Shown: positions 1 through 64,000 of the stretch, in pieces
Position numbering within the stretch: the first letter of the stretch is position 1
How the letters are laid out: each line of letters starts with the position of its first letter
IMG/VR virus record: IMGVR_UViG_3300018432_000290
Coordinates: 1-64,000 of that record
Direction: 5' to 3' (one strand)
Length of the DNA stretch: 64,000 nt
From: a virus
Made by a program: the position numbers and the translations under genes
Notes under the pieces: generated by a model
What the model was told of the DNA's origin: nothing
What the model saw: only the letters and a program-made list of their open reading frames with translations
Databases searched by the model: none

Positions 1-155
<155 letters not shown>

Positions 156-542
156 TCAACCACGGGGGCTCCCGGGGTCGGCCAGCTGGAACAGCGCGGG
201 GCCCTGGCCGTTGGCCCGGTTGCGGGCTCGGGTGGCCGCGTGCTGGGGGCGGTCCATGGTCAGGTGGCACAGCTGGCACAGCGCCAGCACGTCGGCCGGG
301 TCCCGGGTGGCCAGGGCGGTGCCGGGCAAGTGGGCCGTGGTGAGCACCACGTCGGACCCGGTGATGGGGCTGGGTTCCCCCTGGACCGCCGGGCAGCGTT
401 CCCCGTCGTGGGGCGCGTGACGCCGGGACCCGCACTGCCCGGTGCACTCACAGCGCCCGCCGGCGCGCTGGTGCTTGATGTGGGCCGAGAACTGGTCCCA
501 GCCCGGTCCGTAGGCCCGCCGCTGGTCAGCGCTCAGCGGCAC
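156..542 (-). CDS. HNH endonuclease
   Basis: A 128-residue protein with a GTG start that overlaps the upstream gene by 17 bases. It has an N-terminal Cys cluster (CECTGQC), then a beta-beta-alpha-metal core: the His of TTAHLPG, a D-x-L-A-L-C-x-x-C-H zinc knuckle (LCQLCHL), and a final His in RPQHA. In HK97-like phages such enzymes sit next to the terminase genes and help cut concatemers at cos. It is the last gene of the left minus-strand run; if the window ends join, it would lie directly upstream of the small terminase, its usual place. The middle N of H-N-H appears to be Asp (DPADVLALC). The stop codon touches the artefactual G-run. Confidence 0.8.
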   Translation of the reverse strand: MPLSADQRRAYGPGWDQFSAHIKHQRAGGRCECTGQCGSRRHAPHDGERCPAVQGEPSPITGSDVVLTTAHLPGTALATRDPADVLALCQLCHLTMDRPQHAATRARNRANGQGPALFQLADPGSPRG

Positions 543-678
543 GGCGGCGCTCCTGCTCCATCAGCTCCAGGTGGCCCGGTTCCCAGGCCAGGCAGCACGT
601 GTTGCAGTGCAGGTCCCCGGTGGGCTTGTGCCGCGCGAGCCGGCGCGAGCACTGGGGACAGGTGGGGACCTCGTTCAC
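526..678 (-). CDS. small zinc-ribbon protein
   Basis: A 50-residue protein with a GTG start. Two Cys pairs, CPQC and CNTC, lie about 20 residues apart, the spacing of a zinc ribbon. The gene overlaps both neighbours by a few bases and so is translationally coupled to the HNH gene. Function unknown; a nucleic-acid-binding accessory to the HNH enzyme is possible but only inferred from position. Confidence 0.65.
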   Translation of the reverse strand: MNEVPTCPQCSRRLARHKPTGDLHCNTCCLAWEPGHLELMEQERRRAAER

Positions 679-917
679 CGTGGCCCCCGCAGCGCGGCCA
701 GCGCGCGCCTGACGCGCGCCAGCGTCCCTCGAGCGCGGGTGGTGTCCACGTCCACCACCACCGGGTGGACCACCCGCACCTCCACGCGGGGCGGCACCTG
801 GGCGGCCACGTACGCGGGCCAGCGCACGCACCCGCACTGGTGGTGCTGGCCGTGGGTGATCCACCCCACGTCACAGCACGTGGGGGTGTCGCGCGGCAAC
901 CGCGGCAGGTCGCTCAC
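675..917 (-). CDS. small Cys/His-rich hypothetical protein
   Basis: An 80-residue protein with a GTG start behind a GAGGAG ribosome-binding sequence. The N-terminal half is rich in Cys and His (TCCDV, HGQHHQCGC), consistent with metal binding. The C-terminal half is strand-forming (VEVRVVHPVVVDVDTT) followed by a basic tail. It overlaps both neighbours by four bases. I do not recognise the family. Confidence 0.55.
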   Translation of the reverse strand: MSDLPRLPRDTPTCCDVGWITHGQHHQCGCVRWPAYVAAQVPPRVEVRVVHPVVVDVDTTRARGTLARVRRALAALRGPR

Positions 918-1279
918 GGCTCCTCCCGGTGGAACACCTCGCGCGTGATCTCCTGCTCCAGCCCGTCCACGGCGTGCTTCATGCGCGCCAGCCCTTCCGG
1001 GGTGGCCAGCTCCGCGAACGTGGCTTGCCCGTCCGGGGAGTCGGCCCAGGCCTGGGCCTCCGCGGTGGTGGCGTCGAACTCCCCCCGGAGCACCCGCGTG
1101 GCCAGGGCGTGGCGGTGGTCGTCCTTGAGGGCTTCGGCCAGGGCCAGCTGGGGGAACACCAGCGGGGACAGGAAGTCGTGGAACTCGTCGCGCTCGGCGC
1201 GCTCGATCAGTCTGGCCATCTTGGGGCTGGGCTTCTGCTCGCGCAGCACTGCCACCAGCCGGGCCGTGGACTCGTTCAC
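914..1279 (-). CDS. hypothetical protein
   Basis: A 121-residue, mainly helical, acidic protein with a GTG start and four-base overlaps on both sides. No Cys motif, membrane segment or known catalytic signature is visible. It belongs to the tightly packed early operon between the ASCH and HNH genes. Confidence 0.6.
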   Translation of the reverse strand: MNESTARLVAVLREQKPSPKMARLIERAERDEFHDFLSPLVFPQLALAEALKDDHRHALATRVLRGEFDATTAEAQAWADSPDGQATFAELATPEGLARMKHAVDGLEQEITREVFHREEP

Positions 1280-1752
1280 GCGGCACGCTCCAGTTGGATC
1301 AGCACGGCCCCGGGCAGGCGCCACAGCCCCTGCTGGCCGCGCATCTTGATGGCCGGGTCGATGGGGCGGGGGTGGGCCAGCACCAGGTGGAAGGCCACGC
1401 TGGTGCGTCGCCCGTAGCTGTATTCCCGGTCCCCCCACGGCGCGCAGCAGGTGGCCACCCCCGGCACCTGGGCGGCCGGGTGGCAGTCCACCAGGTCCAC
1501 CAGCGCGATCAGGTGGCCCAGCTCCCCGTCGGTGTAGTCCGCGGCCAGCGGGCGGCGCTTCATGGCCTTGCGCACCCTGGGGTCGGACCCTCCCTGCTCG
1601 GAGAACGTCACCCCGGCGTGGATGGCCAGCGGGCCGCGGTAGTGGGTCATCCCGGACCGGTTGTCCACCAGCTTGTGCCCGCTGGCGATCAGACCGGCCC
1701 ACGGTTGGCGCACGGTCAAGGCGCGCACCTCGTCCACGTCCGGGCTCAACAT
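1276..1752 (-). CDS. ASCH domain protein
   Basis: A 158-residue protein. The start ALTVRQPWAGLIASGHK is the hallmark opening of ASCH (PUA-like) domains: a strand, QPWA, then a helix with the conserved G-x-K. Later strands carry GPLAIHAG and LIALVDLVDCH, also typical. ASCH proteins bind RNA or modified nucleosides, and phages often carry one. Which nucleic acid this one handles cannot be told. It overlaps the upstream gene by one base and the downstream gene by four. Confidence 0.8.
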   Translation of the reverse strand: MLSPDVDEVRALTVRQPWAGLIASGHKLVDNRSGMTHYRGPLAIHAGVTFSEQGGSDPRVRKAMKRRPLAADYTDGELGHLIALVDLVDCHPAAQVPGVATCCAPWGDREYSYGRRTSVAFHLVLAHPRPIDPAIKMRGQQGLWRLPGAVLIQLERAA

Positions 1753-2024
1753 CAGCTCACCTCTCGGGGGTCGAAGGCCTGGGGGGCGTCGATCTCATCC
1801 GGCACGGTCAGCACGCCCACCGCCCCCGTCTTGGCCTTCATGTCCTCGGCCAGCCTGGCGTACGCGGCCACCTGGGACAGCGGCACACGGTCGAACACGA
1901 TCAGGAACCCGCCGGCGTCGTCGGGCACCGGCAGCACCCGCATGCGTACGGGGACGGTGCGGGCGGTGCGCTCGGAGTACGGCTGGGACGGCTGGTGGTC
2001 CCGGTGGGGGTAGGGGTCGATCAT
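1752..2024 (-). CDS. hypothetical protein
   Basis: A 90-residue protein whose ATG follows the 13-bp CACCACCGAGGAG element at 2030-2042 with a 5-base gap, so this start is well supported. The N-terminus is polar; a strand-rich middle (VRMRVLPVPDDAGGFLIVF) precedes a helix. Family not recognised. Confidence 0.65.
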   Translation of the reverse strand: MIDPYPHRDHQPSQPYSERTARTVPVRMRVLPVPDDAGGFLIVFDRVPLSQVAAYARLAEDMKAKTGAVGVLTVPDEIDAPQAFDPREVS

Positions 2025-2311
2025 GGGTTCTCCTCGGTGGTGTCGGCAGGCCGGGACCCTGGGCCCAGCCCGTGGCGCTTGACGGTGGGGGAACCCCGGG
2101 CCCGGATGCGTTCCCGCTGGACCCGCTCCCAGTCGCGGTCGCGCATGCGTTCGTGCAGGGCCTGGCCCATGGCCGTGGCCCGCTGTTCCGCGCGCACCTT
2201 GGCCCGCTCGTGGACGCTGGCGGTCAGGGTGGCCACCACGGACACCAGCCCGATCACCCCCAGCAGCCAGGCCAGCCCGTCCAGGGACGTCACGGGCAGC
2301 ACCGAGGCCAT
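2021..2311 (-). CDS. small membrane protein
   Basis: About 96 residues. One hydrophobic segment (LAWLLGVIGLVSVVATL) near the N-terminus is followed by a highly charged amphipathic helix rich in Arg and Glu. The end reads TTEENP, which is the 13-bp element read as protein, so this gene's tail carries the ribosome-binding signal of the next one. The start could be the GTG three bases upstream (2314). Function unknown. Confidence 0.6.
   Translation of the reverse strand: MASVLPVTSLDGLAWLLGVIGLVSVVATLTASVHERAKVRAEQRATAMGQALHERMRDRDWERVQRERIRARGSPTVKRHGLGPGSRPADTTEENP
2030..2042 (-). promoter_or_regulatory. start-associated 13-bp element
   Basis: CACCACCGAGGAG on the minus strand, 5 bases before the ATG at 2024. 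GAGGAG is the Shine-Dalgarno part; the CACCACC extension recurs in front of many genes of this genome. Confidence 0.75.
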
Positions 2312-2541
2312 CACAGGTACCGGTCCAGGGGCTGGATGGTCAGCAGCTGGCGCGGGGGCGGGAACAGCTCCTCCATCACGGCCGCGTCCACGCAGAACTC
2401 ACAGTCACAGCCCTCCCCCAGCTCGGCCACGCACGGGGGTTCCTCCAGCGCGGCCAGCTCCTCCAGCACCTGGTCCAGGTTCACGGGGGACGGCCACGGC
2501 CCGGGAGACCACTGGTGCCCGGCCCAGGGGTCCCGGGTCAC
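2311..2541 (-). CDS. hypothetical acidic protein
   Basis: A 76-residue protein with a GTG start inside a GTGA overlap with the upstream gene. A Cys cluster (CDCEFC, plus an earlier Cys) sits in a strongly acidic helical stretch. It overlaps the downstream membrane-protein gene by one base (TGATG). No family recognised. Confidence 0.55.
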   Translation of the reverse strand: MTRDPWAGHQWSPGPWPSPVNLDQVLEELAALEEPPCVAELGEGCDCEFCVDAAVMEELFPPPRQLLTIQPLDRYL

Positions 2542-2939
2542 GGGGTGGTCCCGGCGGCGGGGGCCTGCGGACTCACCACGCGCACCACCAGGTGGCGTCC
2601 CGGGGGGCACGGCCACAGGGCGGCGGTCACGTAGTCCGGGTCCCCGTCCGGTTCCACCACGGCCGCGGTGCAGGGCTCGCACACGGTGATGGTGCCGGTG
2701 GGGCAGTTCTCGCGGGCCTCCGGGTGGTGGCAGGCCCCCAGCGCGCACAGGGTGGACGGCAGGATGCGCAGCTCCACGGGGCGGTGGTGGTCGGTCATCA
2801 GCAGCTCCAGACGGGACACCGGGGGGCACCGGCGCAGGGCATCACACGTGGCCAGGCACTGGGCCGAGCAGTAGCGGTCGGCCCCCTGGGGGGTGGGAAG
2901 GCACCGGCACGCGGGCCGGGCGCACACCGCCGAGCTCAC
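2538..2939 (-). CDS. Cys-rich hypothetical protein
   Basis: A 133-residue protein with a GTG start. About ten Cys residues form several clusters: CARPAC and CSAQC near the N-terminus, then C-x-x-GACHH and CEPC in the middle, so two zinc sites are likely. The C-terminal part is strand-rich (GRHLVVRVV). Four-base overlaps on both sides tie it to the RuvC-like resolvase operon. Function unknown. Confidence 0.6.
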   Translation of the reverse strand: MSSAVCARPACRCLPTPQGADRYCSAQCLATCDALRRCPPVSRLELLMTDHHRPVELRILPSTLCALGACHHPEARENCPTGTITVCEPCTAAVVEPDGDPDYVTAALWPCPPGRHLVVRVVSPQAPAAGTTP

Positions 2940-3577
2940 CGGGCCACCGCCCGGGCCGCGATCACGCCGGGCCAGCTCATCTTGGCCAGGTGGCGGGCCT
3001 GGACCAGGGGACGCGGGCCCAGCCGGTGCCACCCCAGCCAGGCCCCCCCGATCAGGGCCAGCAGTCCCCCGTCCACCTGGTCGGTGTCCGGGGCCATCAC
3101 CCCCGGCCACAGCTGTTGCAAGGCGTAGGCCAGCTGGTCGTCGGTGGCGTTGCCGCGGTCACAGGCCCACTGCTTGAGGTGCATGGGGTTCACCCGCGCG
3201 GTGGGGATGCCGCGGGTGGCCAGCAGCTTGCGCACGCTCCACCAGTACCCGGACCCCTCGTGGGCGTTGGGGCTCTTGACCCCGAACGCCGGGCCCTCCA
3301 GCACCACCAGGGCCACGTCCCGGGGGGTGGCGGTGGCCGTGTGCCCGCAGCTGGCACACGTGGTGCGCTCCCCGGCCGGCACGGTGCGCCGGGCCATGCG
3401 CGTGAACCGGGCGGCGGTCTCCTCGTCGCTGGGATTGAGCGGGGGGTGGCTGCGCTCCAGCCGGGTGGTCAGGGCCACCACCTGCCCGCGCTCGAGGTCG
3501 TACGTCAGCTCCCCCACCCCGGTGCGGGCATAGCCGCTGTCGATGCCCACCACGCGCAGCTGGGACGGGCTGCTCAC
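2936..3577 (-). CDS. RuvC-like Holliday junction resolvase
   Basis: A 213-residue protein with a GTG start. It opens with VVGIDSGYARTGVGEL, the RNase H-fold strand carrying the first catalytic Asp of RuvC. The second acidic residue is in LVVLEGPAFG, and a C-terminal helix has ATDDQLAYAL with the remaining acids. A Cys pair (CASC) interrupts the fold, as in several actinophage versions. RuvC enzymes cut four-way junctions; in a phage this resolves replication and recombination branches before packaging. It fits with the RecE/RecT pair in the same transcription run. Confidence 0.8.
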   Translation of the reverse strand: MSSPSQLRVVGIDSGYARTGVGELTYDLERGQVVALTTRLERSHPPLNPSDEETAARFTRMARRTVPAGERTTCASCGHTATATPRDVALVVLEGPAFGVKSPNAHEGSGYWWSVRKLLATRGIPTARVNPMHLKQWACDRGNATDDQLAYALQQLWPGVMAPDTDQVDGGLLALIGGAWLGWHRLGPRPLVQARHLAKMSWPGVIAARAVAR

Positions 3578-3945
3578 GCCACACCCCCAGGCCCTCGCAG
3601 CACGGCCCGCACCGTGTCCAGCACCCCCTGGGCGTAGTGGGCCGCGCGGGACAGCTCGGCCTCCCGCGCGCTCGAGGACTGCACGGTGGCGGCGGCGGAC
3701 AGCCGGTCGCTGGCCACGCTGCACTGGTCCCGGATGGCCTCCACGGCCGGGGACACCGCACGCCCCGGGGGTTCGGGCGTCGGGTCGGGAGGCGCCCGGG
3801 GCGGCAGGGGGGGCGGCGGGGTGATGGGCTCTGCGGGCAGCTGGGACCCCGGGCACCGGCTGTTCCTGGGCCCGTGCACCACCGCCAGCCCGCGCTGGGT
3901 CCGGCCCACCGTGCGCCCGCAGGACGAGCAGTGTCCGGCGCGCAT
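3574..3945 (-). CDS. hypothetical protein with N-terminal zinc knuckle
   Basis: A 123-residue protein. The N-terminus carries CSSC followed by a single further Cys. A proline-rich linker (about residues 40-65) leads to an Ala-rich amphipathic helix at the C-terminus. It overlaps the resolvase gene by four bases. Possibly a nucleic-acid-binding accessory protein; family not recognised. Confidence 0.55.
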   Translation of the reverse strand: MRAGHCSSCGRTVGRTQRGLAVVHGPRNSRCPGSQLPAEPITPPPPLPPRAPPDPTPEPPGRAVSPAVEAIRDQCSVASDRLSAAATVQSSSAREAELSRAAHYAQGVLDTVRAVLRGPGGVA

Positions 3946-4172
3946 CACTGCTCACCGGGGGCGTCCGGGGGGTCCGGTTCGTCCAGGGCCAGCGTCATCA
4001 GGCGGCCCCCCAGCGGGTTGCCCAGGTCCGCCACGTGGAACGGGATGGCGTTGCCGCGCACGATGGTCTCCCCGGACAGGTGCCCGGTGGCCTCCACCAG
4101 GTCCCGCAGGTCGGCCAGGGTGACGGTGCGGTGCGCACCCTCGGCGCGGATGGACGGCAGGGACAGGGCCAT
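3945..4172 (-). CDS. hypothetical protein
   Basis: A 75-residue protein starting MALSLPSIRAEG. The sequence TVTLADLRDLVEATGHLS suggests strand-helix architecture. One-base overlaps (TGATG) with both neighbours set the start. Function unknown. Confidence 0.55.
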   Translation of the reverse strand: MALSLPSIRAEGAHRTVTLADLRDLVEATGHLSGETIVRGNAIPFHVADLGNPLGGRLMTLALDEPDPPDAPGEQ

Positions 4173-4504
4173 CAGGTGACCTCGTCCAGGCAGCCGCCCT
4201 TGGTGTGCCCCACGGGCTCGGTGCACTGCACGGCCCAGCCCGCCGGCTGGGACCGGTAGCGGTGGCCACAGATGGCCCCGGCGTACACGTCGCTGGCCGC
4301 GGTGGGGTCATGGGCCTGGTCCGGGAAGCGGGGACGCGCTGAGTCGCGTTCTGCGCTCGCGGGGTTCCCCCGGGTCCCGGGGAGGTCGTCCAGGACGTGC
4401 AGCGCGCTGTGGGGGGGCGCGGCGTCCCACCCCAGCCCTTCGCGCCCACGGCCCCGGTCACGGCCCCAGCGGACCGACAGCTCCAGGTGCAAGATCAGTT
4501 TCAT
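4172..4504 (-). CDS. hypothetical protein
   Basis: A 110-residue protein. The start is fixed by the 13-bp element at 4513-4525, eight bases upstream of the ATG. It begins with a hydrophobic strand (MKLILHLELSVRWG), continues with a polar low-complexity middle, and ends with Cys and His residues that could bind a metal (CGHRY, CTEPVGHTKGGC). Unrecognised family. Confidence 0.6.
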   Translation of the reverse strand: MKLILHLELSVRWGRDRGRGREGLGWDAAPPHSALHVLDDLPGTRGNPASAERDSARPRFPDQAHDPTAASDVYAGAICGHRYRSQPAGWAVQCTEPVGHTKGGCLDEVT

Positions 4505-4737
4505 GGTGACGTCTCCTCGGTGGTGACGGGCAGGGTCTGGGGGTGGTCGGTGCGGGCCTTGGCCAGCCGGGCCTCGTGGGCCGGGCGCATGGACAGGGGC
4601 TGGCCGTCGGGGGCCACGCACGGCTGGGACACGCCGGCGTCACACCCCTTGGGCCACCCCACGCAGTCCACGGTCTTGGCGTGGGTGTGGTCGGCCCACC
4701 AGGCCTGGGACTTGGGCCGGTGGGGGTCCCGCCTCAC
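4501..4737 (-). CDS. zinc-finger protein
   Basis: A 78-residue protein with a GTG start. The pattern VDCVGWPKGCDAG, then QPCVAPDG and MRPAHEARL, resembles the short C-x(n)-C-x(n)-C-x(n)-H zinc fingers common in actinobacterial phage proteins. It ends TTEETSP, encoded by the element that serves the next gene. Its partner is unknown. Confidence 0.6.
   Translation of the reverse strand: MRRDPHRPKSQAWWADHTHAKTVDCVGWPKGCDAGVSQPCVAPDGQPLSMRPAHEARLAKARTDHPQTLPVTTEETSP
4513..4525 (-). promoter_or_regulatory. start-associated 13-bp element
   Basis: Perfect CACCACCGAGGAG eight bases before the ATG at 4504. It also encodes the TTEET near the C-terminus of the upstream gene. Confidence 0.75.
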
Positions 4738-5987
4738 GACGCGGCCTGCTGGCTTGCGGCGGCCGCGCGCCGCGCCGCGTGGGTGGACGTCACCCCGCCG
4801 TGCTCGTTGCGGCACTGGGCACCGGCCGCCACGTCACAGTCCGGGCAGGGCACCGTCTTGGCCGGGGGAGCCGGGTCGGCCCTGCGCGGGCCGTGCCCGG
4901 TGTCCGGGCGGGGACGGTTGCGGGACAGCTGCTCGCGCCACTGCTGGTCCTCACGGTCGGCGGCGGCCACCTGGTCCCACGGGCGGGTGTGGTGATCACA
5001 GCGCACCGTGCGGGAGCGCAGATCGGTCTGGAACGGGTAGCGGTGACCGGGGGCGCGCAGCCACCCGTCCCGGTCACACCACCCGTTGCGCTGGCCGCAG
5101 GCGGCCACGGCGGCCAGTCGGTGCTCCTCGTCCAGCACTTCATCCGCCCGGGCCTGGTCCTGGGCCCCCTCGGCCGCGCGCCGCGCGCCCCCGCACGGCC
5201 CACAGTGGGGTACCTCCTCGCGGGGCCAGCCCTGGTGCTCCGGGCAGCGGGCCTGTTCGGGGTCGAGCGTCATGGGATCCACAGCTGGTGCTCCTCGGTG
5301 GTGTGCGGTGCCGGTGTCGTTCACGGAAGCCACGAGCGGCAGCTGGCGTCGGACCGGGTCCCGGTCGCGCTTCCTTCGGGGGATCCTAGGGGGGGGTGGT
5401 GAGCGGCTCCCCTCGCGCGCGGGCCCGCGCGCGGGCGCGCCCCTACGCGCCCGCGCCCCCCGGGAATCCCGGGAACCTACGGGAAGGGGACCACCTGGGT
5501 GGGACCCATTAAAGATCGAATGGGACCCATTAGCGTCCTGGTGGGACCCTTTCCCGGAGTTATCCACAGGGTCATTGGGTCCCACCTGGGTGGGACCCTT
5601 TCCGGGGTCCTCCACGGAGTTATCCACAGGATTGGGTGTCACCATGGTGGCACCCTTTCCGGGGACCGGGGCCCGCACGCGGTCCAGCTGCAGGGACCCG
5701 GTGGCCAGGTCCAGCGTGATCAGCTCGTAGGTGGTCAGGCGTCCGCGGTGGGCGGTGGACACCACCCGCGCCAGCCCCCAGTCCGCCAGGTCGGCCAGCG
5801 CGCGCTGGGCGGTGGACCGGGACCGGCACGGCTTCATCAGTCGAGCCATGGCACACGGGGTGACGCGCTGGCCCAGATGTAGCTCATCGGCCAGCACCAG
5901 CAGGGCCTTGACCGCGCGCTCGGGCAGCCCGGCGTCCATCAGGTCACTCCAGGCGTCGATCACCTGGCCGCTGTACTCACCGGCCAT
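4734..5987 (-). CDS. replication-initiator candidate (winged helix), fused in frame to a zinc-binding protein
   Basis: As sequenced this is one 417-residue frame, but it looks like two genes. Residues 1-95 form a winged-helix domain (DAGLPERAVKALLVLADE, then a recognition helix around STAQRALADLADWG). Residues 110-165 are encoded by iterons and two DnaA boxes. Residues 166-235 are low-complexity Arg/Pro/Ser. From residue 236 (GTG at 5280-5282, eight bases behind a 13-bp element) comes a Cys-rich protein with CGPCGG, CDRDGW and CPDCDVAAGAQC. One extra C in the 8-C run at 5389-5396 would create a TAG at 5387 and end the first gene at about 200 residues. A winged-helix initiator with its origin inside the gene matches lambda O; function is inferred. 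Confidence 0.6.
   Translation of the reverse strand: MAGEYSGQVIDAWSDLMDAGLPERAVKALLVLADELHLGQRVTPCAMARLMKPCRSRSTAQRALADLADWGLARVVSTAHRGRLTTYELITLDLATGSLQLDRVRAPVPGKGATMVTPNPVDNSVEDPGKGPTQVGPNDPVDNSGKGSHQDANGSHSIFNGSHPGGPLPVGSRDSRGARARRGAPARGPAREGSRSPPPPRIPRRKRDRDPVRRQLPLVASVNDTGTAHHRGAPAVDPMTLDPEQARCPEHQGWPREEVPHCGPCGGARRAAEGAQDQARADEVLDEEHRLAAVAACGQRNGWCDRDGWLRAPGHRYPFQTDLRSRTVRCDHHTRPWDQVAAADREDQQWREQLSRNRPRPDTGHGPRRADPAPPAKTVPCPDCDVAAGAQCRNEHGGVTSTHAARRAAAASQQAAS
5291..5303 (-). promoter_or_regulatory. start-associated 13-bp element inside a long frame
   Basis: Perfect CACCACCGAGGAG, eight bases before an in-frame GTG (5280-5282) and 17 before an ATG (5271-5273). Its position argues that a separate gene (about 4734-5282) begins here. 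Confidence 0.65.
5414..5454. repeat. 20-bp perfect palindrome plus overlapping 9-bp hairpin
   Basis: 5414-5433 is a perfect 20-bp GC palindrome centred on GGGCCC. It runs into a second stem, GCGGGCGCG (5431-5439) paired with CGCGCCCGC (5446-5454) across a six-base loop. It lies between the iterons and the start-associated element, in the part of the frame that reads as low-complexity protein. It may be a terminator for the initiator gene or an origin structure. Confidence 0.6.
5490..5660. other. candidate replication origin: iterons and two DnaA boxes
   Basis: Copies of GGTGGGACCC or close variants lie at 5498-5507, 5519-5528 (AATGGGACCC), 5540-5549, 5589-5598 and 5646-5655 (GGTGGCACCC), with an inverted copy at 5577-5586. 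The inverted copy and the one at 5589 form a 22-bp palindrome with a two-base centre. Perfect DnaA boxes TTATCCACA occur at 5560-5568 and 5620-5628, exactly 60 bp apart. The stretch 5508-5533 is locally AT-richer. All of this sits inside the winged-helix gene, as iterons do in lambda O. Confidence 0.7.
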
Positions 5988-6249
5988 GGGCCCTCCCCAG
6001 CAGCGTCTCGTCGGCCAGGGCCAGCACGGTCTCCACCAGTAGCTGGGGGTCCTCGTGGAGCAGGCGCAGCACTTCCAGGCGCCGCTCCCAGCGGGGGCGG
6101 GTGTGGGCCTGCATGTGCAAGGTGCCGGCCAGGTAGGTGGCCATCCCTTCCAGGTCCGCGCGGGTGGGGCCTTCCAGGTCCCGGCGGGAGGGGACGGGGA
6201 GCCGAGGGGGCGACGTGGGCGGGCCCTCGGGCTCCCACGTCACGGTCAT
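5977..6249 (-). CDS. hypothetical helical protein
   Basis: A 90-residue protein starting MTVTWEPEG. The C-terminal two thirds is helical (RRLEVLRLLHEDPQLLVET, VLALADETLLG). It overlaps the initiator start by 11 bases, so translation is probably coupled; in lambda-like layouts a helicase-loader or accessory sits beside the initiator, but no motif supports that here. Confidence 0.55.
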   Translation of the reverse strand: MTVTWEPEGPPTSPPRLPVPSRRDLEGPTRADLEGMATYLAGTLHMQAHTRPRWERRLEVLRLLHEDPQLLVETVLALADETLLGRAHGR

Positions 6250-6536
6250 GAGTCCTCGGCGTCGTCGTCGTAGGGCAGCTCCGGGTCGCGCTCGGGCTTG
6301 ACCACGTCGGTGAACTGGACGCGGTCCACGGTGATGGTGCTGGTGTGGATCACCACCCCGTCCTTGCGGATCTCGCGGCCGTCCCCGGTCACGGTCCCGG
6401 TCACGCTCAAGGTCACCTCGGCCCCGAACGGCAACGGCTCGCCCACCTCGTTGGTGGACATGCCCTTGAACTTGGCCCGGCGGTTGGGCAGCAGGGCGGG
6501 GGTGGCGTCGGCGGGGTCGACGTCGGTGTCGGTCAT
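6246..6536 (-). CDS. hypothetical strand-rich protein
   Basis: A 96-residue protein. The core alternates strands (AEVTLSVTGTVTGDG, VVIHTSTITVDRVQF) after a conserved-looking NRRAKFKGMSTNEVG, and ends in an acidic tail. Similar small proteins are common next to recombination genes in actinophages, by recollection of layout only. Function unknown. Confidence 0.6.
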   Translation of the reverse strand: MTDTDVDPADATPALLPNRRAKFKGMSTNEVGEPLPFGAEVTLSVTGTVTGDGREIRKDGVVIHTSTITVDRVQFTDVVKPERDPELPYDDDAEDS

Positions 6537-6853
6537 GGTGGGGGGCCTCCTGGGTCGGACGGGGGAGCGAACAGCGCCAGCGGATCCGTGGACTCTGGCA
6601 CTGGGTCAGGGGCTGGTCCGGGAGCGCGCGCCGGGGGACGCGCGTCCAGGTCTGCGGCGCGGGCCAGCAGCTTGCGGGCCCTGCGCACCAGCTGGTCCTC
6701 CAGGTCCGTCCCGGCCACCTTGGCCGCGTACACGGTGGACGCGATCGCGGCGCCGGCGGCATCGCCCTTCCAGTTGGCCGCGTCCTCCCAGCACGCGCGG
6801 GCCAGGGACCGGGGGGACACGGGGACCAGCTGGTGCGCGGGGCTCAACCTCAC
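6533..6853 (-). CDS. hypothetical protein downstream of RecT
   Basis: A 106-residue protein with a GTG start in a four-base overlap with recT. The helical middle (AAIASTVYAAKVAGTDLE, LVRRARKLLARAADLD) is followed by a Pro-rich tail. Operon position suggests a recombination accessory role; no family recognised. Confidence 0.55.
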   Translation of the reverse strand: MRLSPAHQLVPVSPRSLARACWEDAANWKGDAAGAAIASTVYAAKVAGTDLEDQLVRRARKLLARAADLDARPPARAPGPAPDPVPESTDPLALFAPPSDPGGPPP

Positions 6854-7863
6854 GAGGCGGGTCCCTCCTCCACCACCTCGGCGTCCTCGGTGGCGTCCTC
6901 GCTGGCCGCGGCCACCAGCAGCGCGGCGTTCTCGATCAGCTTGTCGGCGTCGGCCTCGGTCACCTCCCCGAAGGTGGTGATCTCGCGCTCGAGGATGCGC
7001 CCGGCCCACGCGTTGCGGTCCCCCACCTGAGCCTTGCGGATCAGGGGGAACAGCTTCTTGGACTGGTCGGCGGTCATGCGCGGGTGGCCGGTGTCGTCGG
7101 CGTGGGTGACGGGCTCCCCGGTGGGGGCGGGGTCCGCGTGGGGCTCAGGCTCCCCGGCCAGCTCGTCGCTGGTCACCGCGGACTGGGGGGCCCGGGTGGA
7201 CTCCACGCGCTCGGCCGGGACGCGCTCGAAGGCCCCGGCCTCGTCCTCGGTGTAGATCCCGGACAGCCGCTGGGGGAAGGCCTTGCGCAGTGCCCCCGCC
7301 TCGGCGCACTTGCCCAGCATGTGGGCCCCCTTGGTCTTCCACATGCTGGTCAGGGACACCTGGCCCTGCCACGTCTTGGTCTGGGCGAACTCCCGGAACA
7401 GCACCACGGCCCGGATGGGGGCCCGCTTGTCGCTGCGGATCACCCCGCACCGGGCGGCCACCGGGGGGTTCTTGTCGTCCAGCCACACGTCCGTCCAGGC
7501 CCCGTCCGGGCCGCACCACAGAATGTCCTCCTGGCCCAGGTACTGCTCGTGCTCCTCGGCCACGGCCCGGAACCCGTCGATCCCGGTCTGGATGGTGTAC
7601 TTGGTCTTGCCCTGCTCCTGGCGCCCGATCATGTAAATCTGGCGGGCGAACGGGTCCAGCCCGGTGCGCTGGCACTGGTGCATGAACACCATCAGGTCGC
7701 CCTCGGGGGCATCGGCCAGCCCCAGCTGGGCCAGGGCGGCCATCTGCATCTTGGTCCAGCTGGTCTGGTCCGAGGACAGGGCCAGCGCGCCCCCGCCGAT
7801 CACGGCTGGGGTGGGCGGGGTGGGCGGCCCGTTGGCCTCGGTGGTGGCGACTTCCGTGCTCAC
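6850..7863 (-). CDS. recT: RecT-family single-strand annealing protein
   Basis: A 337-residue protein with a GTG start in a GTGA overlap with the exonuclease gene. The central domain shows RecT/Bet signatures: CQRTGLDPFARQIYMIGR, TIQTGIDGFRAVAE and WKTKGAHMLGKCAEAGALR, followed by an acidic linker and a C-terminal helical domain around residues 250-335. It anneals complementary single strands made by the partner exonuclease during phage recombination. Codons 6-9 (ATTEA) contain another copy of the CACCACCGAGG core. Confidence 0.92.
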   Translation of the reverse strand: MSTEVATTEANGPPTPPTPAVIGGGALALSSDQTSWTKMQMAALAQLGLADAPEGDLMVFMHQCQRTGLDPFARQIYMIGRQEQGKTKYTIQTGIDGFRAVAEEHEQYLGQEDILWCGPDGAWTDVWLDDKNPPVAARCGVIRSDKRAPIRAVVLFREFAQTKTWQGQVSLTSMWKTKGAHMLGKCAEAGALRKAFPQRLSGIYTEDEAGAFERVPAERVESTRAPQSAVTSDELAGEPEPHADPAPTGEPVTHADDTGHPRMTADQSKKLFPLIRKAQVGDRNAWAGRILEREITTFGEVTEADADKLIENAALLVAAASEDATEDAEVVEEGPAS

Positions 7864-8813
7864 AGGTCCTCCTGGGTGATGGTGTCGAACTCGAAGGCGC
7901 CGGCGTCGGCCGCGCGCTCGTAGGCGTTGAGCTGGTAGTACGGCAGGCCCAGCTCCTGGGGCTCCGGGCTGTACCCGGGCCAGTCGTCCAGCTCCACGCA
8001 CCGGGCGTAGGTCATGCGGGCCTGGTGGTTGAGCACCTCACCCCACCCCACCGCGGCCGCGTCCGGGCTGTACACGGCGGCCAGGTACGGGGGCTTCTTC
8101 TCCTGGACCACCAGCAGGAACTTGGGCAGGGGCGCGCCCGGGCCGCCCAGCCCCAGGCGGACCACCCCGTCGGTGTAGAACGGCCCCTGCTGGTGGTAGC
8201 CGTAATCGGCCATGCTCTTGGCGAAGGCCTGGGGGCTGGCGTCCTCGGTGCTCTTGTAGTCCACCACCAGCTGGCGACGCCCCTCGGGCACGTCCGGCAG
8301 CCAGTCCACCATCACCCGGCACATCACCCCGGTGGCCGGGTCCCGGTACACCATCACCTGCTCCGCGCGCCCCGGGCGCGACAGCAGCGGCCCGATGGTG
8401 GGGTGGGCGCGCAGCGCGGCGGCCATGGCCTCCACCTGCTCCACGTCCTTGGTCAACAGCGGGGTCATCCCGGCCTGGCGGGCGTCCACGGCCGCGCTCT
8501 TGGCGGCCTTGGTGCGCCAGCTGTCGTGGGGCACCTCCGCGATCTGCATGCCCTGGCCCAGCACCCGGAAGTGGGCACCCCGGCCGAAGTCGAACACCTT
8601 GCGGTCCTCGCGCCCGTGCTGCTGGTCGTACCGGAACCGCGCGGGCGTCTTCCTGATCAGGGTGCGGGCCCCGGTGCTGGACAGCGACCCGCCCTGGACC
8701 GGGTCGGCGTGATACGTGCGCTCGTCCAGGTCGTACACCCCTGGGCTGTCGATCACCACGGGGGCGGGGTCGGGCTCGTCGGCCTCGGTCTCGAACTCCA
8801 GCACGTCGGTCAT
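7860..8813 (-). CDS. RecE-type PD-(D/E)XK exonuclease
   Basis: A 317-residue protein. GRGAHFRVLG provides the early G-x-x-x-H, VMVDWLPD the first catalytic Asp, and LVVDYKSTED the D-x-K pair, followed by a helix with a Tyr and Gln (YGYHQQGPFYTDG). This is the YqaJ/RecE-like exonuclease fold that resects duplex DNA to give 3-prime tails for the RecT protein encoded immediately downstream. ATG 8811-8813 is chosen because it overlaps the next upstream gene by four bases; the frame is open farther upstream but turns into basic low-complexity sequence. Confidence 0.88.
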   Translation of the reverse strand: MTDVLEFETEADEPDPAPVVIDSPGVYDLDERTYHADPVQGGSLSSTGARTLIRKTPARFRYDQQHGREDRKVFDFGRGAHFRVLGQGMQIAEVPHDSWRTKAAKSAAVDARQAGMTPLLTKDVEQVEAMAAALRAHPTIGPLLSRPGRAEQVMVYRDPATGVMCRVMVDWLPDVPEGRRQLVVDYKSTEDASPQAFAKSMADYGYHQQGPFYTDGVVRLGLGGPGAPLPKFLLVVQEKKPPYLAAVYSPDAAAVGWGEVLNHQARMTYARCVELDDWPGYSPEPQELGLPYYQLNAYERAADAGAFEFDTITQEDL

Positions 8814-8968
8814 GCCACTCCTTCGTCGTCCAGGCGCGGCCCCAGCAGGTCGCGTCGCTCGTACCGGTTCTCGGCGTCCTGCACGTCCGTGGGGTCCGGT
8901 CGCCACAGGGCCTCGTCGTGACGGCCCTCGGCCACCTGGGCCCGCCACTCGTCGCGCCAGGTGCCCAT
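8810..8968 (-). CDS. small hypothetical protein
   Basis: A 52-residue acidic protein starting MGTWRDEWRAQVAEGRHDE. It overlaps the exonuclease by four bases and the upstream gene by one. No motif is visible. Confidence 0.5.
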   Translation of the reverse strand: MGTWRDEWRAQVAEGRHDEALWRPDPTDVQDAENRYERRDLLGPRLDDEGVA

Positions 8969-9513
8969 CAGCGGCCCCCCTGCTCGCGGCGCACCTTGGC
9001 CAGCACCGCGCGGGCCTCGGCCAGGCTCAGCCCGGTTTCCTCGCTCACCGCGCGCGGGGTCCACACCCGGTCGGTGTCCAGCAGCATGGCCTCGGCGGTC
9101 AGCGCGGGACTGGCCTCGTCGGGCTCCTCGGCGTCGGTGCGCGCGTACACCAGCACCGCCTTGAGCCGGGCCGTGGTCTCGTCGGCCGGGTCCACCTCGT
9201 CCGGGTCCGGGTCCGGAGTGAGGTCCGCCCCGTCCACCGGGGCGGCAGACGGGGCGGAAGGGGCGGAGGGTGCGGGCTCCGGGGCCGGGGTGGGGGGCGG
9301 GGGTTCCGGCTGGGGGGTGTCCCGCCCGTTGGCCAGCTGCTCCAGCGCGGCGTCCTGCACCAGGTCATGTCCCAGGCGCTGCAACAGCACGGCCAGGTCG
9401 TCCGGGGCCACGTCGTACGTGCGCAGCGCGGTGCCGTCCAGGGTGATGGCCAGCGCTCGAGGTTCCCCCTCGATCACCCCGCCGGTCAGGTCGTCGTGGC
9501 ACTTCCAGGCCAT
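8968..9513 (-). CDS. hypothetical protein with C-terminal helix-turn-helix-like end
   Basis: A 181-residue protein starting MAWKCHDDLTGGV. The N-terminal domain alternates strands and helices, a Pro/Ala linker follows (residues 70-105), and the last 40 residues (VWTPRAVSEETGLSLAEAR, then AVLAKVRRE) look like a winged helix. Possibly DNA-binding; family not recognised. Confidence 0.6.
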   Translation of the reverse strand: MAWKCHDDLTGGVIEGEPRALAITLDGTALRTYDVAPDDLAVLLQRLGHDLVQDAALEQLANGRDTPQPEPPPPTPAPEPAPSAPSAPSAAPVDGADLTPDPDPDEVDPADETTARLKAVLVYARTDAEEPDEASPALTAEAMLLDTDRVWTPRAVSEETGLSLAEARAVLAKVRREQGGR

Positions 9514-9788
9514 CACCACTCCACCCTCCGGGTCTTGAGGGGAGCCGTGGCCGGGTGGCCCAGCTGGACCACCACGCGCGGGCGGGTCATGGGCCCGGTG
9601 GTGCGGCTGTCCTCCGGCACGCTCACCTCCCGCAACACGGTCACCAGTCGCTTCCAGGTGAACGTCCCCGCGGCCTTCCAGCTGCCGGGCAGGGCCCACA
9701 CCACGGTGGCCGCCAGGGCCACCCCGGCCAGCGCCAGTCCCAGCGCCAGCCCCACGGCCCCGGCCCCCAGCACCGCCCACACCCTCAC
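9513..9788 (-). CDS. small membrane protein
   Basis: A 91-residue protein with a GTG start. A long hydrophobic N-terminal segment (AVGLALGLALAGVALAATVV) predicts one membrane helix, followed by a basic cytoplasmic or external tail. Function unknown. Confidence 0.55.
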   Translation of the reverse strand: MRVWAVLGAGAVGLALGLALAGVALAATVVWALPGSWKAAGTFTWKRLVTVLREVSVPEDSRTTGPMTRPRVVVQLGHPATAPLKTRRVEW

Positions 9789-10165
9789 GGCGCGTCCACC
9801 GGGGTGTCGTCGTCGGCTGACTCCGGTTCCGGGGCCTGCTCCACCGGTTCCCCGGTGGTCTCGGCCACCAGCTGGGCGGCCTCCTGGAGCGTCAGCGGCA
9901 CCAGCACCGGGAAGTCCTCCTCGGCCGGGGCCGGCGCCGGGGGGGCGGGGAACTTCGGGGTGAGCAGCACGTCCACCTCCCCGGTGTCGTGGTCCACCAG
10001 CTGGCCCTGCAGCTCGGTCCTGGTGGGTTCCTCGTCGGGGTCGGCATCCGGGCGCGGCTGGTCGTGGACCAGGAACCGCACCAGCCCGTCCTCGGCGGTC
10101 AGGGCGGTCAGCAACCGCTCTCCGGCGTCGTCGTCCTCTATGCGCAGCACGAACGTGTGGGCCAT
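9785..10165 (-). CDS. hypothetical acidic protein
   Basis: A 126-residue protein. The ATG lies seven bases after the 13-bp element at 10173-10185. It opens with MAHTFVLRIEDDDAGERLL, has a Pro-rich linker, and ends very acidic. No domain recognised. Confidence 0.6.
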   Translation of the reverse strand: MAHTFVLRIEDDDAGERLLTALTAEDGLVRFLVHDQPRPDADPDEEPTRTELQGQLVDHDTGEVDVLLTPKFPAPPAPAPAEEDFPVLVPLTLQEAAQLVAETTGEPVEQAPEPESADDDTPVDAP

Positions 10166-10166
10166 G

Positions 10167-10691
10167 TCAGGTCTCCTCGGTGGTGGAGTGGGGGGGCGTG
10201 GAGCCCACCCCGGCATCCCGCGGGGGGCACGGGAGTACCGGGGTGGGCCGCGGCGAGCCATGATGGCCCGCCGCACCGTCCGGTCCCCGGGGGGGTCGGG
10301 GTCGGACGGAGTGGGGGTCCAGCAGGTCCGTGCCCATGGGCAGGATGACGGACACGCTGGCGCGCAGCCCGTGCAGGCGTCCCACGGCGGTGCGCTGGGT
10401 GAGGGGCTGGGTGTCGCTGGGCAGGGTGTGCAGTTCATGGCCGGGGTCCAGGCGCTGCACCCACAGCGCCCACCCGGACTGGTCGGCCAACACCAGGGCC
10501 AGGTGGGCCCCGTCGGCGTGGTGGGTGCGCGCGGTACACGTCTGGGGGGTGGGCAGGTGGGCCTGGTCCACCAGGTCATGGACCAGCTGGTGGGCCGCGC
10601 GCAGGGTGGCCCCCTGGGGTGGGACGTAACGCCCCTCCACGGCCCGGCGCGCGCGGGACTTGCGGGACTCCGCGGACCGGCGGGGGCTCAC
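10167..10691 (-). CDS. hypothetical protein
   Basis: A 174-residue protein with a GTG start. A basic N-terminus (RKSRARRAVEGR) precedes a mixed alpha/beta domain with HLALVLADQSGWALWVQRL, then a Pro/Arg-rich tail ending STTEET. Unrecognised family; it overlaps its upstream neighbour by four bases. Confidence 0.55.
   Translation of the reverse strand: MSPRRSAESRKSRARRAVEGRYVPPQGATLRAAHQLVHDLVDQAHLPTPQTCTARTHHADGAHLALVLADQSGWALWVQRLDPGHELHTLPSDTQPLTQRTAVGRLHGLRASVSVILPMGTDLLDPHSVRPRPPRGPDGAAGHHGSPRPTPVLPCPPRDAGVGSTPPHSTTEET
10173..10185 (-). promoter_or_regulatory. start-associated 13-bp element
   Basis: Perfect CACCACCGAGGAG upstream of the ATG at 10165. It encodes the TTEET that ends the upstream gene. 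Confidence 0.75.
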
Positions 10692-10972
10692 CGCAGCACC
10701 GTGTGCCCGGCCACCACGCCCCGGGCGGACTCCAGGTGGCGCGCGGTGGCGGGCAGGAACGTGGCCCGCCAGCGGTCCCGGCGGTCCGGGTCCACCGGGT
10801 CCGCGTACACCACCACGTAGAACCGCCCGTCCAGGGACGGCCCCACCACCTGCCCGATGGTGCCGGACAGGTCCGGCGCGCGGTACAGCGCGCACGGGTC
10901 TCGACGCGGGCGCGGACCCGCATCGCAGGGGGCGTGATCGCCGCCCGGTGGGCTATCGTTCGCTACGGCCAT
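10688..10972 (-). CDS. hypothetical protein
   Basis: A 94-residue protein starting MAVANDSPP. The core GTIGQVVGPSLDGRFYVVVY has the look of a small beta-barrel (SH3 or KOW-like) but this is a weak impression. A variant start-associated element precedes the ATG. Confidence 0.55.
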   Translation of the reverse strand: MAVANDSPPGGDHAPCDAGPRPRRDPCALYRAPDLSGTIGQVVGPSLDGRFYVVVYADPVDPDRRDRWRATFLPATARHLESARGVVAGHTVLR

Positions 10973-10987
10973 GTGCTGACCCTCTTC

Positions 10988-11000
10988 TTCCTCGGTGGTG
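10988..11000 (-). promoter_or_regulatory. start-associated element, variant
   Basis: CACCACCGAGGAA, one base different from the consensus, followed by a second purine-rich stretch (GAAGAGGG) nearer the ATG at 10972. Confidence 0.6.
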
Positions 11001-11019
11001 GGAGAGGTCGCCGTGGCTT

Positions 11020-11057
11020 GGCCCGGGACGCCGTCTCTGGGGGTGGCGTCCCGGGCC
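11020..11057 (-). terminator. 13-bp perfect hairpin after the XRE gene
   Basis: GGCCCGGGACGCC (11020-11032) pairs perfectly with 11045-11057 across a 12-base loop, just past the XRE stop codon. No U-tract follows, as is common for terminators in very GC-rich actinobacteria. Confidence 0.65.
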
Positions 11058-11066
11058 CCCCAGCGG

Positions 11067-11339
11067 CTATCCGGCGTCGGCGAGCTCGGCCCGGGCCTGG
11101 TTGTACACGTCCAGGAAGGTGGCCGGGGGCACGTCCAGCAGCGCGGCCGCGGCGATCAGCTCCCCGGCCCGCCACGGGGTCTTGCCGTCCAGGCGCCGCC
11201 ACATGGACTGGCGCCCCATGCCCAGCTGCTCGGCCAGCTGGTACCCGGTTACTCTCTGGCGCGCCATGGCGGCGCGCACCTCCCCGGCCACGCGTTCGTC
11301 CGGCGTGACGGGGGCCCTCGGTGGTGTGGGTAGCGTCAT
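11067..11339 (-). CDS. XRE-family helix-turn-helix regulator
   Basis: A 90-residue protein with a single HTH domain: VRAAMARQRVTGYQLAEQLG, then MGRQSMWRRLDGKTPW as the recognition region, then AGELIAAAALLDVPP. This is the compact Cro/repressor fold. It is divergent from the coupling-protein operon, and the shared 171-bp gap holds two dyads, so it may control that operon or the lysis-maintenance choice. Very little leader precedes the ATG; the first codons (PTPPRAP) contain a copy of the CACCACCGAGG core. A GTG at codon 17 is an alternative start. Confidence 0.8.
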   Translation of the reverse strand: MTLPTPPRAPVTPDERVAGEVRAAMARQRVTGYQLAEQLGMGRQSMWRRLDGKTPWRAGELIAAAALLDVPPATFLDVYNQARAELADAG

Positions 11340-11413
11340 GGTTCCCCACTAAACACCCTCTCCGGGGGCCCCACCACCACCGGGGGGGTGACCCATGGGG
11401 GACCGGATCTGTG

Positions 11414-11459
11414 TACCGTATCCGGCCAGGGGATACGTGGGACACGCCTGGCGTGTCCC
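11414..11459 (+). promoter_or_regulatory. promoter and two dyad operators of the coupling-protein operon
   Basis: The hexamer TACCGT (11414-11419), preceded by TG, is a plausible extended -10. It overlaps a 7-bp inverted repeat, CGTATCC (11417-11423) with GGATACG (11431-11437). Right behind it is a perfect 10-bp inverted repeat with a one-base centre, GGGACACGCC / GGCGTGTCCC (11439-11459). The arrangement is that of operators covering a promoter; the neighbouring XRE protein is the obvious candidate binder. Confidence 0.6.
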
Positions 11460-11510
11460 CGCTTCCTTCACACCACCGGCACCACTTGCCTCACCCCCAG
11501 GAGGCCCCAC

Positions 11511-11933
11511 ATGCGGCGTTACTGGTTGCGCCCTGCCCAGCCCACCACCGAGACGCTGCGCTCCGCGGCGTGGGACCACGTTCTGTTACGACTGGGGGCC
11601 GACGCGGCCGCCATGCGCACCCGGTTGGCCGACCAGGTGGTGGCCGACGAGGCCGCGCGCCGCCGTGTGGCACACGCACGGCACACGACGGTGCTGGCAT
11701 CTGTGGCACACACGGCCCAGCTGGGGGCCACGGTGGACCGGCTGGACCCCCCACCGGACCCCCCCACGGCCCCCATTCCCGGGCTGCCCCAGCAGCCTCC
11801 ACCGCCCCCGGAGACCGCCCGGGACCGCCGGCGCCGGCTGCGTCGCCGGGCCGGGGAGCTGGGCATCACCCAACACGGCAAGACCGACCGCCAGCTCGAG
11901 GACGAGATCGCGGCCCTCGCCGGGGAGTCCTGA
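11511..11933 (+). CDS. hypothetical protein, first gene of transfer operon
   Basis: A 140-residue protein; the ATG is preceded by AGGAGG at 11499-11504. The N-terminal half is a long Ala/Arg-rich helix (likely coiled coil, AAAMRTRLADQVVADEAARR). A Pro-rich linker leads to a basic C-terminal helix with RRRAGELGITQHGKTDRQLE, which resembles SAP or HeH-like DNA-binding helices. It could be a relaxosome or coupling accessory; this is inferred from operon position. Confidence 0.6.
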   Translation: MRRYWLRPAQPTTETLRSAAWDHVLLRLGADAAAMRTRLADQVVADEAARRRVAHARHTTVLASVAHTAQLGATVDRLDPPPDPPTAPIPGLPQQPPPPPETARDRRRRLRRRAGELGITQHGKTDRQLEDEIAALAGES

Positions 11934-12322
11934 TGTTGTCCAGGCTGTCCGGGCGCGTGTGGTTCGTGCTGCTGTGCGGGGCGCTGGTGCTGGCGGGTGC
12001 CCTGGGGGCGGCCCTGTGGTTCGCGGCGGTGTTCGCCGTGGAGGTGCTGACCTGGCCCGGGGTGGTCACCCTGCTGGCCGCGGAGGCCTGTGTGGCCGTG
12101 GGGGCGGTGCTGGACTACCGGGAGGCCCGCCTGGAGCCCCCCACCCGGCTGGCAGCCTGGCTGGTGGCCCACTACACGGTGGTGCGCCGCGTGTACCGGC
12201 GCGGGCGCTGGGCCGTGGACGGGGTCAAGGCCCGCCGGCGCGCGGCCACCGCCCGGGCCGCGGCCCAGGCCCGGCGTGACGCCGTCGGTGAGGACCAGCA
12301 GCGCGGGCGGGAGGCCGCGTGA
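11933..12322 (+). CDS. membrane protein of transfer operon
   Basis: A 129-residue protein. Two hydrophobic helices (VWFVLLCGALVLAGALGAAL and VLTWPGVVTLLAAEACVAVG) are followed by a basic cytoplasmic tail rich in Arg and Ala. It overlaps the upstream gene by one base and the coupling-protein gene by four. A two-helix anchor beside a coupling protein may help dock it to the membrane. Confidence 0.65.
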   Translation: MLSRLSGRVWFVLLCGALVLAGALGAALWFAAVFAVEVLTWPGVVTLLAAEACVAVGAVLDYREARLEPPTRLAAWLVAHYTVVRRVYRRGRWAVDGVKARRRAATARAAAQARRDAVGEDQQRGREAA

Positions 12323-13842
12323 CCCTGGCCGTGGCCCTGGTGGCGGTGCTGGTCATCGCCGGGGCCATCGCCTCGGTGCGCGCCGGGGCCGGGCGCCCGC
12401 GCGGGCTGGCCCCGGGGTTCGACCTGGTCAAGACCGTCAGCCTGGCCGCGGCCCGGCGCAAGGCCCTGCACACCCGGCCGGGGCTGACCATCAAGCACCG
12501 CCCCACGTGGCTGGGGGGCACCCCGGCCCGGCAGGTGGGCATCGAGTTGTGCCGGTCCGGGTGGCGCTGGCTGTACGCGTCCCTGGAGGACGTGGTGCTC
12601 ATCTTCGCCGAGCCCCGGTCCTGGAAGACCGGGCTGCTGTCGGCCCACGTGGTGGACCTGCCCGGGGGCGGGCTGGGCACCAGCACCCGCACCGACCTGT
12701 ACCTCAACACCGTGGAGCACCGGAAGGACCAGGGCCCGGTGCGGGTGTTCAACCCGGAGGGACTGGGGGCCACCATCGGGGTGCCCAACGACGCCCGGTG
12801 GGACATGGTGCGCGGGTGTGACGCCCCCGCCGAGGCCACCATGCGCGCCGGGTACCTGCTGTCCGGGTCGGCCAGCGGGGACAAGGTGTCCGACCGGGGG
12901 TACTGGGAGAGCAACGCCGGTCGCGCCCTGCGCTACCTGCTGTGTGCCGCGGCCCTGTCCGGGGGCTCCATGCACGAGGTGTACGAGTGGGGCCAGACCC
13001 TGTCCCAGCGGGCCCCGGTCTCCATCCTCAAGACCAACCCCGGGGCCCCGCCCGGCTGGGGGGAGGCCCTGGAGTCCTTGCAGGCCCAGGACCCCAAGCC
13101 CAAGGGGTCCGTGAGCGCCACCCTGACCCTGGCCCTGCAGTTCATGGACATACCGGAGCTGGCGTACGCGGCCACCCCGGGGCCGGGGGACGTCGGGCTG
13201 GACGTGCCGGCGTTCATCCTGGGCGGGGGGTTCCTGTACGTCATCGGCACACAGCGGGAGTACGCCCCCCTCACCCCGCTGTTCTCCGCGCTGGTGGGCC
13301 ACGTGGTGGAGACGTGCAAGAAGCTGGCCGGGAGCCGGGGTCGGCTGGACCCTCCGTTCGGCCTGATCCTGGACGAGGTGTACAACACCGCCCGGCTGCC
13401 GCTGGCCCGCATCAGCTCCGAGCTCGGCGGCATCGGCGTCCCCATCGTGTGCGCGTTCCAGGGGCTGGACCAGGCCGAGGAGATGCTGGGCGCGGCCGGG
13501 GCCGGGACGCTGTGGACCAACAGCGCCGTGCGCATGGGGGCCGGGGGCAGCGTGCCCAGCCTGGAGAAGCTGTCCACGCTGCTGGGGCACAAGGCTCAGC
13601 GCAACCGGCGCGGGGAGATCGAGCGTTCCCCCGTGCTCACCGCCAGCGAGATCGACCAGCTGGACCCCGGGAAGGCCGTGGTCTACACGCGCGGCAAACC
13701 CACCATCGGCACGGTGCGCCCCATCTGGGAGCGCCGCACCCCGCGGGCCAAGGCGCCCCACCCCCCCACCGGTCCGCTGGCCCCGGTGTACAGCCTGGAC
13801 GAGCAGCGCCGGGCCGGGCCCACCACCGAGGTGGGGTCGTGA
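12319..13842 (+). CDS. TraG/VirD4-type conjugative coupling protein
   Basis: A 507-residue protein with a GTG start. One N-terminal membrane helix (residues 1-18) precedes the ATPase. The Walker A region is AEPRSWKTG (K103, T104): the usual Gly before Lys is Trp102. Walker B is LILDEV (D352, E353), followed by TARLPLARISSELGGIGV and VCAFQGLDQAEEML, the TraM-recognition/TraG C-terminal pattern, and a sensor-like WTNSAVRMGAGGS. Such ATPases bring relaxase-DNA complexes to a type IV secretion channel at the membrane. It is unusual in a phage. No VirB4 is present, so the channel would have to come from elsewhere. Confidence 0.85.
   Translation: MTLAVALVAVLVIAGAIASVRAGAGRPRGLAPGFDLVKTVSLAAARRKALHTRPGLTIKHRPTWLGGTPARQVGIELCRSGWRWLYASLEDVVLIFAEPRSWKTGLLSAHVVDLPGGGLGTSTRTDLYLNTVEHRKDQGPVRVFNPEGLGATIGVPNDARWDMVRGCDAPAEATMRAGYLLSGSASGDKVSDRGYWESNAGRALRYLLCAAALSGGSMHEVYEWGQTLSQRAPVSILKTNPGAPPGWGEALESLQAQDPKPKGSVSATLTLALQFMDIPELAYAATPGPGDVGLDVPAFILGGGFLYVIGTQREYAPLTPLFSALVGHVVETCKKLAGSRGRLDPPFGLILDEVYNTARLPLARISSELGGIGVPIVCAFQGLDQAEEMLGAAGAGTLWTNSAVRMGAGGSVPSLEKLSTLLGHKAQRNRRGEIERSPVLTASEIDQLDPGKAVVYTRGKPTIGTVRPIWERRTPRAKAPHPPTGPLAPVYSLDEQRRAGPTTEVGS
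13820..13832 (+). promoter_or_regulatory. start-associated element on the plus strand
   Basis: CACCACCGAGGTG at the end of the coupling-protein gene, six bases before the GTG of the next gene. It is one base off the minus-strand consensus and encodes the TTEV of the C-terminal PTTEVGS. Confidence 0.6.
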
Positions 13843-14027
13843 GGCCCCCGTACCTGGCGCTGCTGCTGCTGGGGGCGGTGCTGGGCAGCTGGGCATGGCA
13901 GGTCCCGGCGTTCGGGGCCATCTTCTGGCCGCTGGTGCTCACGCTGTCGATCTGGCTGTGGGCCGACTACTTCCGCTCGGCGGCACGCCGCCGCCGGCGG
14001 GGACACCACAGGAGGAGTCATGGCTGA
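13839..14027 (+). CDS. small membrane protein of transfer operon
   Basis: A 62-residue protein with a GTG start in a GTGA overlap. Two hydrophobic helices (YLALLLLGAVLGSWAW and FWPLVLTLSIWLWADYF) are followed by a short Arg/His-rich tail. Function unknown. Confidence 0.6.
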   Translation: MRPPYLALLLLGAVLGSWAWQVPAFGAIFWPLVLTLSIWLWADYFRSAARRRRRGHHRRSHG

Positions 14028-14196
14028 GGACGGGTTCCTGGCCGCCGTGGGCGGGGCCCTGGTGGCCATCGCCACGCTGGGGATGGTGCGCGAGGACGAC
14101 GCGGCCCCGGGCGGTGGGGACGTGGGCACCCCCGTGATGCGCCACCGGGTGGAGTCCCTGGACGGGCGCGACACGGTCGAGGACGGGGTTTCATGA
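14020..14196 (+). CDS. small single-helix protein of transfer operon
   Basis: A 58-residue protein starting MAEDGFLAAVGGALVAIATL, so a short membrane helix comes first and an acidic polar tail follows. GGAGG lies six bases before the ATG. Function unknown. Confidence 0.55.
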   Translation: MAEDGFLAAVGGALVAIATLGMVREDDAAPGGGDVGTPVMRHRVESLDGRDTVEDGVS

Positions 14197-14597
14197 ACGC
14201 CGCCCGGTCCCGCGCCGGTGACCCGGACCAGCTGTCCCTGGACCTCACCGGGGACGGGGACGACGCCCCCACCGTCCACCAGGTGGGCGCGGTGTACGCC
14301 ATCCGCAACCGGCTGGGCATCGGCCACAGCCGCTACCGCCTGGACTGGGTGCACGTCCACCCGCTCAACCACTGGCACAACCCCGGCGGCTACGTCACGT
14401 GCGCCCTGACCCTGCTGGGTGGGATCGGCGGGGCCATGGTGGGCCCGGAGCACCTGGTCCCCGCCCAGTACGAAGGCCAGAGCACCTGGACCATGAGGAA
14501 GCCGGCCCCCCACCTGGGCACCCACTGCCGCTGGGCCGAGCAGGAGCAGCAGACGGCGGACCGCATCCAGGCCGAGCGCGCGGGGAGCACCCCGTGA
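14193..14597 (+). CDS. hypothetical protein of transfer operon
   Basis: A 134-residue protein. Acidic N-terminus, then a His-rich core with HSRYRLDWVHVHPLNHWHNP followed by GGYVTCALTLLGG. A C-terminal helix contains HCRWAEQEQQTADRIQ. No family recognised; the His cluster could bind metal. Confidence 0.55.
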   Translation: MNAARSRAGDPDQLSLDLTGDGDDAPTVHQVGAVYAIRNRLGIGHSRYRLDWVHVHPLNHWHNPGGYVTCALTLLGGIGGAMVGPEHLVPAQYEGQSTWTMRKPAPHLGTHCRWAEQEQQTADRIQAERAGSTP

Positions 14598-14869
14598 CCA
14601 CGTGGGACAGGGACAGCGCCGCCCCCCACACCCACGTGGGGCTGTTGGGCCAGACGTTCTCCTGCACGTGCTGCTGCCCGGACCCCCCTCCCACCCCCCG
14701 CGAGAACCCGGGCGGGTCCGGCAGCGGGGACGGCAGGGGGTGGCTGGAGGCCGTGGGCACCGCGGTCGCGGTGCTGGGCACGCTGGGGTGGTACCGGGGG
14801 GACCCGGAGCCCCCGCCCGTGCCCGAGCGCGCCGAGCTCGAGCGCGCCGAACCGGAGGACCAGCGGTGA
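14594..14869 (+). CDS. small Cys-rich hypothetical protein of transfer operon
   Basis: A 91-residue protein with a GTG start. CTCCC lies in a Pro/Gly-rich region, followed by a weakly hydrophobic segment (LEAVGTAVAVLGTLGWY) and an acidic tail. Four-base overlaps on both sides. Function unknown. Confidence 0.5.
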   Translation: MTTWDRDSAAPHTHVGLLGQTFSCTCCCPDPPPTPRENPGGSGSGDGRGWLEAVGTAVAVLGTLGWYRGDPEPPPVPERAELERAEPEDQR

Positions 14870-15360
14870 GCGGCAACGGGGACCGCCCCGCGGACCGCAT
14901 GCTGCGCGGGCGGGTGGATGAGCTGGACCGGGACCTCCAGGTCACCCGCGCGGCGGTCAAGGCGCTGTCGGAGAGCATCACGGCCATGGCCGTCCAGGCC
15001 GCGCGGGTGCGTCCCATCCACTGGCCGGACCTGCCCAACGACCAGCACGCCGCCCGGTACACGGAGCTGCTGGCCTGGATGCGGGAGGTGCTGGTGGAGC
15101 GCTACCCGTTCGACGCGGAAGCCCTCACCCCGTGCTGGTGGCGCCACCCCACGGCCGTGGACCTGCTCACCGCGGCCTGGCAGAGCTGGACGGCGGTGTA
15201 CCGCAACCCCGCGGCCAGCGTGGACCGCCAGGTGACGTGGCAGCACACCACGCGCCCCACCACCACGTTCCAGCTACGGCTGGCACTGAGCAACTGTTCC
15301 GGGGCCAAGCACGTGGACGACCCCCACCAGCCGGAGCTGGTCACGGGGGCCTGGGGGTAG
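14866..15360 (+). CDS. DUF4913-like protein
   Basis: A 164-residue protein with a GTG start. The C-terminal half contains LLAWMREVLVERYP, then LTPCWWRHPTAVDLLTAAWQ, which matches what I recall of DUF4913: a Cys-Trp-Trp with a following His and an aromatic helix, found mostly on actinobacterial plasmids and integrative elements. A helical N-terminus (residues 15-50) comes first. Last gene of the plus-strand operon; it converges with the next minus gene with one base between stops. Function unknown. Confidence 0.65.
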   Translation: MSGNGDRPADRMLRGRVDELDRDLQVTRAAVKALSESITAMAVQAARVRPIHWPDLPNDQHAARYTELLAWMREVLVERYPFDAEALTPCWWRHPTAVDLLTAAWQSWTAVYRNPAASVDRQVTWQHTTRPTTTFQLRLALSNCSGAKHVDDPHQPELVTGAWG

Positions 15361-15361
15361 C

Positions 15362-15595
15362 TCACACGGTGCGGTCCGTGGGATCCAGGAACACCACCGG
15401 CACGGGGGTGCCCGGCTCGATCAGGGCCACCACCAGCTCCCCGTTCCCGGCCAGGGCCAGCACCTGGTGGCGTCGCTTGCCGTCCGAGCACGGCACCGCC
15501 CTGCTGACCAGGTCCACCACCAGTGCCTGGCCGCCCCACTGGATGGAATCCAGGCAGTGCAGCTGATCAGGCAGCAGGTGGCGGACCGTGGCCAT
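15362..15595 (-). CDS. hypothetical protein
   Basis: A 77-residue protein starting MATVRHLLPDQLHCLDS. Strand-rich core (ALVVDLVSRAVPC, LVVALIEPGTPVPVVFL) suggests a small beta-barrel. One-base overlap with the upstream gene. Confidence 0.5.
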   Translation of the reverse strand: MATVRHLLPDQLHCLDSIQWGGQALVVDLVSRAVPCSDGKRRHQVLALAGNGELVVALIEPGTPVPVVFLDPTDRTV

Positions 15596-15918
15596 CAGGC
15601 GTCGTCCTCCTGCTCGGGCACGTGGCCGGACAGGTTGACCGGGCACCCGGGGTTCAGGTCCTCCGCGTCCCGCCACACCCCGTCCCACTCCAGGGCGGCC
15701 GAGCAGTGGTGGCAGGTCCCGGTCAGGGGGTCACCCTCCGGGTTCCACCCCGGCGGCATGTAGGTCAGCCAGAACCGCATCCCCAGTCGGGTGATCTCCG
15801 AGAACGCCCCCCGCACGTCCCCCAGCTCCGTCCGGGCCCGGTCCTCGATCTCCTCCCGCTCGGCCCGGGTGATGCGGGCGCGCGGCATGGGTTCCCGGCG
15901 TTCGGTGTCCCTGGGCAT
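15595..15918 (-). CDS. hypothetical zinc-binding protein
   Basis: A 107-residue protein. A charged helix (RAEREEIEDRARTELGDV) precedes a Cys/Trp-rich part with CHHC and a later Cys. GGAGG precedes the ATG; GTG at 15921 or the internal ATG at 15888 are alternative starts. The reading frame upstream of the start is unclear because of a suspected indel near 15.9 kb. Confidence 0.5.
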   Translation of the reverse strand: MPRDTERREPMPRARITRAEREEIEDRARTELGDVRGAFSEITRLGMRFWLTYMPPGWNPEGDPLTGTCHHCSAALEWDGVWRDAEDLNPGCPVNLSGHVPEQEDDA

Positions 15919-16075
15919 CACCCACCACCTCCTCGAGCGTCCCGGCCAGCCCGCACCGTTCCCACCACACGCGCACCTGGAAGCTGGCCACCACGGCCAC
16001 CGCCCACGGCACCACCACCAGCACCAGCCCCAGCCCCAGCGCCACCAGCGCCGACGCCTTGGCCATGTCCGGCAT
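15731..16075 (-). CDS. possible membrane protein in an overlapping frame
   Basis: In a frame different from both neighbours, MPDMAKASALVALGLG is followed by VLVVVPWAVAVVASF, a convincing membrane helix, then VRVWWERCGLAGTLEEVVG. Codons here end almost only in G or C down to about 15920, which supports coding. The frame then runs on into the next gene until 15731, which is implausible, so a one-base error near 15.92 kb probably hides its real stop. Confidence 0.4.
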   Translation of the reverse strand: MPDMAKASALVALGLGLVLVVVPWAVAVVASFQVRVWWERCGLAGTLEEVVGDAQGHRTPGTHAARPHHPGRAGGDRGPGPDGAGGRAGGVLGDHPTGDAVLADLHAAGVEPGG

Positions 16076-16289
16076 GGTCTCCCTGGGGGAACTCACATCT
16101 GCGGCACCGCGCCCCGTCCGGCCAGGATTGGGTCTCGCGCTGCCAGCGGTCCGGCAACGCCACCAGGCGGATACCGCACTGGGTCCACACCACCCCGGTG
16201 GTGATGTGCCACGGCCCCGGGGTGATGGAGTGCTGGCCGCGGGGGCGCCGGCTGGCGCGCACGTACAGCGTGGGCTCAGTGCTGGCCAC
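15918..16289 (-). CDS. hypothetical zinc-binding protein, C-terminal part doubtful
   Basis: As read, 123 residues with a GTG start. Residues 1-67 are convincing: HSITPGPWHITTGVVWTQCG, followed by a Trp and CRRCEF, a split C-x(n)-C-x-x-C site. After residue 67 the sequence becomes Gly/Ala low-complexity with poor third-position GC, while another frame reads as a membrane protein. An indel in the gene is likely. Confidence 0.45.
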   Translation of the reverse strand: MASTEPTLYVRASRRPRGQHSITPGPWHITTGVVWTQCGIRLVALPDRWQRETQSWPDGARCRRCEFPQGDHAGHGQGVGAGGAGAGAGAGGGAVGGGRGGQLPGARVVGTVRAGRDARGGGG

Positions 16290-16581
16290 AGCGCACCTCC
16301 GCGACGTCCGGGGCCCACTGGGGGTCCCAGCCCGGGATGGTGTGGCGGTGTCCGTAGGCCAGCAGGCGCACCACGTGGACCAGCACGTTGGAGTCCGGGT
16401 CCCCGGCCGGCAGCTGGGCGATCCGGCCGGCGCACACCCCGGCGATGGCCTGCTCGGCGGCCACCCGGGCGGTGTCCCGGTCGTCCGCGGCCTCGGTGCC
16501 CAGCTCGGTCAGCGTGTTGTGGACGTCGGCCAGCCAGCACGCCAGCCTGGACGGCACCTGGTACGGCTCACCCCTGGCCAC
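16276..16581 (-). CDS. hypothetical protein
   Basis: A 101-residue protein with a GTG start. Helical N-terminus (LACWLADVHNTLTELGTEA), Ala-rich middle, and a short C-terminal region with His and Trp. Overlaps both neighbours by 14 bases. Unrecognised. Confidence 0.5.
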   Translation of the reverse strand: MARGEPYQVPSRLACWLADVHNTLTELGTEAADDRDTARVAAEQAIAGVCAGRIAQLPAGDPDSNVLVHVVRLLAYGHRHTIPGWDPQWAPDVAEVRCGQH

Positions 16582-17356
16582 GGCGCACCGCTTCCGGGCA
16601 GTCGCTGGCGTGCTGGCTGGTGCTGGCCCCGCACACGTCGCACGTGGGCATGGTTCGGACCAGCGGCACCCGGTCCCGGTCCCCCGGCATGGTGGGACAC
16701 ATGCCGGGGGTGGGGCACAGGCAGTCCCGGTCGATGTGGCGGGCCTTGGTCTCGGCCACGTACATGGCCTCGGTGGCGGTGTGGTGCCCCACCCCGCTCA
16801 TGTACCGGTGCCCGCCCTCGGTCCAGGCCGTCCAGCCCCAGCGCAGCATGGGACCCCCGGCGCGCACCTCCAGCACGGCACCACCGGCCAGCACCTTGAC
16901 GTAGCGCTCCGGGGCGTCCGGGTCGTGGGTGACCGACACCCACTCCGCCCCGCGGATGGCGTCCCCCTGCTGGACGGTCAGGGCCGCCACGCCGGCGCGC
17001 AGCCCCAGCCCCAGTGCCACCGCGTCCGCGATGTGCTCGGCGCTCATCCCGGCGGTGGCCGCGGCGCGCACCGCCTCGGTGATCCCCCCGGCGAGCTCGC
17101 CGTCCAGGGGGTCCGGCAGCTGGCGCCCGAACCCGTCGTGCGTCACCTCCGGGTACCCGTCCGGGTCGTGCCCGCCGTCGTGCCCGGCCGGGCGGTAGCA
17201 ACCCCACCCGGAGTCGGTCTGGACACCGCAGCGCTCCACCGCCGGTGGCAGGGCCACGGTGGGCTCGTAGTCCGGCACGGGGCCGGGGTCGTGGTCGTCC
17301 AGCGGCGGGTCCCAGGGGGCCCGGTGGCTGGCGTTGCTCTTGGCGTCGTCGGTCAT
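16568..17356 (-). CDS. hypothetical protein with zinc sites
   Basis: A 262-residue protein. The N-terminal part has VERCGVQ and GCYRPAGHDGGHDP, resembling the Cys/His motif seen in many actinophage proteins. The middle is helical (AEHIADAVALGLGLR) followed by a strand-rich section, and the C-terminus has CLCPTPGMC and CDVCGAS. Several zinc-binding elements are therefore likely. The ATG is nine bases after a near-perfect 13-bp element. No family assigned. Confidence 0.6.
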   Translation of the reverse strand: MTDDAKSNASHRAPWDPPLDDHDPGPVPDYEPTVALPPAVERCGVQTDSGWGCYRPAGHDGGHDPDGYPEVTHDGFGRQLPDPLDGELAGGITEAVRAAATAGMSAEHIADAVALGLGLRAGVAALTVQQGDAIRGAEWVSVTHDPDAPERYVKVLAGGAVLEVRAGGPMLRWGWTAWTEGGHRYMSGVGHHTATEAMYVAETKARHIDRDCLCPTPGMCPTMPGDRDRVPLVRTMPTCDVCGASTSQHASDCPEAVRRGQG

Positions 17357-17365
17357 GGGTCGGCT

Positions 17366-17378
17366 CTCCTCGGTGGTT
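17366..17378 (-). promoter_or_regulatory. start-associated 13-bp element
   Basis: AACCACCGAGGAG upstream of the ATG at 17356; one base off the consensus. Confidence 0.7.
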
Positions 17379-17725
17379 CAGGGCTTGAAGGTCTCGGCGG
17401 TGGTGCGCACCCACTCCGGGGCGGACTCCCACGGCAACGTCCAGCGGGACTGCTCCCCGTCCTCCGGGTCCGGAGGGGCCCAGGCGATGGTGCCGCTCTC
17501 CGGGCCCATGCACGTCACGTAGGCGCGGTCCAGGCGCCACTGGACGGCGTCGTACAGGTCCCGCTCGTAGGTGATCGTCAGCAGGTTGGGGGTGATGCGG
17601 CGCACCGGGGCGTTGGGGTCCCGGCCGGTGTCCTGGGCCCGCGGGATGGACATGGTGGGGGCGGCGCGCAGGCGCAGGTACAGGGTGTGCGTCTCCACGC
17701 GCCCGTACGGTTCGGCGATGGTCAT
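17378..17725 (-). CDS. hypothetical protein
   Basis: A 115-residue protein starting MTIAEPYGRVETHTLYL. Aromatic- and strand-rich (LLTITYERDLYDAVQWRL). Both ends are flanked by start-associated elements, so it may be translated independently. Unrecognised family. Confidence 0.55.
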   Translation of the reverse strand: MTIAEPYGRVETHTLYLRLRAAPTMSIPRAQDTGRDPNAPVRRITPNLLTITYERDLYDAVQWRLDRAYVTCMGPESGTIAWAPPDPEDGEQSRWTLPWESAPEWVRTTAETFKP

Positions 17726-17730
17726 GGGGC

Positions 17731-18117
17731 TCAGCTCTCCTCGGTGATGCGGCGGGGCGCCGGCGTGGGGGTCCACGCGGCGTAGCTGGCGGGCAGCTCC
17801 AGCCCCTGGGGGCTGGCCGTGATGGCCACCCGGGCCTGGGCACACACCTGGCGGCGGGCGCGGCGGCGCGCTCGAGCGCGGCACCACCAGGCCACCACGC
17901 GGGCCCAGCGCTGGGGCCAGGTCAGGGACCCGGCGTGCTGGGCCACGTCCACCACCGCCCGGGCCAGCATCACGGCCCCGGCCACGGCCAGGACGGCCAC
18001 AGCGGCCAGCAGGTAGACGACGGCCACGGTGGCGCCCAGCAGCGCGCCGGCGACGGCCACCACCGACACAGCGGCCAGGACGGGTGGACTGGGGCAGTGC
18101 TGGGGACAGTGGGGCAT
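17731..18117 (-). CDS. membrane protein
   Basis: A 128-residue protein. A long hydrophobic stretch (about residues 12-55, for example LLGATVAVVYLLAAVAVLAV) predicts two membrane helices, followed by a basic cytoplasmic tail. N-terminal Cys residues (PHCPQHC) are notable. Preceded by a start-associated element nine bases upstream. Confidence 0.6.
   Translation of the reverse strand: MPHCPQHCPSPPVLAAVSVVAVAGALLGATVAVVYLLAAVAVLAVAGAVMLARAVVDVAQHAGSLTWPQRWARVVAWWCRARARRRARRQVCAQARVAITASPQGLELPASYAAWTPTPAPRRITEES
17737..17749 (-). promoter_or_regulatory. start-associated element, variant
   Basis: CATCACCGAGGAG, one base off the consensus, read as ITEES at the C-terminus of the upstream gene. Confidence 0.65.
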
Positions 18118-18120
18118 GGG

Positions 18121-18474
18121 TCAGCTCTCCTCGGTGGGTGGGTCGATCAGGTGCCAGCCGCCCAACAGCCGCTCGGCGATGCGGGCGGCCAGCACGTCCG
18201 GATAGGCGTCCAGGTAGCCCCGGCACGCGCTCTGGCCCAGCTCCGGGTGGGTCCCGTAGCTCAGCGTCATGTGGCAGGTGAGCACCCCACCGGACTGGGG
18301 CAGCCCCTCCAGCTCCGGCAGGCGGATGCCGCGGTTGTGGTCCACCAGCTCCCCCAGGCGCCCCGGACGCAGCCGCATGGGGTTGCCCGGCCGGAACACG
18401 CACGTGGCGCACTTCCGGGCCATGGCCTGGGGTAGTCCGGTGTCCGGGTGGAACACCGGGCCCTGCCCGGTCAT
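18121..18474 (-). CDS. hypothetical protein with conserved Cys motif
   Basis: A 117-residue protein. KCATCVFRPGNPMRLRPGRL carries a Cys pair with an FRPG motif; later Cys (GGVLTCHMT) and QSACRGYLD complete a likely four-Cys site. Proteins with this look are frequent in actinophage genomes, by recollection; I know no function for them. Confidence 0.6.
   Translation of the reverse strand: MTGQGPVFHPDTGLPQAMARKCATCVFRPGNPMRLRPGRLGELVDHNRGIRLPELEGLPQSGGVLTCHMTLSYGTHPELGQSACRGYLDAYPDVLAARIAERLLGGWHLIDPPTEES
18127..18138 (-). promoter_or_regulatory. start-associated element, variant
   Basis: CCCACCGAGGAG before the ATG at 18117; also encodes the PTEES end of the upstream gene. Confidence 0.65.
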
Positions 18475-18671
18475 GCCAGCTCGTCTCGGCGGTAGTCCTT
18501 CCACAGGGTGTCCACGCTCATGGACTGGGTGCGGCGGGACGTCGAACGCTTCACCTGCACGCGGGTGCCGTCGTCGGTCACCTCCACGATGCGCAACCGG
18601 CGCCACGTCTCGCGGCGCCCGTGCCACACCTGGTCCGGCTGGGGGCGGTCCCCCTTGCGGCGAGTGGTCAC
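18471..18671 (-). CDS. small basic hypothetical protein
   Basis: A 66-residue protein with a GTG start. Strand-rich and Arg/Lys-rich (WRRLRIVEVTDDGTRVQVK), likely nucleic-acid-binding. Four-base overlaps on both sides. Confidence 0.5.
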   Translation of the reverse strand: MTTRRKGDRPQPDQVWHGRRETWRRLRIVEVTDDGTRVQVKRSTSRRTQSMSVDTLWKDYRRDELA

Positions 18672-18844
18672 CGGAACCCCCTCCACTCGTGCGGGACGGG
18701 ACGACCCTGCTCGCGCAGCAGGGCGGTCAGGGCGCCGGTTAGCACCGGCCACGCGCGGGCCAGCTCGGCCAGGGCGGCACGGTGGGCCGCCGGGCAGCGT
18801 CCGGGGTTCTCCACCGCGGCCAGGACGCGGGCCACGGCGGTCAC
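18668..18844 (-). CDS. small hypothetical protein
   Basis: A 58-residue helical protein with a GTG start, overlapping the sigma-factor gene by four bases. Being co-transcribed with the sigma gene, it could be a regulator of it, but nothing in the sequence proves this. Confidence 0.5.
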   Translation of the reverse strand: MTAVARVLAAVENPGRCPAAHRAALAELARAWPVLTGALTALLREQGRPVPHEWRGFR

Positions 18845-19386
18845 GACGCCACCGCCCTGCGCAGCTCGGCCAGCCCGCGGGCACACCGGGACTTCACCGT
18901 CCCCACCGGCACCCCCAGCCACACGGCCACGTCCACCTGGGGGACGCCGTCGTGGTGGACCAGCACCACCACGTCCAGGCGGTCCGGGGCCAGTAGCTCG
19001 AGGAGCGCGGTCACGTCCTTGCGGCACTCCACGGTGGCCAGCCCCGGGTCCTCCCGGGCCTCCCGCTCCCCCAGCTCGTCCAGCTGGGCCACCACGCGGG
19101 GACGCCTGCCGAAGGTGCGCAGGTGGGTGTACACCACGCTGGACGTCACGGTGTACAGCCAGGACCGGAACGATGCCCGGCCCGCCCACGTGTGCACGCT
19201 GTGCAGCAGGCGCACCGCCACCTCCTGGGTCATGTCGTCGGCGTCCCGGCTGGCGCGCCCCAGCAGGTGGTGGGCCACGTTGTGCACGTAGCGCTGGTGG
19301 CGGGTCCACAGCTCGGCGAAGGCGTCGGGGTCCCCGGCGGCGTACGCGGCCACCAGCGCCGCGTCGTCGCGCTCCAGGGGGCTCAC
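18841..19386 (-). CDS. ECF-type RNA polymerase sigma factor
   Basis: A 181-residue protein with a GTG start. Region 2 shows DAFAELWTRHQRYVHNVAHH, DADDMTQEVAVRLLHS and FRSWLYTVTSSVVYTHLR, the -10-binding helices of ECF sigmas. Region 4 shows LLELLAPDRLDVVVLVHHDG and VPVGTVKSRCARGL, the -35-binding HTH. No regions 1 or 3 are present. A phage-encoded ECF sigma could redirect host polymerase to a subset of phage promoters. It overlaps its upstream neighbour by four bases. Confidence 0.85.
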   Translation of the reverse strand: MSPLERDDAALVAAYAAGDPDAFAELWTRHQRYVHNVAHHLLGRASRDADDMTQEVAVRLLHSVHTWAGRASFRSWLYTVTSSVVYTHLRTFGRRPRVVAQLDELGEREAREDPGLATVECRKDVTALLELLAPDRLDVVVLVHHDGVPQVDVAVWLGVPVGTVKSRCARGLAELRRAVAS

Positions 19387-19682
19387 GACGTCCCTGCCCG
19401 GTGGCCGGCCGCGCGCTGCACGCGCCCGGGCATGCCGTGGAGCACGTGTCCGAAGTAGTCGGCCACGTCCATCTGAGCGTCCAGCAGCACGCGGTGGGCG
19501 CGGTCCACGGCGGAGCTGCGCACCTCCCCGCGGCGGGCTGCGGCCTCGGCGTCGTCGCGGGCCGTGCGCGCGGCCTCGGCGGTGGCGCACAGCATGGCGG
19601 CGTGCCCGTCCCCGATGCACAGGGGCAGGAACTCCCGCACCTGTCCGGCGCTGGGGGTGGGGGCGGTCTGGTCGGTGTCCAT
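19383..19682 (-). CDS. hypothetical protein cotranscribed with ECF sigma
   Basis: A 99-residue protein whose ATG (19680-19682) sits four bases after a perfect 13-bp element. Helical, with a Cys (LPLCIGDG) and a later DVADYFGHVLHG. It is translationally coupled to the sigma gene, the place where anti-sigma or co-regulators often lie, but there is no membrane helix or ZAS zinc motif (H-x3-C-x2-C). Confidence 0.55.
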   Translation of the reverse strand: MDTDQTAPTPSAGQVREFLPLCIGDGHAAMLCATAEAARTARDDAEAAARRGEVRSSAVDRAHRVLLDAQMDVADYFGHVLHGMPGRVQRAAGHRAGTS

Positions 19683-19686
19683 GTCT

Positions 19687-19699
19687 CTCCTCGGTGGTG
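19687..19699 (-). promoter_or_regulatory. start-associated 13-bp element
   Basis: Perfect CACCACCGAGGAG four bases before the ATG at 19682. Confidence 0.75.
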
Positions 19700-19714
19700 G
19701 AACGGAGCCTGGAA

Positions 19715-19745
19715 CCCCGCCGCCCGGGGTCGCCGGGCGACGGGG
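19715..19745 (-). terminator. 13-bp hairpin
   Basis: CCCCGCCGCCCGG (19715-19727) pairs with 19733-19745, one mismatch, five-base loop. It follows the stop codon at 19758. Confidence 0.6.
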
Positions 19746-19757
19746 AGTCTGGCGGGG

Positions 19758-20222
19758 TCAGGACTGGAGCGCGGCGCGGGCGGCGTCGGTGATGGGCACG
19801 ACGCGCAGCATCTGGAAGGACACCCCGCGGAACCCGGCCACGGACTCCGAGCCCCCCAGCGGCACCACGGTGGCCCGGCCCCCGTCGGCCTTGATCGCCA
19901 CGAACAGGCCGCGCTGGGCCTCCCGGGTGGGGGAGGTGAACACCACCACGGATCCCAGGGTCACGCGGCCCCCGGCGGCGGCCAGCTCGGCCATGCGGGC
20001 GCGGGCGCGGGCGGCGGTGTCGGAGTCCACGCGCTCGAACAGCTCCGGGGCCCCCGCGATACCACGGCCCCCCTCCACGGGGTCCACGGCCAGCCTGCGG
20101 CGGCTCCCACCCGGGATGGCGGTCACCACGAACAGGGGGTCGCCCTCGCCGGGGCGCCGGGCCTCCGGCAGGAGGTGGACGACGTCACCCACGGCGTGGG
20201 CGGGAATGGTCTGTGCTGGCAT
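19758..20222 (-). CDS. hypothetical protein
   Basis: A 154-residue protein with its own start-associated element and a downstream hairpin, so probably a one-gene unit. Strand-rich (VGDVVHLLPE, LFVVTAIPGGSRRRL, GSVVVFTSP), with an Ala/Arg helix in the middle. Unrecognised family. Confidence 0.6.
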   Translation of the reverse strand: MPAQTIPAHAVGDVVHLLPEARRPGEGDPLFVVTAIPGGSRRRLAVDPVEGGRGIAGAPELFERVDSDTAARARARMAELAAAGGRVTLGSVVVFTSPTREAQRGLFVAIKADGGRATVVPLGGSESVAGFRGVSFQMLRVVPITDAARAALQS

Positions 20223-20227
20223 GGCTG

Positions 20228-20240
20228 CTCCTCGGTGGTG
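20228..20240 (-). promoter_or_regulatory. start-associated 13-bp element
   Basis: Perfect CACCACCGAGGAG five bases before the ATG at 20222. Confidence 0.75.
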
Positions 20241-20315
20241 GAGTCCTCGACCGTCCTGGCCGGGGGCGCCGTCCCCGGGCCCGTGGCGTGGCGGGTCCGG
20301 GGGCGACGCTCCCGG

Positions 20316-21350
20316 TCAGGCCGGGGTGGGCTGGAACAGCTTCCAGGCGGTGGCCTTGACGGCGTCGCTGCCACCCACCAGGGAACGGGCGGCGCGGGCA
20401 CGCTCCGGGGTGCCGTGGTCCCGGGTCTGGACCGCGGCGTGCCAGTCCAGGTACTCGGTGATCACGTTGTACCCGGCCCAGGCGGTCCCGCGCACCGTGG
20501 CCTGCTGGCTACCGTCCTGCAACAGCGCGACCAGCTGGTCCATCTTGGCCTTGTCGTTGGCCTTGGCCCGGTCGGTCAGGTCCTTGTCCCCGCCGGGGCG
20601 AATGATCTGCTTGGCCTTGATCTCGAACTCCCCGGTGGTCATGGGGGTGTTGACCATGCGCTCCGCGCCGGTCTGGAACTCCTCGAACCACTCGGAGGTC
20701 AGGCCCAGGTGCTTGCGGGCCTCGGCGATCTGCTGGGTGGCCTTCTCGGTGTGGCGCACCTTGTAGATCCCGTCGTTGCACCGCATGGCGGCGCGCTCGG
20801 TGTTGCCGCACACCACCCGGATCGGGGTCACGGCGGTGGTGAACGCGGAGCTGCCGTCGTGGCTGTTCAGGCAGGCCACGTACAGGTCCACGCGGTCCAC
20901 CCCGCCCACCTGCACGCTGCGCGGCAGCTTGGCCGTGATGAACACCCGGCGCCCGTGGTCCAGGCTCCCCCCGGTCTCCAGCGTGGCCCCGCCCTCGGCC
21001 ACCAGGGTCTGGAGGTAGGTGGCGTGGGCCTCGTTCTGGATGGGGGTGTACCAGCTCCCCACCGTGCCCAGCTTCTCCATCTGGCCGGTGAAGGGGCTTG
21101 TGCGCACCACGGTGCGCTCCGTGTCGTCCACCAGCGGGACCGTGGTGCCGTTCTCCAGCATCACGTGGGCCACGCTGGGCAGCGCGCGCACGTCCCAGCC
21201 CCCCAGGTACGCGGTGCGCATCAGCTCGTCGGGATCCATCAGGCCGTCGGTCACGGTCCCGAGACCGTGCCAGCCGGGTCGCACGGCGGCGGCAAAGCTG
21301 GTGACGACGGTCCCGTCGGCGGTGGTGTTCTGTTCCAACTCGTGGGCCAT
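20316..21350 (-). CDS. DUF932 phage/plasmid-like protein
   Basis: A 344-residue protein preceded by an AGGAGG eight bases from the ATG. It shows the DUF932 (TIGR03299-type) pattern: VRPGWHGLGTVTD near the N-terminus, VGSWYTPIQNEAHATYLQTL, TAKLPRSVQVGGVDRVDLYV, and VTPIRVVCGNTERAAMR. The family occurs on phages and plasmids of many bacteria; its role is not established. It is flanked by operator-like dyads upstream and imperfect GC-rich inverted repeats downstream. Confidence 0.85.
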   Translation of the reverse strand: MAHELEQNTTADGTVVTSFAAAVRPGWHGLGTVTDGLMDPDELMRTAYLGGWDVRALPSVAHVMLENGTTVPLVDDTERTVVRTSPFTGQMEKLGTVGSWYTPIQNEAHATYLQTLVAEGGATLETGGSLDHGRRVFITAKLPRSVQVGGVDRVDLYVACLNSHDGSSAFTTAVTPIRVVCGNTERAAMRCNDGIYKVRHTEKATQQIAEARKHLGLTSEWFEEFQTGAERMVNTPMTTGEFEIKAKQIIRPGGDKDLTDRAKANDKAKMDQLVALLQDGSQQATVRGTAWAGYNVITEYLDWHAAVQTRDHGTPERARAARSLVGGSDAVKATAWKLFQPTPA

Positions 21351-21400
21351 GATGCGGTCCTCCTGGGGGTGAGGTCCCCGGTCCTTCCGGGGGGGCGTTC

Positions 21401-21440
21401 GTGTTCCACACTACGGGTCCCCCCCGTTGTGTGCCACACA
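21401..21440. promoter_or_regulatory. operator-like dyads upstream of DUF932 gene
   Basis: TGTGTGCCACACA (21428-21440) is a perfect 6-bp dyad around one base, and GTGTTCCACAC (21401-21411) is a weaker copy. Both resemble the AGTGTGACACACT dyads found at three other starts in this region. Confidence 0.5.
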
Positions 21441-21480
21441 TCGGGGGGGACCGGGTCTGTACCGTGACCTGCCAGAACAT

Positions 21481-21520
21481 GGCCCAACCCCCCGACACTC
21501 CGGTGTCGAGGGGCTGGGCC
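21481..21520 (-). terminator. 18-bp hairpin
   Basis: 21481-21498 pairs with 21503-21520 (16 of 18 positions) around the tetraloop TCCG. It lies 18 bases past the stop codon of the 21538-22824 gene. Confidence 0.65.
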
Positions 21521-21537
21521 GGGCGGGGCCGGGGGGC

Positions 21538-22824
21538 CTACTTCCCGGCCTTGGCCTTGGGCTTGGCGGGCAGGGCGTACCCCTGGTCCGAGGACCACAC
21601 CGTCTGGCCGTCCTGGGCCACCAGGCGCTGCTCCGCGGGGGTCCCCACCTTCTCGGCCTTGGCCGCGCGCCCGGCGGCGCTGGTGATGGCCTTGGCCGCG
21701 GTGGCGAACCGGCGGTAGTCGGTCCACTCGTCGGTGGACCCGGCGGCGCGGTACTGGAGCATGGGCCCGGCGTCCACCAGCTTCTGCTGGGTCTCCGACA
21801 GCGGGGTGGTGCGCACCCGCTCGGCGAACACCGCGGCCAGCCCGGTGGGCTCCCCCTCGGCGGGGGCCTTGGCCTTGGTGGCCTTGGTGGCCTTGGACCC
21901 CTTGGCCTTGGTGGCCTTGCGGTCCTGGGCCTCCTCCTCGAAGGACCGGGCGGGGGCCTCCCCGAGGACCAGCCACAGCTTGGTGGACTTGTCCACCTTG
22001 TCCAGCAGCCACCCACCGGCCCCCAGGACCCCCACCTGGTTGCCCACCCACTCCACGGTGCCCGTCCCGATGGGCGGGAACATGGCCGACTTGCCCCGGC
22101 CGTAGTACGTCACCGTCTGGCCGTGGACCAGCCCGTGCTGGCGGGCGGTCCCGCGCTGGGGCACCGGGCGCTCCTGGGGGCCCTTGGCCGGGCCGGGGTT
22201 GGTGGCCACCGCCTCGGCCACCATGGCCTCCACCGGGTCGGCGTCGTCCTTGGCGGGCTGGCCCTCCGGGGCCGGGTACTCCCAGCCCTGGGCGTCGGCC
22301 AGCTCCTCGTCCGTGGCGTGGTCCCGCGCGTCGCGCTCCACGTCGTCGGCGTCGGCCATGCGGGCCTCGTCGTCCTGGGCGGTCTCCTCGTCCCCGTCGT
22401 CCTCGAAGGCGGGCACCAGCTCCCCGCTGTCCTCGAAGCGCTCCGCGTCCAGCTGGGCGGCGCCCTCGGCGTGGTGGGCGCACCGCTCCGGGCCCATGTC
22501 CCCGGCACAGTCGGTGTCGGCGTCGGCACACGCCGCGTGGGGGTCGGTGTCGTCGGCGGTGGCGGCGACCTTGGCGGCCTGGGTGGCGGTGAACCCCTCC
22601 GGCAGGCCCTGGGCCTCGTCGGTGGCGCGCTGGGCCTGCTCGGTCTCCCACTCGACGGCGGCGACCACGCGGGGGGTCCCGGGCAGCTTCTTGCCCGCGC
22701 GGCGGGCGTTGGCCGCGGTGGTGTAGCGGGTGACCTCCTGGCCCTCGTGGGACACCAGCACCCACGGGCGGGGGGTGCCCGGGGCGGCGTCGGTGGTGGG
22801 GGCGGGGGCGGTGGACTCGGTCAT
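21538..22824 (-). CDS. large acidic Ala/Lys-rich hypothetical protein
   Basis: About 428 residues from the ATG six bases behind a 13-bp element; an in-frame ATG at 22873-22875, directly behind a dyad, would add 17 residues. The N-terminus has VLVSHEGQEVTRYTTAANAR, a central acidic stretch follows, then a strand-rich domain (HGQTVTYYGRG, IGTGTVEWVG) and a Lys/Ala tail with ATKAKGSKATKATKAKAP, reminiscent of histone-like tails. Possibly DNA-associated; function not known. Confidence 0.6.
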   Translation of the reverse strand: MTESTAPAPTTDAAPGTPRPWVLVSHEGQEVTRYTTAANARRAGKKLPGTPRVVAAVEWETEQAQRATDEAQGLPEGFTATQAAKVAATADDTDPHAACADADTDCAGDMGPERCAHHAEGAAQLDAERFEDSGELVPAFEDDGDEETAQDDEARMADADDVERDARDHATDEELADAQGWEYPAPEGQPAKDDADPVEAMVAEAVATNPGPAKGPQERPVPQRGTARQHGLVHGQTVTYYGRGKSAMFPPIGTGTVEWVGNQVGVLGAGGWLLDKVDKSTKLWLVLGEAPARSFEEEAQDRKATKAKGSKATKATKAKAPAEGEPTGLAAVFAERVRTTPLSETQQKLVDAGPMLQYRAAGSTDEWTDYRRFATAAKAITSAAGRAAKAEKVGTPAEQRLVAQDGQTVWSSDQGYALPAKPKAKAGK

Positions 22825-22830
22825 GGCGTG

Positions 22831-22843
22831 CTCCTCGGTGGTG
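22831..22843 (-). promoter_or_regulatory. start-associated 13-bp element
   Basis: Perfect CACCACCGAGGAG before the ATG at 22824. It is in frame with an upstream ATG at 22875, where it would read DTTEEH. Confidence 0.75.
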
Positions 22844-22875
22844 TCGCGCGGCGCGGGTCTGGGGTCCGCGTCCAT

Positions 22876-22887
22876 ATGTGACACACT
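22876..22887 (-). promoter_or_regulatory. half-conserved AGTGTG dyad touching a start codon
   Basis: ATGTGACACACT on the plus strand, next to an ATG at 22873-22875 on the minus strand, as in the leaderless-type starts at 24.6, 25.1 and 27.8 kb. Confidence 0.55.
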
Positions 22888-22957
22888 ACGGTCCTGCACG
22901 GCCGAGACCACCTGCACCGTGCGGCACGGCCGATCGTGACCGAGCCGTTGCGGGCGG

Positions 22958-23125
22958 CTACACGCGCCGGGGTTCCGGCGCCGGCGGCGGCGCCGGTGCC
23001 GACCGTCCCTTTCCCGCCGGGTGGTTCCACCGGCTCAGGTCCCGGGCCAGCTGCTCCACCACCTTGTCCGGGTCGCAGCGGCAGAACAGCCTGGGGGTCA
23101 CGCACATCGTGCACACGTCGTCCAT
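22958..23125 (-). CDS. small Cys-rich protein
   Basis: A 55-residue protein with GGAGG ten bases before the ATG. MDDVCTMCVTPRLFCRC gives two C-x-x-C or C-x-C pairs in the first 17 residues, then a helix (KVVEQLARDLSRW) and a Pro-rich tail. Flanked upstream by a strong hairpin. Function unknown. Confidence 0.65.
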   Translation of the reverse strand: MDDVCTMCVTPRLFCRCDPDKVVEQLARDLSRWNHPAGKGRSAPAPPPAPEPRRV

Positions 23126-23220
23126 GGGGGGGTGCCTCCGGGGTCTGGGGAGACTGCTGGGGGGCCCACTGGTGGACCCCCGTTCCGGCCGAATGAGGGT
23201 ACCCGCGCAGCGGGTGGACG

Positions 23221-23254
23221 AGCCGGCCGCCGCCCACGCCGGCGGCGGCCGGCT
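23221..23254 (-). terminator. 14-bp perfect hairpin
   Basis: AGCCGGCCGCCGCC (23221-23234) pairs perfectly with 23241-23254 around a six-base loop, overlapping the stop codon of the upstream gene. Confidence 0.7.
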
Positions 23255-23594
23255 ACGGCAAGGGGGACTCCGCGTCGGCGTGCCCGCGCGCCCAGCTCAA
23301 GGTGTGGGCCACCATCCCGGCCCAGGTGCTGTCCTCCCCGTCGTACCGCTGCTCGCGCTCGAGGTCGTTGGCGGCCTGGAGCTCGGCGTGAATGGCGTCC
23401 GGGCCGGGCGGGGCACCGGCCAGGCTGGCCTCCCCCGTCACGGGCCCGGTGGGGCGGGTCCCGTCCAGCCACTCCAGCGTGGCGGCCACGGGACGGCACC
23501 GCGCCCCCATCACCTGGGACCACCCCTCCCGCTCGCGCGCGGCAGCGTGGAGTGCAGCGCGCTCGGTGGCGCTACGGCCCAGACCGGTGGTCAT
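23253..23594 (-). CDS. hypothetical protein, probably leaderless
   Basis: A 113-residue protein starting MTTGLGRSATERAALHA, helical, with WAGMVAHTLSWARGHADAE near the end. The -10-like TACCGT lies only eight bases before the ATG, so the transcript may begin at the start codon. It is a single-gene unit bounded by hairpins. Unrecognised family. Confidence 0.6.
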   Translation of the reverse strand: MTTGLGRSATERAALHAAAREREGWSQVMGARCRPVAATLEWLDGTRPTGPVTGEASLAGAPPGPDAIHAELQAANDLEREQRYDGEDSTWAGMVAHTLSWARGHADAESPLP

Positions 23595-23602
23595 GGGCGC
23601 GG

Positions 23603-23608
23603 ACGGTA
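23603..23608 (-). promoter_or_regulatory. TACCGT -10 element
   Basis: TACCGT on the minus strand, eight bases before the ATG at 23594, the spacing expected for a leaderless mRNA. The same hexamer precedes the plus-strand genes at 11.5 and 29.3 kb. Confidence 0.5.
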
Positions 23609-23639
23609 GCCCCACCCACGGACACCGCGGACACGACGA

Positions 23640-23666
23640 GGCCCCCCACCGCGCAGGTGGGGGGCC
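23640..23666 (-). terminator. 11-bp perfect hairpin
   Basis: GGCCCCCCACC (23640-23650) pairs perfectly with 23656-23666 around GCGCA, 31 bases past the stop codon at 23698. Confidence 0.7.
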
Positions 23667-23697
23667 GATCGTCACCGGGCCGAGACCGGAGCGTGAC

Positions 23698-23904
23698 CTA
23701 CTCGGCGCAGGCCCCGCACACGTAGCCGGGAGGGTGCTGGCACAGGTCGTCCGGGCCCGGGAGCGGCGCCGTGGCGGCGACCACCGCATCGGCGATCACC
23801 CCGCGGGCGTCGTTCTCGCACGCCGTCACCCCGGTGGCGCGCACGCGCTCCACGGCCTCGCGCAGCTCCGCGGTCAGGACCAGGGTCACCGTCTGGGCGT
23901 CCAT
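23698..23904 (-). CDS. small protein with C-terminal zinc knuckle
   Basis: A 68-residue protein. MDAQTVTLVLTAELREAVER suggests a ribbon-helix-helix-like start, and the end LCQHPPGYVCGAC has three Cys and a His. A small DNA-binding regulator is possible. Overlaps the upstream gene by one base. Confidence 0.55.
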   Translation of the reverse strand: MDAQTVTLVLTAELREAVERVRATGVTACENDARGVIADAVVAATAPLPGPDDLCQHPPGYVCGACAE

Positions 23905-24251
23905 CAGGACCCCCCCAGCCCGAGGCGGGACAGCACCTCGGCGTCGGCGCGCTTCACCCGGTCCGACCCGCGCGACGGGTTCATGGCCGACGGGGCCACC
24001 CGCACCTCCACGTGGGAACACCGGCCGTGCTGGTCCGGGGCCACCGTGGCCCGGGCGCGCCACCCCTCGGCGCGCGCCTCGGCGGCGGCGGGGTCGGTGA
24101 CGTCCTCGGCGTTGCCGTGCACCCGGCGCCACGGCAGCTGGTGGGTGCGGCCGGGCTGCTCGCACGGCAGCGCGGCGTCGTGGGCCCAGGTGCGCACCAG
24201 CGTGGTCAGCATCGGGCGGGGCAGGGCGGTGGGCAGGTTGGTCACGGTCAC
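23904..24251 (-). CDS. hypothetical protein
   Basis: A 115-residue protein with a GTG start six bases behind a 13-bp element. Mixed sequence with LTTLVRTWAHDAALPCEQPG and VEVRVAPSAMNPSRG. Unrecognised family. Confidence 0.55.
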   Translation of the reverse strand: MTVTNLPTALPRPMLTTLVRTWAHDAALPCEQPGRTHQLPWRRVHGNAEDVTDPAAAEARAEGWRARATVAPDQHGRCSHVEVRVAPSAMNPSRGSDRVKRADAEVLSRLGLGGS

Positions 24252-24257
24252 GGTGGG

Positions 24258-24270
24258 CTCCTCGGTGGTG
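24258..24270 (-). promoter_or_regulatory. start-associated 13-bp element
   Basis: Perfect CACCACCGAGGAG before the GTG at 24251. Confidence 0.75.
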
Positions 24271-24278
24271 GAGTGGGA

Positions 24279-24304
24279 GGGGGGGCCGGTGTCCCGGCCC
24301 CCCC
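24279..24304 (-). terminator. 11-bp perfect hairpin
   Basis: Seven G plus CCGG (24279-24289) pairs perfectly with CCGG plus seven C (24294-24304) around TGTC, just past the stop codon at 24312. Confidence 0.7.
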
Positions 24305-24311
24305 GGGGTTC

Positions 24312-24617
24312 CTACAGCTCGGCGTCGGTCAGGGCGTCCACGTCGGTGTCCGTGTCCTGGCCGGTCCCGTCGTAGATGTGGTCGTGGGCCATGCGCAGCG
24401 TGCCGGGGCGGTAGGTGTGCACCTGGTCGGCGTCCACCAGCGCCACCGGCAGCGCGGGGTTGTCGGCGGCGGTCAGGGTCGCGAGCATCTGGGCCACGTC
24501 GCGGTTCCCGGTCGAGCTGCTGTCCGCGCGGTACCAGGTGCGTCCCCGCGGGCTGGTCTTCACGGCGGTGGCAAAGCGCGTGGTGGCGGCGGTGGTGCGG
24601 TCCTCGGTGGTGGTCAT
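24312..24617 (-). CDS. hypothetical protein, leaderless-type start
   Basis: A 101-residue protein starting MTTTEDRTTAATTR. The first codons are the CACCACCGAGG core read as protein. Six bases before the ATG ends a perfect AGTGTG/CACACT dyad, so there is little or no 5-prime leader. Core: TWYRADSSSTGNRDVAQML. Related in leader and first residues to the genes at 24730-25083 and 27523-27765. Confidence 0.6.
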   Translation of the reverse strand: MTTTEDRTTAATTRFATAVKTSPRGRTWYRADSSSTGNRDVAQMLATLTAADNPALPVALVDADQVHTYRPGTLRMAHDHIYDGTGQDTDTDVDALTDAEL

Positions 24618-24623
24618 ACCACT

Positions 24624-24636
24624 AGTGTGACACACT
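24624..24636. promoter_or_regulatory. AGTGTGACACACT dyad, copy 1
   Basis: Perfect 6-bp dyad with one central base, six bases before the ATG at 24617. Its CACACT half (minus strand) sits where the -10 of a leaderless promoter would be. About 30 bp farther upstream is a second conserved block, GCAGCTCACAGG. Confidence 0.65.
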
Positions 24637-24684
24637 TCCGCATGCCGCCGCACCGCCTGTGAGCTGCGGATATGCCCCGGATCG

Positions 24685-24710
24685 GCCCCCCGGCACTGGG
24701 GCCGGGGGGC
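24685..24710 (-). terminator. 10-bp perfect hairpin
   Basis: GCCCCCCGGC (24685-24694) pairs perfectly with 24701-24710 around six bases, 20 bases past the stop codon at 24730. Confidence 0.65.
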
Positions 24711-24729
24711 GGGTCCGCGGGGCGGGGGG

Positions 24730-25083
24730 TCAGGCCTCGCGGGCCCCGTCCAGCACCTCGCGCATCCCGCGCTGGAACCGGGTCAGGCGCTCCCGGTCGT
24801 CGGCCGGGGTGGCGGCCACGGCGGCGTCCGTGGGGCAGGTCATGACGAACCCGTCGGCCCCTTCCTGGAACCCCTCGGACAGGCCCGCGCGGGTCTCGCG
24901 GTAGGCCTCGTCGGCCTCCTCCTCGTCGCCGAAGGTGTCCCACACGTCCACGTACTGCTGGCGGTCGGCGTCGAACCACACGGCGGCCATGAACCACCCG
25001 GCGGGGGCGGCGAGCGCGGCGAGGACGGAGGGGGCCAGCACGGGGGCGTCGGTGGTGGCGGTGGCGGTCTCGGTGGTGGTCAT
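24730..25083 (-). CDS. hypothetical protein, leaderless-type start
   Basis: A 117-residue protein starting MTTTETATATTDAPV directly behind dyad copy 2. Core GWFMAAVWFDADRQQYVDVW, followed by an acidic helix. Shares its leader and first residues with the gene at 24312-24617 but not the rest. Confidence 0.6.
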   Translation of the reverse strand: MTTTETATATTDAPVLAPSVLAALAAPAGWFMAAVWFDADRQQYVDVWDTFGDEEEADEAYRETRAGLSEGFQEGADGFVMTCPTDAAVAATPADDRERLTRFQRGMREVLDGAREA

Positions 25084-25089
25084 ACCACC

Positions 25090-25102
25090 AGTGTGACACA
25101 CT
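25090..25102. promoter_or_regulatory. AGTGTGACACACT dyad, copy 2
   Basis: Perfect dyad six bases before the ATG at 25083, with the upstream block GCAGCTCATGG also conserved. Confidence 0.65.
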
Positions 25103-25142
25103 TCCGCACGTCGCCGCAGGGCCATGAGCTGCAGATACGACG

Positions 25143-25176
25143 GACCTCCCCCCGGCGCGGTGGCCGGGAGGAGGTC
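25143..25176 (-). terminator. 14-bp hairpin, distal of a tandem pair
   Basis: 25143-25156 pairs with 25163-25176 at 13 of 14 positions around a six-base loop. Confidence 0.6.
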
Positions 25177-25199
25177 TTGAGTCCGTGGTCCCCTGGGGG

Positions 25200-25238
25200 C
25201 GCTGGCCCCGGCCCAGTAGCTGTGGGCCGGGTCCAGCG
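25200..25238 (-). terminator. 16-bp hairpin, proximal of a tandem pair
   Basis: 25200-25215 pairs with 25223-25238 at 15 of 16 positions around a seven-base loop, immediately past the stop codon at 25243. Confidence 0.65.
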
Positions 25239-25242
25239 TTGG

Positions 25243-25773
25243 TCATTCCCCGGCGGCGGTCAGGGCTCGGCGCTGCTCCACCCCGATGATGGTCAGGGTG
25301 TCCTCCCGGCTGAGCAGTCCCGCGTTGGACGCGCTGTCCTGCCGGATGATGGAGGCCACCACCCGGCCCCTGCCGGCGTTCACCGTCCACTGCTCGTAGC
25401 CGCGCAGCATGTCCTGCGCGAACTCGTCGTCGGGGGTGACGAACAAGATGCCGGCCTGCCGCTTCCCGTTGCCCACAGGCAAGGACTTGCCCACGTCCCC
25501 CGGGCCCAGCGTGCGGGTCCCTTCGGCCTCCTGGTCGCTCAGCGTGTAGTACGCGTCGGACACCGGGACCACCGTGTGTCCGAGGGCGCGCAGCACCTCG
25601 CTGACCTCCTTGAGGTGGGACTGCACCGTCGGCAGCAGCGCCACGGGGGCCCCTCCCGGCTGGGTGGACCATGCGTCCAGAATGTCCACCGACGTGGGGG
25701 CCACCACGTCCAGTTCCAGCAGCAGCACCGCTGCTGCGGCCAGCTCCTCGTAGAACTCTCGGTTGCTCTTCAC
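25243..25773 (-). CDS. hypothetical protein
   Basis: A 176-residue protein with a GTG start in a GTGA overlap with the upstream gene. N-terminal helix with LAAAAVLLLELDVV, then alternating strands and helices (GHTVVPVSDAYYTLSD, AGILFVTPDDEFAQDML). The alpha/beta pattern is reminiscent of nucleotide- or effector-binding folds, but no motif confirms it. Forms a two-gene unit with the protein encoded upstream. Confidence 0.55.
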   Translation of the reverse strand: MKSNREFYEELAAAAVLLLELDVVAPTSVDILDAWSTQPGGAPVALLPTVQSHLKEVSEVLRALGHTVVPVSDAYYTLSDQEAEGTRTLGPGDVGKSLPVGNGKRQAGILFVTPDDEFAQDMLRGYEQWTVNAGRGRVVASIIRQDSASNAGLLSREDTLTIIGVEQRRALTAAGE

Positions 25774-26672
25774 GAAACGATCTCCTTCTCGTCGAACTCG
25801 ACGTCCAGGACGTCAAGGTTGGGTCCGCGGCCGGGGGCCTCGGGCTGGTCGTGGTTGAGGCGTCCGCGGAAGGCCTCGGCGCGCGCGGTGAGCGCGGCCA
25901 GCTCCCGCGCCAGGTGCTGGGCGGACCGGGGCGAGATGTGGTCCCGGAACTTGAGCAGCTCGTCCAGCGACGTGGCCAGCTGGTGGTACTCGCTGTCCAG
26001 CAGCCGGTGGACCGCGCGGGCCATGCGATCCGCGTACACGTCGATGTGGACCGGTTCCATGTCCCGGCGCGCGGCGTCGCGGCGGCGCGCGGCCTCGGCG
26101 GCGTTGTGAGCACTGAGGATGCGGTCGTTGCGCTGGCTCTCCTCGCTCACCGCGGCGCGCGCAGCTCGATACGCCGCCGGATCGGACTGGATGGCCTTGG
26201 TGACGGCCTCCGAGGTGACCGGGTGGCTCTCCTCGTAGGCGCGCGCGACGTCCGGGTCGGCCAAGATGTTCTCGATCACCTGGACCTTGCGCTCCGGGGC
26301 GTCGTCCCGCCGGGCCCGCAGGGGGTTGTCGGCCACCTGGGTCGTGCCGGGCCACGGCAGGTCCGGCAGGACGACGTCCTGGCCGGGCTCGGTCGGGGTG
26401 GCGTGCCCCTCGTCCACCGCGCGCTGCCACGTGTGGCGGTAGCGGGCCACGCTGTCCCGCTTGGCCAGCCCGGAGAACCCCAGCCGAGCGAACTCGTCCA
26501 CGGCGACCGGGAACTTCCCCCCATTTTGGGTGAGGTCGGTGCGCTCACCCTGCGCGTCGCGGGTGAACGCGTACACGATGGCCGCGCGCTCCCAGCGCTT
26601 GGCCGTGAGCAGCTTGTCCAGGCCGCCCAAGCGGCCGGACAGCTCCTCGGCTGTCGGAATAGTGATCTTCAT
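25770..26672 (-). CDS. hypothetical helical protein, partition- or DNA-binding-like
   Basis: A 300-residue protein starting MKITIPTAEELSGRLGG. Residues 20-90 are helical with RWERAAIVYAFTRDAQGE and FSGLAKRDSVARYRHTW, the latter resembling a helix-turn-helix. Residues 130-175 repeat short helices (VTSEAVTKAIQSDPAAYR), again HTH-like, and the remainder is a long charged helix. ParB-like or KorB-like plasmid proteins have this helical make-up, but I see no ParB box motif. Function unknown. Confidence 0.55.
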   Translation of the reverse strand: MKITIPTAEELSGRLGGLDKLLTAKRWERAAIVYAFTRDAQGERTDLTQNGGKFPVAVDEFARLGFSGLAKRDSVARYRHTWQRAVDEGHATPTEPGQDVVLPDLPWPGTTQVADNPLRARRDDAPERKVQVIENILADPDVARAYEESHPVTSEAVTKAIQSDPAAYRAARAAVSEESQRNDRILSAHNAAEAARRRDAARRDMEPVHIDVYADRMARAVHRLLDSEYHQLATSLDELLKFRDHISPRSAQHLARELAALTARAEAFRGRLNHDQPEAPGRGPNLDVLDVEFDEKEIVS

Positions 26673-26689
26673 GGTGTCCTCTCCTTGGT

Positions 26690-26715
26690 GGCCCGGGGTC
26701 GGTTGACCCCGGGCC
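26690..26715 (-). terminator. 11-bp perfect hairpin
   Basis: GGCCCGGGGTC (26690-26700) pairs perfectly with 26705-26715 around GGTT, 23 bases past the stop codon at 26738. Confidence 0.7.
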
Positions 26716-26737
26716 GGTTCCTGGCCCCCGGCGGGGG

Positions 26738-27476
26738 TCAGCAGCGGGTGAAGCGGCCCAGCGTGTTGCGGCACCGGTGGCTGTCGTCGTCGTCCCCGCC
26801 GCCGTCCGGCACCACGTACACGTCCGTGTCCGGGGTGGTGGTCGTGGGGGTCGGACCGTCGCAGTCGCGGCCGTTGGCGTCCATGGCCCGCAGGTCGCTC
26901 ACGTAGGCGGGCGAGGCGTCGTTGTCCCCCGCGTACACGGCGGTGTGGGTGCCGCGCACCATGGCGGACCCGAAGTCGTGGCCGTCCAGCTGCACGTACC
27001 GCAGCTCCCGCCCGTAGCGGTCGGTGTCCACACCCGGCTCCGCGGTCAGGGTGACCGGCTGGTTGTACGGGTTGGCCAGCGCGGACTGGGCGGACCCGGT
27101 GGCCAGCCGACCCCCGTAGGTGTTGGCCTCGCAGGAGTCGATCCCCAGCACGCGGATGGTGCGCCCGCCCTCCACCTCGAAGGTGTCCCCGTCGATCACC
27201 CGCGTCACCGTCACCGCGTCCACCGGGGCGGGCGCGGGGGTGCTGGGAGTGGTGCTGGGAGTGGGGGCGGGGGTCGTGCTGGTGGTGCTGGGGGCGGTCT
27301 GGGCGGCGGTCTTGTCGGCCGGGACGCTGGCCTCCGCGGCGGGCGCGGGCGGGGCGGGGTCGCCGGAGTTGCCCAGCGCCACCAGCAGCAGGAACACCCC
27401 CAGCACCACCCACGGCCACCGGCGGCGGCGTCGGAGCTGGGGCGGGGGGGGGCGGGGGCGGCTGGGGGTAGTACAT
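26738..27476 (-). CDS. membrane-anchored thermonuclease-like protein (SNase fold), frame broken
   Basis: The C-terminal part reads as a staphylococcal-nuclease-like domain: VTVTRVIDGDTFEV, IRVLGIDSCEANTYG and DRYGRELRYVQL carry the metal-binding Asp and the Arg/Glu positions typical of the fold. Ahead of it are a basic stretch, one membrane helix (WPWVVLGVFLLLVALG) and a Thr/Pro-rich linker. The expected start, ATG 27474-27476 (MYYPQPPPPPP), lies seven bases behind a 13-bp element but in another frame; the frames meet in a long C-rich run (27443-27466). A one-base length error there is likelier than a real frameshift. The enzyme would be exported or surface-anchored. Confidence 0.65.
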
Positions 27477-27483
27477 GGCGGGT

Positions 27484-27496
27484 CTCCTCGGTGGTG
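27484..27496 (-). promoter_or_regulatory. start-associated 13-bp element
   Basis: Perfect CACCACCGAGGAG before the ATG at 27476; it supports that start for the nuclease gene. Confidence 0.75.
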
Positions 27497-27522
27497 GAGT
27501 GGGTGGAGCAGGGCCGTGCAGG

Positions 27523-27765
27523 TCAGTAGGCCTCGGTGGGGCAGTTGGCGGCGTGGACCTCGTGCAGCGGGGCGGTGCAGTAGCCACACAGGCCCCGGGC
27601 CTGGAGGGTGGCGCGCACGTTGGCCAGGTCGGCGTCCGCGCCCGGCTCGTGGAACAGCGCGTCCACCTCCAGCTCCTCGGCGAGGTCGCGCAGCTCGGCG
27701 GTGCTGTACGTGGCGTACGCGGCGGCCTGGGCCGGCGTGGGGGCGGGGGTCTCGGTGGCGGTCAT
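27523..27765 (-). CDS. small Cys-containing protein, leaderless-type start
   Basis: An 80-residue protein starting MTATETPAPTPAQ directly behind dyad copy 3. A helical middle (STAELRDLAEELEVDALF) is followed by CGYC and a His/Cys near the end (HEVHAANC), a likely zinc site. Confidence 0.6.
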   Translation of the reverse strand: MTATETPAPTPAQAAAYATYSTAELRDLAEELEVDALFHEPGADADLANVRATLQARGLCGYCTAPLHEVHAANCPTEAY

Positions 27766-27771
27766 ACCACC

Positions 27772-27784
27772 AGTGTGACACACT
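27772..27784. promoter_or_regulatory. AGTGTGACACACT dyad, copy 3
   Basis: Perfect dyad six bases before the ATG at 27765, with GGGA on its upstream side and the GCAGGTCACAGG block farther up, matching the other two copies. Confidence 0.65.
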
Positions 27785-28059
27785 TCCCGCCGCGCCGAGG
27801 GGCCTGTGACCTGCGAGGATGCCTTTCCGCCGCGCCAGAGTGCCAGCCTGGGACGGGGTCCCCTGGGGCCGCTGGTGCTGGGCCGGTGCCGCGCGGGGTC
27901 CCGGCTCGGTACGGGTCCAGAGGTGACCGGCTCCCGGGGACCTCTACCCCACCCACCAGCACCCCGCCAGGGACCGCTGCGCTCGCCTGCGGCGCCCTGG
28001 CGGGGCGCCGGCGCGCGGGGTCGGGACGAGGTCATCGCCGGGCACCCCAGGCCCCGGCC
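27785..28059. other. divergent intergenic region with long hairpin
   Basis: The gap between the minus gene ending at 27765 and the plus gene starting at 28080 holds the upstream block of dyad copy 3, and a perfect 11-bp inverted repeat CCCCGCCAGGG (27962-27972) with 27995-28005 around 22 bases. No tRNA or reading frame with good third-position GC was seen. The repeat may be an operator, an attenuator or a small-RNA stem. Confidence 0.5.
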
Positions 28060-28072
28060 CACCACCGAGGGA
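28060..28072 (+). promoter_or_regulatory. start-associated element on the plus strand
   Basis: CACCACCGAGGGA, matching the consensus core, eight bases before the ATG at 28080. Confidence 0.65.
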
Positions 28073-28079
28073 CCCCACC

Positions 28080-28463
28080 ATGAGCGACACCATCCTCCCC
28101 GCCACCGACGAGCTCCCCGACCCCGCGCGACTGTCCAGGCTGGGCAAGCTGGCCAAGGCCGCCAGCGCCACCGGGGGACCGGAGTTCGGCACCCCGGAGT
28201 GGTTCGCCCTGTTCCTGGAGCCCGTCACCCCCCAGGCGCGCGCCCAGCGCGAGGCCGCCCTCATCCGCGCCGCGTTCTGCTGGGTGGCCGCGGAGCTCGG
28301 GCTGGGTGCCCCGGCCAGCCGTGAGCGCCTGGACGCCCTGGTGCGCGAGGAGTCCGCCCGCGCGGTGGTCCAGGACGTCGCGGGCCCCATGTCCGCCCTG
28401 CACGGCGACCGTCGCGCCTGGGCCCGGGCCTCGGCGGCCTACGTGGCCCGCGAGAGGGCCTGA
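28080..28463 (+). CDS. hypothetical protein
   Basis: A 127-residue helical protein starting MSDTILPATDELPDPAR. Contains TPEWFALFLEPVTPQARAQR and ALIRAAFCWVAAELG. A single plus-strand gene between the accessory region and the relaxase region, closed by a very strong hairpin. Unrecognised family. Confidence 0.6.
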   Translation: MSDTILPATDELPDPARLSRLGKLAKAASATGGPEFGTPEWFALFLEPVTPQARAQREAALIRAAFCWVAAELGLGAPASRERLDALVREESARAVVQDVAGPMSALHGDRRAWARASAAYVARERA

Positions 28464-28471
28464 ACGCGACG

Positions 28472-28508
28472 CCGGCCCGCCACCCTGGGACACAGGGTGG
28501 CGGGCCGG
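28472..28508. terminator. 16-bp perfect bidirectional hairpin
   Basis: 28472-28487 pairs perfectly with 28493-28508 around five bases, between converging genes ending at 28463 (plus) and 28580 (minus). It is the longest perfect terminator-type stem seen in the window. Confidence 0.75.
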
Positions 28509-28579
28509 GGTCACCCGGGGAGCACGTGCAGGGTCTGGGCCAGGTGCGGCCGGGACCTCCTGGAGGAGCGGGGGGCGGG

Positions 28580-29239
28580 CTAGCGCCCCACCCCGTCCTG
28601 GAACTCCGGGGACACCTGGTCCGCCGTGCCGGCGCCGGGCAGCGTGTTGTCCGCGTGCGCGCCGTCCCCGCCCACCACGTCCGGGGCCGAGGCCTCCGCG
28701 TCGGTGCCGGCCTGATCCGCGGCCCCGGTCCCGGGGCTGGTGTCGGACGTGGTGCCGCCCGGGTCCACCTCGGGGGGCAGGGGCTCCAGCGCCGGCACGC
28801 TGCCGTCCACACTGCCGGGGTCCGGGGTGTCCGGGTTGGTGACCGGGGGGGCCTCCACCGGACCGGTGGGTACGGCCGGGTCGTTGACGGGCTCGGCCAC
28901 CACCGAGGCCAGCGCGTCCGCGCTGGCGTCCACGCTGGCCGTGATGGCCGCCAGCTGGGCGCGGGTGGCGTCGTCCAGGCCGCCGGCGTTGGCCAGCTGC
29001 TCGGTGAGCAGCGCGATCTTGCCACGCAGGTCCGGCACGATGGTGGCGATCTGGGCCACGTAGCCACCCGTGCGGGTGGCGGCCTGCTGGAGCTGCTCGA
29101 GGTCGAGTGCCATGCGGGTGCTCACTTCCTGGATTCGGTCGGTGAGCGGGGCCAGCAGCCAGCTGCGCGCGGCGCGGGCGCAAGCCTGCGCCGCCTCGCG
29201 CGCCAGCAGTCGAGCCAGCGGTCCACTCGGGGTGTTCAC
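28580..29239 (-). CDS. hypothetical helical protein
   Basis: A 219-residue protein with a GTG start. Residues 1-110 are helical and Ala-rich (LARLLAREAAQACARAARSW, then LLTEQLANAGGLDDATR), likely coiled coil, and the rest is an acidic Pro/Gly/Asp-rich disordered tail. Function unknown; it is the only minus-strand gene between the two plus-strand units. Confidence 0.6.
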   Translation of the reverse strand: MNTPSGPLARLLAREAAQACARAARSWLLAPLTDRIQEVSTRMALDLEQLQQAATRTGGYVAQIATIVPDLRGKIALLTEQLANAGGLDDATRAQLAAITASVDASADALASVVAEPVNDPAVPTGPVEAPPVTNPDTPDPGSVDGSVPALEPLPPEVDPGGTTSDTSPGTGAADQAGTDAEASAPDVVGGDGAHADNTLPGAGTADQVSPEFQDGVGR

Positions 29240-29296
29240 GCGCGCAGCGTCCCACCGGTGCCGCTCGAGGTCCCACGTGCCACGCCCACAGCCTTG

Positions 29297-29302
29297 TACC
29301 GT
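29297..29302 (+). promoter_or_regulatory. TACCGT -10 element before LuxR-type gene
   Basis: TGTACCGT on the plus strand, 26 bases before the putative start at 29329. The same octamer precedes the coupling-protein operon at 11412-11419. Confidence 0.45.
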
Positions 29303-29328
29303 GATCGCCGCCCACGGAGGGGATCACG

Positions 29329-29733
29329 CTGTCCCGGTTCATCCCGCCCCTGACGGCCAGCCAGGCCCGGGTGCTGCTGTACCTGACCACCGACCTGACG
29401 GTGCGGGAGATCGCCGCGCTGCTGCACGTCTCCACCAACACCATCCGCACCCACCAGCAGGCCATCTATCGCAAGCTGGGGGTGGGGGGACGGCGGGAGG
29501 CGGTGCGGGCCATGGCGGCGGGTGGCCACGGGGAAATCAACCGTTGGCTGGGGCGCACCTGGGAGGTGCGGGCCACCGGGGACCGGGTGTCGCTGATCCT
29601 GGACGGGGGGTCCCCCGTGATGACGGTGGGCGCCGCGCGCCAGCTGGCGCGCGCCCTGCTGGACGCTGCCACCCGCGCGTCCTGTGACACCACCCCGCGG
29701 CCGGGGTCCCCCCAGCCCCCCGTGCAGTCCTAG
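29329..29733 (+). CDS. LuxR/GerE-type helix-turn-helix regulator
   Basis: About 134 residues if a CTG (29329-29331), six bases behind GGAGGGG, is the start; the first ATG or GTG alternative (GTG 29371) would cut into the domain. The HTH is clear: LTASQARVLLYLTTDLTVRE, then IAALLHVSTNTIRTHQQAIY and RKLGVGGRREAVRAM, matching the GerE signature almost position by position. No receiver or ligand domain is present. The C-terminus (GRTWEVRATGDRVSLILDGG) is strand-rich and unassigned. It is the nearest upstream gene to the relaxase unit, so it probably regulates it. Confidence 0.75.
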   Translation: MSRFIPPLTASQARVLLYLTTDLTVREIAALLHVSTNTIRTHQQAIYRKLGVGGRREAVRAMAAGGHGEINRWLGRTWEVRATGDRVSLILDGGSPVMTVGAARQLARALLDAATRASCDTTPRPGSPQPPVQS

Positions 29734-29781
29734 TGCCGACAGACCTATGTCTGTCCTAGGTCTGTCCTAGGTGGCTCCTAG
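29728..29781. repeat. inverted and direct repeats upstream of relaxase, oriT candidate
   Basis: GACAGAC and GTCTGTC form a perfect 7-bp inverted repeat around CTAT (29738-29755). GTCTGTCCTAG occurs twice in direct tandem (29749-29759 and 29760-29770), with a weaker third copy ending at 29781; TCCTAG occurs four times in 54 bp. Inverted plus direct repeats just upstream of a relaxase gene are what an origin of transfer or an autoregulatory site looks like. I could not match a known nic site. Confidence 0.5.
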
Positions 29782-29950
29782 TCCCCCATCCCTCAGCACC
29801 CCCCAGGAATCTCGGGCACGTCACCCGTCCGGGGGACCCCGGGTGCACGTGCATCCGGGGCCGGCGAAGGCCCAGGGCGGTAGGGCCAGTGATCCACGGG
29901 CCAGTGCGGAAGGGAAGGCGGCAGGCCAGGTACACAGTTGCAACCGACCG

Positions 29951-29978
29951 TTGACCCGGGTACGGACCCCGCTACAGT
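29951..29978 (+). promoter_or_regulatory. sigma70-type promoter of relaxase operon
   Basis: TTGACC (29951-29956) and TACAGT (29973-29978) are separated by 16 bases, close to the housekeeping consensus. The 8-bp palindrome GTTGCAAC (29938-29945) overlaps its upstream edge and could be an operator. The first gene starts 42 bases downstream. Confidence 0.6.
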
Positions 29979-30020
29979 GCTCAAGGCCAGGAGTCCCCCA
30001 GCTCCCGCGGAGTCGCCGCT

Positions 30021-30263
30021 ATGAACACCCCTGCCAACGGACGTCGCCGGGCGTGGGGGCGGCGCGACCGCCGGGTGTGGGGGCGGCGCTACGCCCAGGC
30101 CGACCGGGCGGTGCGCGAGGCCACCATCGGGGTGGCCAACGTGCGCGCCCGCGGACAGGCCGTCCCGGACGCGCTGCTGGCCGACCGCGGAGAGAAGATC
30201 ACCCGGCGGGCCGACGTCAGGGAAGCGGCGGCCAACGAACGGCGGGGGCTGGCCACCCCGTGA
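30021..30263 (+). CDS. small basic protein encoded before relaxase
   Basis: An 80-residue protein with GGAG eight bases before the ATG. The first third is Arg/Trp-rich (RRRAWGRRDRRVWGRRY), the rest helical with alternating charge. It overlaps the relaxase gene by four bases. A DNA-binding relaxosome accessory is a reasonable guess from size, charge and position only. Confidence 0.6.
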   Translation: MNTPANGRRRAWGRRDRRVWGRRYAQADRAVREATIGVANVRARGQAVPDALLADRGEKITRRADVREAAANERRGLATP

Positions 30264-33200
30264 GCGTGTCCGCCACGGCGGTGTCGGACGGGGGCTACTA
30301 CCTGCGCGCGTGCGACAAGCACAAGGCCCCCAAGGACCGCCCGGAGGCCCACGGCCCGGCCGCGTACGAGCTGAACGCGGTGGCCGGCGGGGAGCCCCCC
30401 GGGGAGTGGTACGGGGCCGGAGCTCGGGCCCTGCGCCTGGTGGGGGAGATCGTGCCGGGGCAGCCCAGCGGGGATGACTTCTCCACCCTGGTGGACGAGG
30501 TCAAGCACCCCCACACCGGGGAGAAGCTGGGCAGCCGGCCGCGGCGGTTCAAGACCGCCGAGCAGCTGGTGGCCCAGTACCGGGCCAAGCACCCGGACGC
30601 CACCCCGGAGCAGGTGTCCGAGCAGGCCGCGAAGGCCAGCACCAAGCGGCGCAAGAACGTCCACGCGTACGACCTGGGGTACGGGCTGCCCAAGAGCTGG
30701 AGCGTGTTGCACGCCGCCCTCGAGCGCGAGGGCCGGACCGCCGAGGCCGCCCTGATGTGGGAGGCCATCAACGCCGGCGTGAAGGCCAGCCTGGACCAGG
30801 CCGCGGAGGAGCACGGGTGGACGCGCACGGGGGTGGGCGGGCCCCGGGTGCACGGCCAGAGCACCACCCGCAACGTGCGGGCCCCGGACTGGACCATGGC
30901 CATGTTCCGTCACCACACCAGCCGGGACCGGGACCCCCAGCTGCACGTCCACGTGATGCTGCTCAACCGGGTCCAGCTGCCGGACGGGAGCTGGAAGGCC
31001 ATCCACGCGGCCCCCCTGATGCGGGCCAAGCACCAGCTGGACGCCACGTTCCTGCGCGTGGCCGAGGCCAAGCTCTATGAGCTGCTGGGCTACAGCGTGG
31101 CCACCCGCCCGGACGGCAAGGCCCGGGAGATCCTGGGGGTGTCCCAGGCGGTGCGGGATCTGTTCTCCAGCAGGTCACGGGCCCTGACGGAGCGCGCGTC
31201 GGAGCTGGTGGACGGCTACGCGGCCAAGCACAAGCTGGAGTCGGTGAGCCCGTTCATCCGGTGGTCCATCCTCCAGTACGCGGCCCGGGACAGCCGCAAG
31301 CCCAAGGCCCAGGGGATCACCCGCAAGCAGGACCTGGCCCGCTTCGAGGCCACCATGCGCGAGGCCGTGCGCGGGGGGCTGGACGGGGTGGTGGCCGACA
31401 CCGACAAGGCCCGCGCCCAGCCGTCCCCGGCCCTGCCGTGGAACGACGAGCTGGTGATCGACCAGGCGTTGGCCGACCTGGACTCCAGGAGCGGCACCAG
31501 TAAGGCCGTGTGGAACCGGTCCCACCTGTACCACGCCATCAGCATGCGGCTGCCGGACCGGCTCAACCTGCCCGCCGAGGACATTCCCACCCTGCTGTCC
31601 GCCCTGACGGAGCAGGCCCTGGCCAGCCCCCAGGTGATCAGCGTGGAGGCCCCGGGGGCGGCCCGGGTGCCGGACAGCCTGCGCGACGCGCGCACGGGTC
31701 GGTCGGTGTTCGACGCCCCGGAGGGGGAGCGCTACACCACCGCGGCCCACCTGGGGCGGGAGGACAGCCTGGTGGCCCGCCTGGACCAGGTGGGGGCCCC
31801 GACGGTGCCGGAGGGCACCACCCGTGCCCTGATCGCCGCGCGCCACGAGCTGGACGACCAGCAGGCCGACGTGGCCGCCGCCGTGATGGCCGATGAACAC
31901 CGCATCGTCCAGATCGAGGCCCCGGCCGGGTCCGGCAAGTCCCGCGTGGTGGGGGCCATCAGCGACGTGTCCGAGCAGGTGTACGGCCACGGGCTGCTGG
32001 GGTTCACCACCGCCCAGAACGCCGCGGAGGTGCTGGCCCGGGAGGGGGTGCAGCGGGCCCACAACATCGCCGCGTACCTGGACTTCCTGGACCGCGCCCA
32101 GCACGGGGAGGTCACGGACACGGAGCGTGCCACGTTCGCCGTGCCACGCGGTGCCACGGTGGTGGTGGACGAACGCACCCTGGTGGGCACGCGGGACCTG
32201 GTGCGCCTGCTGGACGCCCTGGACCGCGCCGGCGCGGGCAAGTACGTGCTGGTGGGGGATGAGGAGCAGGCCGGGGCCGTGGACGCCGGCGGGGCCGCCG
32301 CGCTGATGAACCGGGAGCGCGAGCCCTACCGGCTGGCCACCATCCACCGGTTCCACGAGCAGTGGGAGCGCGACGCATCCGCGGAGGTCAGGCAGGGCAA
32401 GGTGGAGGCCCTGATCCCGTACCAGGTGCGGGGCCGGCTGCACGGCAGCACCGACGCGGAGTGGGTGCGGGACGCGGCCGTGGAGGGGTTCGTCCGGGAC
32501 TACCTGGACGGGGAGCAGTCCATCATCGTCACGCGCACCGGGGAGGACGCGTCCAACCTGAACAGCCGGGTGCGCGCCCAGCTGGTGCGCCACGGGCGCG
32601 TGTCCGACGAGGGAGCCGTCCCCCTGCGCGATGACACCGTGGCCGGGGTGGGGGACCTCGTGGCCACCCGCAAGAACAGCCGTGCACGCGGGGTGGTCAA
32701 CCGGGAGCAGTGGGAGGTGGTGGGCACCACCAGCCACGGGGCGCTGGAGGTGCGCCGCCTGGAGGGGCGGGACAAGGACACCGGGGCCATGCGGTACGGG
32801 CCCACCCGCACCCTGGACGCGGAGTACACGCGGGAGCAGGTGGAACTGGCCTACAGCGGCACGGTGGAGGCCGTCCAGGGACGCAACCCGGACACCAGCC
32901 ACCTGCTGGTCACCCCCGGCATGGGGCGCAGCCACTTCTATCCCGGGTTCGCCCGGGGGTCCAAGCGCAACCACGCGTATGCGGTGCTGGAGGACGACAA
33001 GCAGACGCCGCTGGGGCGCATCGGGGACGTGCTGGAGTACGACGACCGGGAGGTGGCCGCCCGCCAGGTGATTGCGCAGGAGCTGGAGCGCAGCGAGCAC
33101 CTGGGCCACCTGGGCCCCCAGTGGCAGCAGCTGGTGATCGAGGACAGCGCCGTCCACCACCGGGAGCTGATGCGTCAGGCCCTGGGGGATGACGCCCAGC

Positions 33201-35050
33201 GGGTGCTGGAGGACCCGGACGCCGGCGGGCTGCTGCGGCTGATGCGCGCCGCGGAGACCGAGGGCCACCAGCCGGAGAAGGTGCTGGCCGCCGCGCGCGG
33301 GCGCGGCAACCTGACGGGGGCGCGGTCCCCGGCCCGGGTGCTGTTCGCGCGCATGGACCGGGAGCTGGACCGGGCGCGGTCCCAGCGCCAGGAGGAGGAC
33401 CCGGACGCGCCGGCGGTCCCGTTCACCTATCAGGCCCGGGTGCGCCCGGTGGAGCACGGGGCCCGGGACAACGCCGAGCGCGCGTACGCGGCCGAGCTGG
33501 CCCGGGCCATGGACCACAGCGTGGCCGAGCTCGGGCAGCGCGTGGTGGAGCAGTGGCCGGCCTGGGCCCAGCGCCAGTGGGGGGACCTGCCGGACGATCC
33601 CCTGGAGCGTCAGGCCCTGGCCGGTCGGGCGGCCCCGGTGGCCGCGTACCGCGAGCAGTTCGGGTGGGACGACGAGCTGGACCCCATCGGCCCCCAGCCG
33701 TCGCGCACGGAACCGGAGCGGGCGTGGGTGTGGAACCGGGCCGCGGACACCATGGGGCTGGACCGCCACAGCCGGGACCTGGCCGGGCTGAGCGCGGGGG
33801 AGCTGGAGAACCGGCGCCAGGCCTGGCAGCGGGAGCAGACCTGGGGTCCGCGCAACGTGGACGACGAGCTGGGGGCCACTCACCTGGCCGCCGAGCGCGC
33901 CCGGGCCAAGGCCGTGGAGGCCCGCGCCGCCTACGGGGAGGACCTGGACCTGGAGGCCGCCGCGGAGAGCGAGCGCGCCCGGGTGCGTCAGCTGGAGTAC
34001 GTGGCCCAGGTGCGCAAGGACTGGTACGCGGAGACCCGGGACACGCGGGTGGCCGCGGAGTACGCGGCGGCCGAGCAGGAACGGCGCGCGGAGCTGGAGC
34101 AGGCACGGCAGGACGACCCGGTCACGCGTGACGTCACGCGTGACCCGGAGACCCGTGACGTCACGCGTGACGTCACGCGTGACCAGCCCCAGCGCGAGAT
34201 CCCGGACGAGGACCAGGTGCCCGCGTGGGCCCAGGAGGCCCGGCGCGGCGTGGACGCGGAGGCCCGCCGCGCCCAGGATCTGCGGTGGGCCCGGGAACGT
34301 GCGGCCGAGCGCGCCGCCCAGGCCCGGGAGCGCGAGGAGCAGGAACGCGTTACGCGTAACGCGCAGCCCGTCCCGGACGATGGGCGGGGTGAGAACGGGC
34401 CGAATAATATTTCCCGGGATCCCACACCGGTGCCCGACGCCCCCTCAGATGAGGGCCCGGAAGTAGACGACCCCCCGCGTGAGCTGGGCGAGGACCGGCC
34501 GGTTGACGATCCGGCCCCGGTCGAGAGGTTGCCGGAACCCCACCCGCGTCCCCTGCCGGAGCCGGAGCGGGAGCCGGAGGAGGACCAGCCCGAGGACGAG
34601 CCGCAACCGGAGCCGGTGGACGAGCTGGCCGCGCGCCGGGAGGCCAAGGCCGAGCGCGAGGCCGAGCAGGAGCACCAGCGCGAGGACGACGAGGGGGACG
34701 AGCCCATCGGCGGGTGGCGGGACGCCCCGGACGACTACACCGACGAGCAGGTGCAGGAGCGCGAGGACCGCGCCCCGGACGCGGACGTGGTGGACCTCGA
34801 GCGGGAGCGCCAGCAGCGGGAGCAGGACGACGCCGCCGCGGCCGCGCGCGAGGCCGACGAGCGCGCCGAGGAGCAGGCCCGCCAGCAGGCCCGCGCGGAC
34901 CGTGACGCCCAGCTGCGCGCGGACGTGGAGAAGGCCCAGGAGGCCGCGCGCATCATGGCCGAGCGCCGGGAGGCGGCCGAGCGCGAGCAGGACGAGCGGG
35001 AGCCGGACCCGGCCCCGGTGCGCGAGGACACCCACCAGCGCGAGGACTAG
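30260..35050 (+). CDS. MobF-family (TrwC/TraA) conjugative relaxase-helicase
   Basis: 1,596 residues from a GTG that overlaps the upstream gene by four bases. Relaxase domain (1-330): paired tyrosines Y13-Y14 in GGYYLRA, EWYGAGARAL, YDLGYGLPKSWSVLHAAL, and the metal-binding histidines FRHHTS (218-219) and DPQLHVHVML (229, 231). Helicase domain (about 520-900): Walker A APAGSGKS (554-561), VVVDERTL, YVLVGDEEQAGAVDAGGAAAL and YSGTVEAVQGRN, the RecD/TraI-type motifs. A highly charged, coiled-coil-like tail of about 700 residues follows. Such enzymes nick oriT, stay bound to the 5-prime end through Tyr and unwind the strand for transfer. All catalytic positions appear intact. Confidence 0.92.
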   Translation: MSVSATAVSDGGYYLRACDKHKAPKDRPEAHGPAAYELNAVAGGEPPGEWYGAGARALRLVGEIVPGQPSGDDFSTLVDEVKHPHTGEKLGSRPRRFKTAEQLVAQYRAKHPDATPEQVSEQAAKASTKRRKNVHAYDLGYGLPKSWSVLHAALEREGRTAEAALMWEAINAGVKASLDQAAEEHGWTRTGVGGPRVHGQSTTRNVRAPDWTMAMFRHHTSRDRDPQLHVHVMLLNRVQLPDGSWKAIHAAPLMRAKHQLDATFLRVAEAKLYELLGYSVATRPDGKAREILGVSQAVRDLFSSRSRALTERASELVDGYAAKHKLESVSPFIRWSILQYAARDSRKPKAQGITRKQDLARFEATMREAVRGGLDGVVADTDKARAQPSPALPWNDELVIDQALADLDSRSGTSKAVWNRSHLYHAISMRLPDRLNLPAEDIPTLLSALTEQALASPQVISVEAPGAARVPDSLRDARTGRSVFDAPEGERYTTAAHLGREDSLVARLDQVGAPTVPEGTTRALIAARHELDDQQADVAAAVMADEHRIVQIEAPAGSGKSRVVGAISDVSEQVYGHGLLGFTTAQNAAEVLAREGVQRAHNIAAYLDFLDRAQHGEVTDTERATFAVPRGATVVVDERTLVGTRDLVRLLDALDRAGAGKYVLVGDEEQAGAVDAGGAAALMNREREPYRLATIHRFHEQWERDASAEVRQGKVEALIPYQVRGRLHGSTDAEWVRDAAVEGFVRDYLDGEQSIIVTRTGEDASNLNSRVRAQLVRHGRVSDEGAVPLRDDTVAGVGDLVATRKNSRARGVVNREQWEVVGTTSHGALEVRRLEGRDKDTGAMRYGPTRTLDAEYTREQVELAYSGTVEAVQGRNPDTSHLLVTPGMGRSHFYPGFARGSKRNHAYAVLEDDKQTPLGRIGDVLEYDDREVAARQVIAQELERSEHLGHLGPQWQQLVIEDSAVHHRELMRQALGDDAQRVLEDPDAGGLLRLMRAAETEGHQPEKVLAAARGRGNLTGARSPARVLFARMDRELDRARSQRQEEDPDAPAVPFTYQARVRPVEHGARDNAERAYAAELARAMDHSVAELGQRVVEQWPAWAQRQWGDLPDDPLERQALAGRAAPVAAYREQFGWDDELDPIGPQPSRTEPERAWVWNRAADTMGLDRHSRDLAGLSAGELENRRQAWQREQTWGPRNVDDELGATHLAAERARAKAVEARAAYGEDLDLEAAAESERARVRQLEYVAQVRKDWYAETRDTRVAAEYAAAEQERRAELEQARQDDPVTRDVTRDPETRDVTRDVTRDQPQREIPDEDQVPAWAQEARRGVDAEARRAQDLRWARERAAERAAQAREREEQERVTRNAQPVPDDGRGENGPNNISRDPTPVPDAPSDEGPEVDDPPRELGEDRPVDDPAPVERLPEPHPRPLPEPEREPEEDQPEDEPQPEPVDELAARREAKAEREAEQEHQREDDEGDEPIGGWRDAPDDYTDEQVQEREDRAPDADVVDLERERQQREQDDAAAAAREADERAEEQARQQARADRDAQLRADVEKAQEAARIMAERREAAEREQDEREPDPAPVREDTHQRED
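34121..34183. repeat. four copies of palindrome GTCACGCGTGAC
   Basis: The 12-bp palindrome occurs at 34121-34132, 34133-34144, 34160-34171 and 34172-34183: two head-to-tail pairs 39 bp apart, inside the relaxase gene. In the protein it reads as repeated VTRD. Confidence 0.85.
34346..34363. repeat. 18-bp perfect palindrome
   Basis: CGCGTTACGCGTAACGCG is perfectly self-complementary and shares the ACGCGT core with the four 12-bp palindromes 160 bp upstream. It codes for VTRN in the relaxase tail. Confidence 0.85.
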
Positions 35051-35060
35051 GACGCACGAA

Positions 35061-35092
35061 ACGGCCCCCTCCCGGGAGTGGGAGGGGGCCGT
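35061..35092. terminator. 13-bp perfect bidirectional hairpin
   Basis: ACGGCCCCCTCCC (35061-35073) pairs perfectly with 35080-35092 around six bases, between the relaxase stop codon (plus) and the stop codon at 35110 (minus). Both transcripts converge here. Confidence 0.75.
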
Positions 35093-35109
35093 CGTGGTGG
35101 GGGGGGTGG

Positions 35110-35835
35110 TCAGCCGTCGTCGGGGCGAGCTCGCCCGCGGGGACCCTCCCCGCGCACGTCCACGCGCACGGAGTCGAACGCCGGCACCTGGTTGGCGAAC
35201 TGCATCAGCGGGGTGCGGTGGGAGCCGTCCCCGGCCCACACCACGCACTGGGCCTGCCCCTGCTCGGCCAGCCCGGGCAGCGTGACGGTGACGGTGTCGG
35301 CGCCGGGGCCGCCCCCACCGTCCTCCACGGCGCGGAAGCTGGCGTTCCGGTCCGGCTGGGGGGCCACGTCGGCCCGGCCCAGGGGGCGGCAGGCGGCGTG
35401 GAAGTGTCCGCGGGTGATCCCCCCGGACAGGGTGCCGGTCTCCAGGTAGTACCCCCCCTGCCCGGCGGCCAGGAAGCGGTCCCGGATCAGGTTGCGGCTG
35501 GACACGCGCAGGGTGATGTCTTCCCCGGCCCGCACCCGGCGCGGGCTGTCCAGCACCAGCAGCTGGGGGTTGTTCCCCTGGGCGGCCACCTCCCCGTGGG
35601 ACACCTGGATGCACGCCGGCGCGACCTGGTTGCCGTCGTGGGGGGGCAGCTGGCTGGCGGAGCAGTCCACGGCCAGGGGTTCCAGCTCGGCCGCGGCGTA
35701 CCCCACCACGGTGCCGGTCCCCACCAGGGCCACGGCGGCCAGCAGGGCCGCGAGGACGGCGGCCACCCGCCCGCGGTGGGGGAGGCGGCGAGGTGCGCGG
35801 CGGGGTGCGCGGTGACGGCGGCGCGAGCGGAACAT
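35110..35835 (-). CDS. secreted or membrane-anchored protein
   Basis: A 241-residue protein. The Arg-rich N-terminus is followed by one hydrophobic helix (VAAVLAALLAAVALVGTGTV), so the rest is probably outside the membrane. The outer part is strand-rich and has several Cys that could form disulfides (AVDCSAS, APACIQVS, AACRPLG, AQCVVWAG), a GGYYLETG motif and GHFHAAC. Last gene of the structural run; a role in surface exclusion or host attachment would be speculation. Confidence 0.55.
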   Translation of the reverse strand: MFRSRRRHRAPRRAPRRLPHRGRVAAVLAALLAAVALVGTGTVVGYAAAELEPLAVDCSASQLPPHDGNQVAPACIQVSHGEVAAQGNNPQLLVLDSPRRVRAGEDITLRVSSRNLIRDRFLAAGQGGYYLETGTLSGGITRGHFHAACRPLGRADVAPQPDRNASFRAVEDGGGGPGADTVTVTLPGLAEQGQAQCVVWAGDGSHRTPLMQFANQVPAFDSVRVDVRGEGPRGRARPDDG

Positions 35836-35886
35836 CTGGGGTCTCCTCGGGGAGCGGAGGTGGTGCGGGCAAGGTAGCGCGCTGGG

Positions 35887-36855
35887 CTACTTGGGCCCCA
35901 CGTACCGCACCGCGAAGCGTGTGCGGGCCTGGCCCCACGGGTTGACCAGGATGTTGAACGTGGCCGCGCACCACAGTCCAAAGGCCAGGGTGTCCCCGGC
36001 CGCCAGCCGGACCGTCTGGTGGATGCGCACGTTCTGTTCGGCCCCGGCGGTCTGGCTCTGAGTCATCACGCTGTACCCGGTGGCGGCCTGGCCGCCCGTG
36101 GACCCGTTGGGCACGTTCTTGCACACCTTGGCCGCCATGGGCAGCGCGGTGCCGTGCCACACCCACTCCACGTCGTAGCGCCCGGCCACCGGCACGACGG
36201 CCCGGTAGAACGGGAAGGCCGTACTGAGCATGGTGTGGGTGTCCACCAGCGCGGTCATCTGGCTACCCATCAGGTAGTCCGCGCTGGCCAGGTTGGTGAA
36301 CTGGGAGGTCAGCTCCATCTCCAGCACCGGGGCTTCGGTGTACCCCACGGCCCCGAACAGGTGGGTGCGCACCACCTGGTCCAGGTAGGTGTGGGTGTGG
36401 TTGCCGGGGGCGGCCTGGGTGGCACCGGTGCCCAGGGTGCGGCGGCTGGGGGTGGCGGCGACGGCGTCGCTGGCCAGGGCCAGCTTGGACTCCGCGATGG
36501 CCGCCGAGGCCGACACGGACCCGTCCACCACAGTCAGCGCGGCCGGGGTGCGGGTGTCGGACAGCCTGGCGTCGTCGGCGCGCACCAGCTGGGTGGTGCT
36601 CAAGGTCCCGCTGGACGCCACCGGTAGGTCCCCGATGGCGTGGGCGTGGGTGGTGGGCGTGCGGCTGTTGCTCAGCCGGGAGTCGTCGGCGCGCGTGAGC
36701 GCGGTGGCGCTCGAGGTCCCGCTGGCGGCCACCGGCAGGTCACCGATCAGGTGGCTGTGGGCGGCGGCGGCCTTCCCGGCCACGGCGGTGGTCAGGGCCT
36801 TGACGTCCTGCCCGATCCGAGTGGCCAGCTCGGACACCTCGGACACCAGGGTCAT
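35887..36855 (-). CDS. tail fibre protein with His-rich repeats
   Basis: A 322-residue protein. An N-terminal helix is followed by repeats of the type GDLPVAASG, then ADDSRLSNSRTP and HAHAIG, found in many siphovirus fibres as trimeric stalk segments. The C-terminal 150 residues form a globular head ending RFAVRYVGPK. Its last residues resemble the end of the protein at 42239-43294. Likely a receptor-binding tip. Confidence 0.75.
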   Translation of the reverse strand: MTLVSEVSELATRIGQDVKALTTAVAGKAAAAHSHLIGDLPVAASGTSSATALTRADDSRLSNSRTPTTHAHAIGDLPVASSGTLSTTQLVRADDARLSDTRTPAALTVVDGSVSASAAIAESKLALASDAVAATPSRRTLGTGATQAAPGNHTHTYLDQVVRTHLFGAVGYTEAPVLEMELTSQFTNLASADYLMGSQMTALVDTHTMLSTAFPFYRAVVPVAGRYDVEWVWHGTALPMAAKVCKNVPNGSTGGQAATGYSVMTQSQTAGAEQNVRIHQTVRLAAGDTLAFGLWCAATFNILVNPWGQARTRFAVRYVGPK

Positions 36856-37916
36856 CAGACCAGGGCCGCCTCATAGGCCGCCACGAAGTCGGTGGTGGTG
36901 GAGCCCACGTTGGTGGTCAGGGTGGTCAGGTCCGCGGCCGCGGCGGCCCCGATGTTGGTCCGCCCCTGGGTCTGCTGGGGGCCGGTCAGCCCCTGGGCGG
37001 CGTCGATGCGCAGCCGGTTGCCCAGGGCGGCGGTCACGGTGCCGGCGAAGTTGGCGTCGTCCCCGATGGCCGCGGCCAGCTCGTTGAGGGTGTCCAGCGC
37101 GGCGGGGGCGCCGGCGGTGTCCAGCACCGTGCCGATGCGCCCGTCCACGTAGCCCTGGAGTCCGGTGACGTCGGTGGTGGCGTGGGCGTGGGCCACGGCG
37201 GCCTTGCCGGCCAGGGCGGTCGTCAGCCCGGTGACCTCAGCGGTGGTGTGCCCGTGGGCGGTGGGGGCGCGGCTGTCGGACAGCCGCAGGTCGTCCGCGC
37301 GCACCACCTGGGTGCTGCTGCTGGAGCCGCTGGCGGCCACGGGCAGGTCCGCGATCCCGTGGACGTGGGCGGTGGGTGCCCGGCTGTTGGACAGCCGGGA
37401 ATCATCGGCGCGCACCAGGGCCGTGGTGCTGGTGGACCCGGACGCGGCCACCGGCAGGTCCCCGATGGCGTGGCCGTGGGCGGTGGCGGCCTTGCCGTCC
37501 AGCGCGCTCTGCAACCCGGTGGTGTCCCCGACGGCGTGGGCGTGGGCGGTGGGGGTGCGCGCGTTGGACAGCCGGGTGTCATCCGCGCGCACCAGGGCGG
37601 TGCTGCTGGACACCCCGGAGGCGGCCACCGGCAGGTCGGCCACCCCGTGGCTGTGGGCCAGCTCGGCCTTGTCGGCCAGCTCGGTGCTCACCTTCTGGCT
37701 GGACCAGCTGGAGGTGGTGGACGTGGTGGCGTCGTTGATCCCGGAGGCCCCGCCCACGGACCCGCTCAGCTCGTTGATCGCCGACACCAGGTCCGTCTTG
37801 GCGGTGGTGTCCAGCGCGGACAGGTCCGGGGCGTTGGCGCACAGCAGGGTGCGCAGGGCCTTGTCCTCGGTGGCGGCGCGCACCGCCAGGTCCGCGACGT
37901 TGGTAGCCAGGGTCAT
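36855..37916 (-). CDS. tail fibre protein with His-rich repeats
   Basis: A 353-residue paralogue of the downstream fibre. About four repeats contain DLPVAASG, a VRADD-x-RLS motif and an A-H-x-H pair, ending with a helix-rich trimerisation-like region (LDTLNELAAAIGDDANF) typical of phage tail collars. It lacks the globular C-terminal head and so probably forms a stalk or linker between the tail and the tip protein. Confidence 0.75.
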   Translation of the reverse strand: MTLATNVADLAVRAATEDKALRTLLCANAPDLSALDTTAKTDLVSAINELSGSVGGASGINDATTSTTSSWSSQKVSTELADKAELAHSHGVADLPVAASGVSSSTALVRADDTRLSNARTPTAHAHAVGDTTGLQSALDGKAATAHGHAIGDLPVAASGSTSTTALVRADDSRLSNSRAPTAHVHGIADLPVAASGSSSSTQVVRADDLRLSDSRAPTAHGHTTAEVTGLTTALAGKAAVAHAHATTDVTGLQGYVDGRIGTVLDTAGAPAALDTLNELAAAIGDDANFAGTVTAALGNRLRIDAAQGLTGPQQTQGRTNIGAAAAADLTTLTTNVGSTTTDFVAAYEAALV

Positions 37917-38308
37917 CAGACCAGTCCGTTCTCGAACAGGAGCCGCAGGGACACCATGTCGTCATATGCCGGGTGAGGGGTCGGGGCCTGCTCGTGGGCG
38001 TTCAGGTGGGCGGCGGTGGCCATGGGCTGGGCGAAGTCCGGGTCCGGGAAGTACCCGGCCAGCACCCCGCCGGCGGGGCCGATGGCCCCTTCCGGCACGG
38101 CCCCGCGGCCCACGCTGACCACCTCCGCCCCGGCCAGCGGGTCCGGCACGGTGTGTTCCAGCACCACGGGGGCGGGGGCCCGGTGCTCCACCACCTCCAC
38201 GTCGGTCACGGTGGACACCACCTCGGCCCCGGCCAGCGGGTCCGGGGTCCCGTGCTCCAGCACCACGGACCCCGACACCCCCCGCTCCACCACCTCCACG
38301 TCGCTCAC
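37916..38308 (-). CDS. tail-associated protein with internal duplication
   Basis: A 130-residue protein with a GTG start. DVEVVERGVSGSVVLEHGTP and DVEVVEHRAPAPVVLEHTVP are two copies of one segment, each followed by DPLAGAEVVS, so the N-terminal 70 residues are a tandem repeat. The C-terminus (AGYFPDPDFAQ) resembles linker regions of fibre proteins. Probably a tail-fibre adaptor. Confidence 0.55.
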   Translation of the reverse strand: MSDVEVVERGVSGSVVLEHGTPDPLAGAEVVSTVTDVEVVEHRAPAPVVLEHTVPDPLAGAEVVSVGRGAVPEGAIGPAGGVLAGYFPDPDFAQPMATAAHLNAHEQAPTPHPAYDDMVSLRLLFENGLV

Positions 38309-38703
38309 CGGGCCGTGTCCGGTTCCACGTGGAACGGGCGGTTGCGCACGATGGTGCGCACCTCGGCGGGGGCGTCCTCGGGCCCGCGGCTGATCTCCAC
38401 GTCCAGGAAGCCGTGCCAGTCCCGGGGCTTGTCGGCCCAGTCAGCGGGGGTGAGCACCAGCTGGATGCTGTCCGTGTCCAGCTCCTCCCCGGAGGACGGG
38501 ACGGTGACGGTGCCGGTGTCGAACACGATGCCCCCGCCGTCCACCGTCCACACGAAGGTGGGGGCGGTGGCCTCGGTGTGCTCCCGGGCCTGGGCGCGCA
38601 CACGCCAGGCCGACAGGGTGGGGTTGGGCCGGGCTCCGCGCAGGAACACGAACCACAGGGGGCTCTCCCAGCTCTCCCCGTGCCAGGCCACCAGGTCGTC
38701 CAT
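38305..38703 (-). CDS. minor tail protein candidate
   Basis: A 132-residue strand-rich protein (WFVFLRGARPNPTLS, TFVWTVDGGGIVFDTGTVT, IQLVLTPADWAD), probably an immunoglobulin-like or upper-baseplate-like fold. Four-base overlap with the fibre adaptor downstream. Assigned from position and composition only. Confidence 0.5.
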   Translation of the reverse strand: MDDLVAWHGESWESPLWFVFLRGARPNPTLSAWRVRAQAREHTEATAPTFVWTVDGGGIVFDTGTVTVPSSGEELDTDSIQLVLTPADWADKPRDWHGFLDVEISRGPEDAPAEVRTIVRNRPFHVEPDTAR

Positions 38704-38707
38704 GGCG

Positions 38708-39835
38708 CTACCTCCGCGGTGCTCGGTACACGTGCAGGCCGTCGTGCCACAGCACGTGGGTGCGGTCGCTGCCGCTTCGGTAGATCCCCATCTTGAGGTA
38801 GTTGCGTTCCGTGCCCACGGTGGTGGCCGCGGGGAACCGGGTCAGCAGCTCCCCGTCACGCCACAGCGCCACTCCCCCGTCCAGCTCGTCCCGGGCCCAG
38901 CGCACGTGCAGCACGTAGTCCGACCAGCGCCCGGGGGACACCGGCCCGCACGGGCGCGCGTACCCCCCGGGGCGGTCGTTCTCCACGGACAGCCGCCCCT
39001 GGTGGTCCACGTGCAGGCTCAGCGGGGGGGACCCCTCGTCGCTGTGGAACTGCATCCAGATCAGGCCCCAGCCCTGACCGGGCGGGGGGAACTCCCCGCC
39101 CAGGTCCCCGAACATGGTGGACCACACGTGCCAGGTCTCGTCCCCCTCCCCCACGTCGAACGTCTCCCCCGCGCGCACCTCCGCGCGCTCCCCGCCCCCG
39201 AAGTTGGGCACGTCCCCGGGCACCACCTGGAAGCGCGCGGCCGTGGGATGGCCGGGCCCGGCGTCCCGCACCGAGATGGACCGGGTGCGGTAGCCCGTGG
39301 CCGCCCCGTTGTGGTCCACGGTCTGGACGTTGGCCCAGCGGCCCAGGTCTCCGCGGTCGAAGGCCAGGGACCCCACCAGCTCCACGTCCTGCGGCAGGAT
39401 CCCGTGGCCCGCAGGGGGCGGCTGGGGAGCCGGCGTGTCCGGCGGCTGGGTGGGTGTGGGGGCGGTGGGCACCCCGGGGCTGGGGTGGGGGCGTGGGGGT
39501 GCGGGCTGGATCCCCACCGCGGCCAGCGCGGTCAGGTTGGCCTCCAGCTGGCGCGCGGCCTCGGTCAGGTTGCGCCACCGGGACTGGTCGGTCAGCCGGA
39601 AGCGGGCGTGGACCTGCTCCACGGCGTCGGACAGCTTGCCGGTGGGCACGCTCCACGGCCCACCCTCGCGCCCGGCGTACACCGGCACGCGCCCCTCCAG
39701 CCCGTGCTCCTTGAGCAGCGGCCACGTGGCCTCCAGCGCCACCAGCACGCGCCCGGCCACCGGGTCCGGGTAGTCCCCCAGCTGGTCCGTGCCGGTGATG
39801 GCCCGGTGCAGCGCGTCCAGCTTGGCCTGGTCCAT
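38708..39835 (-). CDS. tail protein with polysaccharide-lyase-like domain
   Basis: A 375-residue protein. A helical N-terminal part (residues 1-110) and a Pro-rich linker (110-150) precede a beta-sandwich domain. ERAEVRAG, WHVWSTMFGDLG, WGLIWMQFHSDEG, SLHVDHQG, RWSDYVLHVRWA and WHDGLHVYR together match the heparin-lyase/alginate-lyase-like jelly-roll family, which cleaves acidic polysaccharides by beta-elimination. In a phage this would be a depolymerase that clears capsule or exopolysaccharide. Catalytic residues cannot be fixed by eye. Confidence 0.65.
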   Translation of the reverse strand: MDQAKLDALHRAITGTDQLGDYPDPVAGRVLVALEATWPLLKEHGLEGRVPVYAGREGGPWSVPTGKLSDAVEQVHARFRLTDQSRWRNLTEAARQLEANLTALAAVGIQPAPPRPHPSPGVPTAPTPTQPPDTPAPQPPPAGHGILPQDVELVGSLAFDRGDLGRWANVQTVDHNGAATGYRTRSISVRDAGPGHPTAARFQVVPGDVPNFGGGERAEVRAGETFDVGEGDETWHVWSTMFGDLGGEFPPPGQGWGLIWMQFHSDEGSPPLSLHVDHQGRLSVENDRPGGYARPCGPVSPGRWSDYVLHVRWARDELDGGVALWRDGELLTRFPAATTVGTERNYLKMGIYRSGSDRTHVLWHDGLHVYRAPRR

Positions 39836-40296
39836 CACTGGTCCCGGGACCGGGCCATGGCCTCGGCCAGGATGCGGTCGGTGTCCACGCTCTTGCGCAG
39901 GGCCCACACCCGGCCCTTGGTGATCTGGGTGGCCGCCCAGCTGATGGCCAGCCCCAGCACGGTGGCCACGGCCCCGGTGAGCAGGTCCAGCACCGGGTCC
40001 TCGAGCGGGACCGCCCACACCACCCCCACCCCCAGCAGCACGATCACGCGGGCCAGCTCGGCCACCACCAGCGGCTGGGGGGCGCGCTGGGCCTCCAGCG
40101 GGGGCGGCAGGGCGGGAGCCGGGCGCCGCAGGCGGGACGGGCCGGGGTCGGTGTAGGGGGGGTCCGGCTCGTAGTAGTCCGGCTGGTAGTACCCGTCCGG
40201 GGCTCCCCAGGACCCGCTGGGGCGCGGGCCCAGGCGCCGCACCGGGGGCGGGGGGGCGTCGTACTCCTCCTCGGCCCAGTGGTGACGCGCGTTCAC
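39835..40296 (-). CDS. membrane protein, holin candidate
   Basis: A 153-residue protein with a GTG start. A Pro/Tyr-rich soluble N-terminus of about 75 residues precedes two hydrophobic helices (ELARVIVLLGVGVVWAVPL and LLTGAVATVLGLAISWAAT) and a charged tail. It lies directly downstream of the endolysin gene with a four-base overlap, the usual holin neighbourhood. Confidence 0.6.
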   Translation of the reverse strand: MNARHHWAEEEYDAPPPPVRRLGPRPSGSWGAPDGYYQPDYYEPDPPYTDPGPSRLRRPAPALPPPLEAQRAPQPLVVAELARVIVLLGVGVVWAVPLEDPVLDLLTGAVATVLGLAISWAATQITKGRVWALRKSVDTDRILAEAMARSRDQ

Positions 40297-40991
40297 CCGT
40301 GGAACCCCGTGGACCGGCGGGTGGCCGGGCCCACCACCCCGTCCGCCTTGAGCCCCCGATAGCTCTGGATCTCCTTGGTGCGGGCCACGGTGGCGTTGCC
40401 GAAGTCCCCGTCCACCTTGAGGTGGGGGCGGAAGCGCGCGTACCCGTCCACCGTGAACTCCTGCCAGGCCGCCACGGCCGGACCCTTCATTCCCTTGCGC
40501 AACACGGCCCCGGGCGCGGTGGCCGGGGTGCCGGACGTGGGGCGGCTGGGGGTGGCCCCGCCCAGCACGTTCTGCATGTGCCCGCGGCTCAGGGTGCGCG
40601 CGGTGTGCCAGGAGAACTCCACGTGGATGTGGTCGGTGTGGGGGCTCTGGCCCCCGTACCGGCGCCACCCCTGGGACTTCTTGTTCACCGACCAGATGCG
40701 CCGGTTCCAGATCACCAGCTGGATCCCCAGGGCCTCGTGGTGGTCCACCAGGGCCTGGGCCAGCGCGGTGCCGTACCCGGCGGCGTAGGGGCGCACCCCG
40801 AAGTCACACGCGCGCCCCTCCCCGTGCAGGGACGGGGCGCTGCCCCCGCGCACGCTGCGGCAGTTGTAGATCCCGCTGTTGACGCCCCCGCGCGCGGCGT
40901 AGGCCCCCAGGTACCAGGCCATGGCCTCCCGGCAACCGTCCTGGGCGCGCCCGGAGCACTGCCGCCCGGCCCCCTGATACGTCAGCGCCAC
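40293..40991 (-). CDS. endolysin: D,D-peptidase-like domain plus peptidoglycan-binding domain
   Basis: A 232-residue protein with a GTG start. Residues 1-130: SLHGEGRACDFGV supplies the His and Asp, and HTDHIHVEF the second His of an M15/VanY-like zinc peptidase. Residues 160-232 (LRKGMKGPAVAAWQEFTVDG, then LKVDGDFGNATVARTKEIQS) are a peptidoglycan-binding type 1 domain. It would cut peptide cross-links from inside at the end of infection. No signal peptide, so a holin is needed. Confidence 0.82.
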   Translation of the reverse strand: MALTYQGAGRQCSGRAQDGCREAMAWYLGAYAARGGVNSGIYNCRSVRGGSAPSLHGEGRACDFGVRPYAAGYGTALAQALVDHHEALGIQLVIWNRRIWSVNKKSQGWRRYGGQSPHTDHIHVEFSWHTARTLSRGHMQNVLGGATPSRPTSGTPATAPGAVLRKGMKGPAVAAWQEFTVDGYARFRPHLKVDGDFGNATVARTKEIQSYRGLKADGVVGPATRRSTGFHG

Positions 40992-40992
40992 G

Positions 40993-41682
40993 TCACAGCT
41001 CCTCGAAGTCGTCCAGCGGCTCCACGGGGGTGGCCTCGCCGGCCGGGTCCACGTAGTCCTCGTGGGCCGGGTCGGTCACGTCCTCCGGGACGGGGTCCGG
41101 CTCGCTGCCCGGCCCCCCCACCAGGTCCCCGGTGTCGGTGTCGTGCTGTTCCACGGCGATCTCCTGGGTGGGGAGTGGGGGCGTTGCGGGCACCGTAGCC
41201 GCGGGACCGGACGCGGCCGGGGCGGCGCGCGCCAGCGCGTGCAGCTGGGCCCGCAGCTCCCCCACCTGGTGCTCCAGGGCCTCCACCAGCTGCTCGGAGC
41301 GCCATGCCCGCCGGGCGGCGTCCCGGGCCTGGGCCTCGGCCCCCTCGGCGCGCTGCTGGGCCTCGGCCACGCGCGCGTCCGCGGCCGCGGTCACCGCGGC
41401 CACCTTGTCGTCCAGGCGGTCGGCCCGCGCGTCGGCGTTCTCCGCAATCTTGAGCGCGGCGTCGGACAGCTGACTGGCGGTGTCGGCCTGCACCTTGCGG
41501 CGGTTGGCCGGGATCATCACCAGCGCCGCCACACCCCCCAGCAGCCCCGCGGACCCCAGCACCGCGGACACCACCTGGAACCACGGGGGCAGCCCCCCGT
41601 CCGGCGGGGCGGCGGCGGCCACCAGCTGCTCCAGGGCCTGGGCCGCCGGAGGCCACCACCACAGCAGGGTCAGCCCCGTCAC
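40993..41682 (-). CDS. membrane-anchored coiled-coil protein
   Basis: A 229-residue protein with a GTG start. Two hydrophobic segments (first 20 residues, and VVSAVLGSAGLLGGVAALV) precede a long coiled coil (about residues 65-150) and an acidic tail. Located beside the endolysin; could be a second holin-like or spanin-like lysis protein, or a virion membrane component. Confidence 0.55.
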   Translation of the reverse strand: MTGLTLLWWWPPAAQALEQLVAAAAPPDGGLPPWFQVVSAVLGSAGLLGGVAALVMIPANRRKVQADTASQLSDAALKIAENADARADRLDDKVAAVTAAADARVAEAQQRAEGAEAQARDAARRAWRSEQLVEALEHQVGELRAQLHALARAAPAASGPAATVPATPPLPTQEIAVEQHDTDTGDLVGGPGSEPDPVPEDVTDPAHEDYVDPAGEATPVEPLDDFEEL

Positions 41683-42242
41683 GAGCTCGGGGATGGCGGG
41701 GACTCATCCGGTGGGGTCTCCAGCGGCAGGGTGTCCTCCAGCCCCAGGCGGTGGGCCTCGGCCACGATCACCTCCAGCTCGTACAGGTCCACGCTGAGGT
41801 GGAAGGCCCGCACCAGGTTGCTCACGGCGAACACGCACACCAGCACCGACACCCCGGCCGCGTCCCACCCCACCGTGGCCAGCCCCACCAGGGGGAAGGC
41901 CAGCAGCCACCCGGCCAGCCCGGTCAGCCCGGCGCGCTCCACCATCAGCCCGGTGGCGGTGTGGCGGCGGGTGCCCCACAGCACCACCGCGGCCCCCAGC
42001 ACGGTGACCAGGAACCACACCACGCTGGCCGGACCGGGGAACGCGTCGGTGATCACCGACCCCCCGGACCCCCCGCTGGCCGCCCCCAGCAGTCCCCCCA
42101 CCAGCAGCAGCGCCACCAGCCCCCCCTGGTGGGGGCGCTGCCACCCGCGCTCCGCGAACATGGTCAGCAGCCGCTGGCGCCGGCGCGCTCGAGCGCGGTA
42201 GGCCCGCCCCACCAGCTGCCGGTGCCAGGTCCCCAACCTCAC
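41679..42242 (-). CDS. multi-pass membrane protein
   Basis: A 187-residue protein with a GTG start. A basic N-terminus is followed by four probable membrane helices (GLVALLLVGGLLGAAS, VVWFLVTVLGAAVVLW, LAGWLLAFPLVGLATVG, VSVLVCVFAVSNLV) and an acidic C-terminus. Overlaps both neighbours by four bases; lysis or membrane role inferred from position. Confidence 0.55.
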   Translation of the reverse strand: MRLGTWHRQLVGRAYRARARRRQRLLTMFAERGWQRPHQGGLVALLLVGGLLGAASGGSGGSVITDAFPGPASVVWFLVTVLGAAVVLWGTRRHTATGLMVERAGLTGLAGWLLAFPLVGLATVGWDAAGVSVLVCVFAVSNLVRAFHLSVDLYELEVIVAEAHRLGLEDTLPLETPPDESPPSPSS

Positions 42243-43294
42243 GCCGGGCCCATGTAGCGCACCACCAGGTGGGTGGGGAACCCGTTCTGGACCTGGATCC
42301 CGGTGTGCAGTCCCCAGGCCCCCCAGTACAGCTTGTCCCCGGGGGCCAGCCGGACCTCCCGGGACGCGTGCAGCACCAGCTCCCCGCGCGCCCCGGTCAC
42401 CTCCCGCACGTCGATGGCCAGGGTGTTCAGGTAGTTGGCGGCGTTCAGCGCCACGCGGGAGATCATGGTGCTGGCCGCCGTGGAGATGGTGGCCAGCTCC
42501 CAATCCACGCGCCAGCGCCCCAGCACGGGGATGGTGACGTAGCTGGACACCCCGGCCGACCCGGACAGGGTGACCATGTCGTACGGGTCCCCGTCCACCC
42601 CCCCTTCCAGCACGGTGTTCCAGCCGGTGGTGGCCCACACGTCCCCCTGCCCACCGAACGGCCACTGGCCCCCGGTGCGCCGCACCTCGCACCACCGGTC
42701 CACGCTGCCCGCGGCCGCGGCGATGGTGTCCAGCTCGGAGCGCAGCCCCGTGATCCCCGGGATGGTGTGGACGTCGGTGGTGTCCCCCAGGTGGGCGGCC
42801 AGCTCGGCGTCGGTGGCAAACCACGCTTCCAGGGACGCGGCCGGGATCCCGGTGGAGCGCACCACCCACAGCGTGGTGGACACGGCCTGGAGCACTTCCA
42901 CGGTGCCGCTCAGCTTGAGGGTGCGCGTGCCCCCCAGGATGGTGTGCCCTGCTCCTGCCGTCACCGTGGCCACGTTGGTGGCGTGGGTGGGGGACGTCAG
43001 CTGGACGGCCACCTGCAACCCCGGCACGGGGGTGGGCAGGGTGAGGGCCACCGGTCCCGCGGCCGCGTTCACCGGGTAGCCGCGCCCGATCACCATGGTG
43101 CCGCCGGCGGTGACGGTGTCCACCCACTCGATGCCGGCGCTCTCGGCCAGCTTCCACACGCTGGCCAGGGACTGGTCCCACCAGTCCAGGGCCTCGGCCA
43201 CCTCCGGGGTGGTGGACGGCACGATGATGTTGCCGTCCGGGTCGCGCACCTCGTTCACCCACGGGCCACCGTGGTACGGGCCGGGATACGGCAT
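42239..43294 (-). CDS. tail fibre or minor tail protein
   Basis: A 351-residue protein. Strand-rich throughout, with a central region (VNAAAGPVALTLPTPVPGLQ, then ILGGTRTLKLSGTVEV) like phage-fibre needle segments. The C-terminal 130 residues (RWRVDWELATISTAAST to FPTHLVVRYMGPA) resemble the tip of the fibre at 35887-36855. Probably a structural fibre or adhesin. Confidence 0.6.
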   Translation of the reverse strand: MPYPGPYHGGPWVNEVRDPDGNIIVPSTTPEVAEALDWWDQSLASVWKLAESAGIEWVDTVTAGGTMVIGRGYPVNAAAGPVALTLPTPVPGLQVAVQLTSPTHATNVATVTAGAGHTILGGTRTLKLSGTVEVLQAVSTTLWVVRSTGIPAASLEAWFATDAELAAHLGDTTDVHTIPGITGLRSELDTIAAAAGSVDRWCEVRRTGGQWPFGGQGDVWATTGWNTVLEGGVDGDPYDMVTLSGSAGVSSYVTIPVLGRWRVDWELATISTAASTMISRVALNAANYLNTLAIDVREVTGARGELVLHASREVRLAPGDKLYWGAWGLHTGIQVQNGFPTHLVVRYMGPA

Positions 43295-43297
43295 GGG

Positions 43298-44512
43298 TCA
43301 CGCCTCCGTCTTCTTCGGCGGCGGTGTGCCGCGCTTCTCCAGCGCTTCCACGCGCGCGGTCAACGTGTCGATCTGCTGGGCCTGCTCCTGGACGGCCGCC
43401 AGGGCCACGTTGAGCATCTGGCCCACGTCGTAGGAGGACAGGTCCCGGCCCTGGGGGTCCACGTAGTGGTTGATCAGCTGGTCGGGCAGCTCGTCGATCA
43501 TCAGGCCGACCCGCACCCGCTCCGGTTCGGCGTCGAAGTCGGCCACCTCCGGGTCGTACTCCCATGCGTCGATCTTGAGGTCGCGCACCACGTCCAGGGC
43601 GTTCTTGCCGGTGTGCTCCTTGATGGACCGGTGGTTCTTCTTGTACCGGGCGGCGCTGGCCACGGTCAGGAAGTTGGTGGAGCGGATCCCGCGGAAGGCG
43701 TTCCCGGCCCAGTTGCACACGTCGGTGGCCCCGTCGGAACCCCAGGCCAGCGCCCCGTCGAAGTAGCGGGAGCTCCAGTTGGCCCCGTTGGCCCGCGTGG
43801 CCACGTCGAAGGTCCCCCCGCAGCTCAGCCCGCCCTCCGCGCGCATCCCGCCCAGGGCGTTGATGTCCCCGTTGGAGTCCACGTCGTTGGCGTGCAGCCG
43901 GCTCACGCGCAACCCTCTGAGCGCGTTGCCGGCGCGGTTGACGAACTCCGCGGCCCCGTCGCTGCCCCAGTGCAGGGCCCCGTCGATCCCCTCGGTGGGG
44001 TAGTACGCATTTTGCTGAGCCACGAAGCGGTACGCGGACACGGGGCCGAAGAACGTGGCGAACTCCCCCACCAGCCCCCGGCTCTGGGTTCCGTTGCCGT
44101 TGACCAGCTCCAGGGCCCCCGTGGGGCTCCATCGGATCGCCGCGTCCCGGTCCACCGGGCCATAGATGGCGTTCCCGGTGGTGCGGAAGGTGTTGGCGTC
44201 GATGTACCCGGTGGCGATCAGGTCGGTGACGCGCACCAGGCCGGCCGGGTCGTCCCCGTCCCCCAGGTGCCCCAGCACCACGGGGGCGCTGCCGGGCAGG
44301 ATCACCACCAGCACCACCTGGCCCACGACAGGCCACGTGGAGCGCAGGCGGTTGCAGGCCACGCTGGCTTCGCTGCCGTCCCCGGCCAGGTCCACCCACA
44401 CCTTGGCGCCCGCCAGGCTGGTCACGGGACCCACGTCCAGGCTGGGTCCCGCGGCGGCCTCCCCGCTGATCTGGCCCAGGGCCTCCAGGAAGGTGGGCAC
44501 GGACTCGGTCAC
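43298..44512 (-). CDS. tail fibre with S74 intramolecular chaperone domain
   Basis: A 404-residue protein with a GTG start. The N-terminal 100 residues are an OB-like minor-tail domain (VGQVVLVVILPGSAPVVLGH), the middle a beta-helix-like stalk. From about residue 290, SAARYKKNHRSIKE, VVRDLKIDAWEYDPE and RVGLMIDELPDQL, then a terminal coiled coil (QAQQIDTLTARVEALEKR), form a peptidase S74 chaperone. This domain trimerises the fibre and then cuts itself off; the cleavage Ser would be the one in SAARYKK. Confidence 0.8.
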   Translation of the reverse strand: MTESVPTFLEALGQISGEAAAGPSLDVGPVTSLAGAKVWVDLAGDGSEASVACNRLRSTWPVVGQVVLVVILPGSAPVVLGHLGDGDDPAGLVRVTDLIATGYIDANTFRTTGNAIYGPVDRDAAIRWSPTGALELVNGNGTQSRGLVGEFATFFGPVSAYRFVAQQNAYYPTEGIDGALHWGSDGAAEFVNRAGNALRGLRVSRLHANDVDSNGDINALGGMRAEGGLSCGGTFDVATRANGANWSSRYFDGALAWGSDGATDVCNWAGNAFRGIRSTNFLTVASAARYKKNHRSIKEHTGKNALDVVRDLKIDAWEYDPEVADFDAEPERVRVGLMIDELPDQLINHYVDPQGRDLSSYDVGQMLNVALAAVQEQAQQIDTLTARVEALEKRGTPPPKKTEA

Positions 44513-45684
44513 GAGGCCTCCACGGTGGTGCCGGTGTCCTCGGCGGGCAGGTCGGTGGTGCGCGTGCCCAGGGCCTGGGCACTGCCGTCCAGGGGGATGG
44601 GCACCACCGACACCAGGTGGCGCTGGTACAGCCCGGACGGCAACAGGGTGGCGATGGTCAACCCCGGCTCCAGGCCGGGATGGGGCAGCCCGGTGGGGTT
44701 GCACTGGTAGTAGATCCCGGCCCAGCGGGCCAGCCCGTCCACGGCCACCTGGTCGGCCTGTTCCTGGGTGACGATCATTTCGCTGGCGTAGAAGCGCGGG
44801 AAGCGCCCGGCCGGGCCGGGAACCTCCTCGGTGCCCCAGTAGTCCGGGCGGGTGGGGTCGTCCACCACCGCGCGCCCCATCACGATGGGGGTGCCGTCGG
44901 TCTGCTTGCCCTTGGCATAGAACGCGTTCACGATCTTGGCGCTGGACGTCTTCTGGTCCATGGCCACCAGCGCCCCCCCGGGGCCGGCGTTGAGCACCCA
45001 CACCGGGGCGTCGGCCAGCTGGGGCACGTCCTCGATCACGAACCCCCCGGTGCGGTCCGCGTACACCACCACGTCCATGCGGTTTTCGAACTGGCCGATC
45101 CCGTCGTCCCACGGCTTCTCGGCCACCGTGAACGCCTTGCCCAGGGTGTAGGTGGACGAGCAGCGGCTGGTGTCCACGGCCGCCCCGGGGAAGCTGCGCC
45201 AGATCATCCACTTGATCGCCTCCACCCCGGACACCCCGGCGGGCACCTGGAACGGCACCGGGAACCGGTCCCGCACGATCTTGATGGTGCGGTCACTGGC
45301 GTTGACGGCGATCCCGTCGGTCAGGGGCAGCTTGCGGCTGCTGTCGTCGATGGGGCCGCGGAACAGCGGCACCCACACGGGGGCCGGGCGCCCGGGCACG
45401 GCGATCCCGTACTCCACCCCCAGCTCCGGGCCCACCGCGGACAGCGGGCCGTCCATGGCCTCGCTCCACAGGCTGGGCTGGGACACCACCACCGCGGCGG
45501 TGCGGCGCACGGCCTGCCCGTCGTCGTAGTTGACGGTCCCCCCGCTGTGGGGCACCCCCGGGATCACAGTGCCGTCCCCCAGGTACAGGGTGACGCGGGA
45601 CTCCACCCCGTGGCTGGTGCGCAGGGCCAGGCTGGCCTCGGCGTCCAGCTGGGGGTGGACGCTCAGCGGGTACAGCCCCGGCAC
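44509..45684 (-). CDS. minor tail protein
   Basis: A 391-residue protein with a GTG start. A strand-rich N-terminus (GVESRVTLYLGDGTVIPGVP, SGGTVNYDDGQAVRRTAAV) resembles DUF5047-type distal-tail proteins of actinophages, and the later part (GFVIEDVPQLADAPVWVL) resembles baseplate hub domains. Order after the tape measure supports a distal tail or hub role. Confidence 0.65.
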   Translation of the reverse strand: MPGLYPLSVHPQLDAEASLALRTSHGVESRVTLYLGDGTVIPGVPHSGGTVNYDDGQAVRRTAAVVVSQPSLWSEAMDGPLSAVGPELGVEYGIAVPGRPAPVWVPLFRGPIDDSSRKLPLTDGIAVNASDRTIKIVRDRFPVPFQVPAGVSGVEAIKWMIWRSFPGAAVDTSRCSSTYTLGKAFTVAEKPWDDGIGQFENRMDVVVYADRTGGFVIEDVPQLADAPVWVLNAGPGGALVAMDQKTSSAKIVNAFYAKGKQTDGTPIVMGRAVVDDPTRPDYWGTEEVPGPAGRFPRFYASEMIVTQEQADQVAVDGLARWAGIYYQCNPTGLPHPGLEPGLTIATLLPSGLYQRHLVSVVPIPLDGSAQALGTRTTDLPAEDTGTTVEAS

Positions 45685-45685
45685 G

Positions 45686-47395
45686 TCACCCTCCCCGCCG
45701 CACCATGTACAGCACGGACTGGGGCACCTGCATGGTGGCGGCCGGGTCGTTGGGGTTGCCGCGGTACCCCAGCTCCATCAACCGGGCCAGCATCCACTCC
45801 GTGGTGTCCGCGGCCGTGACCAGCACCAGCGCGTCGGTGCTGTCGGCCACCATGGGGGGCACGCTGAACCCGGACCCGTCGGTGGTGCCGGACCCCACGC
45901 TGCCCACCGTGACGGGGGGCGCGATCTGCTGGAACGGGTAGGACAGCGGGCGTATCCCGTCCACCCCCCAGTGGGTGCGCGGGCTCTCGGTCTCGTCCCC
46001 GAACTGGGCCCAGAACCCCGGGCCGTACCCGTGGGACGCGGGCATGCGCACCAGCAGGGGACTCTGGTCGTCGAACAGCGCGGCCAGCTCGGCGCGCTCG
46101 GCGTGGCTGGTGGTGATCAGGCGCAGGGCGTCCCCGGTGGGGCTGCGCCGCGGACCGTTGGTCACGGCGATGGGCTCACTGGCCCCAATCACCTCCAGGT
46201 AGCTCACCCGGGCCGCGCGCGTCCGCGCGGGGGCGCGCTCCACCCACACCTTGACCATGCGCCCGTCCGGGTGGGACAGCCACGTGTCGTAGTGCCCGTG
46301 GGGGGCCTCGAGCGTCACGGGGGTGCCGGCGATCAACCCCCCCAGCACGTCCGGGTTGGACACCTCGTACACCACGGGCTGGCCGATGGGGGCCTCGCGG
46401 TCCAGCGCGAACCCCTGGGGGGCGTAGCTGCTGGTGGACTCCCCGGGCGCACCGTTCCACTCCCCGATGAGCACGCGCCCGTCGAAGTAGCTGCCGTCGC
46501 TGTCCGCGCTGGGCTCGATCAGCACCCGCCGCACGGTCAGGTACTCCCCCTGGTCCAGCTGGGCCACCAGCTGGGGCACCCCCAGGGTGGCCCCGGCGGG
46601 GGCCCGCACCCGCAGCACCACCCGGTCCCGGCGCCCCAGGGCGCGGGCCTTGTCCAGGTCGCTCAGCGCCACCGTGGTGGGGGCGTAGGTCCCCCCGGCC
46701 ACGTCGGACCAGGCCACCTGCAGGTAGGCGGGGTCGGTGACGTCGAAGCTGGCCGGCAGGCGCAGCTCCAGGGCCACGGTGTGGACCCGGGCGTCCACCT
46801 CCCCCGGCAGGTACACCCCGGTCAGCCCGGCCGCGGGGGCGGTCACGCGGGCCACGTACCCGGTGCCGCTGAACCCGGACCCGCTGGTGTCCCCCCCGGG
46901 GAACGTGGTGGCCGACGGGAAGCGGGTGGCGCTGGGGCTGGACCCGGAGCGGGTCACCTCGTCCGGACGGCGGGCCACCACCGGGGTGCCCACCCCCGGC
47001 AGGTACCCGTCGGCATCCACCAGCAGGTCCGGGTTGGTGGCCCGGTTCACCCGGGTGGGGCGCACCCGCATCAGGTTGGCCCCGCGCACGCGGCTGCGTT
47101 CCCCGGTGGCCACGTTCACCCGGTACAGCCGCAGCGTGGTGGCGAACGGCCACCACACGGTGACGTCCACCAGCCCGGTGTCCGGGTGGGCCTCGGCCAG
47201 CACCCCGGCCCCCGGATACGTGGCGGTGGACCCGCCGCCCACGATCTCCACGCCCGGGCCCTGGGTGTCCTGGGCCGCGATCCACAGCCAGGACTGGGTG
47301 CGCCGATACGGGTTGTAGTACCGCGTGCCGGGCTCGCGGACGGTGTCCGCCGAGGCCAGCGCGGCGACCCCCGGGGTCGACCCGACGATGGCCAC
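45686..47395 (-). CDS. large minor tail protein
   Basis: A 569-residue protein with a GTG start. Strand-rich with two carbohydrate-binding-like stretches (residues 120-300) and a C-terminal part with AALFDDQSPLLVRMPASHGY and WAQFGDETESP, typical of tail-tip proteins that contact the distal tail. No catalytic motif. Position between two other minor tail genes sets the assignment. Confidence 0.65.
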   Translation of the reverse strand: MAIVGSTPGVAALASADTVREPGTRYYNPYRRTQSWLWIAAQDTQGPGVEIVGGGSTATYPGAGVLAEAHPDTGLVDVTVWWPFATTLRLYRVNVATGERSRVRGANLMRVRPTRVNRATNPDLLVDADGYLPGVGTPVVARRPDEVTRSGSSPSATRFPSATTFPGGDTSGSGFSGTGYVARVTAPAAGLTGVYLPGEVDARVHTVALELRLPASFDVTDPAYLQVAWSDVAGGTYAPTTVALSDLDKARALGRRDRVVLRVRAPAGATLGVPQLVAQLDQGEYLTVRRVLIEPSADSDGSYFDGRVLIGEWNGAPGESTSSYAPQGFALDREAPIGQPVVYEVSNPDVLGGLIAGTPVTLEAPHGHYDTWLSHPDGRMVKVWVERAPARTRAARVSYLEVIGASEPIAVTNGPRRSPTGDALRLITTSHAERAELAALFDDQSPLLVRMPASHGYGPGFWAQFGDETESPRTHWGVDGIRPLSYPFQQIAPPVTVGSVGSGTTDGSGFSVPPMVADSTDALVLVTAADTTEWMLARLMELGYRGNPNDPAATMQVPQSVLYMVRRGG

Positions 47396-47398
47396 AGG

Positions 47399-48154
47399 TC
47401 AGTGCCCCACCGCGTCGTACATGATGTTCGCCCCCTGGGTGAAGGGGGTCCCGTTCAGGTTGGTCAGCCGCAGGCTGATGGTGGTCTTGGTGTTGGGCCC
47501 GGTGCCGCTGATCACGAACATGCCCTGGCTGCCGCCCTCGGTGCGCATGGCGGTGAAGGCGTCCACGGCGTTGGGGAAGCCACCGGAGGCCAGCGGCACC
47601 GTCAACAGCCCGGACCCGTCGGGGTTGGCCTGGTAGGCCCCGGCAATGCGCATTTGGACATGCTCCGCGCCCACCGTCTGCCCGGTGGGGGCGGACAGCC
47701 CGATCCCGTGGCCGCCGGGAGGGGCGTAGATCCCGCTCAACAGACCGGACGGGGTCTTGGTCACCAGCCGCTTGATGGTGCCCAGGAACGCCCGCCCCCC
47801 GTAGTGCAGGGCGGCCGGCACGTCGGCCAGCGCGGCGTGCTGCAACAGCAGGTCCCAGGTGGTGATGCGCTCCCCGGCCGGGGTGCCCTCGTCCCACACC
47901 TGGGTGGGGTCGGTGCCTTCCTGGCCGCGCAGCACGGTGGCCGTGGTGGCCCCGGCCGCGTGCTGGATCACCCACACCACCTCCAGGGGGGTGCCGGGCA
48001 GCCCGTCCCCCAGCACCACCGGCAGGTAGTTGGGGTCGCTGATGGTGCCCAGGGCGGCCAGGAAGCCGGCGGTCATGGTGGTGCTGCTGCCGGGTAGCAC
48101 GGCGTCCAGGCGCCCGAACGCCTTGTTGAATGTCAGCCGGTGGGTTGCGGCCAT
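47399..48154 (-). CDS. minor tail protein
   Basis: A 251-residue protein whose ATG overlaps the tape-measure stop codon. N-terminus TFNKAFGRLDAVLPGSSTTM and LVVLGDGLPGTPLEVVWVI give strand-rich folds, and WDEGTPAGERITTWDLLLQH is a short helix-turn. Its place directly after the tape measure suggests a tail-tip or distal tail protein. Family not firmly recognised. Confidence 0.6.
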   Translation of the reverse strand: MAATHRLTFNKAFGRLDAVLPGSSTTMTAGFLAALGTISDPNYLPVVLGDGLPGTPLEVVWVIQHAAGATTATVLRGQEGTDPTQVWDEGTPAGERITTWDLLLQHAALADVPAALHYGGRAFLGTIKRLVTKTPSGLLSGIYAPPGGHGIGLSAPTGQTVGAEHVQMRIAGAYQANPDGSGLLTVPLASGGFPNAVDAFTAMRTEGGSQGMFVISGTGPNTKTTISLRLTNLNGTPFTQGANIMYDAVGH

Positions 48155-51100
48155 TAGTGAGCGCTCCTGATCCCGCGCGAGTGGGCGCGTCCGACGTTCT
48201 CCAGCGTGTCCACGACCACCCCGCGCATGCGGCCTTCCAGGCCGTTCACCTCCACGGACCCCTCGATGGTCATGCCGGTCAGCGTGGAACTCACCACCGC
48301 ACGCGCCGCGGCCATGGCGGCCCGGCTGTCCACGGCACCCCCGGGCAGGCGACCGGCCTGCATCTCGCGCACCAGCCGCGTCAGGGTGTCGTACTGGGCG
48401 GTCTCCCGGGGGTTGAGCACCCGCTCATCGGCGATGACGTCCTTGAACATCACCCCGCGTCCTCGAGCGACCCCGCCCAGGTCGAACCCGGCCTGCGTGG
48501 CCAGGCTCTCGGCGGCCTGGCGGTGCTTGGTGTAGGCCCCGGGGAACGCGGACACCTGCACGCGCTGGGCCGCGGCCCCGTAATCCCCGTACGGCCCCTT
48601 GCCCAGCTTGTTGAAGAACAGCCCCGCGGAGCCGCGGGCGTTCATGCGCTGGGCCAGGGTGCCCCACCCGGCCTGGCGCTGCTGGAAGATGCCCACCGAG
48701 TCGTGGTCCCCCCCGATCCCCTCGTGGGGGAACTTGAGCGACTCCGGCACGCTGTTATTGGCCAGGATGCGGATCCCGGACTCCTGCATGCCGGTCATCA
48801 GCGCGATCACGAACCCCTCGCGGGGGATGCCCCGCTCCTTGGCCGCCACCGCAATCTCCTTGGCGTGCCCCAGCTGGCCCGCCGAGGCGGGCCCCGTGGC
48901 CGCGCCCCCGGCGGCCCCGGCGGCGGCCCGCTGGGCGGCCAGCACCTTCTGGGCCTCGTCCAGCAGGCGCTTGATGGTGCTGTCCCGGTCCAGCTGGCCG
49001 TACCCGGGCGGCAGCTTGCGGTTGGGGTTGATGCGCCCGGAGCTGCCGATCTCGTTGTCCTGGTTGAACCGGCGCACCACGGGGTCCGCGTGCTTGGCGT
49101 AGGCCGCATGGATGGCCGGGGTGATGGTGTCCACCACCGGGGCCGCGGCACCCCCGCCGCCGGCGCCCCCCACGAACGCCCCCCCGGCCTCTCCCAGGCT
49201 GAACTTGTCGGGGAACAGGCCGTCCGTGGCCCCCCGGGCCCCCCCGCCGATCTGTGGCCCCACCCCGCCGCGGCTCTCCACGTTCTCCCCGCCCAGGGTG
49301 CCGGCCATGTGCCCGACGCCCCCGCCGGCGTTCTTGGTGTTGCCGATGCTGAACGAGGTGGTCAGTCCGGGGGCGAACCCGGACCAGGGCATGGACGCCG
49401 TGGACCCCAGGCGGCTGTGGGGGGCCTGCCCGCGCAGCACGTTGGTGATCTGGGACATGAACCCGGAGCAGTCCGACCCCCCGGGCCCGGCCCCGCCCCA
49501 CACGTAGGGCTTGCCCACCATGGAGCGGGCGAACTCCTTGGCCTTGTCCACGGCACCGCCCACCGCGTACCCGGGGGGGTTGGCGTAGCGCCCGCCGGCG
49601 GCCTGGCGGGCCTCGGCCTGCCCGCTGTTCAGGGCGTCCAGGAAGTGGCGGTGCGGGCGGGCCACGTCCGCGCGCACCACGTACTCCCCGGGGCTCACGC
49701 GGGCCAGCATCTTGTCCTCCCGGGGTCCCCCGGGACCGCGCAGCGTGCCCCCGCCGGTGGCGTCCACCTGGCCACCGCGGGCGTACTCCGGGATGCCGGC
49801 CATGGGGTTGACCGGGGGCAGGTTGACCAGGCGGGCCACTTCGTTCCAGGCCCGCACGATCCCGTTGTTCCACACCGTGTTGATCAGGAAGTTGACGGGG
49901 GCGGCCAGCATGCGCCGCAGCCCGTTCCACACCTGGCCGATGCGGTCCACGGCCACCTGGAACTGGTCCCCCAGCCAGCGCAGCCCCCCGGCCACGGCGT
50001 CCCAGGCCGGGCGGATGACGTTGTCCCAGACCCCCTGGATGATGGCCCCGATGCCGTCCCACACGGGGCGCACCACGCTGTCGATCAGCCACTGGGTCAC
50101 CGGGCCCAGGGTGTTCTGCATGAACCCCACCAGGGCGTTCCAGGCCACCAGGATGATGTTGTTCCACACGTAGCTGATGACCTGGCCGATCCCGTTCCAG
50201 GCCGCCTCGAACACGTTGTGCCACAGCCACATGATGGCCGGGTTGATGGTGTTGTTCACAAAGCCCACCAGCGCGTTCCAGATGGGCAGGATGATGGTGT
50301 TCCACACCGTCTGGATCACCAGGCCGATGCCGTTCCACGCGGCCTCGAACACGTTGTGCCACAGCCAGTTGAGCGCCGGGATCATGGTGTTGTTGACGAA
50401 CCCCACCAGCGCATTCCAAATGGGCAGGATAATGGTGTTCCACACCGTGCTGATCACGGTGCCGATACCATTCCAGGCCGGAACAAACACGTTGTTCCAC
50501 AGCCACATCACGGCCGGGATCAGAATGTTGTTCACGAACCCCACCAGCGCGTTCCACACCGGCAGGATCAGGGTGTTCCACGCGAAGCTGACGGCCTGGC
50601 CGATCCCGTTCCACGCGGGCACGAACACGTTGTTCCACAGCCACATCACGGCCGGGATGATCCAGTTGTTGATGAACCCCACCAGGTTGTTCCAGGTGGG
50701 CATGATGATGGTGTTCCACACGAAGCTGATGGCCTGGCCCATGGCGTTCCAGGCCGGGACCATCACGGTGTTCCACAGCCACATCACGGCCGGGCCGATC
50801 ACGTTCTGCACCAGCCACGCCATGGCGTTCCACACCGGCTGGATGATGTTGACCCACGCCCACTGCACCACGGCGGCAATGGCCTGGAAGGCGGGCACGA
50901 ACACGTTGTTCCACAACCACAGGATGGCCGGGCCGATCACGTTCTGAGCAAGCCAGACCAGCGCGTTCCAGTACGGCTGGATGATGTTGGTCCACGCCCA
51001 GCTCACCACCGCGCCGATGGCGTTCCAGGCCGGGACGAACACGTTGTTCCACAACCACAGGACGGCGGGCCCGATGACGTTCTGGACCAGCCACACCATG

Positions 51101-53163
51101 GCATTCCAGTACGGCTGGATGACGTTGGTCCAGGCCCAGCTCACCACGGCCACGATGCCGTTCCAGGCGGGCTCCATCACGTTGTGCCACAGCCACAGCA
51201 GGGCCGGGCCCAGGGTGTTGACCACCCACCCGGCCAGGGCCTGGAACACCGGCAGCAGGATGTTGTACCAGGCCCACTGGGCCACCGCGACGATCCCCCG
51301 CCACGCGGCGTCCACGATGTCGCGGAACCACCCGAAGTTCTGGTAGGCCCAGATCACCCCGGCCACCAGGGCGGCCACGGCCACGATCACCAGCCCGATG
51401 GGGTTGGCCGTCAGGGCAGCGTTGAGCAGCCACTGCACCCCGGCCCACACCGCCGTGGCGATGCGGATGGCCACGATGGCGGCCACCATGGGCCCCAGGA
51501 TGGGGCTGATGAACGACAGCACGTTGCCCAGCGGCACCAGGGCCCAGCTCACCAGCTGGAACAGCACCTCGAGCAGCGGGCTGCCGGCCTGCCACACGTC
51601 ATAGAGCCCGCGCGCCAGGGACATGATGCCCGGCCACAGGATGGCCAGCTTCTCCGCGAACCCCTGGGCCAGCCCGCGCACGATGGTGAAGAAGTCCGTC
51701 AGTCCCTGGGCGCCCTCCGGGGTGCGCAGGGCCGCGGCCAGGTCCCCGGTGATGCGCACCAGCACCCCGAGGAAGCTCTCCCCGCTGCGCGCCCCGGCAT
51801 CGAAGATGGACCCCAGGATGCTGCCCACGTTGACGGCCAGGTCCCACAGCTGCTGGATCACCACGATGGACTGCCGGATCCACCCCGTGATGGTGTTGAT
51901 GCCCTCCGCGCTGGCCGTCCAGGCCCGGAACCGCTCGGCCACCCCCCCGATCCCCCCGGTGAGCTCCACCAGGATGGGCATGCCGATGGCCGCGATGTTG
52001 ACGAAGGCCTGGGCGATGGGGTTGGCGGCGCGGAACACGTTGTCGAACGCCAGGGCGGACCCGTTGGCGATGGTGGTCACCTGGGCGATGCCCTGGGCGC
52101 TCTGGAGCCAGCCCCCGAAGGCGTGGGCGCCGGCGTTCACCGACCCGGCGATGCGCCCGAACGTGTCCGCGGCCAGCGGGAGGTACTGGGACCCCAGCGC
52201 GGTGGTCAGCGGGCCCAGCCCGTTGAACAGCGCATCCTGGGCCGTGGTGCGCACGTTGGTCAGCTGGGGGCCCAGCCCCTGGATGGCCAGCACCGTGTCC
52301 CGGGCCTGGGGGCTCAGCTTGGCCAGGGCCTCCTGGAACTGCTTGGCCTTGGTGGGGTCGAACGCGAACCCCAGGGCCTCCCCCACCCCGGCGGTGGCCG
52401 TCTTGAGCGCCCCCACGCTGATGGCCGCGGCGGACAGCGCGGCCGGCATCAGGCCCACCCCGCCGGCGGCCTGGACCGCGCTGTGGCCCAGGCTGGCCAG
52501 GAACGGGGTGGCCCCCAGGATGGCCGCGGGCATGGCCAGCAGGCTCAGCGCCCGGGACAGCGCGGCCAGCTGGACGATGGCCCCGGCGGTGTCCACGTCC
52601 ACCTTGCTGTGGACGGTGCCCACCAGCCGGGAGGCCATGGCCCGGAACCCGGTCAGGGCCGCCGTGGCCCCCCCGGTGTCCACGTCCATGGCCACCTGGA
52701 CGCGCTCGTCGCGCAGGCTGTTGAGGCGCGCGCGCAGCCCGGCCAGCTTGGCGTCCGCGTTGGCCATGTCCAGGTCGATCTTGGGGTCGGCCTTGGTCTT
52801 GTTCAGCACGTCCAGGTCGTGGGTGATGCGCGCGACCTTGGCCTCCGCGGCCAGAATGTCCGCGTCCACCTTGGGGGTGCTGGTCTTGCCCCGCAGCTCG
52901 TCCAGGCGGGCGTTGGCCTGGGCCAGCTTGGCCGTCATGGCCGAGATATCCAGGTCGATCTTGGGGTCGGCCTTGCGGGCCGCCAGCTGGTCCAGCTTGG
53001 CCTGGGTGCTGGCGATCTCCTTTTCCACGGCCTTCATGTCCGCGTCGATCTTGACCACGGGGTTCTTCATGGTCTCGAACTCACGGCGCACCTGGGTGGC
53101 CGCCCCGCGGGCGTCCGGCTTGACCGGCACCAGGAGCTGGCCTGCCGTGAACTGATCGGCCAC
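48154..53163 (-). CDS. tape measure protein with cell-wall hydrolase domains
   Basis: A 1,669-residue protein with a GTG start. Residues 30-190 are coiled coil with [16 protein letters not shown] repeats. A hydrophobic helical core follows, then eight exact 46-residue Trp-rich repeats (658-1025) with consensus [14 protein letters not shown] and [14 protein letters not shown]. An NlpC/P60-like domain has [17 protein letters not shown] (Cys1232) and a later GHMAG His. Near residue 1459, [15 protein letters not shown] with QQRQAGWG resembles a lysozyme/transglycosylase fold. It sets tail length (roughly 250 nm at 0.15 nm per residue) and probably opens the cell wall during DNA entry. Confidence 0.92.
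50089..51192 (-). repeat. eight tandem 138-bp repeats in the tape measure gene
   Basis: The span is exactly 8 x 138 bp, each unit coding for 46 residues from LW-x-NV to MW or a close variant. Neighbouring units 4-7 are most alike. A degenerate ninth unit follows downstream ([14 protein letters not shown]). Confidence 0.8.
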
Positions 53164-53187
53164 GGAGCGGTCACCTCCTGGTGTCGG

Positions 53188-54129
53188 TCAGGTCTCGCCG
53201 GGCGGGGTGAGCATGACTGCCCCGCGCACTGCCTCGGGTGGCGGCACGCGGGGCTGGTCCGTGGTGTTCAGCGGTGGGGGCTGATCGGTCTTGTCCGGGG
53301 AGCGCAGCACCTGGGACACCACGTCCTCGTGCTCGGCCATGAAGTCCAGGAACTCGTACCGGTCATCCGCGGTCTCCGGGCCCTTACTGGGGCGCGGGGG
53401 GGTGCCTCGCTTCTTGCCGGCCTGGGCCGCGAACACCGCCCACCCCAGGAACTGCAACCGGTTCTCGATGCGGTGCAGGTATGACACCTCGGTGGTGTAG
53501 CCCTCCAGCGGGGGGCGGTTGCTGCCGGGCTTCTTGCGCTTGGACGGGGGGCCGTACTGCTCGGCCACGCGCCGGGCCAGGTCGTCGTCATCCAGCTGGG
53601 CACTGCGGTAGTGGCTGCCGGCCGGTAGGCGGGCGGCCACCTCCAGCAGGTGCTCCCACCCGTCGGGGTGGGTGCCGCGGAAGTAGTCGCTGAGCAGGTG
53701 ACCGCGCTCCCACAGGTCGTACTGCAACCCCCTGCCGTACACGTTGACGCGCTCCACCAGGTCGTACCACCCGATGGACGGGGGGTGGGTGAGGTGGAAG
53801 TGGCCGAGCACGTCGTCCGCGGCCCGGGCCGGGCTGCGGTCCAGGGTCTCCAGCACGTCGCACAGGTCGTCGTACTGGTCCCCGGCCAGGATCTCCAGCT
53901 CGTCCAGGGCCCCGCCAGCGTCGTCCAGGGCGGCCACCGCGGCATCGTCCGGGGGGTCCAGTGCCACGGTGACGGACAGCTCCCACGGGCCGTCCCGGTC
54001 CCGGTACCCCACCACGGTGGTGGGCAGGGTGTACGGCCCGTGCGTGCGCGCCAGCAGCTCGGCGAAGAACGACGCCGGCGGGTCCTCCTCCGAGTCCTCC
54101 GGGTCCTGGGGCGGTGGCTGCTCGGCCAC
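53188..54129 (-). CDS. tail assembly chaperone, downstream partner
   Basis: A 313-residue protein with a GTG start (54127-54129). Acidic N-terminus, then PYTLPTTVVGYRDRDGPWEL and a helical domain with IGWYDLVERVNVYGRGL and LAGDQYDDLCDVL. In siphoviruses two chaperone frames precede the tape measure and are usually joined by frameshifting. Here this frame is the same as the upstream gene's, separated only by a UGA and two codons, so readthrough rather than frameshift would join them. Confidence 0.6.
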   Translation of the reverse strand: MAEQPPPQDPEDSEEDPPASFFAELLARTHGPYTLPTTVVGYRDRDGPWELSVTVALDPPDDAAVAALDDAGGALDELEILAGDQYDDLCDVLETLDRSPARAADDVLGHFHLTHPPSIGWYDLVERVNVYGRGLQYDLWERGHLLSDYFRGTHPDGWEHLLEVAARLPAGSHYRSAQLDDDDLARRVAEQYGPPSKRKKPGSNRPPLEGYTTEVSYLHRIENRLQFLGWAVFAAQAGKKRGTPPRPSKGPETADDRYEFLDFMAEHEDVVSQVLRSPDKTDQPPPLNTTDQPRVPPPEAVRGAVMLTPPGET

Positions 54130-54135
54130 CCCCGG

Positions 54136-54618
54136 TCAGCGCCGGCGCGGGGGCACGCGGCCGCGGCCGCGACGCTGGGCCCGGTTGCCCTCGGCCTTGT
54201 CCAGCTTCTCCACCTTGTCCTGCATGGAGCTGGGGTCCATCCCGAAGTGCATGGACATGCCCCGGGCCAGCTTCCAGGTCAGGTCCGGGTTGCGCTGCTC
54301 CCGGAACACCGGCTCGAACTCCTCCCACAGCTCCTGGCCCATCACGGTCTCGAAGAAGTCGCTCAGGAACGGGGCCTGCTCCGCGTCCAGGGTCTGGCCC
54401 ACCCCGGGGCGGGGCACGCTCCAGTCCTGGCCTCCCAGCGTGAAGGTGAACGGATCCGGGTCCTGCTCCCCCTCATCCGCGGCCACCTCCGCGTCCAGGT
54501 CCAGGTGGACGGTGGACAGGCGGCGCACCGTGGCGGTGTCCTCTCCGGTGGTGGCTTCCTCCTCCTCGAGCTCGGGGTCAGGGCGCTGGGAGCGGGCCTT
54601 GCGGGTGGCGGGGGGCAT
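54136..54618 (-). CDS. tail assembly chaperone, upstream partner
   Basis: A 160-residue protein starting MPPATRKARSQRPD. Acidic linker, then PFTFTLGGQDWSVPRPG and DFFETVMGQELWEEFEPVF, LARGMSMHFGMDP, the pattern of gpG-like chaperones in actinophages. The C-terminus is very basic. It ends in UGA followed by C, a leaky stop context. Confidence 0.7.
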   Translation of the reverse strand: MPPATRKARSQRPDPELEEEEATTGEDTATVRRLSTVHLDLDAEVAADEGEQDPDPFTFTLGGQDWSVPRPGVGQTLDAEQAPFLSDFFETVMGQELWEEFEPVFREQRNPDLTWKLARGMSMHFGMDPSSMQDKVEKLDKAEGNRAQRRGRGRVPPRRR

Positions 54619-54678
54619 GGGTTGGCCTCTCTGGTGGCGACTGGGCGGCGACTGGGGGCAGTGCTGGGCCCCGGAGGG

Positions 54679-54721
54679 CCGGGAGCCGGACCCGGGCGTC
54701 GCCAACCCGGGCCCGACCCCC
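54679..54721 (-). terminator. weak hairpin before the chaperone genes
   Basis: Imperfect inverted repeats around CCCGGG lie between the stop codon at 54724 and the chaperone start. They could lower expression of downstream genes relative to tail tube. Confidence 0.35.
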
Positions 54722-54723
54722 GG

Positions 54724-54993
54724 TCAGGAGGGCTCGGCCGGGGCCGACTGGGCCGGGGCCGACTGGGCGGGCTGCTGCGCGGCCTGCTGGGGGCGCTGCT
54801 GCTGGGCGGGCTGCTGGGCGGGCTGCTGCTGGGCCTGCTGGTCCCCGCCCCCCTCGTCGGACACGTCGCGGTACCCGGCGGTGTACACCAGCGTCTGGTA
54901 CTCCGCGGGGTCCTCCACGATCACCTCCACGCCGTCCTTCGTGCGACGCAGGGTGGCCGGGTTGTCCTTGGACACGTGCTGGGCCTGGACCAT
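54724..54993 (-). CDS. small Gln-rich protein after tail tube
   Basis: An 89-residue protein. The N-terminal 50 residues are globular (LRRTKDGVEVIVEDPAEY, TLVYTAGYRDVSD) and the rest is Gln/Ala/Pro low-complexity. Small proteins of this kind between tail tube and chaperones are common in actinophages. Function unknown. Confidence 0.6.
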   Translation of the reverse strand: MVQAQHVSKDNPATLRRTKDGVEVIVEDPAEYQTLVYTAGYRDVSDEGGGDQQAQQQPAQQPAQQQRPQQAAQQPAQSAPAQSAPAEPS

Positions 54994-55028
54994 GGCTGCT
55001 CCTTCGATCAGAGGGTCAGGGGGGTGGG

Positions 55029-55742
55029 TCAGGGACCGACGTGGGCCGGGAAGCCCATGTCCTCCAGGTGGGAACGCAGCCCGGGCCCGCCCATGCAGGT
55101 GATCAGGCTGGTGCCAATGTCGGTGTCCACGTTGCCCTTGAGGGTGACCGGGAAGGTGCTGTACTCCTCCCCGCCCCAGGCCTGGGCGTCCGCGGTGTCC
55201 AGCACCCCGGCCGTGAGGAACTTGACGATCCACACCCGGTCGGCCCCCACTCCGTCCTGGCCGTACGCGGCGTACCGGCGCTCGATCAGCGGGGCGTCCT
55301 GGGCCCGCACCCACCGCAGCTCCCCGGTGACGGGGTCCGGGGTGATGCCGCTCATGTCGATGTTCTCGTAGGCCTCCAGCACCGGGCGCTTCCACTCCAG
55401 GAAGGTGGCGGTCAGGTTGGCCACGTCGGTGGTGACGTCGCTGCGGATGCTGTCCCGGAACCCGATGGCCAGCAGGTCCACGGTCTCAATGTCACGCTCC
55501 CAGCTGGGGGCGTCGTCGGAGCCGATCAGCCCCATGTCGTCCCAGCCGTCCTCCGGGTCCAGGTTGATCAGCTGGGGGCTGTCGGACCCGGTGGCCGCGT
55601 AGGTGATGGCCGGCGGGATGGGGGCTTCCTTGGGCGCGGAGAACACGTGCATGCGCTGAATGCGGTGGGTAAGGCTCTTGGACAGGTTGGCGATGGTCAT
55701 GTTCTGGACGGCGGTGGTGACGCCCACGGTGGGTGCGGTCAT
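55029..55742 (-). CDS. major tail tube protein
   Basis: A 237-residue protein with AGGAGG before the ATG. Strand-rich core with SDVTTDVANLTATFLEWKRP, DRVWIVKFLTAGVLD and FPVTLKGNVDTDIG, the usual features of siphovirus tail tube subunits, plus size and position between tail terminator and chaperones. Confidence 0.8.
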   Translation of the reverse strand: MTAPTVGVTTAVQNMTIANLSKSLTHRIQRMHVFSAPKEAPIPPAITYAATGSDSPQLINLDPEDGWDDMGLIGSDDAPSWERDIETVDLLAIGFRDSIRSDVTTDVANLTATFLEWKRPVLEAYENIDMSGITPDPVTGELRWVRAQDAPLIERRYAAYGQDGVGADRVWIVKFLTAGVLDTADAQAWGGEEYSTFPVTLKGNVDTDIGTSLITCMGGPGLRSHLEDMGFPAHVGP

Positions 55743-55776
55743 GGCTGGTGTCCTCCTGGACTCGGGGGGGCGGGGC

Positions 55777-56214
55777 TCAGGTCAGGGCTGGACGCCACGA
55801 CAACCGCCAGTTCTCGATCTTGCGGATGGTCTTGCTCTCCCCGGCGGCGCTCCAGGCCGGGCGGATGGGACCGGCCTCCACACGCGCGAGGTCGGGGACG
55901 GCCCCCGCGTGCACCTCCTCCCCCACGGCGTCCTTCATGGCGCGGAACATGGCCTGTTGCATGGACTGCACCTGGGCGTAGCTGGCCCCGAAGTACGCGA
56001 TCTCCACCAGCGGGTTGTCGGAGGTCTCATCCAGGTTGGGGGCCCCGCCCACCCGCTCGATGCGGATGGTGCCGCCCGGCAGGTCGCGTCCGGCCGCGGT
56101 CTCGCGCCCCACCCGCTCCACCGGTTCCCCGTTGATCAGGATGGTGCCGGCGATGCTCTTGACCACGTCCTCGGCGTCCTGCCAGGTCCCGTGGTAGTCC
56201 GGGTCCACCGGCAT
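55777..56214 (-). CDS. tail terminator protein
   Basis: A 145-residue protein. GTILINGEPVERVG and PLVEIAYFGASYAQVQSM, followed by helix MFRAMKDAVG, fit the alpha/beta tail-terminator fold (gpU-like). It lies directly before the tail tube gene as expected. Confidence 0.65.
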   Translation of the reverse strand: MPVDPDYHGTWQDAEDVVKSIAGTILINGEPVERVGRETAAGRDLPGGTIRIERVGGAPNLDETSDNPLVEIAYFGASYAQVQSMQQAMFRAMKDAVGEEVHAGAVPDLARVEAGPIRPAWSAAGESKTIRKIENWRLSWRPALT

Positions 56215-56216
56215 GG

Positions 56217-56504
56217 TCAGCGACCCCGGGTGGCGTAGTGGGTGGCCCGGGTGACGGCGTTGCCGAAGTGCTGTTGCACCGAGGCCCCGTCCTGGACGAT
56301 CACGGCCCCCTTGCGGTCCCCGAAGTCGGCGGGTTCCACGTGGGTGCTGGTCTGGGTCTCCCCGGTGTCCACCGGGGTGGCGGCCCGGATGCGCGCGGCC
56401 TCCGGGATCGCGGCGCGCATGCACCCGCCCTGGATGCTGCGCGAGCGCAGCAGCGCGCCCCAGCCCGGGCTGTGGTGGTCGTACTTCACGGGGCCGATCG
56501 CCAC
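56217..56504 (-). CDS. HK97 gp10-like tail completion protein
   Basis: A 95-residue protein with a GTG start. IRAATPVDTGETQTSTHV is the hallmark P-V-D-T-G of the gp10/HK97-like head-tail joining family, and HYATRGR ends it. A shorter version than usual. Confidence 0.7.
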   Translation of the reverse strand: MAIGPVKYDHHSPGWGALLRSRSIQGGCMRAAIPEAARIRAATPVDTGETQTSTHVEPADFGDRKGAVIVQDGASVQQHFGNAVTRATHYATRGR

Positions 56505-56523
56505 GGGGGCCTCCCCTGGGTCG

Positions 56524-56871
56524 TCAGCCGGCGCTGTGCTCGGCCGTCAGCTGCACGTTATGGGGCGACTCCGGCCACACCCGTGCAGGTCCCACCAGCG
56601 TGGCGCGGATCCATCGGTCACTGCCAGGTTCCAGCTCCAGGTCCACGGCGTCCTGGGCGCGCAGCGCGCCCAGCTCCGGGGGGCCGTACACGGTGTACGG
56701 CACCCGGTACTGCTGGCCGGTGCTGTGGCTCTCGGACGGGGGGCGCCCCTGGATGGAGCACCCCCCCACGGGCGGGGACACCGAGTCATCCACGAACCGC
56801 CCGTCCGCGTCGTCGGTGCGCACCACCATGCGCACCCGCTGGGACCCGGGGGGCTCGTCCCAGAAGCTCAC
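56524..56871 (-). CDS. head-tail connector (stopper) protein
   Basis: A 115-residue protein with a GTG start. Strand-rich with QRVRMVVRTDDADGRFV, YRVPYTVYGPPELG and WIRATLVGPARVW, typical of neck stopper proteins. Order between adaptor and gp10-like gene supports it. Confidence 0.6.
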   Translation of the reverse strand: MSFWDEPPGSQRVRMVVRTDDADGRFVDDSVSPPVGGCSIQGRPPSESHSTGQQYRVPYTVYGPPELGALRAQDAVDLELEPGSDRWIRATLVGPARVWPESPHNVQLTAEHSAG

Positions 56872-57059
56872 GGAAGATCAGCCTCCAGGGGAGCGTGGCA
56901 GGAGCACAGGCACCGGGCCGGGCAGAACTTGCACACCATCCGGCACTCCCCGTGCAACTCATGGTGGCAGGCCGTGGACACGTAGCGGTGAGCACTGGCG
57001 TGGGGTTCGCGCAGGGCGGTGTCGGCGTCCACCCGGTCACCGCGCCAGCGACGGGTCAT
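56868..57059 (-). CDS. small Cys/His-rich protein
   Basis: A 63-residue protein starting MTRRWRGDRV. HHELHGECRMVCKFCPARC and CSCH hold six Cys and several His, so at least one zinc site is likely. An unusual insertion between head-tail genes; role unknown. Confidence 0.6.
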   Translation of the reverse strand: MTRRWRGDRVDADTALREPHASAHRYVSTACHHELHGECRMVCKFCPARCLCSCHAPLEADLP

Positions 57060-57589
57060 CCCACCACCCGGTAGCGGTCCAGGATGGCCGTGGCGGCCAG
57101 CGTCCACTGTGGGCCGGTCCCGCTGTAGGTGCGGGACCGGGACACGTCCCCGCTGGTGCGCAGCTCGTGTGTCACCCCGGGGGTCACCGGGTCATGGATC
57201 ACCCGGGCGCGCTCGAGGACCACGGCCAGCAGGTCCGCCGGGCATCGCTCGTACCCGTGGGACAGCGTCACCAGCAGGTTGCCGTCCCCGCAGGGCCAGC
57301 CGGCGGCGCGGGCCAGCATGGGCCCGGGGACTTCACGCCACCCCGGGATGGGGGTCTCGTCGGGGTCGGTGGCGGCCACCACCGACACCACCTCCACCAC
57401 CCGGCGGGTGGGGAGCCGAAGGCGGCTGCCTCCGGTGCCGGACACCTGGGCGGTGGTGGTGAGCACGGGGGCCACGTGCCACCCGCACTCCCCGCGCACG
57501 TCCTCGGCGGCCATCTCCAGCTCACGGTCGGTGAGCTCGGCGGCGGCCGGGATCCCGGTGACGTCCTGGGTCTTGACCAGGCGCTCCAC
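57056..57589 (-). CDS. head-tail adaptor protein
   Basis: A 177-residue protein with a GTG start. Helical start (LTDRELEMAAEDVRGECGW), then strand-rich VVEVVSVVAATDPDETPIPG and ERCPADLLAVVLERARVI, the arrangement of HK97 gp6-like adaptors. It follows the capsid genes as expected. Confidence 0.65.
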   Translation of the reverse strand: MERLVKTQDVTGIPAAAELTDRELEMAAEDVRGECGWHVAPVLTTTAQVSGTGGSRLRLPTRRVVEVVSVVAATDPDETPIPGWREVPGPMLARAAGWPCGDGNLLVTLSHGYERCPADLLAVVLERARVIHDPVTPGVTHELRTSGDVSRSRTYSGTGPQWTLAATAILDRYRVVG

Positions 57590-57593
57590 CGGT

Positions 57594-57791
57594 TCAACGC
57601 CGCCACTCGGGGATGGTGGTGCGCGTGCCCCGGTTGCCCTCCGGGGTCTCGGGGGGCTGCTCGCGCACCAGCTCCCCCCACCCCCCGGCCACCGCGTCCT
57701 GGGCCTGGCCGGGGGTCATGCGGGCCTCGTCCCCGGCGCTCCAGGAGCCGTCGGGGCGGGACACGTCCCGGGTCACGCGCACCAGCGGCAT
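57594..57791 (-). CDS. small hypothetical protein of head module
   Basis: A 65-residue protein with MPLVRVTRDVSRPDGSW and MTPGQAQDAVAGGWGEL, resembling short head-associated proteins of actinophages. Function unknown. Confidence 0.55.
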   Translation of the reverse strand: MPLVRVTRDVSRPDGSWSAGDEARMTPGQAQDAVAGGWGELVREQPPETPEGNRGTRTTIPEWRR

Positions 57792-57794
57792 CGG

Positions 57795-58124
57795 TCAGGC
57801 GCCCCAGTGCTCGGGACGGTTCTCGGCCGCGGCCCGCAGCTTGTCGTCGGCGTCCTCGGGCAGCCCGATCACGTCGTACCCCGGGGACTGGTGGGCCTGG
57901 CCCGTGGTGGTGCGGGACACGATGGCCACCCGGTCCGGCTGGGACTGGGCCACCTCGCGGGTGGCACTGGCACCGGACTGCTCCAGGGTGGTGGGCTCGG
58001 TCAGGGGGGCGCGCTTGTCCCCCTGGGTGGACCCCTCCTGACGCTCCGGGTCCGGGGCGTCCCCGGCCGCGGTGGTGCTGGCGGTGGGCTGGTCGGACTG
58101 ACTGGTGTCGGCGTGCTGGGCCAT
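57795..58124 (-). CDS. hypothetical protein after capsid gene
   Basis: A 109-residue, Ser/Thr/Asp-rich, mostly disordered protein with a short helix near the end (EDADDKLRAAAENRP). Could be a capsid decoration or scaffold-like protein; not proven. A hairpin separates it from the capsid gene. Confidence 0.55.
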   Translation of the reverse strand: MAQHADTSQSDQPTASTTAAGDAPDPERQEGSTQGDKRAPLTEPTTLEQSGASATREVAQSQPDRVAIVSRTTTGQAHQSPGYDVIGLPEDADDKLRAAAENRPEHWGA

Positions 58125-58171
58125 GGTGGGCCTCCGCTCTCGTGGGCGTGCGAACTGTCGTCGTTGGGGTC

Positions 58172-58204
58172 GCAGCGGCGGACCCACGGGGGGCCCGCCG
58201 CTGC
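58172..58204 (-). terminator. 10-bp hairpin after major capsid gene
   Basis: GCAGCGGCGG (58172-58181) pairs perfectly with 58195-58204 around 13 bases, just past the capsid stop codon. A partial terminator here would keep capsid mRNA higher than the downstream genes. Confidence 0.6.
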
Positions 58205-58216
58205 CCAGGGCCACTG

Positions 58217-59509
58217 CTAGGCCGCGGCGCCGAAGCGCAGCGCCGCCAGGGCCCGGGGGTCGTCCGGCACCGCGTCCATCCGGCTGTACGCGAAGTACCC
58301 GGTCTGCATGAAGTCCGCGTACCGCTCCCCCAGCCGCACGGCCTGGAACCCCTGCACGATGCGCACCAGGTAGCCGGCGAAGAAGTCCCCGAACACCGCC
58401 CCGATGCCGCCCGGCACGTTGCCGGCCAGGCTGTTGTCCACGAAGTACGGGTGGCCGTTGATGGTGGGGGCGAACCCGGGCACGGGGATGGGCACCCACA
58501 GCGGGCGCTCGTCCCCGTCCTTGAGCTTGCGGGCCAGCTTGAGCATCCCGTCGGACAGCATGTACCGGGTGCGGCTGCCGTTGCGGTAGGCCGGATCGAT
58601 GCTGTGCTCCAGGTCGATGAACGCGTCGAAGCTCACCGACGGGGTGGCTCCCACCGCGGTGGTGGCCCCCACGATCAGCGGGTCGGTGCCGGCCCCGATA
58701 CGGCTGGGGTGCAGCAGCCCCAGCGGCTGACCCACCCCGGTGCCGGTCAGGAACCGGCGGGCGTAGATCCGGCCGATGCGCTCACCGAACTTGCGCACCA
58801 GGAACCCGTCCAGGTCGAACGCGGCGTCCTGGATGAGGCTCCAGGGCACGCGCACCATCTTGGACGTGTAGATGTGGGCCCCGATCTCGCGGGTCTCGAA
58901 CACCATGTCCTGCTCGGGGACCTGGGTGTTCTCCGCGATCTCGATGCCCTCGTTCATGGTGTCGTCACTCATCGGCCAGTTCATGACGGCCCCGGTGCTG
59001 GTGACGATCTGGTTGGCGTACTGGAGCAGCCCGCCGAAGTCCTTCATCACCTCCACCACCTGGTCCCGGTACTCCGGGGGGACCAGGTAGCCACCGGCCT
59101 GGGGGGTGCCCTGGCCCAGCGCGCGGGCCTCCACCTTGTTCTCGGCCAGCAGCCGGCGCTGGTCCGGGGTCAGGGCCGCGTCCACCCCCTGGCCCTCGCG
59201 CAGGAACGCGGAGAACGCGGCCCGGTAGGCCTCCGGGGTGCCCCCCTTCACCTCGAGCTCGGGGTCGGTGTGGGCCGGCACCACGGTGGTGCGGTCGTCG
59301 CGCCCGCCCAGCTTGGCCATCTTCTCGGCCCGGGACAGGGCCTCCAGGTCCTTGTCGATCTGCTCGTTGGCCCGGTTCCAGTTCGCGGTGCCCTCCGCGG
59401 ACCACCCGTCGTCGCGGGCGTCCTCGGTGGCCTGAATCTCCTGCATGCGCGTGTAGGTCTCCTGGACCTGCTGGCGCGCGCGCTCCACGGGGGTGTCGCT
59501 GTCAGCCAC
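58217..59509 (-). CDS. HK97-fold major capsid protein
   Basis: A 430-residue protein with a GTG start. Residues 1-110 are a charged helical delta/scaffold domain. Then QAGGYLVPPEYRDQVVEVM, VPWSLIQDAAFDLDGFLVRK, FGERIGRIYARRFLTGTG, QPLGLLHP, and PVPGFAPTINGHPYFVDNS with YLVRIVQGFQAVRL are classic HK97 coat-protein landmarks. The protease encoded upstream would remove the N-terminal domain during maturation. Confidence 0.93.
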   Translation of the reverse strand: MADSDTPVERARQQVQETYTRMQEIQATEDARDDGWSAEGTANWNRANEQIDKDLEALSRAEKMAKLGGRDDRTTVVPAHTDPELEVKGGTPEAYRAAFSAFLREGQGVDAALTPDQRRLLAENKVEARALGQGTPQAGGYLVPPEYRDQVVEVMKDFGGLLQYANQIVTSTGAVMNWPMSDDTMNEGIEIAENTQVPEQDMVFETREIGAHIYTSKMVRVPWSLIQDAAFDLDGFLVRKFGERIGRIYARRFLTGTGVGQPLGLLHPSRIGAGTDPLIVGATTAVGATPSVSFDAFIDLEHSIDPAYRNGSRTRYMLSDGMLKLARKLKDGDERPLWVPIPVPGFAPTINGHPYFVDNSLAGNVPGGIGAVFGDFFAGYLVRIVQGFQAVRLGERYADFMQTGYFAYSRMDAVPDDPRALAALRFGAAA

Positions 59510-59522
59510 GGGGTGGCTCCTC

Positions 59523-60476
59523 TCAGGTAGGGATCAGCGCGCGCAGCGAACGCATGCGCGCGTGGGCCCGGTCGGCGTCGGTGGGGGGAGTGGTCTCGGC
59601 CGGCTCCCCGCCGTCGTCGTGGGCCTCGTCCGTCTCACCTGCAGGAGTGGTGTCCACCGGCTCCTCGGTCGGATCGGCACCCGGGGCGGTCCCGGGGGTC
59701 TCGGTGCCAGGCTCGCTGCCTGGCTCGGTGCCCGGCTCTGCCGGGGGGCCGGCGTCGTCGGGGGTGGGGGGACCGGCGGGCTCGGCCGGGGCGGCAGCGT
59801 CGCGTGCAGGAGCCAGCCCGGGACAGAACAGCGACCGGGCCTCCAGCAGGGCACGTCCACCGGTGCGGCGCCCCAGCGCGCTACGCACGGCGGCCACCTC
59901 GTCCTCCGCGCGCACGCGGTCGCGCAGCCCGGCGTCGGTGTCCTCGTACGCGGGGAACGTCACCGCGGACACCTCCACCAGGCGCAGCTCCAGCAGGCGC
60001 CGCACCTCCACCTCGGCAGAGTTGCCGTCGGACAGCTCCACCTCCTCCGTCCACCACTCGTCCTTGATCACGTAGAACCCGAAGGACATGCCGGTGATGT
60101 TCTCGTTGTCCAGGTTGCGCACCAGGTCGGCCACGTAGGTCACTTCCTGGTCCAGGGCGCTGTCCACGGCCAGCCCGCGGCGGTCCTGGGCCAGCTCCAG
60201 CGTGCCGGCGCTCACCCGGGACACCACGTGGTAGCTGCTGTGGTCGATCAGCATGCGGGCGTCGCCCTCGGCCAGGGTCTTGGTGAAGGCCCCGTCCGCA
60301 ATCTCCTCGTAGAACCCCCACGTCAGGGGGTTGCCGATGGCCGTGCGGCTGTTGAACACCGCGGCGTGGCCCTTGAACCGCTGCCCGCCGGCGGGGTCCG
60401 CGCGCAGCACGATGCCCGCGCTGGCCACGGTGACGCCGCGGCGGTCGCAGGTCGACTCGGGGGTGATGGTGGACAT
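59523..60476 (-). CDS. prohead serine protease (S78)
   Basis: A 317-residue protein. RFKGHAAVFNSRTAIG, LIDHSSYHVVSRVSAG with the catalytic His, and ITGMSFGFYVIKDEWW with the catalytic Ser, then LVEVSAVTFPAYEDTD, define the S78 family. The C-terminal 100 residues are a Pro/Gly/Glu-rich tail that may act as scaffold. Confidence 0.92.
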   Translation of the reverse strand: MSTITPESTCDRRGVTVASAGIVLRADPAGGQRFKGHAAVFNSRTAIGNPLTWGFYEEIADGAFTKTLAEGDARMLIDHSSYHVVSRVSAGTLELAQDRRGLAVDSALDQEVTYVADLVRNLDNENITGMSFGFYVIKDEWWTEEVELSDGNSAEVEVRRLLELRLVEVSAVTFPAYEDTDAGLRDRVRAEDEVAAVRSALGRRTGGRALLEARSLFCPGLAPARDAAAPAEPAGPPTPDDAGPPAEPGTEPGSEPGTETPGTAPGADPTEEPVDTTPAGETDEAHDDGGEPAETTPPTDADRAHARMRSLRALIPT

Positions 60477-60488
60477 GGGGTGTCTCCC

Positions 60489-61787
60489 CTACTCGTCGGG
60501 GTCGTCGGGGTCGGGGGCTGGCGCCGGCGACGGCAGGGCAGGTGGGGGTTCCGGTTCCGGTTCGGGGGGCTCGCCGAGCACCCCCATGTTCAGCGGCTGC
60601 AACGGCACGTCCCCGCCCTCGATGGGGGGCAGCCCCTCCATGGCCCGGGCCTCGTTGGCCGTCAACCCGGCCCACTGGCGCATGAACGCGTAGTAGCCCC
60701 CTCGAGCGGCGCTGTCCCCGCGCAGCAGCCGCTCCCGGCGGTACCGGGCCTCCTGGGGGCCGGTGAGCAGGTCCATGCTCACGGCCTGCTCGGTGGGGGT
60801 CAGCCACTGGGGGCCCAGGTCGTAGGTGGAGAACCCGATGGACTGCTGCTCCAGCCCGGTGCCCCAGCTGGTGGACTTCTCGGTCTCGTACAGCAGGAAC
60901 GGGGGCACCCCGAACCACCGCCCAATCTCGGGCACCTGGAAGTGGCGGGACTCCAGGAACTGGGCGTCGTCGTTGGGCATGGTCAGGGACTGGAACTCTG
61001 CCCCGCTGTCCAGCACGGCAATGTCGTGGGCGTTCTTCTTGCCCAGCACCTTGTCCCGCCAGCGCTCCTGCAACGTCTCGGCCTGATCTTGCTTGAGCCG
61101 CCCCTCGGTCTTGATGAACCCGCTCAGCAGGTTGCCGGACCCGAACAGCTTGGCCGCGTGGGCCTCCGCGGCCAGCCCCATCCCGATGGCCTGTTTGGCC
61201 AGGCTGATGGGGGACACCCCGGCCACCCCGTCGAACCCCAGGTGCGGCACGTGGAACACCTCACGGCTGGTCCAGTCCCGCCGGTCCCCGTCGTCTCCCA
61301 GTACCTCGTACACCCGCCCGCTGGGGTTCAGGTCGTTGGGGGTGGCCTGGCCGGGGGTGACCCGGTCCGGGCGGATGGGCCACAGCTCGATGGGGAACCC
61401 CACCCGGTTGCGGATGATCTGGGCGTAGCTGTTGCCCCACAGCGCGCGATGGCAGTACAGGGTGCGCCAGAAGTGGCTGGGGGTCTTGCCCGGGCAAGGG
61501 GCGGCCAACAGCCGAGCTCCGGGGGTGTTGACCTTGATGGGGTCAAACGTCCCCTTGGTGTAGGCCACCAGCGGCAGCTCCCCGCCCAGCCCCGCGATCA
61601 AGGCCACGCACCGGTACACGGCGCTCATGGCCAGGGACCCGGTGGGGGTGACGGGCACCCCGGAGTCGTTGGCCATGTCCCCGGCCTTGAACCACTCCAG
61701 CAGCTTGGCCCCGGTCAGCGGGTTGCCGGGGTTGTTCAACCCCCCCAGCCCCACGGCCTCGCGGTGGGCGGAACGGAACAGCGTCAC
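60489..61787 (-). CDS. HK97-family portal protein
   Basis: A 432-residue protein with a GTG start. SAVYRCVALIAGLGGELPLV, WGNSYAQIIRN, VFHVPHLGFDGVAGVSPIS, LQERWRDKVLG and FGVPPFLLYETEKSTSWG are standard portal landmarks. The dodecameric ring forms the DNA entry vertex and binds the terminase. Confidence 0.93.
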   Translation of the reverse strand: MTLFRSAHREAVGLGGLNNPGNPLTGAKLLEWFKAGDMANDSGVPVTPTGSLAMSAVYRCVALIAGLGGELPLVAYTKGTFDPIKVNTPGARLLAAPCPGKTPSHFWRTLYCHRALWGNSYAQIIRNRVGFPIELWPIRPDRVTPGQATPNDLNPSGRVYEVLGDDGDRRDWTSREVFHVPHLGFDGVAGVSPISLAKQAIGMGLAAEAHAAKLFGSGNLLSGFIKTEGRLKQDQAETLQERWRDKVLGKKNAHDIAVLDSGAEFQSLTMPNDDAQFLESRHFQVPEIGRWFGVPPFLLYETEKSTSWGTGLEQQSIGFSTYDLGPQWLTPTEQAVSMDLLTGPQEARYRRERLLRGDSAARGGYYAFMRQWAGLTANEARAMEGLPPIEGGDVPLQPLNMGVLGEPPEPEPEPPPALPSPAPAPDPDDPDE

Positions 61788-61990
61788 AGCCGATCACCCG
61801 GGGGCTGGCCGGCGGCCCGTAGCCGCACCGTGGCGCGCACCTGGAGCCGGCGGTCGGCCAGCTCGGCGGTCACGATCACCACCAGCCCACCCACCACCAG
61901 CGCGGCCGGCACGGACCACAGCGCGATCCCGACCACCAGGGCCGCCAGTCCGACGAGCTGGAGCAGGGTCAACCACACGGAGAGGTGCAC
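61784..61990 (-). CDS. small membrane protein in the packaging module
   Basis: A 68-residue protein with a GTG start. Two adjacent hydrophobic helices (VWLTLLQLVGLAALVVG and VPAALVVGGLVVIVTAEL) with a short basic tail. Similar small membrane proteins between terminase and portal occur in other actinophages. Function unknown. Confidence 0.6.
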   Translation of the reverse strand: MHLSVWLTLLQLVGLAALVVGIALWSVPAALVVGGLVVIVTAELADRRLQVRATVRLRAAGQPPGDRL

Positions 61991-62003
61991 CAGGCGCCTC
62001 CTC

Positions 62004-63695
62004 TCACCACAGGTTGGGCACCACGGCCGGCTGGGCTGCTCGGCCCTTCCAGGCCCCCACGGCCATGCTGGCCGTGGGCACCCCGTCGATGCGCTTGCCG
62101 GTCGCGTGCCGCTCGGGCTTGTCGGGCCTGATCAGCTCCGGATCGTAGGGGGCGCGCCTGGCCTCGACGTTGTCGAAACACCAGCGGGCCACCGGGTTCC
62201 CGTGGTGGCGTAGACCGTCGGTCACCACCAGGTCCATCAGGGACGTCATGCCCGGGGTCATGGCCGTGTAGGTCTGGGACAGGGTGACGGGCTCCAGCCC
62301 GCACCGTTCCCCGATGGCCTGCACCACCGGGTCCAGGCTCCAGCGGTCCGCGTCCACGCTCAGAATGTCGAAGCGCTCGGCGTCGGCCTCGATGGCCTCG
62401 TACACCTTCTCGTAGTCCAGCACGTTGCCGTCGGTGACCTCGATCCACCCGGCGCGCACCCACCGCAGCACCTTGCCGTCGTTGCGCCTGTCCAGCTCCG
62501 GCAGGGCGGCCTCCGGTAGCCAGAACCGCCACAGCACGTCGCAGGCCAGCTCGTCCTCATCCGGGAACACCAGGCACCAGGCCGTCAGGTCCTGGCGCGC
62601 GGCCAGGTCCAGCCCGGCGTAGCACTCCCGCCCGGTCAGGGCGTCCAGGCGGTAGGCCGGGTCCAGCCAGGGCTCCCCGGGCTGGCGGTCGTACAGGTGC
62701 ATGGGCATCCACCGGGTGGCCTGGGCCACCCACTGGTTGAGCCGGTACTGACGGAAGCTGTTCTCCGAGGCCGGGTCGTTCTTGGCCTCGAGCGCTTCCT
62801 CCCGCAGGGCCCGCAAGGACAGGAAGCGCCCCAGCGCGGGGTTGGACAGCTTCCAGTTGCGCTCATCCCACGGGTCCGCGTCCATGGGCACGTTGCGCAG
62901 GTAGACGAACACGTGAGGAGCGCGGGACGGGTCGTCCTCGATGCGCTGCATCTCGCTGTGCATGCCGGCCGCGAACTTGGCGTCCGTGGTGCCGGCGGTG
63001 GTGGCGGCCACCATCAGGGGCTGGCGGCGGGCCCCCATGCCGGTGCGCATGGCGTCCCACATGGACCGGTCGCGCCAGGCCAGGATCTCGTCCGCGGCCA
63101 CCCCGCTGGGGTTGGACCCCAACGCGCCGGCGGCGTCGGCGGCGATCACGGCGTACACCCCGCCGTGCTTGGCGTCCACGATGCGCCGGTTGTGCTCCTT
63201 GACCTGCAACCGCTTACGCAGCAGGGGGGACAGCTTGACCATGTCCATGGCCACGTTGAACGCCAGCGCGGCCTGGTCCTTGTCCCGGGCCACCCCGTAC
63301 AGCTCCGCGCCGCCCTGGTACTCCCCCACCAGCAGGTACAGCATGATGGCGGCCAGCAGCTCGGTCTTGCCGTTCTTGCGGGCAATCTCGATCCACGCGA
63401 TGCGGTACTGGCGCACGTACCCGTGCACGCCGCCCTCGGTGGACCACACCACCCGCCCGAACAGCGGGCGGATGATGTCCCGCCACTGCCAGAGCTCCAG
63501 CACGAACGGGCGTCCGCGCCACGTGTCCTTGGTGTGGACCAGCACCTGCTCGATGAACCCGCGCACGTGGTTGGCCCGCGGATCGCACAGGTGGTCCCCG
63601 CGCTTACGGCAGGTGCGCCCGTCCAGGGCGTACCCGCACTCCGGGAGGCGGGGTGCGGTCTTGCGCCGGCGGCGCGGGGGGGCGGGGGCGGCCAC
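62004..63695 (-). CDS. terL: terminase large subunit
   Basis: A 563-residue protein. ATPase: EIARKNGKTELLA (Walker A) and PSGVAADEILAWRD (Walker B with DE). Nuclease: YAGLDLAARQDLTAW with the first catalytic Asp and ILSVDADRWSLDP with another. This is the HK97-like Terminase_1 family, which cuts and pumps DNA. An N-terminal Cys/His cluster (CGYALDGRTCRKRGDHLC) is an addition often seen in actinophages. Confidence 0.93.
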   Translation of the reverse strand: MAAPAPPRRRRKTAPRLPECGYALDGRTCRKRGDHLCDPRANHVRGFIEQVLVHTKDTWRGRPFVLELWQWRDIIRPLFGRVVWSTEGGVHGYVRQYRIAWIEIARKNGKTELLAAIMLYLLVGEYQGGAELYGVARDKDQAALAFNVAMDMVKLSPLLRKRLQVKEHNRRIVDAKHGGVYAVIAADAAGALGSNPSGVAADEILAWRDRSMWDAMRTGMGARRQPLMVAATTAGTTDAKFAAGMHSEMQRIEDDPSRAPHVFVYLRNVPMDADPWDERNWKLSNPALGRFLSLRALREEALEAKNDPASENSFRQYRLNQWVAQATRWMPMHLYDRQPGEPWLDPAYRLDALTGRECYAGLDLAARQDLTAWCLVFPDEDELACDVLWRFWLPEAALPELDRRNDGKVLRWVRAGWIEVTDGNVLDYEKVYEAIEADAERFDILSVDADRWSLDPVVQAIGERCGLEPVTLSQTYTAMTPGMTSLMDLVVTDGLRHHGNPVARWCFDNVEARRAPYDPELIRPDKPERHATGKRIDGVPTASMAVGAWKGRAAQPAVVPNLW

Positions 63696-63701
63696 GGTGG
63701 C

Positions 63702-64000
63702 CTAGCTCAGGAACCGCTCGGCCCCTGTGCCGGTGGGGCGCTCGCGGTCCAGCCCCAGCTGGGTGCGCGCGCTGGGCGTCAGCCCGAACTCCCGGGCCAG
63801 GATCAGCAGGGTGTTGGCCGTGTCCCGCTGGATCTGGAGGGCGGGGTTGCGCACGTAGTTGCCGTGCAGACCCTGCACCAGCACCCCGCTGGAGCGCAGC
63901 ACCGCGCTGGCCCGGCGGTGCTGGACCACGGCCTCGCAGTAGGCCCGCAGCACCTCCGCGTCCGGGGGTGCCCCCAGCCCCATCCCCTCCAGCTGGGCCA
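63702..64000 (-). CDS. terS: terminase small subunit (P27 family), cut by the window end
   Basis: At least 99 residues visible; the frame is still open at base 64000, so the N-terminus lies beyond. DAEVLRAYCEAVVQHRRA, VRNPALQIQRDTANTLLILA and REFGLTPSARTQLG match P27-type small terminases, which recognise the packaging site and load the large subunit. It lies six bases upstream of the large terminase. Confidence 0.82.
   Translation of the reverse strand, partial: AQLEGMGLGAPPDAEVLRAYCEAVVQHRRASAVLRSSGVLVQGLHGNYVRNPALQIQRDTANTLLILAREFGLTPSARTQLGLDRERPTGTGAERFLS

Follow-up and report, generated by a model that had tools for sequence, protein, structure and literature searches.

Among the systems closest to the locus analysed here is the replication origin of lambda and Stx phages, which occupies a central position within the initiator gene and comprises four (lambda) or six (Stx) iterons, each an imperfect inverted repeat, with an AT-rich tract alongside (PMC7466680). 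In iteron plasmids of the RK2 and P1 type, an unwinding element and DnaA boxes accompany the initiator iterons (PMC4980987). Among actinophages, RepA of mycobacteriophage Miko supports an experimentally proven protein-dependent replicon, the origin of which was suggested by its authors to lie within repA or immediately upstream of it (PMC7157519). Furthermore, Rem711 gp66 is annotated as a replication initiation protein, and PrincePatrick gp71 matches phrog_3171, replication initiation, with an E-value of 2e-100. In the literature searched, with most subscription papers outside its scope, no description of iterons and DnaA boxes interleaved inside a gene was found for actinophages.

Here, an array of iterons, DnaA boxes and a low-GC patch located within a gene for a 417-aa protein was analysed and compared with these systems. 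The window, that is the whole stretch of DNA analysed, covers bases 1-64000 of the 68,009-base IMG/VR virus record IMGVR_UViG_3300018432_000290.

The phage record and the gene carrying the array

The record has a GC content of approximately 74% and appears to represent a phage of the GC-rich actinobacteria type. Head and packaging genes of a tailed phage are present in the window:

58217-59509, major head gene
60489-61787, portal gene
62004-63695, terminase gene

Near the left end of the window, a recombination and replication cluster comprises an exonuclease, RecT, the gene of the 417-aa protein and a RuvC-like resolvase; these neighbours act in DNA metabolism, which is one basis for reading the gene as an initiator. 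A phage DnaB had no match in the record, no lambda P-like loader was identified and no second candidate initiator was seen among the record proteins examined. The left end of the record also carries a run of approximately 110 bases consisting almost entirely of G (45-155), which, close to the contig end, is likely to be an artefact of sequencing or assembly.

Genes of plasmid-transfer type and a ParB-like gene were found further along the record:

12319-13842, plus strand, VirD4/TraG-type coupling protein
30260-35050, plus strand, MobF (TrwC-type) relaxase fused to a helicase, with an intact-looking HUH motif (DPQLHVHV)
67282-67956 of the record, ParB-like gene, matched by ParB and methyltransferase profiles

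The relaxase is similar to relaxases found on plasmids of actinobacteria (561 plasmid records), its matches among 50,697 phage records were confined to two short records, and it was absent from 20/20 terminase relatives of the phage (see below). The record may represent either a phage that can be mobilised or a chimeric assembly; the tetranucleotide composition of this stretch is somewhat, not extremely, different. A second intragenic repeat array is present towards the 3′ end of the relaxase gene, namely tandem GTCACGCGTGAC palindromes at 34115-34183 encoding the peptide TRDVTRDPETRDVTRDVTRD. The ParB-like gene adjoins a queuine tRNA-ribosyltransferase-like gene (the pair spanning 66305-67956 of the record), and the two may serve DNA base modification rather than partition. 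Neither an integrase nor a ParA had a match in the 68,009-bp record, which may be incomplete; together with the plasmid-transfer genes this is suggestive only as a sign of a plasmid state.

The gene carrying the array and its two terminal regions are located as follows:

5987..4734, minus strand, open frame with ATG start, 417 aa, proposed replication initiator gene
5700..5987, minus strand, N-terminal region with a predicted H-H-H-H-E-E order, winged-helix-like (single-sequence AlphaFold model, pLDDT only 58)
4734..5273, minus strand, C-terminal region with a CxxH...CGxCxxAR motif (motif and hhalign)

Accordingly arranged, the protein consists of a winged-helix-like N-terminus, an iteron-bearing linker and a Cys/His-rich C-terminus. 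A normal GC-by-codon-position signature, in one and the same frame, is seen at 5987-5680 and again from approximately 5260 to 4734, but disappears over the array (5680-5320). An arrangement of two genes separated by a non-coding gap was considered on account of this loss and rejected, as no stop codon was found there; because the frame from 5987 is without a stop, translation must cross the iteron array. The C-terminal part may have an internal start at 5273.

By sequence, the 417-aa protein had no significant counterpart among solved structures. It was not matched by Phage_rep_O (PF04492), for which lambda O as the control gave 5.7e-36, nor by any plasmid Rep domain in the Pfam, NCBIfam and plasmid comparisons, and its N-terminus matched no family or initiator in profile searches. 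A match to the phage zinc-finger PF24623 covered residues 367-414 (E 5e-6), and from its sequence the C-terminal region is possibly zinc-binding and partner-recruiting. No direct relatives of the protein were found in the phages, plasmids, viral contigs and genome contigs searched. The route through RecT and the exonuclease led to L005, L007 and L009, which were set aside as they carry no comparable gene. The route through the terminase gave 37 relatives of the window phage; the 20 records tested had no initiator, RecT or relaxase match and no paired DnaA boxes, so that the early region is not common to these 20 relatives.

Iterons, DnaA boxes and constraint on the array

In plus-strand order, the array consists of the following elements:

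5486-5507, inverted pair of a degenerate inverted half (5486-5495, 2 mismatches) and an exact direct GGTGGGACCC (5498-5507), 16/22 self-complementary
5504-5533, low-GC patch, candidate unwinding element, a 30-mer of 43% GC against a mean of 74%, within the lowest 0.01% of window 30-mers
5519-5528, plus strand, direct iteron, core TGGGACCC, 2 mismatches
5540-5549, plus strand, direct iteron GGTGGGACCC, exact
5560-5568, plus strand, perfect DnaA box TTATCCACA
5577-5598, 22-bp palindrome GGGTCCCACC-TG-GGTGGGACCC with perfect 10-bp arms, inverted exact copy at 5577 and direct exact copy at 5589
5620-5628, plus strand, perfect DnaA box TTATCCACA
5634-5655, near-palindromic iteron pair GGGTGTCACC-AT-GGTGGCACCC, 20/22 self-complementary, with the direct iteron GGTGGCACCC at 5646 (1 mismatch) and its inverted partner at 5634 (2 mismatches)

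The first-pass annotation had described five direct iterons and one inverted iteron, a 22-bp palindrome, a pair of perfect DnaA boxes at a 60-bp interval and an AT-richer patch, all inside the coding sequence, and every one of these elements was recovered. The direct copies start at 5498, 5519, 5540, 5589 and 5646 (spacings of 21, 21, 49 and 57 bp) and the inverted copy at 5577, and the whole set falls within the minus-strand frame 5987-4734, after the winged-helix-like N-terminus. Two degenerate inverted copies, at 5486 and 5634, had been missing from that list. The distance between the DnaA boxes is exactly 60 bp and the two are the only perfect boxes in the window, across which a scan allowing one mismatch was not informative; a 16-mer containing the box is duplicated exactly. 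The low-GC patch is located at the 3′ end of the array in the sense of the gene, overlaps the iteron at 5519 and is mild in absolute terms. Iteron copies with at most one mismatch number 5 in 200 bp, compared to an expectation of 0.08 based on the remainder of the record. The array is the sole such cluster in the record, and elsewhere the sites in the top-ranked clusters had no neighbour within 200 bp. A cumulative GC skew, which had been proposed as a check, showed no inflection at 5.5 kb and reached its maximum near 37.75 kb; it is uninformative here, the phage genes being strand-biased.

The array is constrained as DNA rather than as peptide, since its copies occupy all codon positions and both strands and are never reproduced by synonymous shuffling. 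The iterons encode GSH, GPT or, when inverted, VGP, corresponding to three codon phases. When synonymous codons were redrawn with the protein kept, 0.7 GGGWCCC sites were obtained against 5 observed (p 0.0004) and 0.01 DnaA boxes against 2 (p 0.0004 or less), and two boxes were never reached; likewise, 60 second-order Markov shuffles yielded 0 perfect boxes. Off-phase repeat pairs in the gene amounted to 64 against 24 (0/300 synonymous shuffles), and the observed number of off-phase iteron copies was reached by 0/3000 synonymous-codon permutations. Lambda O, used as the positive control, passes the same kind of permutation test. A by-product of a low-complexity peptide linker (GSH, PVDNS) would account for the three iterons encoding GSH in one frame and for both boxes encoding VDN, but not for the copies in other frames or on the opposite strand, nor for the outcome of the redraws and permutations; this explanation is refuted by the codon-phase test and keeps next to no probability.

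With ori-lambda and the Stx origins the window locus shares intragenic iterons and a flanking low-GC tract, mild at 43%, and its protein resembles lambda O in the order of a presumed N-terminal DNA-binding part, a linker and a presumed C-terminal partner-binding part. It differs from lambda O in lacking a Phage_rep_O domain and in the two DnaA boxes between the iterons, none of which were seen in lambda O. Iterons and DnaA boxes in one origin are a feature in common with the iteron plasmids RK2 and P1. In plasmids of this type, however, the origin is located outside the rep coding sequence, whereas the array in the window lies inside the gene, and none of the plasmid Rep families gave a match to the window protein. 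The best explanation for the type of origin is an intragenic one, lambda-O-like in layout, with DnaA boxes added.

Initiator-like genes of similar layout in other phages

Viral contigs were scanned for paired boxes at the box spacing of the window, followed by inspection of the reading frames, and at least one case was obtained, the phage L124. Its gene encodes a winged helix and a Cys/His C-terminus and carries six CCACCGGAAC iterons, with two perfect DnaA boxes located between the iterons. Relatives of this gene (phrog_26991) are annotated only as helix-turn-helix proteins and are found in prophages of M. abscessus and in phages of M. smegmatis (phiGD21-1 gp54, phiGD34-2 gp53 and IdentityCrisis gp55). 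A 10-mer in 3-7 copies, always in 2-3 codon phases, is present in 26/29 distinct family genes from viral and genome contigs, and its sequence varies by clade (CCACCGGAAC or GTTCCGGTGA, CGACCGGACA, GTTGGGGTAA). One or more perfect boxes for DnaA (TTATCCACA or TTGTCCACA) are present in 11/29 family genes; in L124, as well as in several prophages of M. abscessus with TTGTCCACA boxes, paired boxes are located in the same place between the iterons. For the family genes tested, synonymous permutation gave a significant result with one or both of two measures, and in the sampled genes with CGACCGGACA iterons the lowest-GC 50-mer adjoins the last iteron or lies just 3′ of it. The family proteins match the PHROG profiles 'replication initiation' and 'O-like' with best E-values of 1e-9 to 4e-13. 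In the family model, a folded winged helix is followed by an unfolded linker (pLDDT ~30), which coincides with the iterons, and by a helix at the C-terminus. A structural search of the N-terminus, which had also been proposed in the first-pass annotation, returned MarR/ArsR-type winged helices as the nearest folds of the family model, none of them significant; with the single-sequence model of the window protein, which is too poor, such a search is meaningless.

Intragenic iterons in several frames, interleaved DnaA boxes (in many members of the family) and the CxxH...CxxCxxAR C-terminus are common to phrog_26991 and the window gene, in the former after a winged helix and in the latter after a winged-helix-like N-terminus. 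The two differ in the sequence of the iterons and in their spacing, which is less regular in the window (21/49/57) than in the family (33/22 bp), and their N-termini are not alignable by profile, the family profile giving no hmmsearch match to the window N-terminus up to E 10. The order of helices and strands in the low-confidence window model is nonetheless that of the better-modelled winged helix of the family.

The window protein carries CPEH...CGPCGGAR at its C-terminus. Among 9,817 ORFs from 186 loci, the pattern C..H.{6,18}C..C..A[RG] was confined to the window gene, the L124 family, Rem711 gp66 and PrincePatrick gp71, with unrelated ORFs negative; the pattern was defined after seeing the sequences, and the loci are a non-random set, many of which were fetched for the L124 family. 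Aligned by hhalign, the C-termini of the window protein and the family gave an E-value of 5.6e-5 and a probability of 66% over 42 columns, and a plain HMM of the family C-terminus did not reach the window ORF. Common ancestry with the initiator family is thus weakly indicated by sequence, and for the C-terminal motif only, while the common layout is strong evidence for function.

The phrog_3171/phrog_2447 initiators (PrincePatrick gp71, Rem711 gp66) share the C-terminal Cys/His motif with the window protein, and PrincePatrick gp71 is in addition located downstream of RecE/RecT in its own phage. They differ in their N-terminal domains, their intragenic repeats are weak or absent by the permutation test and they have no paired DnaA boxes. 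Miko repA, the sequence of which is unrelated to the window gene, showed neither intragenic iterons nor DnaA boxes when tested likewise. As the function of Miko repA is proven, a layout with intragenic iterons is not required of an initiator and represents one solution among several.

Proposed origin and competing explanations

Taken together, the array is probably the replication origin of the phage, located inside its own initiator gene, at which the protein would bind the iterons, DnaA its boxes, the patch would melt and the host helicase would be recruited. In the proposed sequence of events, the winged-helix-like N-terminus would bind the GGTGGGACCC iterons, several of which are arranged as 22-bp inverted pairs, and host DnaA would bind the two TTATCCACA boxes between them. 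Initiator and DnaA together would wrap the DNA and thereby or in addition open the low-GC patch (5504-5533), and the C-terminal part, held on a disordered linker encoded by the iterons themselves, would recruit the host replicative helicase. We infer protein binding, DnaA use, melting site and helicase recruitment by analogy with lambda (PMC7466680) and with plasmids combining iterons and DnaA boxes such as RK2 (PMC4980987). The helicase is taken to be that of the host because no phage DnaB match was found. The involvement of DnaA is the least certain step, as the boxes are kept less faithfully than the iterons in the family.

The first-pass annotation had read the locus as a lambda O-like origin under self-encoded and DnaA control. 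The intragenic iteron-type origin is supported by the constraint on the DNA and by the recurrence of the anatomy in a family of initiator type; 'lambda O-like' holds for the layout and not for membership, given the missing Phage_rep_O match. The plasmid-style maintenance suggested at the same time does not follow from the origin, since lambda has such an origin yet integrates.

A variant compatible with the origin reading is that the iterons form the true origin and the DnaA boxes are incidental or a titration or regulatory site. The presence of perfect boxes in only 11/29 family genes, compared to iterons that are nearly always kept, is in its favour, as is the exact duplication of the box-holding 16-mer, by which one box may be a copy of the other. 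Two perfect boxes are, however, very unlikely at 74% GC, and paired boxes recur between the iterons in L124 and several M. abscessus prophages (TTGTCCACA). This variant is considered unlikely, though far from negligible.

Two further explanations dispense with an origin at this position. The array could be an intragenic operator through which the winged-helix protein, as a transcriptional regulator, would repress or time its own operon, with DnaA boxes coupling it to the host cell cycle, and the MarR/ArsR-type regulators nearest to the family N-terminus, although without significance, would fit such a role. The position of the array well inside the coding sequence rather than at a promoter, its low-GC patch and DnaA boxes, relatives that match initiator profiles and not regulators, and the lack of another candidate initiator among the proteins examined all make an operator improbable. 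Even less probable is an oriT or partition site whose inverted repeats would be the target of the MobF relaxase or the ParB-like protein. Its basis is the occurrence of a relaxase with HUH motif, a coupling protein and a ParB-like gene in the record, but the relaxase is located 25 kb from the array, the array lies inside the gene of a DNA-binding protein, no ParA match was found, and the same anatomy is present in prophages with no noted relaxase; moreover, the presence of DnaA boxes together with a low-GC patch is in keeping with an origin.

Beyond this single phage, it is on balance plausible that actinobacterial phages, including common M. abscessus prophages, possess an undescribed class of two-key origins in which iterons and DnaA boxes are interleaved in the linker-coding region of the initiator gene and iteron sequences are exchanged from lineage to lineage under a constant layout. 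If true, a testable origin would be available for a phage whose initiator has no close relative, and origins could be predicted to the base pair for an M. abscessus prophage family annotated only as helix-turn-helix. The combination of a lambda-style origin with plasmid-style DnaA boxes would also bear on the way in which phage replication is coupled to the host initiator, and the paired variants of iterons and winged helices would form a set for studying changes in initiator specificity while the site is locked in coding sequence.

Paired DnaA boxes were also observed in other viral contigs. In L176, an unrelated GC-rich contig, a winged-helix-like protein (ORF ~834-1659, minus strand) carries paired VDNS DnaA boxes after its DNA-binding domain and is possibly a further independent case of the layout. 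L175, a contig of 49% GC, contains approximately ten CGCAGAATC-type repeats interleaved with DnaA boxes (~5136-5189), a candidate iteron origin in another phage. Metagenomic viral contigs of ~44-48% GC (L010, L020, L028, L036, L040, L046, L049, L054, L075, L082, L089, L110 and others) likewise have paired DnaA boxes, which overlap the 5′ end of a small-protein ORF, in most cases with a conserved ...YGIPQLL... stretch at the C-terminus.

Follow-up and report, generated by a model that had tools for sequence, protein, structure and literature searches.

A tailed phage genome that carries a MobF relaxase-helicase and a VirD4/TrwB homologue

Phages and conjugative elements are usually regarded as separate transfer classes, so a relaxase and a coupling-protein homologue lying in one genome with head and tail genes raise the question of whether a phage might also send its DNA into another cell without a virion. 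The DNA analysed here (the window, 64,000 nucleotides) makes up 64 of the 68 kb of an IMG/VR virus record of 68009 bases, which is classed as linear and starts with a poly-G run. The first 10 bases of the window are absent from its last 5 kb and the last 10 from its first 6 kb, and it should be noted that the record is possibly incomplete, which qualifies every absence given below (VirB4, ParA and integrase). Base composition and relatives indicate that the host is probably a high-G+C actinobacterium.

The complete siphovirus structural module proposed in the initial annotation was borne out by profile matches to TerL, portal, major head protein, S78 prohead protease, head-tail adaptor, major tail protein, tail assembly chaperone and tape measure (Table 1), and judged from its genes the virus is a tailed siphovirus, with TerL, portal, an HK97-type head protein, tape measure and tail tube all present. 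The label 'phage-plasmid' was not sustained, as a ParA-type partition ATPase (PF13614), a tyrosine integrase (PF00589) and a serine recombinase (PF00239) were all without a match in the possibly incomplete 68-kb record. In a whole-record comparison G001, G004, G005 and G018 share TerL with the window at low identity and, in part and again at low identity, genes of the tail, portal, adaptor, small subunit and exonuclease. When genome contigs were scanned with TerL, four distant loci came up, which supplied the centre of the MobF census described below.

Table 1. Positions in the window of the genes and sites discussed in the text
Feature	Position	Strand	Remarks
RecT-like annealing protein and exonuclease VIII-like protein	6850..8813	-	phrog_2780, phrog_412
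First gene of VirD4 operon	11511..11933	+	140 aa; no Pfam or PHROG match
Small membrane protein directly before VirD4	11933..12322	+	three hydrophobic segments (hydropathy only); no Pfam or PHROG match
VirD4/TrwB homologue	12319..13842	+	507 aa; N-terminal hydrophobic segment; Walker B kept; Walker A EPRSWKT
Three small genes between VirD4 and DUF4913 gene	14020..14869	+	58, 134 and 91 aa; gene call
DUF4913 gene, last in VirD4 operon	14866..15360	+	PF16259 1.5e-5; 25.5 bits against a cut-off of 25, marginal
LuxR/GerE-type helix-turn-helix regulator, upstream of relaxase	29371..29733	+	PF00196 5.6e-11
Candidate oriT or operator, upstream of relaxase operon	29738..29765		inverted repeat GACAGAC-CTAT-GTCTGTC and direct repeat CCTAnGTCTGT
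Sigma-70-like promoter match before relaxase operon	29951..29978	+	1 found in 27700-35400, 0.1 expected
80-aa gene	30021..30263	+	gene call; overlaps relaxase start by 4 bases
MobF (TrwC-type) relaxase-helicase	30260..35050	+	1596 aa; TrwC domain and AAA_30 helicase; charged C-terminal tail
Tape measure protein with endolysin-like part	48154..53163	-	phrog_4197 4.7e-182, phrog_971 1.7e-142
Head-tail adaptor, major tail protein and tail assembly chaperone	53188..57589	-	phrog_442, phrog_476, phrog_2624
Major head protein	58217..59509	-	phrog_10 2.3e-56
S78 prohead protease	59523..60476	-	PF04586 5.1e-36
Portal	60489..61787	-	phrog_12 1.7e-92
Terminase large subunit (TerL)	62004..63695	-	phrog_9 5e-136

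Profile searches for MobF and for TraG/VirD4 matched both families above their cut-offs. The relaxase carries a Pfam TrwC domain (2.7e-44, 152 bits against a cut-off of 25) and a C-terminal superfamily 1 helicase (AAA_30, 7.1e-34), and the solved structures closest to it by sequence are TrwC/TraI relaxases, FRHHTSRDRDPQLHVHVMLLN aligning with FRHETSRERDPQLHTHAVILN of TrwC. The three-His (HUH) motif (FRHHTSR...LHVH) likewise aligns with TrwC, and an N-terminal Tyr pair (GYY) occupies the column of the conserved Tyr of its relatives, so that one of these residues would be the catalytic Tyr. As a predicted model of the relaxase domain was poor (pLDDT 51) it was left unused. The helicase has the Walker A sequence APAGSGKS. 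The earlier description of a MobF enzyme with intact-looking Tyr, His and Walker motifs was thus confirmed for all of these elements, but helicase motif II deviates, reading DERTL where the 15 other sequences compared have DEAGM, DEASM or DEGSM. The 80-aa gene that overlaps the relaxase start probably belongs to the same operon. The repeats further upstream are put forward, speculatively, as an oriT or an operator; the inverted repeat alone is not significant because the window holds 163 perfect inverted repeats with 7-nt arms (loop 3-8).

The second component lies 16 kb from the relaxase. TraG-D_C (1.7e-11) and T4SS-DNA_transf (2.5e-5) each match above their own cut-offs, a single hydrophobic segment (residues 1-19) provides the membrane anchor, and an AlphaFold model (pLDDT 83.5) has Cagbeta and TrwB as its best folds (TM by target up to 0.71), ahead of HerA and VirB4; homology and the predicted fold together place the protein in the VirD4/TrwB family. 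The initial annotation had called it a coupling ATPase, and the TraG/VirD4-type family assignment stands, but it had overlooked that the Walker A glycine is replaced by Trp (SWKT). GK(S/T/G) is present in 16 of the 19 sequences compared, among which the window's is the shortest, and the three that lack the Gly are all from virus contigs (the other two being G023, SLKT, and G024, TLKT). Because canonical GK(S/T) is missing we refer to a VirD4 homologue and not to a proven coupling ATPase, and the altered P-loop argues against its being a fully functional pump here. The operon, previously counted as eight genes, has seven plus-strand genes according to the gene caller; the 134-aa gene within it gave no Pfam or PHROG match. 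Its last gene is DUF4913-like as proposed, if marginally by profile, and is homologous to the gene immediately downstream of VirD4 on plasmids and in other phages (L074 2.8e-7, L077 3e-6, L073 7e-5, G025 0.003, G423 3.4e-6). No paper in the literature searched names the DUF4913 family.

The reported absence of VirB4 held with two profiles, PF19044 matching 0/1 record searched (the window's) and PF12846 (AAA_10) 0/4 records, while the same profiles match 7/14 and 10/14 control genomes respectively. At E 0.01 the window's record also gave no hit to five proteins of the T4SS locus of an Iamia plasmid. Among the closest parallels to the phage arrangement is that on actinobacterial plasmids (S. chartreusis unnamed3, S. 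tendae unnamed2, Streptomyces NBC_01352 and pA387), where a membrane protein (DUF2637 in some), VirD4 and a DUF4913-like gene follow one another and MobF is present; their relaxases are 31-34% and their VirD4 proteins 29-37% identical to those of the window, and their annotation names no phage genes. They differ in that MobF is convergent and nearby and VirD4 is longer, with GK(S/T). These plasmids too are without T4SS proteins like those of the Iamia plasmid, and since four whole plasmids that carry this cassette lack such homologues, the cassette may need a helper or may use a minimal channel of its own.

A search for related phages recovered the MobF and VirD4 pairing, together with a DUF4913-like gene, in three more virus records (G021, G423 and G025), so that at least four phage records including the window's carry the cassette. 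G021 has in addition TerL, portal, head protein and tape measure, G423 has TerL and G025 has tape measure. In G021 and G423 the cassette has an identical gene order; their source metagenomes differ, as do their head genes. The MobF proteins of these two are 88% identical with a dN/dS of 0.134, the lowest among the 8 genes compared (VirD4, 0.44), and their VirD4 Walker A motifs are both canonical. MobF is therefore under purifying selection in this pair, the sole one testable, the window's copy lying outside the test. Recurrence in three records and selection in one pair support the view that these are phages with the DNA-processing half of conjugation. Among the 37 loci of TerL relatives of the window, MobF was found in 0/20 of the virus records tested (many of them fragments), and as relatives without MobF exist the cassette is distributed module-wise and not lineage-wide. 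VirD4 also scored 0/20 in these records, but this search had no control and its empty answer shows nothing. Scans for close relatives of the window's relaxase or VirD4 in virus contigs, and of the relaxase in genome contigs, came back empty; with the G025 relaxase as query, G025 itself was the only match.

From the genes and their families, the fold of the coupling protein, the recurrence in phages and the selection on the relaxase in one pair, we propose with moderate confidence that a siphovirus retains a DNA-transfer cassette of the type found on actinobacterial plasmids (MobF, a VirD4/TrwB homologue, a membrane protein and a DUF4913 protein) and uses it for transfer of the phage genome. 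By this proposal, provided that the window's copies still work, the relaxase would nick an oriT of the circular phage genome, in a lysogen or early in infection, remain on the 5' end and unwind the strand. VirD4, anchored in the membrane beside the small membrane protein, would receive the relaxase-DNA complex, perhaps helped by the DUF4913 protein, and would pass the strand into a neighbouring cell through either the type IV channel of a helper or a minimal one encoded by the cassette. Transfer of this kind would give the phage a second, lysis-free route, and judging from gene content these phages are most likely mobilizable as single-stranded DNA besides making virions. Weighing against this reading for the present phage are the failure to find VirB4, ParA or an integrase in the possibly incomplete record, the SWKT and DERTL motifs, the short VirD4, the 16 kb between VirD4 and the relaxase, and the 0/20 result for MobF among TerL-related records. 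The stronger version, in which dispersed actinobacterial tailed phages carry a self-sufficient minimal conjugation cassette and move the whole genome as single-stranded DNA bound to the relaxase, needing neither lysis nor VirB4, seems to us unlikely.

Several other explanations must be set against genome transfer. The cassette may have been acquired from a plasmid and be losing its function in this phage, as might be expected from the altered VirD4 P-loop, the altered helicase motif II, the short VirD4 and the split cassette; we find this doubtful, as neither reading frame is interrupted over its 1596 or 507 codons, codon use of both genes resembles the rest of the phage, the composition of both blocks is indistinguishable from that of the remaining window and the relaxase keeps its catalytic residues. 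The purifying selection seen in G021 and G423 also runs against decay, though it says nothing direct about the window's copy. It is similarly improbable that the relaxase-helicase was recruited for rolling-circle replication of the phage, nicking the origin and unwinding, with VirD4 left over or serving segregation. Within the subset of window proteins scanned, none was recognised as a primase or a replicative helicase, and the relaxase is long, includes a helicase and is matched by phrog_325 (Dda-like helicase), as this idea would predict; against it, VirD4 and a DUF4913-like gene, needless for replication, accompany the relaxase in 4/4 phage records, and G021 and G025 encode their own primase or Prim-Pol.

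An assembly chimera, or a plasmid or ICE inserted by chance into a phage contig, would fit the linear record with its poly-G start, the failure to find a close relative with the same junctions and the 0/20 result for MobF. We regard it as very improbable because the pairing recurs in three other records, of which two are syntenic although assembled separately, and the relaxase is under selection in the testable pair; moreover, there are two separate plus-strand blocks, which closely abut minus-strand genes (1 and 59 bases away at the 3' borders) and are of fitting composition. On the strength of recurrence, synteny and composition the idea was dropped. Equally remote is a role for the relaxase and VirD4 against co-resident plasmids or ICEs (channel or oriT competition, entry exclusion) instead of in phage transfer. 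With its unusual P-loop the coupling-protein homologue could conceivably act as a competitor, and MobF elements are common, occurring in 146 of 394 genomes of the class around a Kribbella genome (the centre of the census, not an identified host of the phage), but a complete relaxase-helicase would be unnecessary for such a role.

If genome transfer is the correct reading, each such phage genome has two intercellular routes, as a virion and as single-stranded DNA, and a selected relaxase and a coupling protein in phages with virion genes would allow the genome to pass between cells in contact, with no need for lysis or for recognition of a receptor, with a bearing on host range and on the mixing of phage and plasmid modules. 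As the same cassette recurs on actinobacterial plasmids with no VirB4 recognised, the nature of the channel becomes a testable question.

Like the phage, R388 combines a MobF relaxase-helicase with a coupling protein, the likeness being by sequence for TrwC and by fold for TrwB. TrwB is the partner of TrwC in R388, which has a full type IV channel; the phage VirD4 contrasts with that system in its non-canonical P-loop. The Streptomyces elements pFP4 and pZL12 are tailed-phage genomes persisting as plasmids, and pFP4 encodes ParA, DUF2637 and head and tail genes. Its transfer gene, however, is of the FtsK/SpoIIIE type, unlike the relaxase and VirD4 of the window, and for this reason the relaxase/VirD4 version would be a new form of an already known type, the phage that both conjugates and forms virions, as reported for pFP4 and pZL12. 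At E 0.01 nothing in the window's record matched the pFP4 FtsK protein, nor did the window's relaxase and VirD4 match pFP4 or pZL12 (one search covering the first 50 kb of pZL12 only). A paper that cites the pFP4 work describes plasmid-phages as conjugating and propagating as episomes and also producing infective particles (PMC4170104). The Streptococcus prophage Phi1207.3 is described as capable of conjugal transfer, the word relaxase being absent from the main text of that paper (PMC4260502). A relaxase or oriT is recorded on 30 P1-like plasmids and two P1-like phage-plasmids (PMC10879196); the P1-like plasmids with mob or oriT are no longer phages, whereas the head and tail module of the window looks complete.

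Whether phage MobF proteins arose once or several times may be read either way from a 16-row tree (G423 left out), which with its starred branches and long phage branches fits both; of 200 bootstrap trees, 1% united the three phage proteins in a single clade. A near-DNA comparison of G026 with plasmids brought up helicase matches only.

Genes of the window were predicted by codon-based gene calling followed by family searches; the record of which it covers bases 1–64000 is classed in IMG/VR as linear (68009 bases in total). Matches to TerL, portal, head, protease, adaptor, tail and tape-measure families place a tailed-phage structural module on the minus strand, in agreement with the initial annotation, and outside it lie two mainly plus-strand blocks, one with a VirD4 homologue and the other with a MobF relaxase-helicase. 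The VirD4 block had been described as an eight-gene operon ending in a DUF4913-like gene, a content that was recovered, although only seven genes were called. Minus-strand genes adjoin the ends of both blocks (at 1 and 59 bases), the tetranucleotide signature of each is within the range of equal-length window stretches (the VirD4 block equals or exceeds 54% of 61 stretches and the relaxase block 27% of 59), and correlations of 0.97–0.99 were obtained for their codon use. G+C content is 62–79% per kb, mostly 70–79%, and the 64-kb window has no tRNA genes. The record starts with a poly-G run (1–80) that is probably an assembly-end artefact; in addition, the first 10 bases of the record do not come back within its final 5 kb and the last 10 do not occur within its initial 6 kb, so that it may be incomplete. 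Two palindromes, CGTATCC-7-GGATACG and GGGACACGCC-1-GGCGTGTCCC, lie in the intergenic gap ahead of the VirD4 operon (11417–11459) and are possible operators.

Features of the virus record, with positions in record coordinates
Feature	Position	Strand	Evidence
VirD4 block, seven genes	11511-15360	mainly +	codon-based gene call
VirD4	12319-13842	+	family search
DUF4913 gene	final gene of 11511-15360	+	family search
MobF relaxase-helicase block	30021-35050	mainly +	gene call, family search
TerL	62004-63695	-	family search
Portal		-	family search
Major head protein		-	family search
S78 protease		-	family search
Head-tail adaptor, major tail protein, assembly chaperone		-	family search
Tape measure, 1669 residues		-	family search
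GTP cyclohydrolase I	within 64182-67956		3e-52
Radical SAM, QueE-like by eye	within 64182-67956		just below its cut-off
QueD/PTPS	within 64182-67956		8.6e-28
Queuine tRNA-ribosyltransferase-like protein	within 64182-67956		phrog_887, 2.5e-48
ParB_N, weak match	within 64182-67956		below its cut-off

The relaxase matches TrwC over residues 38–367 (2.7e-44) and AAA_30 over residues 531–731, its three histidines align with those of the TrwC sequence, its tyrosine pair occupies the column of the conserved tyrosine of its relatives and helicase motif I reads APAGSGKS, so that the Tyr, His and Walker motifs noted initially are borne out; motif II, however, is DERTL as against DEAGM, DEASM or DEGSM in 15 relatives. 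The PHROG library matched the helicase part only. The VirD4 protein is the shortest of 19 sequences compared, has a single N-terminal hydrophobic segment and is 29–37% identical over the alignment to five plasmid relatives. Sequence alone gave no match to solved structures, but eight virus-borne VirD4 sequences, that of the window among them, together gave a good AlphaFold model (pLDDT 83.5, pTM 0.82), whose best PDB folds, Cagbeta (2e-14) and TrwB (6.8e-14; TM by target up to 0.71), rank ahead of HerA and VirB4, which identifies the modelled protein as a VirD4/TrwB homologue with putative ATP hydrolysis. Homology and fold thus hold for the coupling ATPase first proposed, but a canonical Walker A does not: the Asp-Glu of Walker B is kept, whereas the Walker A stretch is EPRSWKT, without the glycine that is kept in 16 of the 19 sequences, and also in the virus record G423, and is otherwise absent only from the virus contigs G023 (PQSLKT) and G024 (PQTLKT). 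The latter two homologues (L080 and L081) group with that of a third contig, G022, in the tree, and from the alignment this group would be a VirD4 branch in which the glycine can be missing.

Relatives of the relaxase were found by tblastn in 3367 of 72,556 plasmid records and of VirD4 in 456, all below 60% identity. In the circular plasmids inspected (30–73 kb, from Streptomyces, Amycolatopsis, Prauserella and Natronoglycomyces) a same-strand gene, VirD4 and a gene of 200–300 aa follow one another with MobF convergent nearby; in a Pseudonocardia plasmid MobF is placed away from VirD4, and in a Cellulosimicrobium plasmid stretch VirD4 was neither annotated nor matched. The gene before VirD4 encodes hydrophobic segments in all eight plasmids checked and is annotated DUF2637 in four. 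The window DUF4913 protein matches the gene directly 3′ of VirD4 in plasmids of S. tendae (2.8e-7), Streptomyces NBC_01352 (3e-6) and S. chartreusis (7e-5); the corresponding gene of pA387 is without annotation.

In a set of 50,697 phage records, the relaxase had matches in two faecal contigs without annotation, and no record matched VirD4. Alignment scans of IMG/VR yielded at least one MobF contig and at least five VirD4 contigs. MobF and VirD4 occur together in at least four virus records, namely that of the window, G021, G025 and G423. G021 (72 kb) encodes TerL, portal, head protein and tape measure as well as a serine recombinase and primases, and its VirD4, DUF4913-like and MobF genes adjoin one another; G025, a 37-kb fragment whose head genes were sought as homologues of the window's only, has the same set with a tape measure, a primase-helicase and a ParA-type ATPase. 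G423 (69 kb, by name from another metagenome), recovered with the G021 relaxase (88% identical), matches 31 of 96 G021 genes and keeps the cassette order in a single plus-strand run; the G021 genes of the first 14.5 kb, those for head, packaging and tape measure, have no match in it. Between these two (dS 0.5–1.0), MobF has the lowest dN/dS of the eight genes compared (0.134); the values for a 110-aa neighbour, the DUF4913-like gene and VirD4 are 0.20, 0.35 and 0.44. Among the matches listed, VirD4 is without detected MobF in G022, G023, G024 and G026; G026 encodes homologues of the portal, protease, head, TerL and tape-measure proteins of the window (25–35% identity), and G022 has a tape-measure match. 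The pairing recurs in these other virus records, but MobF is present in none of the 20 TerL-related virus records tested, which counts against a lineage-wide trait.

As the active-site residues of the relaxase are kept, the plasmid companions are present and the set is kept together in phages, the relaxase and coupling-protein homologue are best read, from sequence, as a mobilization system of the phage genome, for which a helper or the cassette itself would supply the channel. As in the initial reading, no VirB4 was found: PF19044, which we take to cover VirB4, had no match in the window's record (7 of 14 control genomes positive), nor had AAA_10, a VirB4 marker in PMC3218068, in any of the four cassette-bearing phage records (10 of 14 controls positive). 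Five T4SS-locus proteins from an Iamia plasmid with a channel locus, a weak test for distant VirB4, gave no match at E 0.01 in four whole cassette plasmids, other plasmid stretches or phage records. There are two main rivals to mobilization, that the relaxase is used for replication and that the cassette is decaying. Conservation of the set in other phages argues for mobilization, while the altered P-loop leaves the pump of this phage in doubt, and for this copy replication and decay are jointly nearly as likely as working mobilization.

Streptomyces plasmid-phages are described in PMC4170104, citing the pFP4 paper, as combining episomal propagation and conjugation with infective particles, P1-like plasmids with acquired mob or oriT appear in PMC10879196 and PMC12977533 (the former noting two such phage-plasmids), and actinobacterial ICEs were detected with TrwC, VirD4 and VirB4 models (PMC3218068). 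MobF with VirD4 in a tailed phage is unreported in titles and abstract openings among the matches listed, which include few subscription papers and leave its absence unproven. pFP4 carries an FtsK/SpoIIIE gene (41 bits) and ParA; neither it nor pZL12 (first 50 kb in one search) matched the window relaxase or VirD4. The circular plasmid records of Streptomonospora litoralis phiM2 (NZ_CP036456; L099/L100) and pFP4 (L101) have annotated head/tail and DUF2637 genes. Among actinobacterial phage-plasmids, modules for transfer could be widespread.

Just past the window (L002:14182-17956), the genes at record positions 64182–67956 form a probable 7-deazaguanine DNA-modification cassette, judged by family matches, that could shield DNA from restriction; its queuine tRNA-ribosyltransferase-like protein is presumably DpdA-like. 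The window also encodes a phage sigma-70 family factor (18841–19386), a DUF932 protein (20316–21350; phrog_1221, 6.6e-82), a 445-aa protein (21538–22875) whose coding signal is strong but which matches no PHROG or Pfam family and, among the tail-end genes, a polysaccharide lyase domain (38708–39838; 1.1e-26).
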